Of a stretch of DNA of 64,000 nt, positions 1 through 64,000 are shown piece after piece. The position numbers and the translations under genes are program-made. Position 1 is the first letter of the stretch; each line of letters opens with the position of its first letter. Under the pieces are notes generated by a model. That model had not been told where the DNA came from. It saw nothing but the letters and a program-made list of their open reading frames with translations, and did no database searches. Origin of the DNA: Acanthochlamys bracteata (taxonomy: Eukaryota; Streptophyta; Magnoliopsida; Pandanales; Velloziaceae). The stretch lies in assembly GCA_019914995.1 (NCBI GenBank), contig CM034145.1, positions 1,798,001 through 1,862,000 on the forward strand. The letters run 5' to 3'.

Positions 1-745
1 CCTGATCATTAATAGAAGACGTAAAGAGTTTCTTATGCCTTGTGAAAGAGTTACCTGGAACGCATGCATTGAAAACGCACAAAAGAGTGAGCTTTGTACC
101 TCTAGATAGTTACCACATTTAGTATTCAGAATGTATGTCTTCTCTTTTTCTCAATCTTAAATACAATTTTAGGATAGCTCGAGCATAGTGTTACATACGG
201 AGATGGACTAACAATTGTTGACAATAACCTTCATTTTAGATGTGTAGTGCCTCATGTGCATATGGCAAAGACAGAGTAGCTAGCACAGCTTACGTGAAAT
301 TAGGAAACTCTTTGTAATATGGACTTTCGAACATGGTTTGATGATTAGCAATCTATGGGAATTTAATACTACTGCAATACTGGAAGTCTGGAACTTCTGC
401 TATCAGTTGAAGGAGGTGAAAAAATTCAGAAAATAACATGACATGCAGTTACACTTAGAAAAAGCATTGAATAATAATGTTTTCTTTTTTCGATTATCCT
501 ATGCAAGTATGATAGTGCTGGGAATTGTTACTATGGTATGCTTCTTGATGGTTAAATACATTTAAAAGAGAAGAAAATGGAGCGAGCATGAAATTGTTCT
601 CTAACTTCCTGAAACATCTATTATTTTAGAATATTTATGTGGGGCAAATGCTTGCTGTTGCTATATTGCAATATGATCCAACTTTCTTTTCACTTTCTTT
701 TGTTGTTAATTGGTGTATTTATTAACTATTTGCTTGTTTCATTAG
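1..745. other. Non-coding sequence upstream of the first visible TFIIF exon, probably intron
   Basis: No exon could be recognised here. The stretch is AT-rich and ends in a pyrimidine-rich tract and ATTAG, which fits a 3' splice site directly before the coding exon at 746. It is most likely intron of the same gene; earlier exons would lie left of the window. Confidence 0.5.
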
Positions 746-1782
746 ATGGATGATGAAGTTGGTATGCCACCAGTGCTTACTCCAAAAGAGAAGGAAGTCC
801 CCAAGGATGAGCCTGTTGAGAATACTCCAGCAAAAGCATCCAAGTCATCAAAACCAAAAAGAAAAGCAGGGCCTGAAGATGCTAAGGCTTCAAACGGTAC
901 TCCCTCGAAGAAAATTAAGGTGGAAAATGTAGGGGTCCTCCCTCCCTCCCTCTCTCTCTCTCTCTACCTCGCTCTCTCTCTCTCTCTCTCTAACCTCTCT
1001 AACCTTACTGAATTACAGGATGCTAAGACATCATCTATAAAGGATGAACCTTCCTCTTCAAAAGCTACTGTACCAGGAGTGAAGAGTTCAGCTGCAGAAT
1101 CATCTAAAACTGCATCTACACCAACAACTTCTCCTGTACCGGAGGAAGAAATAAGAAATGTGCTGTTGACAATGGCTCCCATCACAACTCAAGATTTAGC
1201 TGCTATGTTTAAGAGAAGGTTGAAAAGTCGAGAGGTTCGTTCTTGCACTCATTTGTTTGTTTCATCATCATTGCAGTTAATATTGTTTAGTCATTTATTA
1301 TACCTCTCTTTCTAAGTTTGTTTTGTAGGAATCCTTTAATTACTCCAGTTATTAACTTTAATAAGTCGGTCTTGCTATACTGCACATCTTGACGAAAAGG
1401 CAGCTGATATTTTGGGTGTATATTGGACTCTTTTTTTTTCCTTCCCTTATGAAAATTAGACATAGCTTAAATGAAAAGAAGAGGTCCTAGGGAGCTAAAG
1501 TACATCATTTAATGAGAGAGAGCTTATATTTAAATTTCCAAACTAAAGCAGAAGCGACCGAAGATAATTTGATTGTTCATACTGCGCTCTGGCTCTCTGA
1601 AGTTACTTTTGTTCGTGTAAGTCGCTGAAATAGTACTTCTGGAAGGGTATTTCATCTGATTTGCTCTTTGTAATTTGTATTTGCAGGATAGGCTTGCCTT
1701 CACGGATACCCTTAAGAGAATGTCGAAAGTTGTCAAGAAAGATGGTCAGCAGTATGTTCTGCTTAGTGATAAGGATAAGTGA
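746..1782 (+). CDS. Transcription initiation factor IIF alpha subunit (RAP74), C-terminal three exons
   Basis: TFIIF alpha works with RNA polymerase II in the nucleus during initiation and early elongation; its C-terminal winged helix contacts the CTD phosphatase FCP1 in other eukaryotes. I read three exons, 746-928, 1019-1234 and 1687-1782, with GT-AG borders and no frame change, giving about 164 residues to the TGA at 1780-1782. The first two exons are Lys/Ser/Pro/Glu-rich linker with basic patches (KPKRK, SKKIK), as expected of the RAP74 central region. The end of exon 2 (EEIRNVLLTMAPITTQDL) and exon 3 (LKRMSKVVKKDGQQYVLL) form the winged-helix domain. The 90-bp intron 929-1018 is CT-repeat rich and in frame, so read-through would stay open. 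The N-terminal half is outside the window. The gene looks intact as far as seen. Confidence 0.85.
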
Positions 1783-2687
1783 TTCATTTTTAACAGCGTA
1801 TGAATGTGCTATACACTTAAAGTTGTTGGCCGTTACTCCTGCACCTCTTCTCCTAAAGAGTTGAAAATGGTGTAATATCAAAATCTCTCAGGGTGTGTCT
1901 TGCCTGTTATTTTAGGGTTCAGTCAATAGCTTTTCAATGGAGGATTGCCTTCATTTGTCGTGTATGCAGAGCCCTTGGTATGATTCGGATTCCATCTTAT
2001 ATCGGCTGAAACATTTGAGCTGTTACAATGTGTAACTATGAGTATAGCTCTGGTTCGTCTGTAATGATGTTCAGATCATTTCACTGTCCATGGTGTAGTT
2101 GTGTCATCTAGATAATTGTGGTGTCGTAGCTGTCCAGATTTGTGATATTGAGGATACATACAGGCATATGTATATGTTTGCTTTGAATTCAAATATAAGT
2201 TTTGTGGAACATTCTGCTGCTCAGTGCTGAAGTTTCTAAAGGTGTACTCTGCCTGTAGATAAGAGGGTATCCTTTGTACGGTCTTTTCTATGTAGCTTTC
2301 TGAAAGTGCGAGGATGTGAACTAACAAGTTTTCAGTTTTCTGAACAACTTCGTAATGGAGAGCTTCAGCTTAATACTTCGATGTCTGGACAGGAAACTGC
2401 AAAATTGCCAAGTAACTCTCCGTGGGTCTTCGTTGCTCTGCCTGATGCAAGAGGCCGAAACTGCTATCCGGAGAAAGCTGATTATTAAGGTGCAAAATTT
2501 AAACACGCGTGAAGATTTGAAGTTCAAATAAACGTAGCGACTTATTTCGTACAGATAGGATTCTTACGGACCCGAAAGTCCCTTGAAATATGTTGTTTTC
2601 ATTTTACGAAGGAAGTAGAGAAATCCGGGCTTAAGGTTTTTTCTTTTTACGCACCGATAAACGAATCACGTAGTTATTGGTGTGAGT
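1783..2687. other. TFIIF alpha 3' UTR and intergenic DNA
   Basis: No convincing open frame is present. The first few hundred bases after the stop are of mixed composition and are likely 3' untranslated region; the end of the transcript cannot be placed. The AT-rich part from about 2690 belongs to the next element. Confidence 0.4.
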
Positions 2688-3522
2688 TAGGATAACAATA
2701 TATGATTCGATTCGAAAATATAATTCAAAATTGATCTATTTAATTACGGTTAAGGTTAAAAAATTTGATCCGTATAAATATATGGACTGAGTTAGGATTT
2801 AGCGAATTTGATCTGATTATTAATTAGATAAATTAGGATTAATCTAAAATTGACCCACCAATTCAAATTGTCATAAAAAAATAATATTTAATTTTTTATT
2901 TCTATTTATTAAAATATTAACAATAAAAATAATTAGTAATAGTAATTTATAAATTATTAAATTATATGATATTTATAATGAATTATTGTTTCTATTTTTT
3001 AATAAAATAGTGTAAGATAAAATTATAATATTATCGAAAGTATTACTATGTAGGTACTTTTGTAATGACGAATTTGGATTTTGTATAAAAATTTTTATCA
3101 AAATTTTATTAGATAGCTATGTTTATCAAAATTTTTATCGAAATTATTAATATGTATTTATAATCATAAAATTTTATCTGTCATCACATATTTTTAAAAA
3201 ATAAAAATAAAATTTTTTGAATATTTTAAGGACCGATAAAGATACTAAAAAAAATAAATTTTGACAAGTATTCACTATATCTCGTCACTAAAAATATCAT
3301 ATATTTTTATTATAACTGATATTATAAATTCGCTGAAATTTAAAAATATATTAATTATTAAATAGGTCGATTCGAATTTGATCTGGTTATTAATAGGTTG
3401 GATTAGAATTGATAATTTTGACCTATATAAATTTATGGATTGAGGTTAAGATTGAACGAATTCGATTCGATTATTAAATAGTTTGACTCAAAACTGATCC
3501 ATCAATTTAAATCGTCACTCTA
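2688..3522. mobile_element. hAT-type MITE, copy 1 (835 bp)
   Basis: The element starts TAGGATAACAATATATGA and ends ...GTCACTCTA. It is flanked by a perfect 8-bp direct repeat GTGTGAGT (2680-2687 and 3523-3530). Its sequence matches the copies at 59485 and 61558 along most of its length, including subterminal phrases such as 'gtataaatatatgg' and 'gatctgattattaa' that recur near both ends. It has no coding capacity. An 8-bp target duplication and TAGGG-like ends are typical of the hAT superfamily. Its termini have diverged more than those of the other copies, suggesting an older insertion. Confidence 0.8.
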
Positions 3523-4712
3523 GTGTGAGTCAATATGAGCAAATGTTTTAATATTATTAGAGTTATCTATATAAACCTCACTAATAAAAAATTAATATAA
3601 CTAAGCTACTAGTTACGCATTTGACTTGTATGTCTACAGGTGATACATTCACACATCTATTCAGATATGTTACTGTATATGATCTTATAACAAGTTACTT
3701 TACAAAATGTGAAGGCAACAGATACCCTCTTTGGCAGTCAGCACTGATCTTGAAGCTAAGTTAACATTTTAGCGGTTATGAAACTTGGTACCTCTTATAT
3801 CTGCTTTGAAGTCAGAGGAATGTGTTCTTTTCATCCTTACGGTTCTTTCTTCATACAAAAAATTATTTTTAACTCACTATCAGCGACATAAAAGAAAACA
3901 ATAGTAATTTTTAGTTTACTTTTTCTACAAAATAATATAAAAATTAAATTTATTTGTAATTGCATTGTTGGTAATAATTTACTTTTTAGTAACTTAATTT
4001 TGAATAATTCACTTTCGGTCCTAAAAGAACGGACCTTTGGCTATGTTGATCAGGAGTATCGGAAGAATCACCAAGTCAATGCCTCTGGCGATGCTTACGG
4101 CTTACTGTGTTTTACGAATTATTTGCAGGTATAATAGTCACCAATTTGAATGCTGGAGGACCTATGCTATTGCCCATTCAAACAGGTTTCGTTTTTCTGA
4201 TTGTTCAAATAGGTTTGGTTCTAATTCGCAAGGAAACTTCTTACAAGAACTGGTTAACTTGTAGGATTTTGCTGATCCAAAACTAGATCACTGACAACTA
4301 CATCAGTGCTCACGTTCAATCTGACATTTTCCTGCTTGGACAAACAAGCAACAAATGCTATTGATGGAGCAAGGCAATGGACATCACTATGTTATTACAA
4401 ATAACATTCACTATGAAGGGTTTCCAAACATAGCAGGTACTGACTACAGAGAAATAACTGCGGCTATATGTAGAACCTCAAAACATGAACACAAAATTCT
4501 ATTCATGAAATTTCTTTTATTTCATAATCAGACTCCTATATCTCTCATGTACATAAAACATATTTTGAAAGAACCAGTAATATTTAGTGTTCCTGCTCTT
4601 AAAAACTTGAGCAAGAATCATGAAACACATATATATATATATATATATATATCAATCAAAAGAATGAACGAACTACTACACATCTGGTGAATGTGTTTCT
4701 GGGAGAACTGGT
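3523..4712. other. Intergenic DNA with a short (TA)n tract
   Basis: No gene was recognised. A (TA)n microsatellite of about 24 bp lies at 4629-4652, just beyond the 3' end of the U-box gene. The stretch next to 4712 should include the 3' UTR of that minus-strand gene. Confidence 0.4.
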
Positions 4713-6800
4713 TCATGTGGCATGAACCATTCGATCTCGAACAGGCGGCCTGAAAAACGTGGGGCCGTCGAGATCATAGTAACGGTGGATGTGGTTAAGT
4801 AGTGACCTTGCCATCTTGCCTGCCTGGGGCGATCCTTCTGTAACAAGTCTGTACAACGACGGCATCAACGAAGGCATCTCTTCTAAAACACAGATTGCCT
4901 TTGAGCCGCCGTTGTTGCATAGGGAGAGTAATGCAGAAACACAGAATTCTTTGCCCGAGTTGGACCCAGTGTAGCAAAGTACTTCAACAAGTAATGGCAC
5001 TGCTGAAGATTTTAGAATGGCTTCCGTTCCTTCTGGTTTATCCGCAATTTTTCCTAGAACTGCGGCAGCGTCAGTAACAAGATCCTCTTTGTGAGAGGAT
5101 AGAAGGCCAGTGATTGCCAGAACAGTGTCTGCTGCGAGAACTTTCTGATGATTGTTTGAATGCAATAGTAATCCAAACAGCGTGACGATTGCATTCTTCT
5201 TTCCTCTATAAGTTCCATTTCTGAGAAGATCCACAATAGCCGGAATAGCATCAGGCATTTCTCCAATCTGTTTCCGGCAATCGTCGCTCGACGAAAGGTA
5301 GAACAAGATTGCTGCAGCATTTTGCCTGGTGTCCAATTTGTACCCCTTTGTCAATGCCTTTAAAACAGGCTTCAGTCCGCAGGATTCCAAAATCTCCTTC
5401 CTGCCTTTCGGATGCTTTGACAAATTCAGTAAGGCAGCAACCGAATTCTCCTGCGTCAATGGGTCGCAGGAGCAAAGCAGAGTCAGCAGCAATGGAACAG
5501 CACCAGATTCAACGAAACAAGCTCTGTTGAATAAGCTTGATTTAGTCATCAGCCGGATTTCGTAAGCTGCTCTGTTCTTCTCTGCTTCTGATCTAGAATC
5601 CAATTTAGCAACAAGGAACTTAATCGTAATCCTAGTAGCTCGGTCTGCAGCTCTGCTGCTGGCAGATTCGGTCTTCGACAAATCGCGATTTCGCCGATTT
5701 CCTGATTCAGCTACCGGAATTCCATTCTCGGTACAGAATCTATGCACAAGCATTCTGAGTGTTAAATTGGGAACAAGATCAGCAGTGGCAAGCTTCTCGC
5801 CGGTAACTGGACAGCTTAAACTCCGCTGTGAAGTCAACCACCGTTCGATCGATTTCCGGTCGTATGTCTGTCCAGTGGACACCATCACCGGATCAGTCAT
5901 CAGTTCAAGCGATATCGGGCACCGGAGATTCTCTGGATTGATTCCGCGAGCAAATGGAGGTCCTTCATCAACTGCTGTATGAATCTTGTGCTTGCCCTCC
6001 ACCGGACCATCGCCGAAGAAGACAACTGCTCGACAATATGTCATCAAACCAATCAAGCAAGATAGAAAACCAACGCAACCACCACTGCCGTTTTCTTCTA
6101 CTAAACCAGAAAACAATTCTTCTTCAAGAAATATAACTTCTTCATTGCAAACTTCCCAAGTTTTCAGCTCCAGCTTATCAAGAAACTTCAAAAGCTTCCT
6201 TCTTGATGGAGAGAATCCATTGCCCAACTGTTGAATCATCGATTTAACTTCACTTGCAATATTTTCTTCTTCAGAATCGATCTCAACGTTCATTTTCCAT
6301 GCTTGCGCCGCTTGCATTCGAACTATTTGAATCACATCTTCATCCGCAGTAACTCCTTCAAGAGAAAGAACGATGTCCAAAGAAGTAGCAATCGTTCTGA
6401 TAAGAACGCGAAGCTCGCAAGTAACTGTTTCTGAGTGCATAAGTAACCACAGCGTTGCGCCGGGACGAGAGAAGTCCGCAAGGAGATAACGGAGCCGTTG
6501 CAGCGTTACGTTGAGCTCCGTTAATGCCAAAATCTCTGAGGGCGGAAGTTGACAGGGGCTGTTGTTGGTTTCGTCTTGAAGTGATTCGAAGAAGGTGAGA
6601 AGGAGTGTTACTTGCCGGAGTGATTCACGGAATAAACGGCGGTGGAGATAAGGGTGATGATGTTTACGGTGAATGTAACGGAGAAGGATTGAACGGCAGA
6701 GATTAGTTAGAGAGTTAAGATGAGATTGTGGAGATGCACCGGAGTATGGTTGGACCGCCGGGAATGTCAGAATTTTCCGGCGGTCGTTACATGGATTCAT
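4713..6800 (-). CDS. U-box/ARM-repeat E3 ubiquitin-protein ligase, PUB18/PUB19-like
   Basis: A single open frame of 695 residues from ATG at 6800 to a stop at 4713, the usual length for this subfamily. The N-terminal part (about 25-260) is the helical U-box N-terminal domain. The U-box is at about 288-362 (NPENLRCPISLELMTDPV, then GQTYDRKSIERWL and SCPVTGEKL) and would recruit an E2 enzyme. Armadillo repeats fill about 395-675 (for example AVPLLLTLL, ENSVAALLNLS, TDAAAVLGKIA) and would bind substrate. The start RRKILTFPAVQP resembles Arabidopsis PUB18/PUB19, which act in stress and abscisic-acid responses; that role is inferred by family, not seen. The gene has no intron, as in those relatives, and no breaks. 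Upstream on the minus strand is a pyrimidine-rich leader. This is the best-preserved gene in the window. Confidence 0.93.
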   Translation of the reverse strand: MNPCNDRRKILTFPAVQPYSGASPQSHLNSLTNLCRSILLRYIHRKHHHPYLHRRLFRESLRQVTLLLTFFESLQDETNNSPCQLPPSEILALTELNVTLQRLRYLLADFSRPGATLWLLMHSETVTCELRVLIRTIATSLDIVLSLEGVTADEDVIQIVRMQAAQAWKMNVEIDSEEENIASEVKSMIQQLGNGFSPSRRKLLKFLDKLELKTWEVCNEEVIFLEEELFSGLVEENGSGGCVGFLSCLIGLMTYCRAVVFFGDGPVEGKHKIHTAVDEGPPFARGINPENLRCPISLELMTDPVMVSTGQTYDRKSIERWLTSQRSLSCPVTGEKLATADLVPNLTLRMLVHRFCTENGIPVAESGNRRNRDLSKTESASSRAADRATRITIKFLVAKLDSRSEAEKNRAAYEIRLMTKSSLFNRACFVESGAVPLLLTLLCSCDPLTQENSVAALLNLSKHPKGRKEILESCGLKPVLKALTKGYKLDTRQNAAAILFYLSSSDDCRKQIGEMPDAIPAIVDLLRNGTYRGKKNAIVTLFGLLLHSNNHQKVLAADTVLAITGLLSSHKEDLVTDAAAVLGKIADKPEGTEAILKSSAVPLLVEVLCYTGSNSGKEFCVSALLSLCNNGGSKAICVLEEMPSLMPSLYRLVTEGSPQAGKMARSLLNHIHRYYDLDGPTFFRPPVRDRMVHAT

Positions 6801-9135
6801 TCTTTGAGAGAAGTAAAATAAAAAATTTAAAGGAAGAAAGAAAGAATGAAGAGAGCTGCTTGAATACGTCGATGAGCTTTTCGCAGGAGTGCATATCGAA
6901 CGGTTTATTACCGGGTTATGTAGGAAAAAAGAAAAAGAATTATAGAGATTTTTTAAATTAAAGATATTTTTAAAAAAAAATTAGTTGATTAAAACAATAA
7001 TAAAATTAAATAATAAAAAAATTTTATTTTAAAATATTTAAATAAATTTTTTATATATTTATAAAAAATATATTATAAAATAAAAAATAAAAAATAAAAT
7101 TAGTATTTGAAAAAACACCTCTATATACGTGTACGGTGAAGATGGGCCGTAGAGATTGTAGGCAGAGAAAATAGAAAGAAATTGATGTATTTTTGTTTCA
7201 GAAGAAAGAACGCGGCAGAACGTGGAGTAAGGAGTTGGAGTGGATAAGTTACAATTCACGCGAGCCAGATCCCATCTCGATCCCTGTCGATCTTCGCTAA
7301 GATTTTGAAGGAACGGTCGGAGCTTACCCCGATAACTACGTCAACAGTGTGATTCATTGTGGAACACACCTACTGTGATGCCACGTGGCTGTAAATTGCA
7401 ACCGGTCGAGATGGTACTGACCGCAGTAGAACGCGGCCGACATGGCGAAGTAGAATGTTAGTTTTAAAACAGCAACCAGCGATATTTGCTGCGTGTAGTG
7501 ATCTGAATGGTTCTGTGTGGTGTTTTAGATCTCAGCAACTGCAATTTTAGTTAAGTAGATAAGCTAAATAACACCTGACTGATCGTGTATTCTTGGTAAA
7601 ATTTTGATATGATCGACAGAGAACTGGTTAAAGCATTCGCAACGCTTTAGATCGTCTGGTAAAATAGTTTATAAAACTTAACGTTTAAATGTTTTATAAA
7701 AAAAAATCATTCCAGCTACCGAAGCTTATTTAAGTTATTGAAGTCATTACTTGAAGATATTGATTTTGTTGCGTGCCTTTAAGTAAACCTTGAATATTTT
7801 TCTTGGCAAAGTAGTCTTGATAACATCACCAGCATACTTAGTTAAGTTAATAAATTCCATTAATTAGTCTGCCTAAATGAATATATCTCAGATATTTTCT
7901 TGTTGAATGAATCATATAACATTCCAAACGCGTCACATTACATGAGAGATTAAATTAGCTGACTCATCTTGGTCTTTGTAATATAGGGGATTAAAATTGA
8001 AAATCTGTATTTGATGAGTTGTGACGGTTGCTTGCGTGGTAACACGTTTCCTAAATTGTGTGGATTTTTTTTATACTGTGACATGATTGATCTCGTTCGA
8101 GATTTGAAAAATTTTTGCATCTAACATTTTAAATTGCCAATACTTAAATTAATTCTCTGTAACCAGAAGCATGTCAGGCTCATCTAATCAAAGTTGAACT
8201 GACTCGAACCGCCGTACCATGCCGACCAACGTTAGTAAGTCCGTATTTATTAATGGTTGAAGCTAAGCTTCCCACGTCCGGCGGGCAAGGGAATTGCCTA
8301 CATAGGTCCCACTCTGCAATTTAGGCGATCGCTCATTATCTGGGCTAGCGGCGTCAAACGGACGGATCAGCCCGGGCACACACGCGGTTTTTAAACTAAC
8401 AGGAAATCTGTAACAGATTTTGCGGAGGAATTTAAGAGTGCTTTTAAAATATTTAATTTAATTTTAAAAATTATTTAAAAATTAATAATAATAAATAATA
8501 ATGAAATTTTATTAGATAAAAGTTTCTTTTATTTTGATATTTTTAAACAAATTTTATAAAAAAATTATTAAATAATAAACTAAAAAATTCAAAAGTATTT
8601 TTAATACAATGCCCTTAAGTCATTCGTAGATCTAGCTTATTAAATCATTTCGGTAAGCGTAATAAACCTATTCAACTAGGTAACCAACATAGGGAAACAG
8701 CAGGAACAAGAGATTAACGCAATTGGCGTAGAGAATGCTGTTGAATTATAATGTATTTATTTTCATAATTATGCTGAATTTATTTTAAAATTAAATCTGT
8801 TAAACCCTTCGGTCTAGATTCAGAACGTATTTTCAAATCGTTAGCATTTATAGGGCCGGGTCCGGCTTGTAGTTGGCCCGGCCTTTTGACACCCGCAGAG
8901 CAAGTCTATAGTATCACTTTTGGCCCGGCCTATATTCCAGTCGCAACAGACATAAGGAAGCAGCATGGATAAAAAGATGTCGTTACTGAAGCAGCAAACA
9001 TTATTTTACTTGCAATCTCAGCTGATACTGAAGATTTTAGTATTGTACTGATTAGATTTTCAATGAAAGTTTTTTATCCAACAGTCGTAACTCGTAAGGA
9101 ACGGAAAGAATTTACTCTACAAGTATATATCAGCT
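6801..9135. other. Intergenic DNA upstream of the U-box gene
   Basis: The first ~160 bp form the likely 5' leader of the minus-strand U-box gene. Two very AT-rich blocks (about 6940-7110 and 8430-8610) look like decayed miniature elements but lack clear ends. Around 8850-8930 there is a GC-rich inverted phrase (gggccggg ... ggcccggcc). No gene was recognised. Confidence 0.4.
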
Positions 9136-9396
9136 GTTTGGGGCTGCGTTTGAAAAATTATTTATCAATTTTTTCAACTTTTCTCTATTTTATATTCTTT
9201 AATATATATTTTTAAAATATATAAAAAATTTAATTAAAAATTTAAAAAATGTAGAAAAATTTTATGAAGTGAGATCTTTTTATTGCATATTTTTATTATT
9301 TTTTTTGAAGTAAAAAAAAAATTCATTTTTCAAAAAAGATAAAATTACCCTCTATTTTAGAAAAGTATTATTTCATAAGCACTCCAAAACACCACC
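9136..9396 (-). mobile_element. Tourist-like MITE, degenerate copy, reverse orientation
   Basis: It is the reverse-complement relative of the elements at 9476 and 12084, sharing the core (GAGATCTTTTTATTGCATAT here, its complement there). The ends (ggctgcgtttg ... ccaaaacaccacc) are recognisable but damaged, and no clean target duplication remains. Confidence 0.55.
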
Positions 9397-9475
9397 ATAA
9401 TAATTGCGCAAGTCCTTAGACATTACCACTCTCGTTCGTATCCTCTCAATTAATTATTTTCATTCACTCGTTCGT

Positions 9476-9732
9476 CGGATGTTTGGAATTGCTTATGAAA
9501 TAGAACTTTTCTGAAATAGAAGATATTTTTGTCCTTTTTAAAAAATAAGTTCTATTTTTTTACTTCCAAAAAAATAATAAAAATATGCAATAAAAAGATC
9601 TCACTCCGTAGAATTTTCTTACACTTTTTAGATTTTTAAATAAATTTTTTATATACTTTTTAATATATATTGAAAAACGTAAAATGAAGAATTGAAAATT
9701 TTGGTCGAAAAAAAGCAATGCCAAACACTCCC
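9476..9732 (+). mobile_element. Tourist-like MITE copy, forward orientation
   Basis: The ends ggatgtttggaattgc and gcaatgccaaacactccc are inverted repeats, and the body matches the copy at 12084 (AATAAAAAGATCTCACT, TTAAATAAATTTTTTATATA). With the reversed copy only ~80 bp to the left, the two form an inverted pair that could fold into a long hairpin if transcribed. Confidence 0.65.
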
Positions 9733-10029
9733 AGAGAGCTGTCAACTAAAATATATTAAATTTATTTTAATTTAGTGAGATGTAATTATTTTGATTATAT
9801 TATTTATCAATAAATTATTTATTATTTATGTTATATATTTTTTAATATTTTTAATTTAATCTAGATACGATAAAAATAGTTCATTAATTTCGACCAACTC
9901 TATTTGCCGTTAAAAGTGAAGCAGCGATTGAATCAAACTTATCGATATTTTCTCATCAACAACTTAGCATACTTCTTTGTCTTTGGTTAAGGAATAGGGA
10001 CTAGATCAACCCATACATTAGTAGAACTA

Positions 10030-10198
10030 TTATTTGGTCGGTCAATAATATTTATTAATAGTTACCAATCTAATTTTTGTCCTTTTTCTTAGCGATCGAT
10101 GTTTGAGGATCAATTTTGCGATCGTTTTTATTTGGTCGCAAATACTAATAGCAATCAAATTTTTTAACTGCAACCAACATTTTTGATATTTAGTAGTG
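10030..10198 (-). mobile_element. Possible CACTA-type transposon end
   Basis: Read on the minus strand, the segment begins CACTACTAAATATC at 10198 and is followed by several GCGATCG / GCGACC-like subterminal motifs, the pattern of En/Spm (CACTA) ends. The other end was not found, so this may be a truncated piece or a chance match. Confidence 0.3.
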
Positions 10199-11040
10199 TT
10201 TTTTTCTTGGTAGTGCATGCGAAAATATATATGAGCCTTTATGTTACAAATTATGGTCAAGTCTGTTGATAATATTTCACTCTTCTAGGCACCCCTAAGC
10301 CTCGCTCTGGGAGACGGTTGGCCATATGCAATAGTTAATCACAAGGTCAGATACCTAGGGGACTCACTTCGCCACTAAGACAAAAGAGGTTGTTGTTAAC
10401 GCAAACACTTCCTACAATGGTGCCAAATTTATGTAACAACGCTACCATGCATGCAAAATAGGTGATCCCTTCATATACGAAACTATAAAGAAATATTGAA
10501 GGTAAGGAACAAATTATCGTTCATTGGTCGATGAAAGAAATTACCGAGCCATCACACCATGCTCAACGGCCTACAACATCTCCTTTGTATCTCTTCATCA
10601 ACCTCCAAAGCTGTTGAGGTTTCGTTGCATGCACAATTTAAAATACAGGAGAGACAACTTAAGCGATTGGAATCAAAATTTTTCAAAGTTGATCGTAAGT
10701 ATTATTAGGGTTGTCTCAAAAATACATATTCATAGAATCTTTAAAAGATTTGGGATAAAAATTACTCGGTAAATATTATTTCAATTCAAAAAGATGATAG
10801 TTCAGTCTTATACAATGTCTAATTAATTAAAGAATGAATTGAAATGCATGTCTTGTTTGGAAGCTGATGTATGCTAGAACTTATACAACACCAGGCGCTA
10901 CTTTTGCTGTCATAATACTGAGCCGATTGCAATGTAAGTCAAGGTATATATAATCAGTTAAAAAAAATATTAAGATATTTCTATAAAACAAAAAATCACA
11001 TACTTATGGTTTTAGATTTTTTACTCATCTTTGTTTCTAC
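10199..11040. other. Intergenic DNA, nothing recognised
   Basis: Short open frames are present but none resembles a known protein, and none has gene-like context. Confidence 0.4.
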
Positions 11041-11232
11041 ATGCAGCTGACCCTTGCGCAGTGTTACCTTTGCGATTGGTCGAATTTGCACCATGACTTG
11101 GTCGCTATGGTCTCTGGGCGCCTCACCGACTTCATCAACTACGTTAGATTCTGCACGGTTTGTCGCTCGTGGCGAACAGCAGTACTTGAAGCAGGGCGGA
11201 GACGTAGGGCGAGCTTTCTTTCCTATATATAA
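11041..11232 (+). pseudogene. F-box (DUF295-type) gene fragment
   Basis: The frame encodes an F-box: DWSNLHHDLVAMVSGRL followed by DFINYVRFCTVCRSWRTA, as in plant F-box proteins of the DUF295 group, which serve as substrate adaptors of SCF ubiquitin ligases. It stops after 63 codons. Intact relatives run to roughly 350-400 residues. The downstream 500 bp contains short frames but no clear DUF295 domain. The ATG is preceded by a pyrimidine-rich tract and the exon could begin at the CAG inside it. I read it as a truncated copy; a gene with introns in which the rest is badly diverged is less likely. Confidence 0.6.
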
Positions 11233-12083
11233 CTGGAGGCTTCGTAATTTATAACAATATTTATTTAAGACGGTAAGTTTTCCTTTAACCGGTCCTGTGC
11301 CGGTGGAGGTTCTTTATCTGAAATCACCCTCGCCGTATGCATACAGCAACCCGCTCTCTGTTGCATACAGCGTCGTACGTACGTCCGTTATCTGGTGAGT
11401 TGATTCCCGTGTTCAGGAAGACGAAGACTACCACAACAAAATCTTTGAGTCATGAAGCTACTCATGACGTTGGCATTTTCCAAGTTAATCGCCGGCGGCA
11501 AGGGAAGTAGTTCATCTTGCGAGGGAGGTGAAAGCTTAGGATTGGACGTTGCTTTTAGGCAGCACTCCTTGTGCGGCTCTTCCGTTTTCATTACTATTTG
11601 ATGCTTGCAGGCCGAAAATTCTATTTTATTTTATCGATCGCTTGCCCGATATCTGCCGGGAGTACTATTTCATTAGTACTTCTGCGTGGAGGATATCAAA
11701 GAAAATAATCCGCCTCGAATATGGATTTTTACCTTATAGTTTCTGATCCAATTCAGCTTATGAGAATTGATTTTGTGTACAGTAAGTTTTCATTGAATTG
11801 CAATACTAGCAATTCTATGGAAGCATTAATTGCATTGAAATTTAAGAACATAGATGAATTACTGTTGATACCAGAATTTATAGTTTACATTTAAAATTGT
11901 TTTTCTCCGTATGGGATTAATTTTTACTCTAGATTTTAACAGAAGATTTATAAATTATAAGTATCGATAACTCTTCAAAATTTTAACTCTTATCATATTT
12001 TATGCTTCATATCAGATTCAGTAATTTAGACTATCTTCACATACAGGGATGTAAGAGCCAACTAGAAATCCCTAGTATTATAA
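11233..12083. other. Intergenic DNA after the F-box fragment
   Basis: This may hold decayed remains of the F-box gene body (a GC-richer stretch 11280-11600), but no frame is convincing. From 11760 on the sequence is plain AT-rich DNA. Confidence 0.35.
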
Positions 12084-12332
12084 GGGGGTGTTTGGGATTC
12101 AACATGAAATGGAACTTTTGTGAAATGAAGGTTTTTTGTTTTTTTTTTGAAAACGAGCTCTATTTTTTTACTTATTAAAAAATAATAAAAATATGTAATA
12201 AAAAGATCTCACTACAGTAGAATTTTTCTACACTTTCTAAATTTTTAAATAAATTTTTTATATATTTATAAAATATGTATTGAAAAAAAGCGTGAAATGA
12301 AGAATAATTGGAAAGCAAAGCCAAACACCCCC
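12084..12332 (+). mobile_element. Tourist-like (PIF/Harbinger) MITE with TAA target duplication
   Basis: The 249-bp element has ends GGGGGTGTTTGG and CCAAACACCCCC, a perfect terminal inverted repeat, flanked by TAA on both sides (12081-12083, 12333-12335). Three-base TAA/TTA duplications and this terminus are typical of PIF/Harbinger MITEs. It has no coding capacity. It is the best-preserved of three copies in the window. Confidence 0.85.
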
Positions 12333-12579
12333 TAAGGGTCCTGCATGCATGCATTCTCGATTAATAATAACACAAACTATATATAGATGGATATATTACA
12401 TAGATAAGTGGTTCCATCATACAGAGAGATTCACAACACAACATAATTGGACAAACCAATTATGCATGTACACACTATTGCAATACATATATAGGCTAGC
12501 AGCTTGTACGTACGTGCAACGCTCATAACGTGCTTATTGAACTATACATCATGAATTCGTACGTACTTTACGATAATGC

Positions 12580-13104
12580 CTACCATATGATGATTCCCAG
12601 GGCCTCTAACAAATCCTCTGCGCGTCCAACAAACCCACGGATCTTTTTTTCCACGGTCGGAAGATTGAAACGTACACCGGTTTCCTGACCGTACGGCCCG
12701 GATGTTCTGGAGTTGGTGTGGATAGTAAGTGAACTTATCACAACGTCGTTTGAGACCTCACCAAGCGTACCATTGATAGATGTAATAAACTCTTCGCGAC
12801 CGAATGTCACCTTCAACAAAATATATAATCAGCGGTGTGTTGGAAACTACACGGTCAGAGAGTATGTATATATGTATATAGGGATGTAAATTGGCCGTAC
12901 CTTGTGAGGGGTACCATCATGTTTGCCAAACAGATGATGCTTAGTTGTACCGTGCTCGACGTACTCGAAATTGATCCCAGCAATACCTTGTGCTTTGCTG
13001 TAGATAGTAATCGACTTGAGGGTGTCGATACCTTTAAATTCGTCGTGCCTAGCGTGAAGCCCAGCACCGGAAGGTCCCGACAAGTACTCTGTCCTATTCG
13101 CCAT
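12580..13104 (-). CDS. Jacalin-related lectin (mannose-type), two exons
   Basis: Exon 1 is 13104-12901 and exon 2 is 12810-12580, joined at GT-AG borders (CACAAG|gtacgg, gttgaag|GTGACA) to give about 144 residues, one jacalin domain. Recognisable blocks are IDTLKSITIYSKAQGIAGINFEY, GREEFITSINGT, VVISSLTIHTN, RTSGPYG and IRGFVGRAEDLLEALGI. The GRAED segment keeps the GxxxD sugar-binding pattern of mannose-binding jacalin lectins. There is no signal peptide, so a cytosolic or nuclear protein is expected. Unusual points are a weak N-terminal loop (SGPSGAG instead of the normal Gly-rich GxWGGxGG) and a C-terminus ending in IIIW. Many relatives are stress- or defence-induced, but that is family knowledge. 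The frame has no breaks, so it may be functional. Confidence 0.82.
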
Positions 13105-13190
13105 TAATTTGGTCGTACCAAATCTTAATTTCTTGTCGATCTATGATTCAATGCTTGAGTTGAGGAGCAAGCCGTGGCTATGGCGCTTGA

Positions 13191-13197
13191 ATTTATA
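13191..13197 (-). promoter_or_regulatory. Probable TATA box of the lectin gene
   Basis: On the minus strand this reads TATAAAT within gtgtataaattcaag, about 87 bp upstream of the lectin ATG. That allows a 5' leader of roughly 55-60 bases, a normal plant spacing. No other TATA-like site lies closer. Confidence 0.5.
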
Positions 13198-13420
13198 CAC
13201 ATCAAGATTGGAGCCACCTCGCTAGTGCCGAGGGTTTCTACGTCTATACTTCATTCAAATGATAACACTCCGAAAATAACAGATGAATATTTTGAAACCA
13301 AACTAACTTCACGTTCTGAAAGTAAAAACATTTTGGTCATCGTTAGATAAAGATAATTAACAAGACCTAATTTAGCTTAAATGTCTAGAGGACATGTATG
13401 CTATCTAATTAACAAAATAC

Positions 13421-13759
13421 TCAACTTATATTTAAAATTAAGAAAAGAAATGGTCATTACAATTTATAACTAAAATTTTAAATATGTACTAAATTGAAGT
13501 CATATATTTTTTACGCTCAATCACGCTCTTAATTGGACAACATTGAATTTTGTTGTTAGAGTAAAATCCATTGTGATATTGTCCATGTATACTCATATTA
13601 AAAAAACAAAAAATGAAAAAATATATCCGAACTTAATATCTTCAAACATATGTAATTAGAGAATTACTATGTGCTTCTAAAATAAATATAAAATATATAA
13701 GTTTTTTGAAACGATATTATGGATACCTGAACAAAGAAATAAAAGCTACCTTCATTAAT

Positions 13760-13805
<46 letters not shown>

Positions 13806-14592
13806 CCCCGATCGTTTTATTTCATTTTTCGACGTTACTATCACTAGCAACGCAGCATATTCTCTAAAGATTGTCAAATAACTTGTAAAATTTAAAGGCA
13901 AAATAATAGCTGACCTTATGCAATTAAGCATAAAGCCTATAAATGAAGCATGCAGTGTGAATTTCTACTAAAAAAGCAGGGAAGTACATTCGACAAGGTT
14001 AGAAGTATATTCAATTGATATTTAAAAGAAAAGAAATGGTCATTATAATTAAGTTTATGTATCTACAAAATTGAAGTCATATAGTTTTTACTTTCAATCA
14101 AGCTCAGAATTAGATAAGATAAACACGTAAACTACACTTAATTGGAGAACATTGAACTTTGTTATTAGAGTTAAATCCATTGTGATATTGTCCGTGTCAA
14201 CTCATATTAAAAAAAATTAAAAATTAAAAACATATCCTCTTAAAACATATGGAATTAGAGAAACACTATGTGCTTTTAAAATAACTATAGAATATATAAG
14301 GTTTTTTAAAACAATATTATGTACACCCGATCAAAGAAATAAGAGCTACCTTCATTAATCTTTCTATATATATCTTAACCTGATCGATTTCATTTTATTT
14401 TTCGACGTTATTATCACTAGCAGCGCAGCATATTCTCCAAAGGTTGTCAAATAACTTGTAAAAATTAAAGGCAAAAGAATAATTGAACTTATGCAATTAA
14501 GCAAAGAGCCTATAAATGCAGCATGCAGGTTGCGTTTCTACTAAAAAAATTGAAGCAGGGAAGTACATTCATAAGGTTAGAAGTATATGCTA
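13421..14592. repeat. Tandem duplication of a ~0.58-kb non-coding unit
   Basis: Unit 1 is about 13421-14008 and unit 2 about 14009-14592. They match along their length with small differences (shared landmarks: gaaatggtcatta, attgtgatattgtcc, taccttcattaatctt, tcaaataacttgtaaaa, gcctataaatg). Unit 1 carries a (TA)n tract of about 40 bp at 13763-13803 where unit 2 has only ctatatatatc. No protein frame is shared. Both units end with a TATA-like gcctataaatg followed by a CATGCA motif, so they may be duplicated promoter pieces upstream of the lectin, but that is a guess. Confidence 0.8.
13763..13803. repeat. (TA)n microsatellite without an element in it
   Basis: About 40 bp of TA repeats in unit 1 of the tandem duplication. 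It is the longest TA tract in the window not bordered by a transposon, and is thus a useful empty-site comparison for the TA-bordered elements to the right. Confidence 0.9.
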
Positions 14593-14640
14593 TCGAAGAC
14601 CCTCATTTTGCGGCTACAGAGACAGGGCAAAGTAGATACT

Positions 14641-14892
14641 AATCATCTATGCGGAGACTTCACCATGAAAATGTACTAATAAACATCAACTATCAATTTA
14701 TACTAATCTTCTATGCGGAGACTTCACCATGAAAATGTACTAATAAACATCAACTATCAATTTATACTAATCATCTATGCGGAGACTTCACCATGAAAAT
14801 GTACTAATAAACATCAACTATCAATTTATACTAATCTTCTATGCGGAGACTTCACCATGAAAATGTACTAATAAACATCAACTATCAATTTA
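14641..14892. repeat. Tandem repeat, four 64-bp units
   Basis: Units start at about 14641, 14705, 14769 and 14833 and are nearly identical (landmarks ctatgcggagacttcacc and aaacatcaactatcaattta). Units 1 and 3 read aatcatct and units 2 and 4 read aatcttct, so the array probably arose by duplicating a 128-bp dimer. No coding or known regulatory role is seen. Confidence 0.92.
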
Positions 14893-15113
14893 AAAGCCAC
14901 CAAGTTTGTTCACAATAACAGTGATGGAAATTATAATAATGGAAGATACATATCAGTGATTAAGATAATTTCAATAAATATATTCGCTATTCAGCTTACT
15001 ATAATTAAGTACATCTAATCTATTAAACTTCTAATAAAAACATTTAATCCCAGTGTTCGTAAGGAGGAACAGGTCATGCACGCGCCTAGACTCTAGAAAA
15101 CAACGTGAAACAT

Positions 15114-15230
15114 GCATGTATATACACATACATGTATCATATATAAATACATACATATACACATATGTATATATATACATATATGTATCATATATAAATA
15201 CATACATATACATATATGATCAAGTGTTAC
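15114..15230. repeat. Low-complexity TA/CA-rich palindromic tract
   Basis: Alternating purine-pyrimidine sequence (tatacacatacatg, catatataaatacatacatata) with a duplicated ~45-bp phrase. It borders the left end of the transposon chain. Confidence 0.7.
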
Positions 15231-15242
15231 AACATATATATT

Positions 15243-15440
15243 TTTAAATTTTTTTACTTTTTATCATCTTGATCAAGTGATTGGATGGAGGTGAATTCAT
15301 GATCCGATTGAGCTAAAATTTTATGGGTAAGTTTTTAACTCATAATTCTTCATATTCAACAGTGAAGATTGCATTTGAAAGTCATCCTGACCATAAACGT
15401 CGACAGAGTGTCCGAAAATACCCTTAATAAGGGAGTGTCC

Positions 15441-15443
<3 letters not shown>
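15243..15443. mobile_element. Solo arm of a snapback MITE, related to MITE I and E
   Basis: It matches the centre and right arm of the complete snapback element at 57619-57983 (tcatcttgatcaagtgat, aactcataattctt, agtgaagatt) and ends at a (TA)n tract. The left arm is missing. Confidence 0.65.
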
Positions 15444-15477
<34 letters not shown>

Positions 15478-15479
<2 letters not shown>

Positions 15480-16980
15480 ATAGGATGTATACACTCCCCC
15501 AACTGTAGATACTCTTACACTCCCATCTCTGATCGAACGGTTAAGATTTTATCCCGCTTGATGAGCGGCGGTGATCAACGCAAGCGATCGCGCGTTTCAC
15601 CCGATCACACTCCCCCGCTCAGCTCACTCGTTCTCATTTCTCTCTTCGAAATCTCTCTCCCGAGCTCCAATCTCTCTCTCCCGAACTGCTCTCGTCGTCG
15701 TCTCGAAATCTCTCTCCCTATCTCCGAGCAGATTTCTTTATCCCTGCAGACGAAGAAATCAATCCCGGCCTCGACGACGACGCCGACATCTGATCTCCCC
15801 CCTCTTCGATTTCTTTCATGAATTTGCTTAAACTTCCCTCAAATTCTTGATCTGTTTTCGGATTTTCGTTTAATCTTTTCTTTCTTGAATTTTTGCGATG
15901 ATTTTATTTTTGTTGATTCGGTTGATTTCACTGAAATTATTTTTGGTTGATTTTGTTGAAATCGAGATTTAATTTTTTAGTGACGACAGTAATTACATTG
16001 TTTAGGATTTCTATCTTGCGAAGATTGAATTTTTTTTTTAGCTTAGTTCTTCTGGTTCTCCAAAATTTTCTAGTCCTCTATAGAGATTTCTGTTATATTT
16101 TCTATTGTGCTTTCTGCTTTAAAGTTGGTGGCTCAGTTAGGGACAAAGAGGCAGCTGTGGAAGGAAAATATAACTGCTTCACTAGGGCCTTCCAGAATTC
16201 TGACAATATTTTTTGTTTCATCAAATCTTCACAGGAATAAGATTTGTGATGATGATGTTGTTAGAGTTCTTGAAAGGCCGTCGTCTGGTAGTTACAGTTT
16301 TTGTTGGTTGATTCTCTAAATTTTTCGTCTGTGTAGCTTAGATTATTTTTGCTATTTGTCTCTCAATTCTATCTTACGGAACTCTAATGCAAGTGAAATA
16401 AGAAGAAAAAAAAATGCTCGGATAGTATTTCTTTGTGACTGGTAGCCGAAAGAAATGTTCTTAATTCGATTTTTTTTTTATTTTATGTTGTATTGATTGA
16501 TTTGTTCTATTTGGTTTTAATTATGTAGTAACGAAATTGGAACACCACTGGTAATGGAAAGACTTGTTGATGGAATGTGCTTGATGAGTGCTGGATGCTA
16601 AAGGATATTGTTTTGTTTGCAACGGTGCAGCATTATCGGCATATGGATAGACCTAGCAGGTTATCTGGATGTTCATTACTGCAAAAATGCAATGTTATTT
16701 GGATGTTGTTTGAAGAATGCGGTGTTGTGGTTGGTTGGACAGAACCAGCAATTTGATCTTGTCTGACTGTGTACAATGACGAGTTATGATTGTATTAAAG
16801 TATGGAAATCTTTATGTAAATTATGGAATGATATTTTGAGTGTTGTGTAATTTGAAAATGTATTCGTTAAAATTTGTATGAAATGTTATCAGTTTTTTTA
16901 CTAGATCAATCCAGCTTTTTCTCAATGAAAAGTTATTTGAGCAATGCTATCATTTATTCTCAATGGCTGATGAATGATTA
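15478..16980 (+). repeat. Left TIR of MULE A
   Basis: Inverted partner of 20225-21524. The outer ~840 bp match closely. The inner part (from ~16320) is interrupted by non-matching stretches and includes repeated aatgttatca phrases at 16880-17030. Confidence 0.8.
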
Positions 16981-17364
16981 ATTAAAATGTTATCATTTCT
17001 CAATCTAGAATTGCTTCGAAAATGTTATCAAGTTTTACTTATATTTGTGTAATCAAAATTTATAAAAAATGGTTTATCTTTTAAATTTTAGGTAATCTAA
17101 TTAAATATAATAATCTTATTTAGATACTTTTGCTGTGACGTGCTCCATACTCCCTCTCTCGGTAACTTTCATGCTTCCCGCCCATACATCATTCTTCCCG
17201 CCATTTTTTTTCTTTTTTCTTTCTTTCTGTCTATCTGATAAGCAGTTGCACAACCAAACTCTTTACTATAATTCTCTTTTTGTCAGACACAGCAAAGAAA
17301 TTTTATTTCATTACAACAAAGCAAACTCTATGTTTTCAGAATTACAAAGCTCTTTGTTCTTTCC

Positions 17365-19834
17365 ATGGCCCATTCCACCGATATTGCATATGAAACAGAT
17401 AAAGCTAGCTGTTTTGTTTCAACTCCAGACATTACAATAAAGAAAGAAAAATCGCCTTTTTTAGGGATGATTTTTCCAAGTCTTCAAGCTTTAAAACAAA
17501 TGTATATATATTATGAAAAAACAAAAGGGTTTAGTGCCGTTATCTGAAGTACACAAAAAGAAAATTCAAATTTCGACGAAGTCACTAGTTGTCTAATGAC
17601 TTGTGACCGATTTGGAAATTATAAAAACTATAACAAGAACAAAACAGATGATGGGCCAGATGCATCAGCAAAACAGAAGAGAAAAGGAAATACAATAAAA
17701 TGTGGATGTCTGGCAAAAATAAGGTGGCAAAAGAAACTATTACTGGATTGTGGAAGGTGACGCAGTATACTGAGAGTCCTAATCACAATCTAGTTAGTCC
17801 ATCGAAGAGGATGCGTATGTCTGTTTGTAGATATATGCCAACTGCGGTTAATATATTAATTGACTTCTTTCGTGATAAAGGCATTCCAGTGAGTAAAGTT
17901 GCGGATATATTCGACGGACCACAGAATGGCCTCGATAATAGAGATTGTTGGAATCACTTAGAACCATTTAAGGAGTATAAAAAACCTATTAGAAGAGATG
18001 CCACTGCAGCACTAGATTTTTTTAAAAAAAAGATATAAAAGATCCACATTTTTTTTATGCAATCCAAATGGATAGCGAAGCAAGGGCAATAAATTTTTTC
18101 TGGATAGATGGCCGATCTCGTCTACAATTTTAGTATTTTGGTGATGTGCTATTTTTTGACACAACATATCGTAAGAATGTATATAAAATGCCATTTGTAC
18201 CATTTACTGGAGTTAACCACCATCTGCAATCAATTCAGTTTGGATGTGCATTACTTTTGGATGAGACTGAAAAGTTTTTTCAGTGGCTTTTTCAGACATG
18301 GCTTGCAGCTATAAACGGACGTGCTCCATCTTCTATAATCATAGATCAAGATAATGCTATGACTGCAGCAGTTGAAAAAGTATTTCCAAACACTCGACAT
18401 CGGTTTTGTTTATGATATGTGTTGAAAAAATTTCCTGAAAAGCTACCGCACATTTATTTCAAAAAGTCAAAGTTAAAAAAAGATATCAAAATGTGTATTC
18501 GGAAAAGTTATACTCTTAGTTCTTTTGAAATGAGATGGGAGGAATTGGTATGTACTATAACTTGCAAGAGAAGAAATGACTCTAAGGAATGTATGAAACT
18601 AGAAAAATATGGGTTCCTGTTTATCACTTAAACACCTTCTATACTGGCATGAACACTACAGGGCGATCTGAAGGTATGAATTCTGTTTATAGTAATTTTT
18701 TTCACTCAACTACAACTCTAAGAGAGTTTGTTTTGAAAAACGAGAAGTGTTTGGCTAAAATTGTTGAGAAAGAAAAGAAAAAGGATTATATTAGTGAGCA
18801 TTTTAATCGCATTGTCGATAGTTATGATTTTCTTTTGAAGAGTGCAGTTAATGTGTATACGAGAAATGTGTATGCTAAGTTTAAAAAAGAATTTGATAAA
18901 GCTCAAGCTGTATATGTCTTGTGTGAAGATGAAAAGGGAAGTGATGGCTACACAATTTATACTTATAAATCTCGAATGCTTGGTGATGAGCATTAGTGGA
19001 AGGTGACATTTAATCATGCCACAAAGCAAGGTTACTGTGAATGTAAAATGTTTGATTTTACAGGAATTCTTTATGGACACCTTATAAAGATTTTCCATTA
19101 TTGTGACATAGAGATACCGAATCACTTCATTCTTAAGAGACGGATGAAATGAGCTAATAAATATAGAGCTGAGTATGATGGTGGAGCAGTTCGTGGTCAT
19201 GAGAGTTCTGAACTATTGAGAACTACCCAACTCTTGAAGATCTCTAGTCAATTGTTCTATGAATTTGGTGAAGCAGATGATAGTTTCCAATTGATGTTGC
19301 AAACATTACAGGGATTATCATTACGGATTAAAGAAGTAAGAAAGGCTAAGGAAAGCTCACAAGTCAATTCATGCACTGCTAATGAGGGCTCACAAGTTTC
19401 AGTTGATGCATCATAAGTTCTACTATTGAATCCTAACATCTCACAGACTAAAGAAAGGAAAAAAGAAGGAAAAACTTATCGTGATACTAGTAGAATAAAA
19501 GGCGGTTTGGAGAAAACCGTTGCGAGAGCTAAAGTAAAAATATAGAGAAGATGTGTTTGTTGTAACAAAATTGGTGTTAAATACGACAAGCGAAATTGTC
19601 CTAAAAATCTAAATAAAAAGAAAAAAATAAGTAAGTATAATCATTACTTAGTTTTGATTCGCTATGCTAACTCTTGTTGGAATTCAAATTAAAATTGTTA
19701 TTTGCTAAATTTTTTACTTGGTAGTTATTGATAGAGATATTTATTAATTCATAGATGAAGATGATGCTGCTGTTGCTGATGATGATGAATCTATAAAGAC
19801 TGCTGAAGACATTAACACTGATGATGAAGTTTGA
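17365..19834 (+). pseudogene. FAR1/FRS-like MULE transposase A, decayed
   Basis: The order of remains is standard: FAR1 N-terminal region (PFLGMIFPSLQALKQMYIYY, 17365-17547), second half of the DNA-binding region (GLWKVTQYTESPNHNLV), linker (DGPQNGLDNRDCWNHL), MULE transposase core with [10 protein letters not shown] and IIIDQDNAM (18146-18415) which hold the first catalytic acidic residues, the segment YHLNTFYTGMNTTGRSEGMN, and a SWIM-like motif (CECKMFDF ... YGHL). The last cysteine of the SWIM motif is Tyr here. A Cys-rich knuckle (RRCVCCNKIGVKYDKRNC) and an acidic tail (DEDDAAVADDDES) follow, the tail after a short intron (~19632-19757, exact ends uncertain). At least two frameshifts and several stops interrupt it. 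Such proteins cut and join MULE ends; this one cannot be made. Confidence 0.85.
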
Positions 19835-20224
19835 ACAGAGGTTCCCTTTCACTGATAAGAAGACACTGATGATGACATTTGATTGTAATATTTTGTATGA
19901 GCTTATGATAGTGCCCAGTAAATTTTTGAAGTTTTTGAATGTAAAGATGGGTAAGAGTTGTGTTGTGTTTAGCAAATATATAAACAGCAGCAATGTTTAT
20001 GGATAAAACTCTCTATTCATGTTTTTTTCTTCAAAAATTTCAGTTGAGTTCATTTTGTATTCAAAACATTTTAGTTGGGTTCATTTAATTGCATTGATGT
20101 TATGATGCTGTTTCAAATCATAATATATATTTCCATTCACTCATTAATTTTCTTTATGGACAATATTGCTTATTTCTAGAGAGTTATACAACACCAGAAC
20201 TTGACAGAGAAGTGCTAACAGTTT

Positions 20225-21524
20225 ACATTCATCATACACTGAAAATAAGATGTAGCATTGTTCAAATCAGTTTCTATTGAGAAGAGCTAGATTGATCTAG
20301 TCAAAAATTGATAACATTCCATACGAAATTTTTATTGTACATTTTTAGATTACACAAACACTCAAAGATCATTCCAGAATTTACAAAAACATTTTCACAC
20401 ATCCATAACATCTTTTAACACTAGCACAACCTTTTCAGAAAATAAAACAATATGTTGATGTACACATCCAGATAACTGAAGCAATCTTCAAGTAGAGCAC
20501 AAAGACTTGCTGGTTCTATCTAGCCAATATTGCGTTGCATTCCTGCATGGATCCAGTACTCGTTGTATTCCTACAGTCCTGCTGACTACAACATCCATAA
20601 GTATAATATAACAACACAATCTGTTAATACATCAATACACCGATTTCAACAACATCAACGAAAATTCTAAATAGATCAACCATCGTGCAACAAGCTACCA
20701 GGTTCAAGAATCAACCAACAAAAATTGTAACTATCAGACGACGGCCTTCCAGAACTCTAACAACATCATCATCACAAATCTTATTCCTGCGAAGATTTGA
20801 TGAAACAAAAAATGTTGTCAGAGTTCTGGATGGCCCTCGTGAAGCAGTTATCTTTTCCTTCCACAGCTGCCTCTTTGTTCCTAACTGAGCCACCCAACTT
20901 TAAAGCAGAAAGTACAGCAGAAAGCATAACAGAAATCTCTATAGAGGACGAAAAAATTTTGGAGGACCGGAAGAACTAAGCTAAAAAAAAAATTCAATCT
21001 TCGCAAGATAGAAATCCTAAACAATGTAATTACTGTCGTTACTAAAAAATTAAATCCCAATTTCAACAAAATCAACCGAAAACAATTTTAGCGAAATCAA
21101 CCGAATCAACAAAAATAAAATCATCGCAAAAATTCAAGAAAGAAGAGATTAAACGAAAATCCGAAAACAGATCAAGAATTTGAGGGAAGTTTAAGCAAAT
21201 TCATGAAAGAAATCGAAGAGGGGGGAGATCAGATGTCGGCATCGTCGTCTAGGCCAGGATCGATTTCTTCGTCTGCAGGGACAAAAAAATATGCTCGGAT
21301 ATAGGGAGAGAGATTTCGAGGCGGCGACGAGAGTAGCTCGGGAGAGAGATTTCGAAGAGAGAAATGAGAACGAGTGAGCTGAGCGGGGGAGTGTGATCGG
21401 GTGAAACGTGCGATCGCTTGCGCTGATCACCGCCGCTCATCAAGCGGGATAAAATCTTAGCCGTTCGATCAGAGATGGGAGTTTAGGAGTGTTTACAATT
21501 GGGAGAGTGTATACATCCTTCCCC
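20225..21524 (-). repeat. Right TIR of MULE A
   Basis: Reverse-complement partner of 15478-16980. Closest similarity is 20700-21524. Confidence 0.8.
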
Positions 21525-21548
21525 ATATATATATATATATATATATAT
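21525..21548. repeat. (TA)n tract between MULE A and MITE B
   Basis: Uninterrupted AT dinucleotides, the only sequence between the two elements. Confidence 0.9.
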
Positions 21549-21924
21549 GATATAAACACTTTATGTGCTATATGCACTCCATCGATTTCTCCGGTCATAT
21601 TTGGCCGTAGAGACTTCCAAATCCGATCGTCACCGTTGAATAAGTAAAACTATGAGTTGTAAACATGCTTACAGAATTTGATTAAGATGAATCAAATAGT
21701 AAAAGTTGACAAAATATATAGTTTAGTTTTTGAGTCATCTTGATCAAGTGAACTAGATGAAGGTCGATTCGTAATCCGATTGAACTGAAATTTGATAACC
21801 ATATTTTTCAACTCATAGTTTTACATATTTAACGGTGAAGATCGGATTTGAAGGTCTCTCCGGCCAAATATGGCCGGAGAAATCAATGGAGTGCATATAG
21901 CAAATTTAGTGCCTATATCCTATC
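21549..21924. mobile_element. Snapback MITE B
   Basis: About 375 bp that reads almost the same on both strands: gctatatgcactccatcgatttctccgg... near the left end is mirrored by ccggagaaatcaatggagtgcatatagc near the right end. Subterminal phrases (actatgagttgtaaa / tttcaactcatagt) are also mirrored. The outer right end reads ggatataggcacta on the minus strand, like the other members. It lies between (TA)n on the left and (CA)n(TA)n on the right. No coding capacity. Confidence 0.85.
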
Positions 21925-21928
21925 ATAT

Positions 21929-21960
<32 letters not shown>
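21925..21960. repeat. (CA)n(TA)n compound microsatellite between MITE B and element C
   Basis: About 22 bp of CA repeats followed by about 10 bp of TA repeats. Confidence 0.85.
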
Positions 21961-21961
<1 letters not shown>

Positions 21962-22858
21962 GGGAGGGATATAGGCACTCCCTCCCCTCTCGGGCACTCC
22001 GGCACTCCATCGTTTCAGGCCATCGGATCAAAATCTGACGGACACGATTAAAAGAGAGAGAACACGCTTAGAGAGGCTTACGGAAGGTTAGTTTGGTAAT
22101 TTCATTCGACATTTCTTTCCTTCGCAGTTTCTCTCTCTCTCTCGTTCTTTTCGTTTCTTCTTCCTCGCAGCTGCGCCTCTGCTAATTTCTCCCCACGGCC
22201 CTGCTCTCGCTCACCTCCTCCTACCTTCAATTCATTCAGATCGTTGCCGCCGCTCCGACAATCGAATCTGCGATCGCGGCTGTGAACCCTAACATTGCCG
22301 CTGCCGATCTCGTTCCTTCGTCCTTCTTTCTTTTTCTTTTTTCTTTCTCTCTTTTTGAATAAATTTAGTTGTCATAGTTTTGCTTAATAATCCCTAAAGA
22401 TTTGATCTTACTCACTGTTATGACTGCTTGAATTAGCAGAGAAGATAAAAACTGGTTTCTCATTTAGTCGTGTTTTCGTGAAGGTGAATAGCCAGAACCA
22501 GAAGTTTTTTTTCTCATGTTTAGCTTATAATGTTTATTGTTGTTTCTCCACTAGAGAAGCTTGTTGATGTTTCTCAAGGATCATCCCTGAAAGGAAGATT
22601 TGTTTGATGGTGAGTATGTGCAAAAAACAACTAGGAAGCACTTTGTTGATGCTTCCTGAATTGTTCTGAATTTCTATTTGTCTATACGCATGGCTTACTT
22701 TGTAACAGGAGTTTCTGCTAATATTCATTAATATTGGTGTAGGAATTAATGTGCATTTTTATTGTGCTGTAGAGAATGAACGAGCATTTGATCTCCTTTA
22801 CCTCATAGTTTTAACCTTTGCGTTACCATTTTCTGTGCCAGATAAAAAACAACAAACT

Positions 22859-23194
22859 ATGACCTCAAGGAAAGAACCAACTGGTGGTCGTTCACCGCAT
22901 GCAGAGAGACTAAGGCCTCGTGATAGTGCAAGAGATGTCCGAGCAGACAAGCATAGGACTATGTCTAGGAGGAGGAGCTCATCTGGATCACGTTCAAGAT
23001 CGAGATCAATGTCAAGATCATCACCTAATTTGCCATCTCAAAGCCCACAAGCAAAGAGAAATCAAGGTCTCCATCCAACAGAAGAAATCAAGGCTATTTT
23101 TTATGTCAAGTTTCAAGTGAGAAAGTGTTTGGCAAAAAATTTACAGAAAATTTTCCTAATTTTTTCACTTCATGTTTATGGTGCATTCATTTGA
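22859..23194 (+). pseudogene. Captured Arg/Ser-rich (SR-like) gene fragment inside element C
   Basis: From the ATG at 22859 the frame reads about 111 residues to 23194. The first ~75 residues look like real host coding sequence: MTSRKEPTGGRSPHAERLRP, then RRRSSSGSRSRSRSMSRSS with RS dipeptides typical of splicing-related SR proteins or nuclear RS-domain proteins, then SPQAKRNQGLHPTEEIKA. After about 23100 the frame loses this character. No RNA-recognition motif is present, so it is only a piece of a gene. It begins just inside the left TIR, which could act as its promoter. The source gene cannot be named from this much sequence. Confidence 0.6.
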
Positions 23195-23878
23195 ACTTTG
23201 AGTAACTGAGCTATCAATGTTATCAATGTATAGTAAAAATGTTTACCGGCAATGCATTCACTTAAAGTTAAGAGTAATTATGTTGTCAATATATAGTGAA
23301 AATTATCATGTTTATCGGAATCAATGCTATCAATGTACAATGACAATGTTATCATGTTTATTGGGATTCAATGTAATCAAATGTATAATGGAAATGCTTT
23401 TCAGCTGATACATTCCAGAAAATTCTATCAAGATTCAGTGGTTGCTAGATTATAGTTGAACAATGCTATCAGACATTCACTAGTTCCCCACTTCTCTTTT
23501 AACAGCTCATATAACTTCCAAAACATGCATAAAACTGAGAAACATCTACAAGCATCATTTGCTACGGGAAAGGTTCAAACAAAACTTCAATGTATTGAGC
23601 CTAACAGGAAAAGATCATGATTTAGAAGGATAATCTAGTTGTGTTCAAAATGCTGAGTACATCATGAACCAATAACTGCTGAGTACATCATGAAACAACA
23701 AATTATGATCTGCACTAGAGCAACATTGCATCTATTGTGACACAGAAACTAAGCATTCCAAACTGGAACCTCCTGCATCACACTAGCATGGTCTGAGCAG
23801 CCTACCCAAATTCCATCTCAATGCCTTAAATAACAGTAAAATTTTGGAAGCCCTCTACTTCATTCTACAACTATAGAT

Positions 23879-23968
23879 TCATCTTCCTCGTCTATGTAGA
23901 AGCCTGTACAATGGCATGTCTTCTAAACGCTGAATATCATCTAGCATGAGCTCCCTCTCCAGCTGCCG
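23879..23968 (-). pseudogene. Possible second captured exon inside element C
   Basis: On the minus strand an AG acceptor (catgacatag) is followed by a 29-residue frame ending in a stop: RQLERELMLDDIQRLEDMPL then YRLLHRRGR. It has the balanced charge pattern of a genuine C-terminal exon rather than random AT-rich DNA. Family unknown. It could come from the same source gene as the RS fragment only if the capture was rearranged, because the strands are opposite. Confidence 0.35.
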
Positions 23969-24991
23969 CTATGTCATGTTCATTACTGACTGGAATTAGA
24001 CAAAAAGAAATGGTGCATCATATAAAAACTTGACTGAGGACCTAACAGAAGGTGCAGAGTAAACTGACATACATTAAAATCTATATACAATGCATGCATA
24101 GCAAGCCATTGCTAATCCATCATCTTGAAAGTTATGCAGTAAAGGAGATCAAATGCTCGTTCATTCTCTACAGCACAATGAAAATGCACATTAATGCCTA
24201 CACAATTATCAATAAATATTAGCAGAAGCTCCTTTACAAAGTAAGCCATGCATATAGACAAATAGAAATTCAGAACAATTCAGGAAGCATCAACAAAGTG
24301 TTCCGGTAGCTTCTTGCACATACTCACCATCAAACAAATCTTCCTTTCATGGATGATCCTTGAGAAACATCAACAAGCTTCTCTAGTGGAGAAACAACAA
24401 TAAGCATTATAAGCTAAACATGAGAAAAAAAGCTTCAAAGGAAAACACGACTAAATGAGAAACCAGTTTTTATCTTCTCCGCTAATTCAAGCAGTCATAA
24501 CAGTGGGGAAGATCAAATCTTTGAGGAATATTAAGCAAAACTATGACAAAGAAATTTATTCAAAAAGAGAGAAAGAAGAAAGAAAAAGAAAGAAGGATGG
24601 AGGAACGAGATCGGCAGCGGCGATGTTAAGGTTCACAGCCGCGATCGCGGATTCAATTGTCGGAGCGGCGGCAACGATCTGAATGAATTGAAGGTAGGAG
24701 AAGGTCGGAGGAAAAGAGAACGAACTCGGCGTGGGGGAAGGAGGTGAGCGAGAGCAGGGCCGTGGGGAGAAATAAGCAGAGGTGCGGCTGCGAGGGAGCG
24801 AGGAAGAAGAAATGAAAAGAACCAGAGAGAGAAGAGAAACTACGAAAGAAAGAAATGACGAATGAAATGACCAAACTAACCTCCCATAAGCTTCTCTAAG
24901 CGTGTTCTCTCTATTTTAATCGTGTCCGTCAGATTTTGATCCGACGGCCTGAAACGATGGAGTGCCGTACAGAAAAACGAAATATATATAT

Positions 24992-25204
24992 TTTATCAAA
25001 TTTAACTTTTTATCATTATGATCAAGAGTTCCGATGGAGGTCGATTCGTATTCCGATTAAGTTAAAATTTTAATAACATGTTTACAACTCATTGTTCTCC
25101 ATATCCAACGGTAGAAATTAGATTTGGAGATCTCGCCGGTCACTTTTAACTGGCATGTGCACCAATGTGCTTATAAAAATATCATATGTTTTTATCCTAT
25201 TCCC
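24992..25204. mobile_element. Solo arm D of a snapback MITE
   Basis: Matches the centre and right arm of MITEs E and I (tttatcattatgatcaag, ttccgattaag, caactcattgttctccatat) and ends at (TA)n. The left arm is absent; the break is in the AT-rich centre, next to the right end of element C. Confidence 0.65.
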
Positions 25205-25215
25205 TATATATATAT

Positions 25216-25638
25216 GGGGAAGGGATAGGAGCACTCTAATTTTTATGCACACTCCAGCGCACTTCACGACCGTTTGTGGCCGTGGAAACCTTCAAATCCA
25301 ATCTCTACCGTTAGATATGTAAAACTACGAGTCGTTAACATTCTGACAAAATTTCATCTCGATCGGAGTACGAGACCTTCATCCGATCATTTGATAATGA
25401 TGGCACAAATATTAAAAGTTAACAAGATATACATATCTCATGTTTTAGTCATCTTGATCAAGTGATCGGATGAAGGTCTATTCATTTTCCGATCGAGATG
25501 AAATTTTGTCAGTATGTTAACGACTCGTAGTTTTTCATATCCAATGGTAAAGATTGAACTTGAAAATCTCCATGGCCACAAACGACCGTGGAGTGCGCTG
25601 GAGTGTGCATAAAGATTAGAGTGTACATATCTCTTCCC
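25216..25638. mobile_element. Snapback MITE E
   Basis: About 423 bp, nearly palindromic. Left: agggataggagcactcta ... cacgaccgtttgtggccgtgg. Right: ccatggccacaaacgaccgtgg ... tgcataaagattagagtgta. The centre is AT-rich. (TA)n borders both sides (25204-25215, 25639-25658). No coding capacity. Confidence 0.88.
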
Positions 25639-25658
25639 ATATATATATATATATATAA

Positions 25659-27000
25659 GGATTGGATATAGGCACATTCTATTCTATTAGGGATATTATT
25701 CACATTCTATCCTTCGCGCTTGATACCTGCTCGATTCGCAATAGAGAGTCTCTGTTTTGTATTTTGACCAAAATTTTCGCACGTTTTCGTCTTCGGCTTC
25801 CACTCCGGCTCGACTTCGTAATTGCGGCCGAAATTGAGCTCTCCATAGCTCGACTTCGCAATTTCAAATTTCGGTTCGGTTGTTAAGATTGATTTCTGCC
25901 CGAGTTCATATTCGATTGGCACATTATTTACTGTTGGCATATGGTGTTGATTCAACGATTATGATGCAGACACTTAATCAACGAACGGCTGTAATGCGCT
26001 CTAGCGTTGTAACCTATGTACATCCCGAATGTGCTCAATTGAAGCATTCCTCTCAAAAATTTTCGATCTCCACTCTACAATGGAGTGTTGTGTTCCGAAT
26101 TTTCTGCATGATTTATTTTAATTTTTGTGACTTTGTTTTAACTTTCACTTTTACTGAGTTGTTTTAAATTTCACTGATTTGATTTTTGGGTGTTTTGGAT
26201 TTATTTTATGGGTCTTGGTTTTGATTTATATGCTATTGGTTTCGATTTATAATATATTACTTTTATAGTGTATTAGATAGTTTGGCCGGAAGAATTTGTT
26301 GAATACATGGTTGCTGAAACTGGAAAGGTATGTTGGTTTTCTATATCACAGTTGTTGCTAAATATTGATGAGATAATGATGAGGCAGCAAGATTGCTCTC
26401 TATTTGCTTGTTTTGGAAAATTGTTGGAAATATAACTCTCTATTGTGAAATGTTAGCTGATGTTGAAAATACTGATGATGCAATGATGAAATTGTAAAAT
26501 TATATTCTGTTCTTTTTTTCTCAATCGGCGCTATCTTTTAATTACATGGGAAGGCAATAAGGATGGTGGCAAATACTAGCGGCACCACTACAGTTGTGAT
26601 TAGAGAAGGCAATATAGAGAGGTAGAGAACAATGGATGGTTTCAAACAGTCCTTTAAATCTGAGTGATTGATTAAAATCATTGTCTTTAAGCCTCCCTCC
26701 TCTTTCTCTCTCTAAATTGTCTTGATGTTGATGGATCTATCTCTTGAAATATAAGTTTCTATAGTAAATAACGAAATGTTGGCTATGTAACTCTGTATTG
26801 TGAAATATAAGTAGGTGTGAAAATATATTTCTTTACTATGAAATGTAATCAGATCTGAAAATGTGCATGTGCTATAGTCAGATACTAAAAATGTAACTAT
26901 GGTGAATTGTCATCAAATTTGAAAATGTAACACTTTTCTGAAATGTAACAAGATGCTTGAAATGAAATTTCATTTACTTCTATTTCTTGTCATTGGAAAT
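25659..27000 (+). repeat. Left TIR of MULE F
   Basis: Inverted partner of about 30340-31589. Includes many GAAATGTAA-like short repeats at 26740-26990. Confidence 0.7.
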
Positions 27001-27180
27001 AATTTGTTGTAAAAGATTATGAGATTGTTGCTGGATGATAAAACGTTCTCACTATTGTGATAAACTATACAGCAATATACAATAAACTATTACATGCCAT
27101 AATAAATCATTTATAATAAAAATTATTATACAATTACAATAAATTATCACATATCATAGCCAATTATTATTTTAATAAAA

Positions 27181-27480
27181 ATAATTATATAGTAAGCAAT
27201 TATACAACAAATAGAGAGCAATTTTATATCAAATAGAGAGCAACTCACGCAGCATACAAAGAGCAATTTTACATCAAAAAGAGAGCAAAAAAACTGCAAA
27301 TAAAGAGCAATTTACATCAAATAGAGAGCAAGAAGCAACAAACAGAGGGAAATTTTACGTTAAATAGAGAGCAAAAAAGCAGTAAACAGAGAGCATGCTT
27401 GAGCAAAACTCATAGAGAGCAAACTTTAAAAAAATTAGAATTGCATCTCAAACAGAGAGCAAGTTTGAACAAAATACATA
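27181..27480. repeat. Minisatellite of TAGAGAGCAA motifs
   Basis: About a dozen degenerate ~20-30-bp units, each with (a/c)agagagcaa, sit between the left TIR and the transposase end of MULE F. Confidence 0.75.
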
Positions 27481-27522
27481 TTTACATTTGAACAAAAGCT
27501 ATAAAACTTATACAATTTCATC

Positions 27523-29867
27523 TCAAAAGGCATCGCCTATTGATATGTCATCATCACTGTTGTTGAGATCATTTGTATTTATGGATTCATTATCATCACT
27601 AACATTGGTTTCATCAATAACTGTCTTCTTCTTTCTATTTAGATTTTTAGCACAATTTCGCTTATCGTGTTTAACGCAATCTTATTACAGTAAGCACATC
27701 TTCTACATATCTTCGCTTTGCCTCTTGTAAGGGACTTCTTCAAATCGCCTTTTATTCTACTACTACAAACATAATCTTTTCCTTCTCTTTTTTTTCCATT
27801 TATTTGTGAAATATTTGAATTCAAAAGTGGAACTTGAGATACATTAACATCAACTTGTATGCTCTCCTTGGCAGTACATGAATCATATTTTGAACTCTCA
27901 TTAGTTTTCCTTACTTCATTGATTTGTAGTGACAACTTTTGTAATGTTTGCAACACTAATTGAAAAGTCTTGTCTGCTTCACCAACTTCATAGGCCAATT
28001 GAGTAAAAATTTATAAAAGTTGGGCAGTTCTTAGTAAGTCAAAATGCTCATGGCCTCGTACTGCTCCACGATTATATTCGTTTCATAAGAAATCACATTT
28101 GTTAGTCCGTTTCATCCACCTCTTAAGAATGATGTTAACAGGTATTTTTATGTCACAGGATTGAAAAACTTTCATAAGATGTCCACAAGGAATGCCGACA
28201 AAGTTAAAGAGTTTGCATTCACAATAGCCTTCTTTAATGGCATAGTTGAATTTTACCTTCCATACACGATCATCACCGAGCACTCGATACTTATAAATAT
28301 AAATCGTATAACTATCACTATCCCTTTCATCGTCATATAGAATATACTCTACTTGAGTTTTTTCAAATTCATTTCTGAATCTGTCGTACACATTCCTAGT
28401 ATATACATTTGCTGCATTCTTCAAAAGATAATTATGAGCACCTACATTAAGATTAGAGTTTTTGCTAATATAATTCTCTTTCTTTTTTTTTTCCACAAGT
28501 TTAGCCAATCACTTATCGTTCTTCATTACAAATTTGCGAAGAGTTGTTGTAAAGTGAAAAAAATTATTGTAAATAGAGTTTATACCTTCAAAGCGTCCTG
28601 TAGTATTAATGCCAATATAAAAAGTGTCAAAATGATAAACTGGAGCTCAATTTTTTCGAATTTCGTAGATCCCTTAAAACCATTCGTTTTCTTCCAAGTT
28701 GTACTTACATATCAATTCATTCAATCTCATCTCAAAAGCACAAGGAGTATAAGTGTCTCTAATGCACATTCGGATATCTTTTTTGAATTGTGATTTTTAG
28801 AAATAAATATGTGGAAGTTTTCAGAAAATTTCTCCATCACATGCCTCAGCAAAATCGATGTCGTGTACTCGAAAATACCTTTTCAACTGCTACAATCATA
28901 GCTCTGTCTTGATCAGTAATGAGAGAAGATAACACGTCCTTCCATAACTGCAAACTAAGTTTCAAAAAATCAATAGAAAACTCTTCTATTTTATCCAAAA
29001 AGAATGCACAACCAAATAAAATTGACTGTATATGGTGATTCACTTCAATAAAAGGTGCAAACAATATTTCATTTATGTTTGTACGATATGTTGTGTCAAA
29101 AAATATCACATCCCTAAGGTACTGAAATTATAGACGAGATTGACCATCCATCTAGAAAAAATGTATTGCTCTTATTTCACTATCCATCTGTATTGAATAA
29201 AAAAAATTGGATCTTCTATACTCTTTTTGTTAAAATAATCAAGCGTTGTGATTGCATCCCATTGGACAGGTCTTTTGTACTCTTTAGATAAATCCCAAAT
29301 GATTCCAACAGTCTCTATCATCAAAATCTATTCGTGGTCCATCGAGAATATCTGTAACTTTATTTACAGATATGTCCTTATCACGAAATGAGTCAATTAG
29401 CATCTTTGCTGCAGCGGGCATATGCATACAAACAGTCATGTGCGTCTGTTTCGCTGGACTGACAAAGTCGTGATTATGCTCACCAATATATTGAATCATC
29501 TTAGACAATCTAGTTGTTTGCTTTGTTACTTTCATTCGTGCAGGACATACTCATTTCATTGTGGATGTACTTCTTCTGGTTAATAACATTTCTATAGAAG
29601 CTCCCATCCATTTGTTTCTTGGCATGATCTCTGTACGCACCAAAATATTGACAAGTCATTAAACAAGCAGTGACTTCATCGGAGCATTTTCTTTTTTGGT
29701 ATTTCGAATAACCGCACTAAATCCGATTGCTCTTCAATAATATATATAAAATTCTTTTGTAGCCTCAAGAATTAGAAATATCGTATCTAAACATGGTGAC
29801 TTTTCCTTCTCTCCTGTTATCTTCTGAGTTTATGCAGCAGAGCACTCGGCCTCATTTGTTTCGACAT
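27523..29867 (-). pseudogene. FAR1/FRS-like MULE transposase F, decayed
   Basis: On the minus strand the same parts occur as in A: a damaged N-terminal FAR1 region (about 29867-29560), IQYIGEHNHDFVSPAKQTHM (29284-29535), DDRDCWNHLG, a core with FFDTTYRTNINE and LITDQDRAM (28846-29109), AANVYTRNVYDRF, an intact SWIM motif CECKLFNFVGIPCGHLMKVF (28083-28508), and a Cys-rich knuckle (RRCAYCNK, then damaged). The acidic tail ends with SDDDISIGDAF at a stop at 27523-27525. The tail follows the knuckle directly, without the intron present in the other copies. Several stops and frameshifts prevent a full protein. Confidence 0.85.
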
Positions 29868-30339
29868 CTATAAAAAAGAATTGCGTTAAAAAATTGAAAA
29901 GTTCTAATATAACATACCAGAGATGTTAAAGCAAGAAAAACGGACAAAATAAGTTTTGTATTACTGAAAATTTAAAGCAAAACAGAGCAAGAAAGAAGAA
30001 GAAGCAGAAATAAAATGGCGCAGAAAGAGAGAAACAGAGCACAAAACGCCAAAGAAAAACATAAGGGCGGGAGAAGGTTGATGGCGATCATAGCAAACAT
30101 TTAAGTAAATGTGAGCGTGATTAAATGCAGGATGAAGTTATGATTAAATACAACTTGAGTTGTTGGTGTGATCCGTATTGACGTAGTTTTATTAATTTTA
30201 GTCACTGTCAATTTAGGTTAACATTCATTAAGATTTTCAATCATTGTTTTAATCATTCACTAAATTTTTAAAAAAAATTATTTCAATGTATTTAAGGAAG
30301 AGTTTGAACGACAACTTGATGATTATAATGTATTTGAAG

Positions 30340-31589
30340 TAAATCTTGATCGTTAACATTTCACTCAACAACAGAAATGATTACAGTATAGATAAAGAAA
30401 GATTACAACACAAGGTTACATTTTTAGCAAAGAAGAAAATTTATAATAGAGAGGAAGAGAGGAAGAATTACATCGTCTGCTATATTCAACCTACTTTTCC
30501 AGCATTGAATTACATTTCACACCAGAACGTTACACATCAAGTATCGAGTTATATATCACAACATAAGCTACATTTCCAACAGCCATCAACAATAAAACAA
30601 CAATAGAGACGAAGAAAGAAGGGAGGCTTAGAGGCACATGATTTACTATATGCAATGAGATTAATACTACCCATACCAGCACTAAACGAAACCATCCAAT
30701 GTTCTCTGTCTCTCTACACTGCCTTCTCGAATCGCAGTTGTAGTGGTTACTGTCTGACTTTGTCAGTGGCCATCCTTACTGCCTCGCTGTGTTAAAGAGT
30801 AAATGCGGATTGCAAAAGAAAATTTTATTTCCAGCCTCATCATTGCCTCATCTGTATATCCCAATATTCCAACTTTGGCGACCATACATTGAACATAATA
30901 TTTTTGGCCCAAACTAACCATTACACCGTAAATCAAATCCAATACACCGCGAAATAAATTTAATACACCGTAAAATAAATTCAATACACCGTGAAACAAA
31001 AAAACAAAACTAATAGACCACAAAATAAATTCAATATATCATAAAAGAAATCAGTTAAAATCAAAACAACTAATCAAAAATAAAAATAAATTGACAAAAT
31101 TTAACAAAATCGGTCGGAATCAATCTCAACAGCTGAACCAAAATCGCGAAGTCGAGCCGGAGTGGAAGCTAGAGACGAAAACGGGTCGAATTAATTCTCA
31201 ATAGACGAACCGAAACCGCGACATCGAGCCGCGGAGAGGTCGATTTCGGCCGTAATCGCGAAATCGGGCCGGAGTTGAAGCCGAAGACAAAAACAAACTA
31301 GAATTTTGATCAAAAGCCGAAAAAGAGACTCCCTATTGTGAAATGGAGTAGACATCGAATATGGAGGACTCGATTTCGCACGGTTTGAGACTGACCGGAA
31401 GACGCCGCTGTGTAGTGGAGAGGAAAAAAACTTGAGAATGCTTCGGCTGGCTATAGATGTGCCTAAGTTAAAAACAATGGAGCGCATCACAGCCATTCCT
31501 GATTAATGTTTGCATCACAACCGTTCATTCAACACTATACATTATGTGTCTAAAGTAAATAATATGTCTAATGAGATGGGATGTGCCAC
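30340..31589 (-). repeat. Right TIR of MULE F
   Basis: Reverse-complement partner of 25659-27000. The GC-richer part (31130-31420) matches 25740-25900 on the other side. Confidence 0.7.
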
Positions 31590-31608
31590 ATATATATATA
31601 TATATATA
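31590..31608. repeat. (TA)n tract between MULE F and MULE G
   Basis: Nineteen bp of alternating AT are all that separates the two elements. Confidence 0.9.
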
Positions 31609-32516
31609 GGGAGGGGATGTGCGCACATCCCCTCCCCGCGTACACTCTGCGTACATCAGCGCGGGGGCCGTTGGATCTTGATCCGACGGACCCGCCACGA
31701 GCCTTGATATCTTGAAGAAACAAACGTGGGGGCAAATCGTACATTCACTCGAATTTTCTTCACCCCCTCACGCGTAGACGAGCTCATTCGCCTGCTCGTT
31801 TTTTTTTTCTCTCAACACTTCGCGCTGCCATCTCCCCTCTCCGGCGTCGATTTCTCGCAGCCGCGCCTCATTCTTGACCTACGCAGGTTAAATTGTTCCT
31901 CTTCTTCTTCTCCTTCCTTTAATCTCTCTCAATTTTTTCCTTTCCTGCATCAAACCCTAGATTTTTATTCGTCGGGCCGGAGCGCTCGTTCGCCGGCCGA
32001 CGATCCGTAATCAGGGCTAGCGAACCTTGAATTCTTCTTCTCCTCTTTCTTCTATGCACTCTATCACCTTTAATTTCTAATTTCCTCGCCGTTAGTCCTA
32101 AATCGTTCGTCGCGGCCAGACCGTTCGTTCGCCGGCCTACGATCGATTTTAGGGCTAACAAACTGTTAATTTATAATCTCCTCATTCTTCTATGCCTTCT
32201 GATGCGTTCAGTTTCGGAATTCGCCGTTGTTCTCGCCGTCGGCGACGCGAAAGCGCTCAACGCAGCCGGGGAAAGTGAATTTCAGGTAAATTTTTTAAAA
32301 TATTTTTATTGTAGAATTACTCTTCTAACGTTCTATGCTTTTTAAATTTTTTTTAACAAGTTCAACAGTTTTTATTTTTTAGGCTTGCCGCTGGAGAGCT
32401 TGCCAGAAAGCTCGCATGAGATTTTTGAACTACAAAGGATTTTTTAATTCACATTGAAAGTGATGCGGCGATCAACAATCTAATTTTTTTCACATTGTAA
32501 AATTTTTTTTTGTGGT
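31609..32516 (+). repeat. Left TIR of MULE G
   Basis: Inverted partner of 48200-49131. GC-rich with CT-rich leader-like stretches. The outer 28 bp form a perfect palindrome. Confidence 0.88.
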
Positions 32517-33240
32517 CAACATGTTTCTTTGTCGGACATGTTAAGCTTCTTTGAGGGAAGATTCGATTTGGTATCTTCTCCTTTCAACATGTCAGCATGT
32601 TAAGCCTTGCTAAGTAGCACACACCAAACAAATTTAACATACTAGAAACCTGATCTCTAGATGTATCTGTATAGGCCTTCTATGAAGCTGATAGAACCAT
32701 GCTCTTGCTTTGGTCATCTTTTGCAGGTACTTCTCATATGAGCAAGTTCTGGGAGCTGGACACAAATCATGATTACTTTTGTATGTGTTTTAGGTGATGT
32801 TTACTGATTTTGATTTTGTTTGTTGGTGAATGATAGTATTGTTGATAATGTTTTCTGGTTTCAGTTATTCTAATTGATCGATGTTTTGAGTAGCTTGATA
32901 AGAGTTATTATTCATGTGTTTAAAAGGTTGACAGGTTCTGTAGCATGCTGGGAATGCAGTATGAGGAGACGAAAGGAACTGGATTATGCTTTGGGAATGC
33001 AGTATGAGAACACAGGGAATTACAGTTTGCTACATTACTTCCCAACAGAGAGAATTTGTATTTAGTAGTGTAGGATTATGAGATGTAAAGCTTTTCATGT
33101 GACAATAGAAACTTGTAATCAAATTTGGTTATGTGAAACTTGTAATGAAACTTTTATGGTTCTGCAAACTTGTAATCAAATTTTTTCTTTTGCTTGATGA
33201 AATAAGAAAAAATTCCAACAAGCAGGAATTGCTTAGTTAT
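32517..33240. other. MULE G interior between left TIR and repeat arrays
   Basis: Non-coding AT-rich DNA of moderate complexity. Short frames here match nothing I recognise. Confidence 0.5.
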
Positions 33241-33500
33241 GTGAATGTGAATGTTGAATTATCAAAATATGATAACTATGTGCATACGAGTGCTATGTGA
33301 ATGTGAAGGTGAATATGAATGTGAATGTGGAATATCAAGGATGAAATGAAGGTGAATATGAATGTTAATGTGGAATGTCAAGGATGAAATGCAAGGATGA
33401 AATGAAGGTGAATATGAATGTTAATGTGGAATGTCAAGGATGAAATGCAATGCTGAAATGAAGGTGAATACGATTGTATGTTGAATGAAGGTGAATATGA
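33240..33500. repeat. Minisatellite of GAAGGTGAATATGAATGT units
   Basis: Repeated phrases (gaaggtgaatatgaatgt, aatgtggaatgtcaaggatg, gatgaaatg) form 3-4 irregular units of about 60 bp inside MULE G. Confidence 0.8.
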
Positions 33501-33659
33501 AGAATATGAATACGGACAGTATGCTGAAACATTGCATACTTTAGTATTCGACAAGCATGAATTTAATATTTGTTTTAATATATTGAAATATCCTAGTTTG
33601 TATACTATAGTATTCGACAAGTATGAATATAATGTATGTCCTAATATGTTTGAATATCT

Positions 33660-34440
33660 TATTATGTATATCGTAGTTTTTGTTACTTTTTTTTCCCTAC
33701 TTTTTAACTGTTTTTTTTATTTTACAGTTTTTTCACTGTTTCTTCTTATTTTCCTTTTTTTTCACTCTTTTTTTTTAATTTACTGTTTTTCATTGTTTTT
33801 TTATTTTACTTTTTTTCACTATTTTTTTTTTTTTTATTTTACTTTTTTCACTCATTTTTTAATTAACTTTTTATTGTTTTTCTTATTTTTTTTTTTATTT
33901 ACTTTTAATTTTATTTTTTTACTTTTTTTTTAATTTACTGTTTTTTTACTTTTTTTTTAATTTACTTTTTTTTTTTCACGGTTTTTTATTTTACATTTTT
34001 TCACTGTTTTTTAAATTTTCTGCTTTTTTACTCTTTTTCTTAATTTATTGTTTTTTTTACTTTACTTTTTTTCACTGTTTTTTTTACTTTATTTTTTTCT
34101 TAATTTATTTTTTTTTCACTTTTTTTTTTTTTACTATTTTTCACTATTTCTTTCACTCTTTTTTCTTAATTTACTGTTTTTTCACTGTTTTTTTTATTTT
34201 ACTCTTTTTTCACTGTTTTTTCTTAACTTACTGTTTTTTTCACTCTTTTTTCTTAATTTACTATTTTTTTATTATTTTTTCTTATTTTACTGTTTTTTTT
34301 TTTTTTTTTTTTATTTACTATTTTTTTTATCTTTTTTTACTACTATTTTTTACTTTTTTTTAATTTTAATTTACTTTTTTTTTTTACTTTTTTTTGCTTT
34401 TCTTCACTGTTTTTCTTATTTTTTGTCACTATTTGTTTCA
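33660..34440. repeat. T-rich low-complexity array
   Basis: About 780 bp that is mostly T runs punctuated by cac, actg and tta (units like ttttactgttttttcac). The long Phe/Leu-rich frames seen across it are artefacts of composition. Confidence 0.85.
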
Positions 34441-34612
34441 CTGTATGTTTCAATGCTCTTTTACTATTTCCTACAAGCATTTTCCAGTTCAGAAGACGAC
34501 ATATGTACAATGCAAGAAGTTTAAATACAACATTCAAGTACTTATCCAAAAATACCGAAACAACCATACAACTAGTTGATAATACATACAAATATATTAG
34601 CTACTTCAAATT

Positions 34613-34617
34613 AATAG
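34613..34617. repeat. Target duplication AATAG, left copy
   Basis: Directly repeated at 45255-45259 around the retrotransposon. Confidence 0.9.
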
Positions 34618-36251
34618 TGTTAGATATTCCTGCAAGATTAACTCAAGAGGGGAGGGGTGAATTGAGTTAGTCTATAAAAAATTTTATCAAATTAGTTATC
34701 ATACTGGCAGAGAGCTAGCAAAATTTGTGTCAATCTTGTCACTGCGGTGGATGAAGAGTTAGTGTGTTTCTTGTGAAGTAACAAGGAGTAGTGCTCAGGA
34801 TATTTAACGTGGTTCGGCAAAACCCCTTTGCCTACATCCACGGTCGCTCTATCACCAAAGCCAAAGCTTCACTAGACCTTTAATATGTTACAAATACACC
34901 TAGAGCGAAGTGCTTCGCCAAGCACACATACTCTACCGGGTTTCTTCGCCAAAACAACCCCTACCAGCCTCTTGGACACGCCTGTCCCCTTGGCTGATTT
35001 GCTAGCACTATTACAAGGTCTAAGAGCTTACACCAAGCTCAACCCGAGCTTCCTTTACCAGTGCATCCAGCACCACCTTTACACTCTAAGTGACAAGTTG
35101 CAAGAAAATAAACAAGTATTGAGTGCAGGATCTATCTCATGAATATTGGGTGTTTAATCGGTGATTCAGATGAGATGATCGGAGAGATTGCTGAGGTATT
35201 TCTTCAGTATGATTTGTAGCAAGATTTGTTTGTGTGGAGTAGTCAAGTTCGTGACCGGCAGTGGGAGTTTTTATGTAGAGTGGTAGAGTTCTTGTATATC
35301 TCTATTTTTGCTTGAGTTCTCTCTACTTCTGTTTTCTTTATGTTTTCTCCTTATTTTTCTCTATTTCTCCACCCGTTTCCTCGTTGCTGTGACTCCCTTT
35401 TTATAGAGCATCTTTCCTGTGCAGGAGCCGTTGAGGAACGTTGCTGTTGGCGCTCGGTTCTTCACGTCAGAGAAGGAATGGTGTTGTCCAGTGGTTCTTC
35501 AGCTGTGTTTGTGCAAAGTCTTTGTTGCATTGAATGCGTTGAAGAGATTTGAATTTGCTGCCAACGGTTGAGTGCTTAATTCAGCTAAGCTTCTGTTTGA
35601 ATTTCGGTGAGCTGATGAGTTGATATGGTATGTCCATAATAAATGCAGTGCAGGTTGACCGCTTGACTGATCAAGGACTTTGACTGCTTTCTTTCCTTGA
35701 TTATTGAGCTTCCCTTTTGTGTGAAAGTGAAGATGATTCTAACTCTTATAAATCTTCTGTTTGAGGTCCTTTAGTCCGTTGTGAGTGCAGGTGATTTTTG
35801 AAGTCAAGGGAAACTTCGTTGCCGTTGAACATATGGGTTTGTCCCGAAACAGAGAAGTCTGCATATGCTTCAGTAGCCAAACAACTGACTGTAATGTGGC
35901 TGTTGTATCCTCTGTCCCGTATGTTATTCTCTGTCCCGCTTCAGTAGCAGCGTAGAAGTTGGCTGTTATTTAGCTGTGACATCCTCTGTCCCGTATGCTG
36001 TTCTCTGTCCCGCTTCAAGCAGTCGAGCAGCCGACTGTGATGTGGCTGTGGCATCTTCTGTCCCATGTGCTGTCCTCTGTCCAGTATGTAGTAGCATAAC
36101 AGTTGGCTGTATGATGGCTGTTTTTGTCTGCTGTAAATTAAATGATCTTTGTTTGTCTAATCCTGCAGACTTGTTTTCAGATTATTAGTCTTATATAAAT
36201 CATAGTTCTTAATTCTTTGTTATCATCAAAATTATCCTAGTATTTTCAACA
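34618..36251 (-). repeat. 3' LTR of the Sirevirus-like element
   Basis: 1634 bp. Its right edge is followed by the polypurine tract, so on the minus strand this is the 3' LTR. It contains a TATA-like CTATAAAAA at 35398-35406 and a short internal repeat around 35900-36110 (phrases ctctgtcccgtatg and ggctgt, three units of about 70-80 bp). Confidence 0.92.
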
Positions 36252-36500
36252 ATCTCCCCCTTTTTGATGATGACAAACAAATTAAGAATTATTGATTTAT
36301 GTTTTTGTAAGCTATAGATTTGAATTGAAAATTTGCCATACCTTTTCATGACTCCCCCTCAACTGGTGCATCTATTTTACTTATCTGTTTATTGCTCATG
36401 GCTCCCCCTCAGATTGAGCCAGAAATTTTTCTCTCCCTTTAATAATACTTCTTTCTCCCCTTCTAACAATAATTCTTCTTCTTTCTCCCCCTTTTGTCAT
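36252..36500 (-). promoter_or_regulatory. Polypurine tracts of the Sirevirus-like element
   Basis: On the minus strand AAAAAGGGGGAGAT (36252-36266) directly precedes the 3' LTR and would prime plus-strand DNA synthesis. Further G-rich tracts of the same type lie upstream, at about 36352 (gagggggagtc), 36403 (gagggggagcc), 36458 (aaggggagaaag) and 36485 (aaaagggggagaaag). Multiple tracts are a described trait of Sireviruses. Confidence 0.8.
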
Positions 36501-36656
36501 CTCAAAAAGCTTATGTAACATTGCTAGATTTTGACAGGTTAGGCAGAAGACATAACCGTGCAACCATTCATTTAAGTAAATAAACAAGCAAACATCCAGT
36601 CATATAAAACATACATTTAAGTAGATAATGAAACTAAGCCTAAGCTAAGTTTTCAA

Positions 36657-38147
36657 CTAGTTATTTCTACGCCTAGATGATGTTCTACAGCCAGGAGGTC
36701 TAGGATGTTGATGTTTTGATTTAGCTGCAGAGGATGGAGGAAGTATTTCTACATCCTCATCAACAAAGGCTTGTGAGCTGGAGACTGGTTTGTGAGCTTT
36801 GCGTTTTTGGTTCCTGCGCTTAGGGGGAAGGCTAAGAACGGTTGAGGGAGCTGATGGGGGTTCAGAAATAGGAGGTTCAGTGGTGAGGGGTTCAGATTGG
36901 AGCTCTGCTGGGGTATCTTTGGACAGTGATTCTTCCGGCAGAGGAGCTTCATAAACGATAATTGATAATGGCTCAGTTTCTGCATCAGGTTCTTCAGTGG
37001 CTCCTTCAGCTGGGCATTCTTCAGGAGATTCCATGTGCTTGGTTGCCTTGTCTGGAAATGCTGAATGATCATTGCTCCCCATATTATGGTAATCTTCATT
37101 CATCTGTCCATCCTCCTGCCCATCTTCCTGTGCATTTTCCTCTGCATCCATCTGTCCAGTCTCAAATTCATCTCTGGTTGACTTGTCCTTTGGGTGCCCT
37201 GGTTGGCAAATGGCGTCCTTGAGTTCTTTAAAGGTTGTGTTCAGCTTCTGAATTTCCTTAGTTTGCTCTAGGATGGCATTGAGAATATTTGTCAAGCACT
37301 GAGTCAGCTGAGCTGTTGTGGCACTTGTAGAGTTGTTGTCAACTGGAGAATGCTTGGACGTTAGCTTTTCCTCTGCTTCAATGATTCCTCTCAAGAACTT
37401 AGCATCCATCCTAATCATCTTCTTCACTTGCAGGGTTCCCATAGGCACAGCCTTGAATTGACATATCGTACATATAACATGAGGGTATGGGAAATGCTTA
37501 CTGCCAGACTTGGAGACTCTCATCATGTGATGCAGCATTACTACACAAAGGTTTATGGGCAATTTCTTCATCAATCTCCATAACAGAAATGCATCATAGT
37601 TGGTGATGATGTTGCGACTTCCTGAACGTGAAACTATGACTTTGGAGATGATATGACAGAGAGCTCTTGGCAGCAAAGGTAGATGGGCGGCTGACTCATA
37701 CTGAAGCTTCGTCACAACCTCTGTATCCAGCGCCTGCTTGAGATAGTTCAGTTTTGAGTCGCTAGCAGGCGGCATCTCCTCTCTGTAGGGTAGATCGAGC
37801 ATCAAGGACATGGATCGTGCTTCCAAAATGATCTCGATTCCGTTCACCATGGTCTGAACAGAGGAATTCCCAGTCGGATGAAGATTGGCGCAGAATAATC
37901 TGACACAGTCCTCTGATAATTCTCCCGGCCACTCATTGAACGCTGTCCAGCCTTGTGCTTCAAAAATTTCATCCGCTTCAAGGCCGTAGTAATTGAAGTC
38001 GTCGAAATTAACACTTGCCGGCGTCAAAATTGGAATTGCTAGCTGTCGACTGTATTTCTCGATTTCCTTCTTGCCGATGAATCTCTCGTCGTGGTCGTGG
38101 ACAGTTTTGGAGCTTCTTGCTTGAGTCTTCTGATTTTTCTTGGCCAT
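36657..38147 (-). CDS. Extra ORF of the Sirevirus-like element (plant transposon-protein domain), 496 residues
   Basis: The frame is open from ATG at 38147 to a stop at 36657, between the RNase H remains and the 3' LTR on the same strand. It begins with a basic segment (MAKKNQKTQARSSK). The segment 45-240 (FNYYGLEADEIFEAQGW, PLLPRALCHIISKVIV, YDAFLLWRLMKKLPIN, HFPYPHVICTICQF) resembles the putative plant transposon-protein domain seen in Athila ORF1-like and Sirevirus extra ORFs. A likely coiled coil follows (about 275-312), then an acidic Gln/Glu stretch, a Pro/Ser-rich region and a basic, nuclear-signal-like end (PPKRRNQKRKAHK, RTSSRRRNN). There is no signal peptide or clear membrane segment, so I do not support an envelope-like role. 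The function is unknown. It is open although gag and pol of the same element are broken. Confidence 0.75.
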   Translation of the reverse strand: MAKKNQKTQARSSKTVHDHDERFIGKKEIEKYSRQLAIPILTPASVNFDDFNYYGLEADEIFEAQGWTAFNEWPGELSEDCVRLFCANLHPTGNSSVQTMVNGIEIILEARSMSLMLDLPYREEMPPASDSKLNYLKQALDTEVVTKLQYESAAHLPLLPRALCHIISKVIVSRSGSRNIITNYDAFLLWRLMKKLPINLCVVMLHHMMRVSKSGSKHFPYPHVICTICQFKAVPMGTLQVKKMIRMDAKFLRGIIEAEEKLTSKHSPVDNNSTSATTAQLTQCLTNILNAILEQTKEIQKLNTTFKELKDAICQPGHPKDKSTRDEFETGQMDAEENAQEDGQEDGQMNEDYHNMGSNDHSAFPDKATKHMESPEECPAEGATEEPDAETEPLSIIVYEAPLPEESLSKDTPAELQSEPLTTEPPISEPPSAPSTVLSLPPKRRNQKRKAHKPVSSSQAFVDEDVEILPPSSAAKSKHQHPRPPGCRTSSRRRNN

Positions 38148-38411
38148 TGCAGAGGTTAGGAGATTTGGCTTAGGGTTTGAGATTTAGGATTCGAGAGGGA
38201 GAGGGAAATTTGAAATTAAGACGACGAGTTGTGAGGAGCTGCCCAGTCGGGTTAGCTTATACTGCATACAGCCTAATATGAGTCAGCTGGATCATGTGTT
38301 CAGCACGTGACCGATCAGCTGCTTACTATAGTTCTATTAGTTGCAGTCGACTGTTGTGCGACTGTAACCATGCTGAAATCTAAGTACGTACAGAGACAGA
38401 ACAGAGCATAG

Positions 38412-41400
38412 TTATATGACACATAAACCTATCCCATGGCAGATTCTTGTGAAGGAGTCAAGTCCTAAAGGTTTAGTGAAGATGTCAGCTAGTTGATTCT
38501 CAGAATTAACAAAGTTTAACACTATATTATTGCATTCAACATGCTCTCTAATGAAATGATTTCTTAAATCTATGTGCTTTGTGCGTGAGTGTTGAATGAG
38601 ATTTTTGGTTAACTTAATGGCACTTGTATTGTCACAAAATATAGGCACATTCTTAAAATCACAGCCAAAATCAAGAAGTTGTTGTTTTATCCAAAGTACC
38701 GAGAGCAAAGAACTTCCAAAGACTATGTATTATGTTTCAGCAGATTGACATCGCCACCGAAGTTTGTTTTACGAGACCACCATGAGATTAGATAACCTCC
38801 TAAAAACGATAAGAGCCACTTGTGCTCTTTTCTATCAAGCTTCATACCACCAAAATCAGCGTCGGATAAGCATATAAGTTAAATTCACGACCTCTTGAAT
38901 AGAATAATCCTAATTCCATAGTTCCTACCAAGTATCTAATAATTGCTTTTGCAAATTTATCATGTGAGATTCTTTTGGATCACTTTGAAATCTAGCACAT
39001 AGGCAACACTGAATTGAATGTCCGGTCTACTAGCAATAAGATAAAGGAGTGATCCAATCATACCTCTATATAATTTTTGATCAACTGCTTTACTGTCTCA
39101 TCATCTGCCTCGATTTGCAAGAAGTAGACATTGGAGTGCTTATCTCCTTGCTTCCTTCCATGCTGAACTTTTTGATCAACTCTTTAATGTATTTGTTTTG
39201 ACTTATGAATATGCCATTTTTCAGTTGTTTAACTTGCAGACCAAGGAAATAATTTAGTTCACTCATCAAGCTCATTTCAAACTCCTCTTTCATCAAGCTA
39301 GAAAATTTTCTGCATAGACTTTCATTAGTGGCACCAAATATTATATCATCTACATAGACTTGTACAATTAACATCTCATTATCTTCATGTAATGTGAACA
39401 AAGTTAAGTCAATCTTACCTCGACTGAAGCCTTTTTTCAATCAGAAATGTGCTTAACCTTTCATACCAAGCTCTGGGAGCTTGTTTCAAACCATAAAGAG
39501 CTTTGTTCAATTTGTAAACATGATTTGGACAGCTTGTGTTTTCAAACCCGGGAGGTTGTTCAACATAGACTTCTTCTTTCAGAAAACCATTTAAAAATGC
39601 ACTTTTAACATCCATTTGAAAAAGTTTGAAATCTTTATGACATGCAAAAGCAAGTAGAATTCTAATAGCTTCAAGACGTGCAACAGGAGCATAAGTTTCA
39701 TCAAAATCTATTCCTTCTTCCTGATTATATCCTTTAGCTACTAGTCTAGCTTTGTTTCTAGTTATGATGCCATTTTCATCCAATTTATTTCTAAACACCC
39801 ATTTTGTTCCTATGATGGATTTGTTTAGAGGTTTTCTAACAAGATGCCATACATTATTTCTTTCAAACTGATTTAATTCTTCTTGCATGGCAGTGATCCA
39901 TGAGCTATCTGTCAATGCATCTTCTATGCACTTTGGTTCTAGATTTGATACAAATGCAGAGTGCTGAATGAAGTTATTTTTAAAATGGGATCTTGTTCTT
40001 GTACCTTTATTTACCTCACCTAGTATGTTTTCTTGTGGATGACTGGATCTGTATTTGAAGGTCCTGCTGATCTGCTCACGAGTTTCTGTCTGATCAGGTA
40101 AAATTCCAGGAGTCTGTCCTTCCTCTGTTATTTCACCGTTGGCCGCTCGCCCGCTGTTTATTGGGTCTCTCAATCTGTTTTTTTACGTCGATGGGGAGTT
40201 CTTCTTCTTCTTCTGATCCTGCATCTAGTTCTCGATTTCTTCTCGTGCCATTGTTAGACTCATTAAATAATACATGCATAGATTCTTCAACAATCATGGT
40301 TCGTTTGTTAAAAATTCTATAGGTTTTGATGTAGAAGAGTAACCGAGAAAAATACCTTCATCACTTTTTGCATCAAACTTTTCAGGATTATCTTTCCCGT
40401 TGTTGAGGATAAAACATTTGCATCCAAAAATTCTCAAGTAACCGATATTTGGGATTCTTTCCTTTAAAAGCTCATATGGAGTCTTTTTAAGAATGAAGCG
40501 AATGAATGCACTAAGATAATATGACATGCAGATATTAACTTCCTCGCAAAAAATATTTTGGTAGGTTTTGTTCTATGAGCATGGTTCGTGTCATTTCTAC
40601 TAGCACTCTATTTTTCCTTTCTACTACACCATTTTGTTGGGGAGTTCTTGGAGCAGAGAAATTATGTGTTAAGCCATTCGAGTCACAGAATTCATCAAAA
40701 TAAAAGTTTTGAAATTCCTTCCCATGATCACTTCTAATAGCACGGATGATTAGGTTTAATTCTTTTTGAATCTTTTGAAAAAGCACATAAATGTTTTGAT
40801 TGCATCATTCTTGTATGCTAAGAAGTAAACCCAATGAAAACGAATAATCATCTACTATTACTAGACAATAATACTTACCTCCCAAGCTTGTTTGTTCTTC
40901 TCGGGTCCAAATAAATCCATGTGTAGCAGTTGTAATGGTTGCTTGGTTGTGATCACTTGCTTGTGCTTGAATGATGACTTCACTTGTTTTCCTTTGGCAC
41001 ATGCATCACATAATTCATCTAAGCTATAGTTGGCTTCAGGCAGTTCCTTTACTAGTTTTAGTTTGGACAGTTTCGATAGTATTTTGATGTTGCAGTGTCC
41101 CAAACGTCTATGCCAGAGCCAGCTGCTTTCCTGTTGACTTGCTACTAAACACATTTTGTTGTTAGGAAGATCATCAATATAGAGTACATAAACATTACCT
41201 TCCCTTTTTCCGTTTAGTATTTCTTCTCGGATGATGATTAACAATTGAGCAAAGATTGATTATCAAAATTAACTTTAAAACCGTTATCACACAATTGACT
41301 TATGCTTATTAGATTATGTTTTAATCCTTTAACATGAAGAACATTTTCTATGCATAGGGAGGAAGGATTACCTATTTTTCCTATGACTATTACTTTGCAC

Positions 41401-41549
41401 TTACTGTTGTCTCCAAAGATTATATTTCTACCGAATTGTTTTTGTAGACTGCTGAAACATTTTTCATTTCCTGTCATATGTCTTGAGCACCCGCTGTCCA
41501 AGTACCATTTGCTATTTTTCAGTCGGGTTGACTCCTCTCCTTCCTGCAA
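38412..41549 (-). pseudogene. Copia pol remains: protease, integrase, reverse transcriptase, RNase H
   Basis: In order on the minus strand: protease with DSGCSRHMTG (41238-41549); GAG-pre-integrase LWHRRLGHCNI and the C-x2-C of the zinc finger (40861-41244); integrase core with SDHGKEF and PQQNGVVERKN (40535-40786); KTPYELLKERIPNIGYLRIFG (40294-40527); reverse transcriptase with [35 protein letters not shown] (39415-40173) and YVDDIIFGA (39090-39440); RNase H with FCDNTSAI and SRTKHIDLRNHF (38412-38708). Breaks include a one-base length change in an A run near 39430, which separates the two reverse-transcriptase pieces, another shift near 39110 and several stops. It would not give a working polyprotein. 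Confidence 0.93.
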
Positions 41550-41608
41550 AAGAAATCTTTAGTGTTTAGGTACCCAAATTTCTTTGGGTCCTAAAGAGTT
41601 AGTCTTTA

Positions 41609-43570
41609 TTATATGTTCCTTTTTGGAACCCATATCATTTTTATTTTATTGGTGTTCTTTTTATACCAGCATGAATAAATATTATGCCCTTTTCTGCCAC
41701 AATGAAAACATTTAACAAAAGGTATTGTGGAGTAAGACATGTTTGCTGTGTGTGCTTTGGATATTAAATTTTTATTTTGCATCCTTGCTGTTGCCATACC
41801 TGAGTGGCTTGTGGAGGGTTGATCATACCTTGAGATTTGTTTACCAGTTGCCTTAGATGCTGGAATGAATCCTATTCCTTCCTTTCTGTATGGGCTGCGT
41901 TGAGCTCCCAGTATTGCATCTAGTCTATCCTTTCCATTAACAAATCTTGCCAGTGATGCTTCTAGGTCGAGATTCTTACTCTGCAGAGCTTTATTTTCTT
42001 GAAGCAGTATTTGATTTTCTTCCATCAGCTTAGTTTCTTTTATGTGCATATTTGTATAATCAGTCATGAATGGTTTAAGATCTGGAATGGTGGGGTATGA
42101 CAGTCTATCCACCTCTCTACTTAGTGCCTCATTCAACTCCTCAAGCTCAGCAATTTTCTTTATCATGTCTATGCTTGAGCTTTCTGTGCTTCTTGTCAGT
42201 TCTCCAATCTTACATTCATTTAGTTTGACATGAAGCTTTTCATTTATTTGAGTCAAGCGTTTATTTTCAATATGCAGTGCTCATAATTTAGAGTTAATAT
42301 GATCATAATCTGCATGGAGTGTGTCTTTCATGGCATCAGTTTTGTCTTCTAAGGCATTTTTTAAAACAAGTATTTCCTTTTTCAAACATTCGTTTTCATC
42401 CTTAATTCTATGCATGCATACCTTCATAGTTTTGCAGTCGGTTTTGGCATGTAGGTATTTTACATACAGTTCATCAAAAACATCTTGTAATTGTTCATTA
42501 GAATCATCATAGTCAGTAGAATTTACCTCACTGTCATCTTCATGATCTGCCATCAGACATAAGTTGCTTTCTTCATTTTTCTCTGTCTCAGTCTGACTGT
42601 CTTCTGATGAGCTTTCATCTTCATCATTCCAGGCTGCCATAGCTCGTTTTTTTCTTGTGTCCTTGTATTTAGATCTCTTGAGCAGTGGACAATCGTTCTT
42701 GAAGTGTCCTGACTTGTTGCAGTTGAAGCAGTTGGTGTCCTGTCTGTCCTCTCCTCTATTGGTTCTTCCAGGAATCCTTCTTTTTCTAAACTTGTTTCTT
42801 CTGAGAAAACTTTTAAACTTACGAGTTAAGAGTGCAATGTCTTCATCAGAGGAAGAGTCACTTACCTGCTTGTCGTTGATCTTCAATGCAATCCCTTCAG
42901 GACGTTCATCAGTTTTCTTCAGAGATAGTTCCTTAGCCATTAGCTTGCCAATCAGTTCATCCAGTGACATTTGAGGAAAAGTTAGATTTTCCTCTATGGC
43001 ATCTACTTTAGATCCAAATGTTGGCAGCACAGCTCTCAATATCTTCCATTTTAGTTCTTCAGGTTTGAATACTTTTCCTAGGTTCTTCAGAGGATTTGTA
43101 ATGTTAGTGAATCTAGTGAACATCTGAGAAATGGACTCACCTCGATTCATCCTGAAGTTTTCATACTCATGCATGAGCAAATTTACTCTGGTTTCTTTGA
43201 CTTGAGTGGTTCCTTCATGTGTTACTTCCAACTGATCCCATATTTCTTTGGCAGAGTTGCAAGCACTGATTCGGTTGAACTAATTTGGATCCAGCGCACA
43301 ATACAGAAGGTTCATAGCTCAGTCATTCATTGATATGAGCTTGTTATCTTCATCATTGTATTCCCGTTCAGCCTTGGGAATACGTATCCCATCTGGACCA
43401 GTTTTTGTTGGAAGGATAGGTCCGTCCCATGTGATCTTCCATAGTGTGAAGTCTTGTGCTCGAATGAAGATTGTCATTTCGGTTTTCCAGTAGCCATAAT
43501 TTGTTACATCAAAGAGTGGTGGTCTGTTGGAGGATCTACCTTCAAACGCTATAGGAACAAGGTTAGCCAT
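41609..43570 (-). pseudogene. Copia gag remains with two zinc knuckles
   Basis: The frame starts with ATG at 43570 (GYWKTEMTIFIRAQDFTLW, the UBN2-type gag domain) and continues in one frame through three stops at 43319-43321, 43280-43282 and 42281-42283. It keeps a first zinc knuckle CFNCNKSGHFKNDCP, a long acidic and coiled-coil region, and a second knuckle CFHCGRKGHNIYSCW near the end. Gag would coat the RNA genome in the particle. Large gags with two knuckles and coiled coils occur in Sireviruses. The reading frame is otherwise in register, so the damage here is point mutation rather than rearrangement. Confidence 0.9.
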
Positions 43571-43618
43571 AAGAATCTTTTACCTCAAGGTTGTTAGACC
43601 TTTGATTTTTGGAGGCCT

Positions 43619-43630
43619 GCTCTGATACCA
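43619..43630 (-). promoter_or_regulatory. Primer-binding site for initiator tRNA-Met
   Basis: Reads TGGTATCAGAGC on the minus strand, two bases from the edge of the 5' LTR. This is complementary to the 3' end of plant initiator tRNA-Met, the usual Copia primer. Confidence 0.93.
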
Positions 43631-43632
43631 AT

Positions 43633-45254
43633 TGTTAGATATTCCTGCAAGATTAACTCAAGAGGGAGAGGTGAATTGAGTTAGTCTATAAAAAGTTTTA
43701 TCAAATTAGTTATCCTACTGGCAGAGAGCTAGCAAATACTGTGTCAATCTTTGCCACACTGCGATGTAAGAGTTAGTGTGTTCTTGTGAAGTAACAAGGA
43801 GTAGTACTCAGGATATTTAACATGGTTCGGCAAAACCCCTTTGCCTACATCCACGGTCGCTCTATCACCAGAGCCAAAACTTCACTAGACCTTTTATATG
43901 CTACAAATACAACTAGAGCGAAGTGCTTCGCCAAGCACACATACTCTACCGGGTTTCTTTGCCAAGAAAACCCCTACCAGCCTTCTGGACACGCCTGTCC
44001 CCCTGGCTAATTTGCTAGCACTATTATAAGGTCTAAGAGCTTACACCAAGCTCAACCCGAGCTTCCTTTACCGGTGCATCCAGCACCACCTTTACACTCT
44101 AAGTGACAAGTTGCAAGAAAATAAACAAGTATTGAGTGCAGGATCTATCTCATGAATGTTGGGTGTTTAATCGGTGATTCAGATGAGATGATCGGAGAGA
44201 TTGCTGAGGTATTTCTTCAGTATGATTTGCAGCAAGATTTGTTTGTGTGGAGTAGTTAAGTTTGTGACCGGCAGTGGGAGTTTCTGTGTAGATTGGTAGA
44301 GTTCTTGTATATCTCCGTTTTTGCTTGAGTTCTCTCTACTTCTGTTTTCTTCATATTTTCTCCCTGTTTTTCTCTATTTCTCCACCCGTTTTCTCGTTGC
44401 TGTGACTCCCTTTTTATAGAGCATCTTTTCTGTGCAGGAGCCGTTGAGGAACGTTGCTGTTGGCGCTCGGTTCTTCACGTCAGAGAAGGAATGGTGTTGT
44501 CCAGTGGTTCTTCAAATTGTGTTTGTGCAAAGTCTTTGTTGCATTGAATCGTTGAAGAGATTTGAATTTGTCGCCAACGGTTGAGTGCTTAATTCAGCTA
44601 AACTTTCGCTTTGAATTTGGTGGTGATGAGTTGATATGGTATGTTCATAATAAATGCGGTCTGCGTTGTTGACCGCTTGGTGATCAAGGACTTTGACCGC
44701 TTTCTTTCCTTGATTATTGAGCTTCCCTTTTGTGTGAAAGTGAAGATGATTCTAACTCTTGTAAATCTTACATTTTGAGGTCCTTGATCCGTTGTGAGTG
44801 CGGTGATTTTTTTGAAGGCAAGGGAAACTTCATTGCCGTTGAACATATGGGTTTGTCCAGCAGAAATGCATATGCTTGATAGCCAAACAAGCTGATCAGA
44901 ATGTGGCCATTGCATCCTCTCATCTGTATGTTGTTCTCTGTCCCGCCTGATGCAGCGTAGAAGTTGGTATTATTTAGCTGTGACATCCTACATCCCAGTA
45001 TCTTTCTTCTCATCCCTTCAAGCGATCGAGCGGTGGATCGTGATGTGGCTGTGGCATCCTCTGTCCCATGTGCTGTCCTCTGTCCAGTATGTAGTAGTAT
45101 AACAGTTGGCTGTATGATGGCTGTTTTTGTCTGCTGTAAATTAAATGATCTTTGTTTGTCTAATCCTGCAGACTTGTTTTCAGATTATTAGTCTTATATA
45201 AATCATAATTCTTAATTCTTTGTTATCATCAAAATTATCCTAGTATTTCCAACA
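43633..45254 (-). repeat. 5' LTR of the Sirevirus-like element
   Basis: 1622 bp, the partner of 34618-36251. A TATA-like CTATAAAAA at 44411-44419 (minus strand) probably set the transcript start. The segment about 44880-45020 differs much more from its partner than the rest of the LTR does. Confidence 0.92.
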
Positions 45255-47581
45255 AATAGCTAACTCTTCATCAACACTATCTTCATCTTCACTTGTGTTC
45301 TTGTCTTCATCGTCTCTAAAAAGTAAAGGCAAATGTCAATTTCGAATTTATTTTTTTCCAAAACAAAGTATATAGGAATCAAATTAAATAAATTACTACA
45401 CTTACTTGTCTTATTCTTTCTATTTGGATTTTCAAGACAATTTCGCTTGTCATGTTTGACACCATTCTTGTTACAATAAGCACATTTTCTACCTGTCTTG
45501 GCTTTGGCAGTAGCTTGCTCTAAACCTCCTTTGATTCTAATAGTGTTCTTACAAATATTTTCTTTTTTTTTTCTTCTTTTCATTTGTGAGATATTAGGAT
45601 TTAAAAGCAAAACTGAAGAAGCATCAATTAGGGCCGGTAAGTTCACATTTATACTACCTGGATCATCAACTGATATTTTATCCCTATCATCAGTCTTTCT
45701 TACTTCTTTGAGTTTCTGTGATAATTCTTGTGATGCTTGCAACATTATTTGGTATCCTTCGTCGGTTTCAGCCGCTTCATAAATCAGTTGATTGTAAACC
45801 ATCTGAAGTTGTGTAGTTCTCAATAGATCGGACTTCTCGTGGCCACTTATTGGTGCAGCATTATACTTGGCTCTATATTTGTTAGCCCCTTTCATCCACC
45901 TTTCAAGAACAAAGTGGTTTGGTAGCTCTATATCCCGGCTTTGAAAAACCTTTAGAAGGTGCCCACATGGAATCTCCAAAAATTCAAATAGTTTACATTC
46001 ACAATTACCTTCCTTCGTGGTTGAATTGAACTTCACCTTCCATTTCCGTTGATCCCCTTCTATTCGAGACTTATAAATGTATGTAATACAACCATCAGTA
46101 TCTTTTTCGTTATCATGCAATACATACTCAACTTGAGCTTTCTCAAATTCTTTTTTGAATCTGTCGTATACATTTCTCGTATACACTTTTGCTGCACTTT
46201 TCAAAAGAAAGGCACTATTATCCATAATGCGGCATGAGTGCTCACTAGTATAATCCTCCTTCTTTTCTCTTTCAATAAGTCGACTCAAAAATTTATCATT
46301 CTTCAATACAAATTCTCGAAGAGTTGTGGTTGGTTGAAAAAAATCCTTATAGATAGCATTCATACCTTCGGCCCGTGAAGTAGTGTTCATGCCGGCGTAG
46401 AATGTATTCAAATGATAAACCGGTGCCCATTTATCTCGAATCTCGTATATTCTCTTTAACCATTTATTCTCCTGTAACTCGTATGCCAACATCAATTCCT
46501 GCCACCTCTTTCCAAAAATGTTAGGAATATAAGTTTTCCGAATACACAACTTGATATCTTTCTTGAATCTTGATTTTTTGAAATAAATGTGTCAAAGTTT
46601 CTCGGCGAATTTCTTCATGATATGCCATAAACAAAATCTATGTCGTGTATATGGAAATACCTTCGCAACTGCTGCAGTCATAGCTCTGTCTTGATCTGTC
46701 ATTATTGAAGATGGAGCACGACCGCCCATAGCTGCAAGTCATGTCTCAAAAAGCCACTGAAATGATTCTTCTGTCTCATCCAAAAGTAATACACAACCAA
46801 ACTGGATTGACTGCATGTGATGGTTAACTCCAGTGAATGGAGCGAATGGCATGTCATACACATTCTTGCGGTAGGTAGTGTCAAAGAAAATCACGGCCAT
46901 CTACCCAAAAAAAATTTGTTGCTCTTGCTTCATTGTCAATCTGTAGTGCATAAAAAAAATTTGGATCTTCGATACTCTTTTGTTTAAAGAAATTCAACAC
47001 AGCAATAGCATCACCACTAATAGGCTTTTTGTATTCTTTCGAACGACATAAATGGTTCCAACAATCTCTTTTATCGAAACCATTTTGTGGTCCGTCAAGT
47101 ATACCTGCAATTTTACTTACAGGTAAACCTTCATCACGGAATGAGTCGATCAAATTATTAGCTGCAGCAGGCAAATTTCTACAAGTAGGCATACATATCT
47201 TTTTTGCCGGACTAACAAGATCGTGGTTGTGCTCTCCTTTATAACCAACCACTTTCCATGCTCCAATGCCTTCTTTTTTAATCCTCATTATTGCAGGACA
47301 TCCGCATTTCACTGTGTTTGTATTTTTTCTTTTATTCACTTCTTTTTCGGATCCTCGTCTGTCTTTTGTGATCGATGGCCTCTATGACTACCATAACGGC
47401 CACAAGTCATTTGGCAAATAGTTACTTCAACTGAATTAGAAATTCTTTTATGAGTTGTTCGACTAACTGCGCTAAACCCCGATACTTTTCCATAGTTTAT
47501 ATAAAATTGTTTCGCAGCATCGAGGCTCTCAAAAGTCATTCCTAGATATGGCGTGGGAAGGGAAGAAGATGTTGCCTCCAT
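45255..47581 (-). pseudogene. FAR1/FRS-like MULE transposase G, nearly complete but broken
   Basis: N-terminal FAR1 domain (YLGMTFESLDAAKQFYINYG, 47581-47336), a one-base shift near 47339, then KCGCPAIMRIKKEGIGAWKV and GYKGEHNHDLVSPAKK, DGPQNGFDKRDCWNHL. The join to the catalytic core lacks about 32 bp at 46895 compared with copy A, deleting the RSRxxxxYFGD segment and shifting frame. The core has [18 protein letters not shown] and a DQDRAM motif, with TGA stops near 46740 and 46595. From 46549 a single frame runs to 45260 with AEGMNAIYKDFF, SWIM motif CECKLFEFLEIPCGHLLKVF, knuckle RKCAYCNKNGVKHDKRNC, then a short intron (about 45313-45408) and an acidic tail (DEDKNTSEDEDSVDEELA). The Sirevirus-like element sits in the last codons. 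It is the best template for the family. Confidence 0.9.
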
Positions 47582-47759
47582 AATTCCAAAAATAACAGTG
47601 CTTTGAAATTGAAAGCGAAAAATGCAACAACAAACAAAAGAGAGAAACAGAAGGAAAAAAGAGAATGAGCGTTTGAGCTTTTACTGGAAATTGCAAACGG
47701 TGTTTTTTTCCCGCACATCACTAACACTCTCCTGCCAGTGCTGTTAACATATATTGAAA

Positions 47760-47900
47760 TAACAAAACTGCCATCTATAATTTTTTATAGAGTTTTTGAT
47801 GGTTGCTCTGTATAGATTGTTTTAGAGTTTTTGCTGTTTGCTCTATATAGATTGTTTTACTGTTTGCTCTGTATACGTTGTTTGAGCAATTCTGAGCATT
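47760..47900. repeat. Short repeat array (gctctgtatagattgtttta) inside MULE G
   Basis: Three or four degenerate ~35-bp units lie between the transposase start and the right TIR. Confidence 0.65.
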
Positions 47901-48199
47901 CGCATCCATGCAACATTTCACTGCAGAACCACCATCCATTCGAAACAAACTTCCATGAAACATTTCAACAATACATTCTACTGTGATAGTATTACATTCA
48001 CTTTCAAAGAATTTCAATTCTATTCATAAGTTTGAGACAGCGGTATTACATTCGGCATTCATACATTTGGAAGTCGTAAAAATTCTCTTCGTTGAACAAT
48101 CAACATTCAAGAAACAGGCAAAAGAAAAAAGGAAAGAAGAAGAAGACAGCATGAACGAGCACCACATCTGACACCAGGCGTTGCTGATCACCGACTGCA

Positions 48200-49131
48200 C
48201 CCACAAAAAAAAAATTTACAATGTGAAAAAAAATTAGATTATTGATCGCTCACATCACTTTCAATGTGAATGTTAAAAAATCCTTCATGGAATCACATAC
48301 CTGCTATAGTTCAAAAATCTCACGCGAGCTTTCTGGCAAGCTCTCCAGGGGCAAGCCTAAAAAATAAAAACTGTTGAACTTGTTAAAAAATTTTAAAAAG
48401 CATAGAACGTTAGAAGAGTAATTCTGCAATAAAAACATTTTTAAAAATTTACCTGAAATTCGCTCGCCAGCCGGCTTTCGAGCGCTCTGGCCGACGGCGA
48501 GAACAACGGCGAATTCCGAAACTGAACGCATCAGAAGGCATAGAAGAATGAGGAGATTAGAAATTAACAGTTGGTTAGCCCTAAAATCGATCGTCGGCCG
48601 GCGAACGAACGGTCTGGCCGCGACGAACGATTTAGGACTAACGGCGAGGAAATTAGAAATTGAAGGTGATAGAGTGCATAGAAGAAAGAGGAGAAGAAGA
48701 ATTCAAGGTTCGCTAGCCCTGATTACGGATCGTCGGCCGGCGAACGAGCGCTCCGGCCCGACGAATAAAAATCTAGGGTTTGATGCAGGAAAGGAAAAAA
48801 TTGAGAGAGATTAAAGGAAGGAGAAGAAGAAGAGGAACAATTTAACCTGCGTAGGTCAAGAATGAGGCGCGGCTACGAGAAATCGACGCCGGAGAGGGGA
48901 GATGGCAGCGCGAAGTGTTGAGAGAAAAAAAAAACGAGCAGGCGAATGAGCTCGTCTACGCGTGAGGGGGTGAAGAAAATTCCGAGTGAACAGACGTATT
49001 TGCCCCCCCGCGTTTGTTTCTCTTCAGTACACCGCGCGCTCGCGCATGGTCCGTCGGATCAAGATCCAACGGCCCCCGCGCTGATGTGCGCGGGGTGTAC
49101 GCGGGGAGGGGATGTGCGCACATCCCCTCCC
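48200..49131 (-). repeat. Right TIR of MULE G
   Basis: Reverse-complement partner of 31609-32516. The last 28 bp (49104-49131) are the same perfect palindrome as at the left end. Confidence 0.88.
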
Positions 49132-49143
49132 ATATATATATAT
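49132..49143. repeat. (TA)n tract between MULE G and remnant H
   Basis: Twelve bp of alternating AT. Confidence 0.85.
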
Positions 49144-49859
49144 GTATGCGAGCGCGATGTGCGCACATAATTCTGTGTGCGCACATCGCGCACATCAATT
49201 GTGGACAATCGAAGTTGGATCGACAGTCCATAGTTGCTCACGTGAGTATGCTTTACCGGATCACTTTTGAAGGTCATGATCATAATTTTGTGTGCCTTTC
49301 AACAATGTTAAGAGGTGTTGGGCTGCGGCAAAGTTTTTAGTCCAACTTTCATCTCCTCCCTTCTTCTTCTTCAATTTTCCCTTAAAAATTTGAGTTTCTT
49401 GCATCCGACCGCTCCAAACTCTAACTTTGTCTACCTCAGTCGGAGCATTCAATCTCCGACCGGCGATCCAAATTAAATCATATAAATCGCATATTTTCTT
49501 CCTCCTTCTGCGGCTTCTACCGATTTTAGTTTCTTCAATTGCCGCGTTAGCTTACAGTCGGTTGTCGCTGTAAGAACATCGATCGTCGGTTGGGTAGCTA
49601 GTAAGTGTTTCATCAATCTCTTGTGATTAATTTCATTGATTTTTTCAAATTTTACTAATATTTAAGTTTTATGATTTTTTCTGAATTTTTGTAGGGTCGT
49701 AACTACTGTTTTCGACTTTGAGATTTTCGGATTGCATCAATCTCTTGTGGTAGGCTTTCTTACTATTTTCGCAGCATTATTTTTCCTGTTAACAACAGTT
49801 GATTAATGTAGCTTGAACAAACTGAACATAACAAATTATTTTGTTTGTTTTTTCTATAT

Positions 49860-51090
49860 TACGACATAAAATACATCAGTGAACTCCAGAGCTCACTAAA
49901 AAGCTCACTAGTAGGAGGCCACTGAGCTCACTAGTTTTCGGGCCAGTAAGCTCACCGATCTCCGGCCAAAATTTATTTTTTTTTGTTTTTTTAACAATAG
50001 TTGTATAATATAACTTGAACAAATTGAACATAATAAAATTATTTTTTTTTTCTACACTGCAACTTAAGAAATTTCAGTGAGCTCCAAAGCTCACTGGCCA
50101 CTTGTCAGTGAGCTCCATAGCTCACTAGCCGTAAAGATAGCAATTCGAATATATGAATCGGTTCGGGTCGACTCATATAATGACGGGGTCAAAATTGTTC
50201 AACCCTAATCCGATCTATTTATTTATATGGGCCAAATTATCAACCCTAAACTAATCTATTTATAACTGGGTTAAATTCGGATCGACCTATTTAATAAATA
50301 AAATTATTAAAATAAAAATTATAATATTGATTTCTAACAATAATATATATAAATTATTAATTATGATATTTTAATAAAAGAAAATTATTAATTTTGATAA
50401 AATTTATAAATTAAATAAAAATTAGTTAAATTATAATAAATTAAGAAATATATATATATATATATATATTAAATTCAAATATTTGCTATTATTTTTTAAT
50501 TATTAAGTAATATATATTATATAAATAGTTAAATAGGTTAAATAGATCAATTTCGAGTCAAATCGAACCCGATCCGAACCCATTTAAAATTTCAGATTAA
50601 CTTCGAGTTGACCAGAAATTGACCTGAACCCATCTAAGCTTGATCCGAACAAAACTTTTTCGGGTCGGTTTCGCGAGTTGGGTCGAAAATTTGCCACCAC
50701 TAGTGAGCTCACTGGTCTCCAGCCAAAATTTATTCAAAATAAAAATTTGTTTTCTAAATAACAGTGAGCAATTGAACATAACAAATTATTTTGATTTTTC
50801 TTTAATGTACAATGCACATTAAGTAATTTCAGTGAGCTCTGGAGCTCACTGACCTCCTTCTAGTGAGCTCTAGAGCTCATTGGCCTACCAGTGAGCTCAC
50901 TGGTTTCCGGCCAAAATTCAACTAAAAGAAAATTTCTTTAAACAACAATGAGTAATATATCTTGAACAAATTGAACATAATAAATTGTTTTGATATACTT
51001 TTCTTTTTGATACAATTTCAATGAGTTTCAGAGCTCATTGAAGAGGTCACTGGCTTATTTCCAATGAGCTCTAGAGCTCACTGCAGTTTA
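49860..51090. repeat. ~190-bp tandem array with gtgagctcnagagctcac palindromes
   Basis: Four units, marked by ttgaacataa(c/t)aaat at about 49824, 50020, 50777 and 50965. Each has one or two AGTGAGCTCNAGAGCTCACT-like palindromes and a ccggccaaaattta-like phrase. The larger gap between units 2 and 3 is an inserted MITE (50140-50697). Confidence 0.8.
50140..50697. mobile_element. MITE inserted in the tandem array, distant hAT-MITE relative
   Basis: About 555 bp with ends gatagcaatt and tttgccaccac and subterminal phrases (cgaacccgatccgaacccat, gggtcgactcatataa) like those of the ~850-bp hAT-type MITEs. It includes a (TA)n tract at 50449-50469. A clean 8-bp duplication is not seen (cactagcc versus cactagtg at best), so the class is tentative. 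Confidence 0.55.
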
Positions 51091-51135
51091 AAAAAATGTC
51101 AAAATATATTCATCATCCTACTCTAGTTGAACAAT

Positions 51136-51936
51136 TCAGTCTTCATTTTGAATATCTTCATCTTCACTTGTATTTTTGTCTTCAGAATTATCTCTATCAA
51201 TAACTAGCAAGTACGAGCGTGATGAAAAATGTCAAAATCTGGAAAAAAAAAAATATTACTCGTTACGAATTAAAACTAAGCAAATGACTAAATTTACTTG
51301 TCCTATTCTTTCTATTTGAATATTCAGAACAATTTCGTTTGTCATTTTTTACACTCGATTTATTAAAGTACGCACATCTTCGGCCTGCCTTCGCTTTGGT
51401 TCTTGCTGTGGCTTTTCTTAATCTTCCTTTTATTTTAGTATATCCTTACAAGCCTTTCCTTCTTTATTTCTTTTCTTTGTTTGTTATATGTTGGGAGCTA
51501 AAAGCAATACTTGAGAGGCATCAACTGAATCTTGTAAGTTCTCACTGTGCATAAATGAATCGATGACTAGAATCTTATCCTTATCAATAGTCCTCTTTAG
51601 TTCCTTGAGCAACATTATTGTTTCTTCCAATATTTGCAATAAGATTTTGTATCCTTCATTTATTTCAGCAACTTCATAAATTATTTGATTAAAAATCATC
51701 TATAGTTATTTAGTTCTTAATAGCTCAGCATTCTCATGGCCACTTATCGAACCTCTATCATTCTTACCTCTATATTATTAGTACATTTTCTCCGCCGCCG
51801 AAGAATAAAATGATCGGATATTTTTATATCCCGACTCTAAAAGACGTTCATAAGAAATTTTCCTAAACTCAAAAAATTTGCATTTACAGTTACCTTCTTT
51901 CTGTGGCTGAATTAAATTTCACCTTTCACTCAAGCC
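51136..51936 (-). pseudogene. FAR1-like transposase H, C-terminal piece
   Basis: It includes the region before the knuckle (NQIIYEVAEINEGYKILLQI, 51484-51699), knuckle remains and an acidic tail (EDKNTSEDEDIQNED) ending at a stop at 51136-51138. An intron of roughly 100 bp separates knuckle and tail, as in copies A and G. Continues at 54881 across the hAT insertion. Confidence 0.75.
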
Positions 51937-52274
51937 TAGTGGTACACAAATGGGCAGGACCAAACGGGCCGGCTCGTAGCCCGATCAACTAGCTCGGATG
52001 AAGGCCCGCCCATCCGGCTCAGTGAATAGTTAGAGGATCGGGTCAGGCCGGTCTAACGGGTAGGACAGGCCGAGTATGCCAGCGCGTCCGCCCGGTGCTG
52101 TTCCGTTGACTTTGACTTGGTCAATATTAACCGTTGACAAGGTCAACAAAATAAATACCAACGGTCATGCTGACGTCATGACCGTTGAAATAGCAGCCAA
52201 TTGTAGTGTTACCGTTGGTTGACGTCACACCGTTGGCTGCAACATTTTTTTCATTCAAATTTTTACCTATAAAT

Positions 52275-53072
52275 CATAGTTGTAAGAAATCGGACCGGAC
52301 ATCGAACCGAAAACTGTCCGGGTCACAGTTTTCGGATTGACCCGATGAGTTAACCGATCGAACCATCGAGTCAATAATATTAAAACATTTTTAAGTAATA
52401 ATAACAACAATCACAGTAAAAAATCTACCGCCATCATGGCACAACAATAATAATAACAGCAGTAACCGTTGGAAAAAATTAGAATATTTTTATTATGTCA
52501 TTACTATCAACAATAACAGCAATAATAATCACAGCGAAAATTAAAGTATTGCCACCATTACATTACCACCACCAACAACAATAATAATAACAATAAAAAT
52601 TTATAATAAAAAATATTTGAAAACAATTAGAGATTAGAAAAAAATAAAATCATAAACTATATAAAACATAAAAAAGACATAACTATCTTTTTTAGGTATA
52701 CATATTTGAGTCTAAATATTTTACAATATAAAAATTTAAAAATCACTAACAATTGATATTTATAAATAAAATATAATTAATTATATTTTTGTATTATCAC
52801 ATTCAAATGCAAAATCTAAACTACATATCATTTTTTAACATAGGACTATTAATAATTATTTTTTATTAAATATATCATCAATTTAATTTTTTTAAAATTT
52901 TATTTAATCCGGTTTGATTCGGGCGGACGGGTCGACCGGATGAAACGGGTTAAACCGGATCGAAATGGGTCGATTGAATAAACGATTTTTTCACAAATCC
53001 GGACCAGTTTACAGTCCAGGTCGACAATTTTCGGGTCGACCTGGACGGTTCGGTCAAGATCTAATAACTATG
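52275..53072. mobile_element. MITE nested in the hAT element, 8-bp duplication CTATAAAT
   Basis: 798 bp. Ends CATAGTTGT and AATAACTATG are inverted, with GC-rich subterminal blocks (gaaatcggaccgg ... gacggttcggtcaag). A perfect 8-bp direct repeat CTATAAAT flanks it (52267-52274 and 53073-53080). The 8-bp duplication suggests hAT-type mobilisation. No coding capacity. Confidence 0.82.
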
Positions 53073-53089
53073 CTATAAATACATCACAA

Positions 53090-54600
53090 ACTCAACTTCA
53101 ATTCAATACGGATGGTTCGATAAGTACTTGGTCTTATGATTGTAATGTAACTAGGAAATCTCTTACCCGTATGATTTGTGATATTGGTTTACCTGTTAAC
53201 TTTGGTGAGTCATTCTTTATGAAAAACATATTAAAAGAGCATATTGTCCATAATTTTATAAAGTTAGTAAAACAACTAATAGAAGCGATATTATTACTTA
53301 TTACAATAAAACGCACACTATATTAAAATCTGAATTAAGTTCATTAAATTTTTCTATTGCATTAACATCTTATATTTGGAGCGGTAGAGCCAAACAATAT
53401 TATTTAAGTATTGTTACACATTATTTAGATTCACAATAGACTATGCAAAAAAGAATTATTAGTTTTATACTTATTGATTCCACACATAATGCTAAAAATA
53501 TTTCTGAGCGCATTATAAGTATAGTTAAAGAATGGGGCATAAACAATCGCATTGTCTCCATCACCCTAGATAATGCTTCAACAAATACCAAATCAATTCG
53601 ATTTCTTGAGATGGAGATAAGCTCATACATGGAAGGAATTTTACTATATCAACGTTATGATTGTCATATCATCAACTTGACCGTACAATCAGGTATGCAA
53701 CTAGTAAATGAACATATTAATGATATTCACGTTACTATTTTTTGGATTACTAATTTAAACCAACGATATAAGAATGGGTAATAATATATTTACTGAAACT
53801 CATTGGATTATTGCTGAAAAAGTTATAAAATTTTTAGAAACTTTTTATGGTACTACTGTTTTATTATCTGGTATTTACTATCTTACTTCTTCATTAGTTT
53901 TATATTCCATTCTTAATATACCTACTATGTTACATTCACATATAATCGATAAATTACTTGGACCTATATTCACAACAATAACTAAAAAATTAAAAAAATA
54001 TTAGTCCGATATTGCTCTTTTATATTATTTTGTAGTTATGTTAAATTCTAGATTTAAATGTATGTATTTTACGAATACTCTTATATATATTAGTATATAC
54101 TTAGATATTTTTGATATTCAATTGCAAATAACTAATGCTCGTAACAAGCTGTACGAAGTTTATGATCTTTATAAAGTTAGGCTTAGTAACTTGCGGAATC
54201 AACAACAACAACAACACCGGCACAAACTCATCAAAGTAAGAAGAAATAAACGATCAATTCGTCTTTGATCTCCATCAAATCTGGTTCAAATTTAACACCA
54301 TCTTCAACTTCAAACAGCAGTCTTTTTCGGATTTGAAGAAATATTTTGAAGGAGATACTGTCATTGTAGAAGGCAATGAAAACCCAAAAAATTTTAATAT
54401 TTTGAACTGGTGAAAGACACATTCAATAAGATATTAAGTACTTTCTCAATTAGAACGTGATATTTTGACTATTCCTGTCTCAAACGGTGTCTTCAGAATC
54501 GGCATTTAGTATAACCGGAAGGATAATTGAAGAACGTAGAACACAACCTACTAGTGAGATGATTGAAGTGCTAACTTGTTTGAAAGATTGAGAACTTGCA
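53090..54600 (+). pseudogene. hAT (Ac/RICESLEEPER-like) transposase relic
   Basis: Pieces in order: RKSLTRMICDIGLPVNFGES near 53155; the core segment KRIISFILIDSTHNAKNISE, EWGINNRIVSITLDNASTNT and YDCHIINLTVQSGMQL (53443-53781); ETHWIIAEKVIKFLETF (53774-54004); MLNSRFKCMYF (54038-54268); and a dimerisation region NFNILNW, RDILTIPVSNGVFR near 54390-54500. The BED zinc finger was not found, and several stops and frameshifts interrupt the frame. Family assignment rests on the order of these segments. No active enzyme can be made. Confidence 0.8.
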
Positions 54601-54888
54601 GTTAAAAAAATACAGCATACAACTCACAATGAAGACCTGATTGAACAATTTTCAAAATCATTTTTAAATGAAAATATTTCAAGTACAAATTCAAATGTAT
54701 AATTATATACATATTGAAATTTGTAACATTTTTTTATATTTAATAATAATTTTTAAAATTATTTTTTAATTTTTTATCATTTTAATATTTTATTTTTTAT
54801 CAAATTTGTAACATTGAAGACCCGGGTCAGGCCAGTCCGATTCGGGTGGTCTCTTTGGCTCACCTGTTTTTACACCTTTACTCACACC

Positions 54889-56190
54889 GATCATCTTCCA
54901 CTCCAAATTTATAAATATAAGTCGTATATCTATCACTACCATTTTCATCATCATGTAAGATATATTGAGACTGAGCTTTCTCAAATTTTGATTTTGAACT
55001 TATTATCGTATATAATTTTGCTGCACTTTTTAAGCCATCGGAGTATTCTACAACGCGATATAAGTCTTCAGACGCATAATCCTATTTTTTTAATAATTTT
55101 ACTTAAACATTTCTCATTTTTAAATACAAACTCCCGAAAGTTGTTGTGGGATGAAAAAAAATTTTAAAAATACCATCCATACCTTCAGAACATTCAATAG
55201 TGTTAGCACCGCACAAAAATTATTCAAATGATAGAAAGGTGTTCACTTTTGTCGAATTTCGTATATTGCTAAAATCCTTTCATTTTCCTACAACTCATAT
55301 GCACACGTCAATTCCTCCTACCTTGTTTAAAAAATGTTAGGATTAAAAATTTTTCGAATACACGACTTAATATCTTTTTTGAATTTTGACTTTTTGAAAA
55401 AAATATGTGAAAATTATTCAACAAATTTTTTTCATAATATGTCATAAACAAAATTTATGTCTTGTATTTGGGAATATCTTTACAACGACTACAGTCATAT
55501 CTCTATCTTGATTTGCGATGATTAAAGATAGAGCACGTCTCCCCATAACTGCAAGTCATGTATCAAAAAGACATCAAAAGGATTCTTCAGTCTCATCTAA
55601 AAGTAGTGCGCAACCAAACTAAATTGACATGTTGGTGATGGTTAACTACAGTGAATGGTGCAAATAGCATCTCATAAATATTTTTGCAGTATGTGGTATT
55701 GAAGAATCCAACGTCACTAGAATACTGATACTGACTACGTGACCTTCCGTCTACCCAAAAAAAATTATTGCTCTTAAGTCTTCATCCATTTGAATTGTAT
55801 AAAAAAGTTTGAATCTTTTATACTTTTCATTTTAAAAAAGTTCAGCGCTGCGATGGCATCATAACTAATAAGCTTCTTGTACTCCTTCAACCAATACAAA
55901 TGGTTCCAATAATTTCTGTTATCAAAACCATATTGAGGACTGTTAAATACATCGGTAATCTTAGCCACGGGTATACCTTCATCCCCAAATGAATCAATCA
56001 AATTTTTAGTTGCAACGGGCATATTTCTGCAAATAGACATGCGTTTTTTTTTCCAGATTAACTAGATTGTAATTGTGCTGACCATTATAATCCATCACTT
56101 CCCATAATCCATTAGGTCGTTTTCTCACCCTTATTGTTACAGACATCCGTATTTGACCGTCCTCTTACTTCTTTTTTTCTGCTTATTAAC
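54889..56190 (-). pseudogene. FAR1-like transposase H, N-terminal and central pieces
   Basis: Continues the piece at 51136. It keeps KYGC, DYNGQHNYNLVN (56040-56160), ICRNMPVATKNLIDSFGDEG, FNSPQYGFDNRNYWNHLYW (55774-56040), core traces near 55500-55700 and a YTKNV-like segment near 55010. It is more decayed than copies A, F and G. The first FAR1 exon is missing at 56190. Confidence 0.75.
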
Positions 56191-56540
56191 TAGATGCAAC
56201 TGTATCAAACTCGAGTGCGACCAACAGGGGTCGCACTAGGTGCATCTATATTAGATCTAAGTGCGACTTGATTTCGATTATATATACCATGTGCGATTTA
56301 ATTTAGAATAATTTTTTTTAAATCTTAAAATAAGTTATTTCATTTGGATTCGAACTCATGTCTTTTAAATAAAAGACCACCATCCTTACCAGTCGGACTA
56401 CAACATATTTTTTTTGAAATTTATAAAATTTATTAGTAATTTAAATTGTTCGATCTTGTGTGACTTTTTGCGATCGTATGCGACCATCACAAAACGGTCA
56501 TATACAATAACGCATATCCCCTAAAAGAGTGTTGAAATTG
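56191..56540. mobile_element. Unclassified insertion with GTGCGACC motifs
   Basis: It begins where the MULE H transposase is cut. It has a perfect 9-bp hairpin agtgcgacc/ggtcgcact (56214-56237) and further gtgcgac, gcgatcg and gcgacc motifs at both sides, plus a tRNA-like segment inside. Clear termini and a target duplication were not found. Confidence 0.35.
56345..56404 (-). other. tRNA-like segment (SINE or tRNA-derived)
   Basis: On the minus strand: a box-A-like TAGTCCGACTGGT, a stem GTCTT/AAGAC with a seven-base loop in the anticodon-arm position, and a box-B-like AGTTCGAATCC at normal spacing. The acceptor stem is not present, so it is not a functional tRNA gene; a tRNA-derived internal promoter of a SINE-like element is plausible. 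Confidence 0.4.
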
Positions 56541-56652
56541 TAAAATTACAGTTTGAAATTCTAAAAATTAGCCGCGTGCATATATAATATACCGGCACAA
56601 TGCATAATATCAACTGTACCGCTATCCTGCTTACATATATAAATGTATATGA

Positions 56653-56830
56653 GGGATAGGGTGTAATTGGCCATATAGTGTGCGTAGAAAGTTTAAAATC
56701 TAATTTACATCGTTGAAGATTAAGAACTACGAGTCAAAAATACGATAATAAAATTTTAACTCAATCAGATTATAAATCGATCTGCATCCGGCCTCTTAAT
56801 CAAGATCAATTTTCGCGATATACCCAAAAA
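56653..56830. mobile_element. Solo arm J of a snapback MITE (left arm)
   Basis: It starts gagggatagggtgtaatt after a TA-rich stretch and follows the left arm of MITE I (cgttgaagattaagaact, aattttaactcaatcaga, catccggcc, ttaatcaagat). It stops near the AT-rich centre; the right arm is missing. Confidence 0.65.
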
Positions 56831-57618
56831 AACAATAGTTTCCTCATTCCCGCCGAATCAATCACAGTCATCACATCATAGCCGTTTTGCTTACCAATAT
56901 AGAAAAAAATAAAAAATTTAAGAAAATTCAAAAATATAATCTTTATACTGGATATTTATTTTGGGTTCAAAAGCAATCAAACTTACTCAAACAAAGTAAA
57001 ATTGTCACCCGAAGGTTTAACGAAATGTTTCAAACAATTTGGAAAATTTTGATCATTAGACTAAAAAATCGAAATAGAAGTTCATCAGAACGTTTTTTCA
57101 AAAGAAAATTGATCACAAAAGGAAAATTAATTTTCTTTTGAAATAACTTTCAAATTTGAAAGAAACGGGAAAAAACTAAAATGCGAAAAAAAAGGAAATC
57201 AATCGTAGTAAGAACTAACTAAATGAAGAAAGAAAATAATCGAAAAGAAAGAACAAAAAAAGTCGATCGAAGAAGAAAGAAAATAATCAATTCGACAAAA
57301 GAAGATCCAGTGAATGCGAGAGAGTGTGTTTGGAGTGGTCCAGCCATAACAACAAAAAATTGAGAAGGAGAAGTGAAATTTTAGGCGCTTGTCAGTGCCG
57401 TGTGGCGAATTTCGCAAATCGAGGAGCAAATGAGAGAAACAAGAAAAAGAGAGAAAGAAAGAAAGAGAAAGGAAAATAAAACATAAAAAAGACACAGCAC
57501 TAGTAGAAATAGAATTTCTATCTTGAATAGTGCTTCTGTATCAGCTAATAGATAAGAAATCAGCTGTAATATAACGTGCCTTAAGTGCCCCAAATATTAC
57601 AGTACTCATTATATATAT
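56831..57618. other. Unassigned stretch, possibly a diverged MULE right TIR
   Basis: Purine-rich, with gaaagaaa-type runs at 57160-57490. Read in reverse complement, parts (cacttctccttctcaatttt, ccactccaaac) resemble the left TIR region of MULE H, but the match is weak. No gene. Confidence 0.3.
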
Positions 57619-57982
57619 GGAGAGGGATAGGAACACTACCTTCTCGATTTATAGTTGGGGTGATCTCCAAATTCAATCTCCATCTTTAGATATGAAGAAT
57701 TATGAATTAGAAATCTACTCATTAAATTTTAATTCAATCAGACCACGAATTCACCTCTATCCGGCCACTTGATCAAGATGACAGAAATGATAAAACATAT
57801 ATATTTTTAACTTTTCTTACTTTCTGTCATCTTGATCAAGTGATCGAATGGGGGTAAATTCGTAGTCCGAATGAGCTGAAATTTATAAGTAGATTTCTAA
57901 CTCATAATTTTTTATATTTAATAGTGGAGATTAAATTTGATGATAACTCCAATCATAAACCAGAAAGAAAGTGCCCCTATCC

Positions 57983-57983
<1 letters not shown>
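57619..57983. mobile_element. Snapback MITE I
   Basis: About 365 bp, nearly palindromic: left agagggataggaacacta and ggccacttgatcaagatgac, right gtcatcttgatcaagtgatc and gaaagtgcccctatcc. Bordered by (TA)n on both sides (57611-57618 and 57984-58021). No coding capacity. Confidence 0.87.

Positions 57984-58021
<38 letters not shown>
57984..58021. repeat. (TA)n tract right of MITE I
   Basis: About 38 bp of TA repeats, among the longest in the window. Confidence 0.9.
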
Positions 58022-58028
<7 letters not shown>

Positions 58029-58170
58029 TTCGTGCACATTGTGCATATTGAATCTCAGCCGTCAGATCATTATCCAATAGCTGATATTCGTGCAAATAAG
58101 TCAGCATTTCAAATCCAGTTTGAATGGCACATTCATAATTTCGCATGCCCTTCTGACGGGATTGAGTAAA
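58022..58170. mobile_element. Possible left end of a further MULE-like element
   Basis: Directly right of (TA)n, the order gtgcacattgtgcatattga ... ttgaatggcacattcataattt ... gcatgcc follows that of the left end of MULE H (gcgcacatcaattg ... ttgaaggtcatgatcataatttt ... gtgtgcc) in the same orientation. No partner end or transposase was found. Confidence 0.35.
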
Positions 58171-59484
58171 GATTTTTTTTATCATTTGTTCCTCGTTCGG
58201 CTTTGTCTCTCCCACCGTTGTCTTAAGCGAACGTCGTGCCTCAGTTGATAATTTATTGTTTGAGAAAAAAATTATAATTTATAAGGAATATGGAAAAAGT
58301 ACCTGCTCTTGGATAGGATGACAAGATTGTATTCAAAAAAGCAGAAATAGAAGATCACAGTCGAGAGTACATACATTGGCAATCACTGCAAATGAAGACG
58401 AAAAAAGATGTAACCATAAACAATCAATTTGTAAAAGGTGCTGGTTATTAGGGCATTAGAGTTTTATTAGGAAACAAATGCTTAGTTTCATGTAATCAGG
58501 AATTCTAGTTCTAAAAAAATTCTAATAGCTTAGAAACAACGTTGTCAAAATCGGCATTTTAGATAGGATTTTTCGCTTGAGTATGATCGTAAAATCAGAA
58601 TCTTAAAATAAAATCATAAAATTTACATACCGATAAATTTTATAAAAAACTTTTTCAATACCATTAAGGATCTTTTATAAAAGTTTTTCTAATATTTTTA
58701 TAAAAAATTTAGTACATTTAAAAAAAATTAATATTTTTTAAATTTTAAAACAATTTCTCTTTATTTTATAAAAATTTTTTCAAAATTATACTTTTTTAGA
58801 AAATCATCAAAATCTTATAGAAAACTCTTTAAAGTTTTATAAAAAAACTCTTTCAAATTAGTTAATTAAAAAATTTTCTTCAAAAGTAAAATCGTATAAT
58901 ATCGTAAAAATTAAAATTTTATCGATTTTAAAATTTAAATTGGAATCTAGATGAAATATTATTCAAAAACGATTTTAGTTTGAGATCTAAATTATTTGGA
59001 TGAGTTAAAATTATAAAATTTTTAAATTTAAATCAAAATTTTGATAATTTTGCTTAGAAACTCTACCTAGCAAGTCAAAAGCTAAAAAAATAGATGTGTG
59101 GCACCTGGTTAGATCATCGAAGAATCTTGTTATTTCTTTTCAGTTTTTTTGTTTTCTTTATGGTTTAATAATAGTTTTAGATGATATGTAATGATTAGTT
59201 GATGTACCATAACATCAAATCGATATCATTTAATATAGTATGTTCTTATTATTTAGTTAGATATGATTTTATATTGTTATATGTTTTATATTTGTTACAT
59301 ATATGGTAAAATAATTAGCAATTTCAAATTGGATGCAAGAATTTCAAGAAAAACCAAAGTCAGATTAACAAGTTTGAAAAACATTGACAAACGAAGATCA
59401 AGTTATAAGATGACAGTATAAGGTGCGCTGCTCAAAAACAGTCACAAACTATAGCCACTGAAATTGTTTAGATTCACATGTATT
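58171..59484. other. AT-rich intergenic DNA
   Basis: Contains repetitive aaaatcttataaaaaactttttc-like phrases at 58600-59050, probably an old element. No gene recognised. Confidence 0.4.
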
Positions 59485-60335
59485 TAGGGATGGCAATATA
59501 TGACATAATCTGAAAATCTGATTCGAAATCGATCTGTTTAATCAGAGTTAAAGTTAGAAAATTTGACCCGTATAAATATATGGGTTGGATTAAGGTTGAA
59601 CAAATTTGACTCGGTTATTAAATGGGTTAATCCGATTAATCCGAAATTGACCCACCAACCCAAAATATCACCTTTTGAAAGAATAATTTTTTATTTTTTC
59701 TTACCGTATAATAAAATATTGACAATAAAAATAATCGATACTAGTTATTTATAAACTATTAAATTAAAATATATTTATAATTAATTCTTTATTTTTATAT
59801 CTTAGTAAAATAGTATAAGATGAAAATTATAATATTATCGAAAGTATTACTATGTAGGTATTTTTAATGACGAATTTAGATTTCGTATAAAGATTTTTAT
59901 GAAAATTTTGTTAGATAGATATAATTATCAAAATTTTTATCGAAATTATTAACCTAATATTTGTAATCATAAAGTTCAGCTGTTATCATATATTTTTTTA
60001 AAATAAAAATAATATATCTTTTTATATTGTAAATACCGATGAAGACATTAAGGAATGTTGTTGAACATAATCATATCTTGTCAGTAAAAATATCATGCAC
60101 TTTCATTCGAACTGATGTTATAATTTCACTAAAACTAAAAATATAAAATTAATAATTAATAATTTTAATTATTAAATAAGTCGACCCGAATTTGACCCAG
60201 TTATTAGTAGGTTGAGTTAGGGTTGACAATTTTGACCCATATAAATTTATAAATTGGATTATAATTGAACAAATTTGACCCGATTGTTAAATAGGTCGAT
60301 CCAAAACCGACCCATCAACTCATATTGCCACCCTA
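59485..60335. mobile_element. hAT-type MITE, copy 2 (851 bp)
   Basis: Ends TAGGGATGGCAATAT and ATATTGCCACCCTA are inverted repeats, and a perfect 8-bp direct repeat CATGTATT flanks it (59477-59484 and 60336-60343). The body matches copies 1 and 3 throughout. No coding capacity. Confidence 0.88.
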
Positions 60336-61557
60336 CATGTATTCATATCATTATGAATAAGGCAATTTAAAGTAACGAAAGATGTCTTTAAGTAGTGTTT
60401 ATAAATAAAAATTTTTAAAATAAAAAATATTTTTATTATATTTTAATAAATAAGTTTTATTATTTTAATTTAAAAAAATAAAAATAAATAAGAAAAAAAA
60501 TTTTAGTACGTAAATTTTTTATATTTTTTTAAATTTTAAATAAATTTATAAAATATTATAAAAAATTTATTTAAAATATAAATAAAAGATTGATAAAACT
60601 TGTAAGCGTTGCCGAAGAGCCACTGAATCATTCAGCAACAGGAAAACACATGAAAACAATTCTTATAAACTTACTTTTAACATTGCTGTAATTTCTGATT
60701 CTTTATTCTCTACTAGTTTGATTTTAACCATAAAAATTTTTATTCATAATTCCGCTAGTGCCAATATATAGTTTAGAAGATTTTTCTATATCATTTAATA
60801 TATAATTTTATCTAATTCTTAAGAAATTCCAAACGATCTCTTAATTAGTTAGTGAAAACACATCTATGATATCTATACGTTTCAAATCTTGTGGTTACTA
60901 ACAATTTGAAGCTTCAGTAATCTCCTAACCATAAATTCCTAATTATCAAAACTTATTGCCGTCTTTGGTAGAGCAATTGAAAATTAAACGTTATAAGCAA
61001 AATAAAATCTTCTAACATTTTACTACTACAATGATGGAAGTTAAATCAGAAGTATTATCATATATTTTTTTTCAATGCGGCAGAAGCTTCAATCAAGAAT
61101 AATAAGGTACGTACTTTTCATCTTTGTTTAAAATCCATAAAGTTACAAACACGTTAAAATCTCTACCAAATAAGCACGTAATATGAAACAAATATTGGAA
61201 CAGTATAAGAAATCCATCCGTAAATGTAATGAAACATACTTCTTCAAATAAAAAAATAAATACTGTACACAAACATTGTCCAAAAATGTCATTTATCCTA
61301 AAGAGCTTGGCAGCTTCCCCAACGCTTGAATTCACCAACGCTTTTTAGAATCCCTCTCATAATTTTGTATTGATGAATTTTCTGAACTGTTAAAGGACTG
61401 TTATTTTGAAGGCTTAATAAATTTTCATGACCTTGTATACTTCTGTTCCAACTAAATAAACTACAAATAGTTTCTCAATAAATTTGTGAATACAATTCAC
61501 GCCTGTCTACTGCATGTTCTCTCTTAAATGCAAACATTCATAAAACATAGCTGAAAT
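60336..61557. other. AT-rich intergenic DNA between two MITEs
   Basis: A low-complexity AT-rich block at 60395-60600 may be another decayed miniature element. No gene recognised. Confidence 0.4.
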
Positions 61558-62411
61558 TAGGGGTGGCAATATATGACCCGATCCGAAAATTTGATCTAAA
61601 ATCGATCCGTTTAATCAGAGTTAGGGTTGAAAATTTTTGACCCGTATAAATATATGGGTTAGGTTAGGATTGAACAAATTTGATCTGATTATTAAATGGG
61701 TCAACCCGAGTTAACCCGAAATTGATCTACCAATCCAAAATGTCACATTTTGAAAGAATAATTTTTTATTTTTTCTTACCGTATAATAAAATATTGATAA
61801 TAAAAATAATCGATATTAGTTATTTACAAACTATTAAATTAAAATATATTTATAATTAATTCTTTATTTTTATACTTTAATAAAATAGTATAAGATGAAA
61901 ATTATAATATTATCAAAAGTATTACTATATAGGTATTTTTAATGACGAATTTAGATTCCGTATAAAAATTTTTATAAAAATTTTGTTAGATAGATATATT
62001 TATCAAAATTTTTATCGAAATTATTAACCTAATATTTGTAATCATAAATTTCAGCTGTTATCATATATTTTTTAAAAATAAAAATAATATATTTTTTTAT
62101 ATTGTAAGGACCGATGAAGACATTAAGAAATATTATTGAACATAATTATATCTTATCAGTAAAAATATTGTGCACTTTCATTCGAACAGATTTTATAATT
62201 TCATTAAAGTTTAAAAATATATAATTAATAATTAATAATTTTAATTATTAAATGGGTCGATCCGAATTTGATCCGGTTATTAGTAGGTTAGATTAGGGTT
62301 GACAATTTTGACCCGTATAAATTCATGGATTAGGTTAGATTGAACAAATTTGATCCGATTATTAAATAAGTCGATCCGAAACCGATCTATCAATATATAT
62401 TGCCATCCCTA
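61558..62411. mobile_element. hAT-type MITE, copy 3 (854 bp)
   Basis: Ends TAGGGGTGGCAATATATGA and TATATTGCCATCCCTA. The flanking 8 bp are gctgaaat (61550-61557) and gctggaat (62412-62419), one mismatch. Closest to copy 2, from which it is only about 1.2 kb away in the same orientation. Confidence 0.87.
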
Positions 62412-63177
62412 GCTGGAATACAGTTTTGGTTTTCAACTTATATGGAAATATATATATATAGCCTGTAACATAGAGGAACAGATTGATTGGAGACGTATGT
62501 ATGGACACCATGTCACTCAAATGAGAAGAGACCTAAGCATATGTCCTGCATCGCCTAACTACCAGCTATTAATTTCTTCATCAACAAAATCTGTGTTCCC
62601 TATCTCTCTCGATGAATTCATAAACACAAGTAATCAATAACTCACTTTTTATAAACTATATTTTCAAACTCACTTCTAAAAAAATAAAAAGTTCCCCTGA
62701 CTTTATTATCGGTGCAAAAACAACCACTCATCTCATTAGGTGATGCAGTTATATAAAAATTTTGATGACATCATGATGTACTGTAAACAATATTCTTATT
62801 CGAATTAGTAACAAAGAAGTCATTTTAGGATTCTGATTTTGTTTCAGGTGCTTGCATTGTAATTTCAATTTGATATTGTTGTGTTAAGGCTAATAAGTGA
62901 TATTTAATGTTAGCAATGTTTATGAAGAAGCTGAAAAAGGAAAAAAGCTTGAACTAGAAGCTTTGGCTAACTTTATGGAGTAGACATTCATCAGCAACAG
63001 TAAGTCTGAAATATTTTAGTGCTCCCATATTTTGGCCATACATCAAGTAATAACTTCACCTGTTTCAATTCTCTCTCAATAAAAAACCTTGCACACCCCC
63101 CTCTCTCCAACATAAGTCAAAAAATCTTCAAACGCATATCTGCTTCTCTGAAGCTTACTTAGAACTAAGAATCTAGC
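62412..63177. other. Intergenic DNA and likely promoter of the XTH-like gene
   Basis: No gene recognised. A TATA-like CAATAAAAAACC at about 63075-63088 and a CT-rich stretch at 63097-63108 precede the XTH-like start codon at 63178. Confidence 0.35.
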
Positions 63178-63622
63178 ATGGGTTCACCTCTGGAAAATTT
63201 TATTGCCTTCAAGGCAGTAGTAGGCTTTGTGTTGTCAACAACGGTGACGCTAGCTCATTCACTACGCCACGGCTTTGCTCCTCCTCCAAATGTTACTCGG
63301 CTAACCGGCTTATTCCTCACCTTCCTTTCAATGATGCCTTCACAGACTACTATGGCGGTTCAAATCTTCAACATGTTAATAATGGATCATACATAAATCT
63401 CAAACTCAACAAAACATCAGGTAATTTGATTACTGAATGCAAAGTTCTAATATTGTTTTTGTGAATAAATATTTGAATGAATCTTGATTTTTGTTTTCCT
63501 TTTTTCTGTTTTGGGAAACAGGGGCAGGGATTAAGTCCAAGGAGATGTACTACTATGTGTTCTTCAGTGCTTCCATTAAGTTGCCTGCAAGCTACTCTGC
63601 TGTCGTAGTTGTAGCATTCTAT
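63178..63622 (+). pseudogene. Xyloglucan endotransglucosylase/hydrolase (XTH)-like gene, 5' part with frameshift
   Basis: XTHs cut and rejoin xyloglucan in the cell wall. Exon 1 (63178-63420) encodes a signal-peptide-like start (MGSPLENFIAFKAVVGFVLS) and NVTRLTGLF. A one-base loss at about 63315-63317 then shifts the frame; the other frame continues as the XTH start of mature protein (PFNDAFTDYYGGSNL, INLKLNKTSG). Exon 2 (63522-63622) reads AGIKSKEMYYYVFFSASIKL and PASYSAVVVVAFY up to gtaagt, the conserved block before the catalytic HDEIDFEFLG exon. That catalytic exon was not found in the last 378 bp. I call it a pseudogene because of the shift. A sequencing error in this C-run is the main alternative, in which case it is the start of an intact gene that continues right of the window. 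Confidence 0.72.
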
Positions 63623-64000
63623 GTAAGTTTTTCTTTCGCTCTTGAAAAGGAAACGTAAAAACAGATTTTCTTCAACCATTCTATACTGCATTGATTTTTG
63701 TTTTCTATTTTCTTTTCCTCGATGATTGATGATGATTCTGAGTCTCAATACAGAAAGGCATATAGTTTGCACTGTTAGTTGTAGTAACCTTTTGTCGGAG
63801 GAAGAAGAAAGAAGAAAAAAAAGATTTGCAAGAAGAAGTGTTTTCCAACACTGTCACTGATTTCATAGTGAATGTGTTCTTGAGGTTTTGCTTCACATGC
63901 ATGTCTCCTGACAAACAATATTATCGCTGCACCTTCTGCACAAAATTAATTACTTCCTAGTGAACGTTTTTCTTTCTCAGACTGAAAAATATAACATTTT
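63623..64000. other. Intron or degenerate DNA after XTH exon 2
   Basis: It begins with a good splice donor (gtaagt). No further XTH exon was recognised before the window ends. Confidence 0.4.

Follow-up and report, generated by a model that had tools for sequence, protein, structure and literature searches.

A chain of Mutator-like relics and foldback MITEs joined by (TA)n tracts, and its probable growth by repeated insertion

Results and discussion

Organization of the locus

The stretch of DNA that was analysed (64,000 nucleotides, hereafter the window) corresponds to C20:1798001-1862000 of an assembly of 195.5 Mb in 557 contigs. A chain of Mutator-like elements (MULEs) and MITEs, most of them joined by TA tracts, was described between positions 15243 and 58170 of the window. 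It begins with a solo right arm of a foldback MITE (15243..15443, plus strand), the terminus of which adjoins a (TA)17 spacer (15444..15477). In BLAST, this arm was 81-82% identical to MITE I of the window and 84.7% identical to positions 193-368 of the 395-bp M1, so that its nearest relatives are of the I/M1 type. MULE A (15478..21524, plus strand), which has further copies elsewhere, is bounded by terminal inverted repeats (TIRs) of ~0.8 kb that are 91.5% alike and contains a broken FAR1-type transposase (~17653-19659, detected by tblastn with the transposase of G). It is followed by a (TA)12 spacer (21525..21548), the foldback MITE B (21549..21925; loop ATATATA; arms 87% alike over 119 nt) and a (CA)11(TA)5 spacer (21926..21959), the TA part of which occupies 21950-21959. 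Element C (21960..24967; TIRs ~0.8 kb, 86% alike) has a truncated 3' terminus. Next to it lies solo arm D (24973..25204, plus strand), the right arm of an M9-type MITE, which aligned with positions 193-424 of the 424-bp M9 at 84% and carries a loop TA run at 24982-24991.

The right half of the chain is dominated by large elements. After a (TA)5 spacer (25205..25214), the foldback MITE E (25215..25640; arms 81% alike) and a (TA)n spacer at about 25639-25656, MULE F was found on the minus strand (25657..31589), with a broken FAR1-type transposase at ~27681-29577 on the same strand. A (TA)9 spacer (31590..31607) leads to MULE G (31608..49131, minus strand; TIRs ~0.9 kb, 91.6% alike), and a (TA)6 spacer (49132..49143) leads to the MULE-like H (49144..56146, minus strand), which is represented only by its left terminus and by transposase relics at 51138-51900 and 54887-56146. 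The solo left arm J of a MITE (56650..56840, plus strand; BLAST) and the foldback MITE I (57618..57984; loop CATATATAT; arms 76% alike) follow. The chain had been taken to end at 58,170, but after the (TA)18 spacer (57985..58020), a further MULE-like terminus, K, starts at 58021 (58021..58100, plus strand, the end being nominal). By eye, it resembles the terminus in copy L091 of repeat X, which is described below; neither a distal end of K nor, by BLAST, a second copy of it was found in the window.

The boundaries of A, B, C, E, G and I were borne out by inverted repeats in BLAST and in an inverted-repeat comparison within the window. Ten TA tracts of at least five units, (TA)≥5, lie in 15243-58170, and eight of them are no more than 4 bp away from the annotated end of an element, whereas random placement of ten tracts gave 0.076 on average and at most 3 (100,000 trials). 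Therefore, it may be concluded that the TA-linked chain is real. The two remaining tracts are the one in the loop of D and one inside H (50448-50469). The order of elements as a string of beads, proposed in the sequence-only reading, held for most neighbours and needs correction at three places. First, the supposed clean TA link between C and D was not found. Instead, C lacks ~40 bp of its 3' end, D consists of a right arm only (both seen by eye in the sequence), the TA at 24982-24991 is D's own loop run, and the junction is apparently a fusion by deletion. Second, BLAST in the window did not reveal a right TIR of H, and the stretch from 49.1 to 57.6 kb appears to be weaker as a clean chain for this reason. 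Third, J does not lie in a TA setting like that of its neighbours, since no clean TA tract was seen by eye in its flank. Considering that H has no right TIR and that C lost an end in the fusion with D, the chain appears less regular than first described.

Content of the large elements

Transposase pieces of G were found within 45260-47381 (minus strand) and contain a FAR1 domain (Pfam, 1.6e-8) and a SWIM domain (9.7e-5). The frame is broken between them and the MULE core falls in this broken stretch, so that the domain scores are those of FAR1 and SWIM only. Broken relatives of this transposase, with 36-70% amino acid identity piece by piece (tblastn), were detected in A, F and H, and the pieces in A were interrupted by stops and frame changes. 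The named protein relatives (24 hits in total) were mostly FAR1-RELATED SEQUENCE proteins from other plants, several of them with the MULE core PF10551. Judged by these matches, the large elements are best classified as Mutator-like (MULE) relics of the FAR1/Jittery type, with Jittery being used as in the paper on MuTAnT and not on the basis of a direct comparison. No intact transposase was identified in A, F, G and H, the frames of which were broken or relic.

Long TIRs of ~0.8-0.9 kb are present in A, C and G, and those of F are short and partly eroded. When C was searched by tblastn with the G transposase, no match was obtained. A serine- and arginine-rich open frame occupies 22842-23107 of C and gave no Pfam hit at E ≤0.01; by eye, it is possibly a captured piece of a host gene, as in Pack-MULEs. 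The MITEs B, E, I and D/M9 are of the foldback type with related arms (BLAST). A terminal GGGNAGG-AT motif is similar by eye between MITE and MULE ends, and no long common TIR was found by BLAST in the window.

Several further features were observed within large elements. G is 17.5 kb long because a Copia-type retrotransposon (~34618-45255, RVT_2 hit) was inserted into it. The two end repeats of this retrotransposon (~1.6 kb) are 91.6% alike; therefore, the insertion is not recent. A long T-rich array of TTTTTTCACTG-like units lies in G at 33701-34422, and H contains at 53100-54700 a sequence that by eye resembles a hAT transposase relic. At C15:6158413-6168000 (L064, L068, L070, L082), the outer flanks of an F-type MULE copy are mutual inverted copies (542 bp, 98%).

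Flanks of further copies in the genome

At first look, there were 1241 genome candidates for E and 1567 for I, and 40 of each were scored. An alternating TA run of at least 8 bp was found within 25 bp at 54 of the 58 ends of 29 E copies (the E of the window, L001, being excluded), and a run of at least 12 bp at 44 of these ends. Among 11 copies of A, the corresponding numbers were 16/18 and 11/18 ends, and one A copy, on C18, had TA on neither side. Thus, copies of E and A elsewhere in the genome mostly lie in (TA)n and not in ordinary sequence, as the proposed targeting of such tracts had implied.

Searches with the E-type terminus gave a similar picture. The terminus preceded by twelve A/T bases (pattern W12) had 489 genome matches with at most three mismatches in total; without any flank condition, 150 matches with at most one mismatch were obtained, and the reversed patterns gave 0 in both searches. 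Inspection by eye of the 28 exact flank-independent termini showed a perfect alternating 12-bp TA flank at 19 and one with a single interruption at 4; the other 5 comprised 2 with other AT-rich flanks and 3 that were missing from the W12 match list. Of 376 TA-tract edges, 91 had an element terminus, versus 56 of 2,500 for other AT runs, a comparison biased by the use of segments chosen beforehand for elements; the TA base rates likewise derive from the window and from loci selected because elements are present in them. A fitted test of E ends (see below) replaced a de novo element finder, the list of which (33 items) was mixed with palindromic TA/TG repeats.

Linkage between elements was also frequent outside the window. 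By eye, a match to a small MITE library started no more than 110 bp away at 25/58 E ends and 8/18 A ends, although at three of these 25 ends (L007, L020, L026) the matched library element had been derived from the very neighbour concerned. By a second criterion, 28/58 E ends and 7/18 A ends were linked. The chain in the window might be attributed mainly to tandem or segmental duplication or to exchange between TA tracts and not to separate insertions, all the more since two E copies are adjacent at C20:5634926-5635796 and since an F copy on C13 and, by eye, another on C12 are separated from a G-type terminus by TA, the same arrangement as in the window. However, neighbours in the window belong to different families, with full-length A, B, C, E, F, G and I each present there once (BLAST), and elements also sit singly in copies of repeat X. 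Duplication or exchange is thus very unlikely to have been the main source of the chain.

Empty and occupied TA tracts

Repeat X, which by eye looks like a MITE of another kind, has an inner (TA)n of its own. A total of 172 genome candidates were obtained at first look, and 40 of them were scored. Three copies, found via the elements that they hold, contain E on C8, F on C13 and A on C4; on C8, E is flanked by both halves of X. Ten further copies, ranks 2-11 of the search, were taken regardless of insertion. Four of the ten were empty, with the TA tract running into the right half of X, in three, judged by eye with one side visible, the tract adjoined a MULE-like or MITE-like terminus, and the remaining three showed TA alone within 201 bases. 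Empty sites with a TA tract, which had been expected at orthologous loci if the tracts are targets, were thus found at paralogous ones. An automated empty-site search over the element-holding loci was swamped by MITE-to-MITE matches. The copies of X (L091-L100; L033:1068-1282) can be used directly as a collection of empty and filled sites.

Because empty X copies have long TA tracts and other X copies have elements, it may be concluded that such tracts exist without an element and that elements occur in them. This finding bears on the opposite view, that the TA belongs to the elements, being carried or generated by their ends, and not to the target. The presence of TA at most element ends agrees with that view. 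It is contradicted by the empty X copies, in which the tract is present without any element, by opposite registers within the single family E (see below) and by copies without TA (L022; A on C18), and a TA of element origin is considered extremely improbable.

Register of the insertion junctions

Target duplications could not be read within the window since its tracts are pure repeats. The length class of a duplication can be read from the junction bases even so: in pure TA, an odd duplication leaves equal bases at the two junctions (AA or TT), and an even one leaves unequal bases. Nine perfect TA bases on both sides were found in 14 of 30 E copies. All 14 were odd, with AA in 8, TT in 6 and unequal bases in 0, the right end of two of them (L011, L016) having been fitted with four mismatches; the score of 14/14 leaves out six E copies for which there was no indel-free end fit and ten with imperfect flanks. 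Among these ten, exact duplications of 9 bp were present in L009 and L022, of 10 bp in L003 and of 7 bp in L029, and the other six, one of which (L025) has no TA on the right, had no exact duplication of 7-12 bp. In a looser fit of the E copies, AA was obtained in 9, TT in 9, AT in 2 (L003, L024) and TA in 1 (L009), and in nine copies one side had either no A/T base or no end that could be located. L024, which could not be fitted without indels, is thus even in the looser fit only. End pairs taken by eye from the W12 matches were odd at C2:7014173, C5:7175855 and C20:1721088 and even at C5:8934751 (L018). For MULE A, two odd and two even pairs were read by hand from ends that are eroded or split, and the ends of F were too eroded for such a reading.

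The use of both registers, together with the rarity of even cases, favours ordinary MULE cut-and-paste transposition with a 9-bp duplication. According to an alternative given for maize TAFT (PMC5907723), insertion occurs at a very short TA site, with a 2-bp or other even duplication, and the flanks expand later by slippage. Slippage surely acts here, as the length of the TA tracts at element ends varies widely. However, an even duplication predicts A at one junction and T at the other, and none of the 14 E copies in perfect TA had this configuration; furthermore, empty X copies already have long TA tracts, and the duplications of L009 and L022 are of 9 bp. Expansion from a short site is therefore a very improbable origin of the tracts.

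The second model was proposed for SaTar elements, in part of the description of which some flanks do not fit duplications (PMC5907723); in it, circles with microsatellite filler integrate into (TA)n by homologous recombination. The fusion of C with D indicates that deletion or recombination does occur in chains. Nevertheless, to yield AA in 8 copies, TT in 6 and no even case, the circles would require odd filler in both phases, and the exact 9-bp duplications at L009 and L022 would be left unexplained. The circle-and-recombination model is unnecessary here for the footprint of E and, for the chain, quite improbable. Taken together, the flanks of copies elsewhere, the tracts of X and the registers support the cause put forward in the sequence-only reading, namely, repeated insertion into existing (TA)n. 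Considering that the cut-and-paste and circle-plus-recombination models stand side by side in print, it is of use that the junction register separates insertion models from sequence alone, even where duplications are unreadable, and that it can be applied in any genome with such elements.

Insertions in MITE loops and solo arms

A copy of MULE A at C20:3779088-3785056 was found to have an M9-type arm on each side, the two arms meeting at the loop TA; when joined, they aligned with positions 9-397 of the 424 positions of M9 at 78%. At C20:5634694-5636850, the order is E left arm, TA, complete E, TA, complete E, TA and partial E right arm, after which come TA, an M9 copy and, beyond a further TA, the beginning of a G-type MULE. 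The joined outer E arms aligned with E 1-327 of 425 at 80%. At these two loci, elements inserted in a MITE loop split the MITE into arms.

An alternating TA run of at least 8 bp was present in the loop of 27/28 E copies versus 0/112 arm tiles, the background being 833 of 20,000 random 90-bp segments outside the chain. Single copies of M9, I and B have a short TA run in the loop too. Considering the loop run of E together with the loop-nested insertions, it may be concluded that the loop is a third target. The earlier statement that each insertion creates two new targets was therefore correct for the two flanks and an undercount for MITEs. A further reading, which seems rather improbable, is that the foldback MITEs of this lineage host their own kind, each copy keeping a loop run of sufficient length for the 9-bp cut and offering three landing sites, so that chains would grow from inside as well as at the edges; in its boldest form, this idea would have the loop run selected as a safe landing pad.

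The derivation of all solo arms from loop insertions was considered and rejected, as D looks like a deletion product. Among 21 solo arms outside the window, TA was found on the loop side in six by script and in a seventh, on C4, by eye; M5 was excluded from this comparison since its length of 822 bp makes it a probable double element.

Proposed origin of the chain

The chain is most probably a stack of separate cut-and-paste insertions made by several families of FAR1-type MULEs and by foldback MITEs, all strongly preferring (TA)n; we give this reading a probability of about 0.86. The preferred targets would be (TA)n tracts of ~9 bp or more, within which the transposase would cut with its normal stagger (9 bp, sometimes 10). 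Each insertion would be left between two TA tracts that serve as the next targets, and a MITE could also be hit in the middle, at the TA run of its loop, and be split into two arms. Later deletions would remove spacers and arms, as may have happened between C and D. The MITEs would presumably be moved by a FAR1-type MULE transposase, and every element of the window would have arrived by such an insertion, in an order that can be proposed only by deduction.

Comparison with known systems

The sequence-only reading regarded a chain of MITEs mixed with kilobase-scale MULEs as unusual. Such chains were already described in guayule and rice, where, in the part of the SaTar report drawn on here, several MULE-type families lie in (TA)n and form mixed chains, some clusters including larger MULEs of the autonomous type (PMC5907723). 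The same text gives 10-bp duplications outside microsatellites and empty TA sites in rice indica, finds no element interrupting another in more than 300 clusters and notes that flanks are often inconsistent with duplications. The chain studied here shares with SaTar its microsatellite flanks and the linkage of unlike elements. It differs from SaTar, as far as described there, in having loop insertions at two loci (C20:3779088-3785056 and C20:5634694-5636850), in having registers that fit an odd duplication and in carrying four transposase-bearing relics within 43 kb.

MuTAnT of Medicago comprises MULE MITEs and a Jittery-like transposase, with (TA)n targets and with 9-bp duplications at copies outside TA (PMC4486113). 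In the portion of that report used here, empty sites contain TA repeats, 20 copies 'carried nested insertions or rearrangements', the nested item being left unspecified, and chains are not described; the published TIR mask, GGGGTTTGCTAGAACA, is by eye unlike the termini found here. The pineapple Ac-mMITE, from a monocot, lies in (TA)n with 9/10-bp duplications, and 46.1% of its full-length copies are clustered (PMC8449440). It differs in that, in the text considered, no related autonomous element was found and the clusters are called non-nested. Carrot MiM MITE families reside in TA stretches by a targeting route called unclear, and the part of that report drawn on here (PMC8227079) differs in making no mention of chains or nesting.

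Thus, the published sections cited already describe MULE/MITE insertion in (TA)n and clusters, together with empty TA sites and with duplications of 9-10 bp at copies outside TA. Neither a register test nor a loop-nested copy was found in the consulted parts of PMC4486113, PMC5907723, PMC8449440 and PMC8227079. Chains as such are known in other plants; in this genome, the footprint left by insertion and the break-up of older elements can be observed as well. The loop insertions indicate that the reported rule of non-nesting has exceptions and account for some of the solo arms. Rice Micron and maize TAFT elements reportedly also lie in (TA)n, a likeness by description and not by sequence.

Surroundings of the chain

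A U-box gene was found at 4713-6980, the best-scoring named relatives of which are from palms and Dioscorea (50-53% identity), which makes a monocot the probable source. Four 64-bp tandem units with 98% matches occupy 14636-14892, immediately to the left of the chain. Furthermore, a repeat of ~850 bp is present in three copies (2690-3522, 59488-60335 and 61557-62411), which lie on both sides of the chain.
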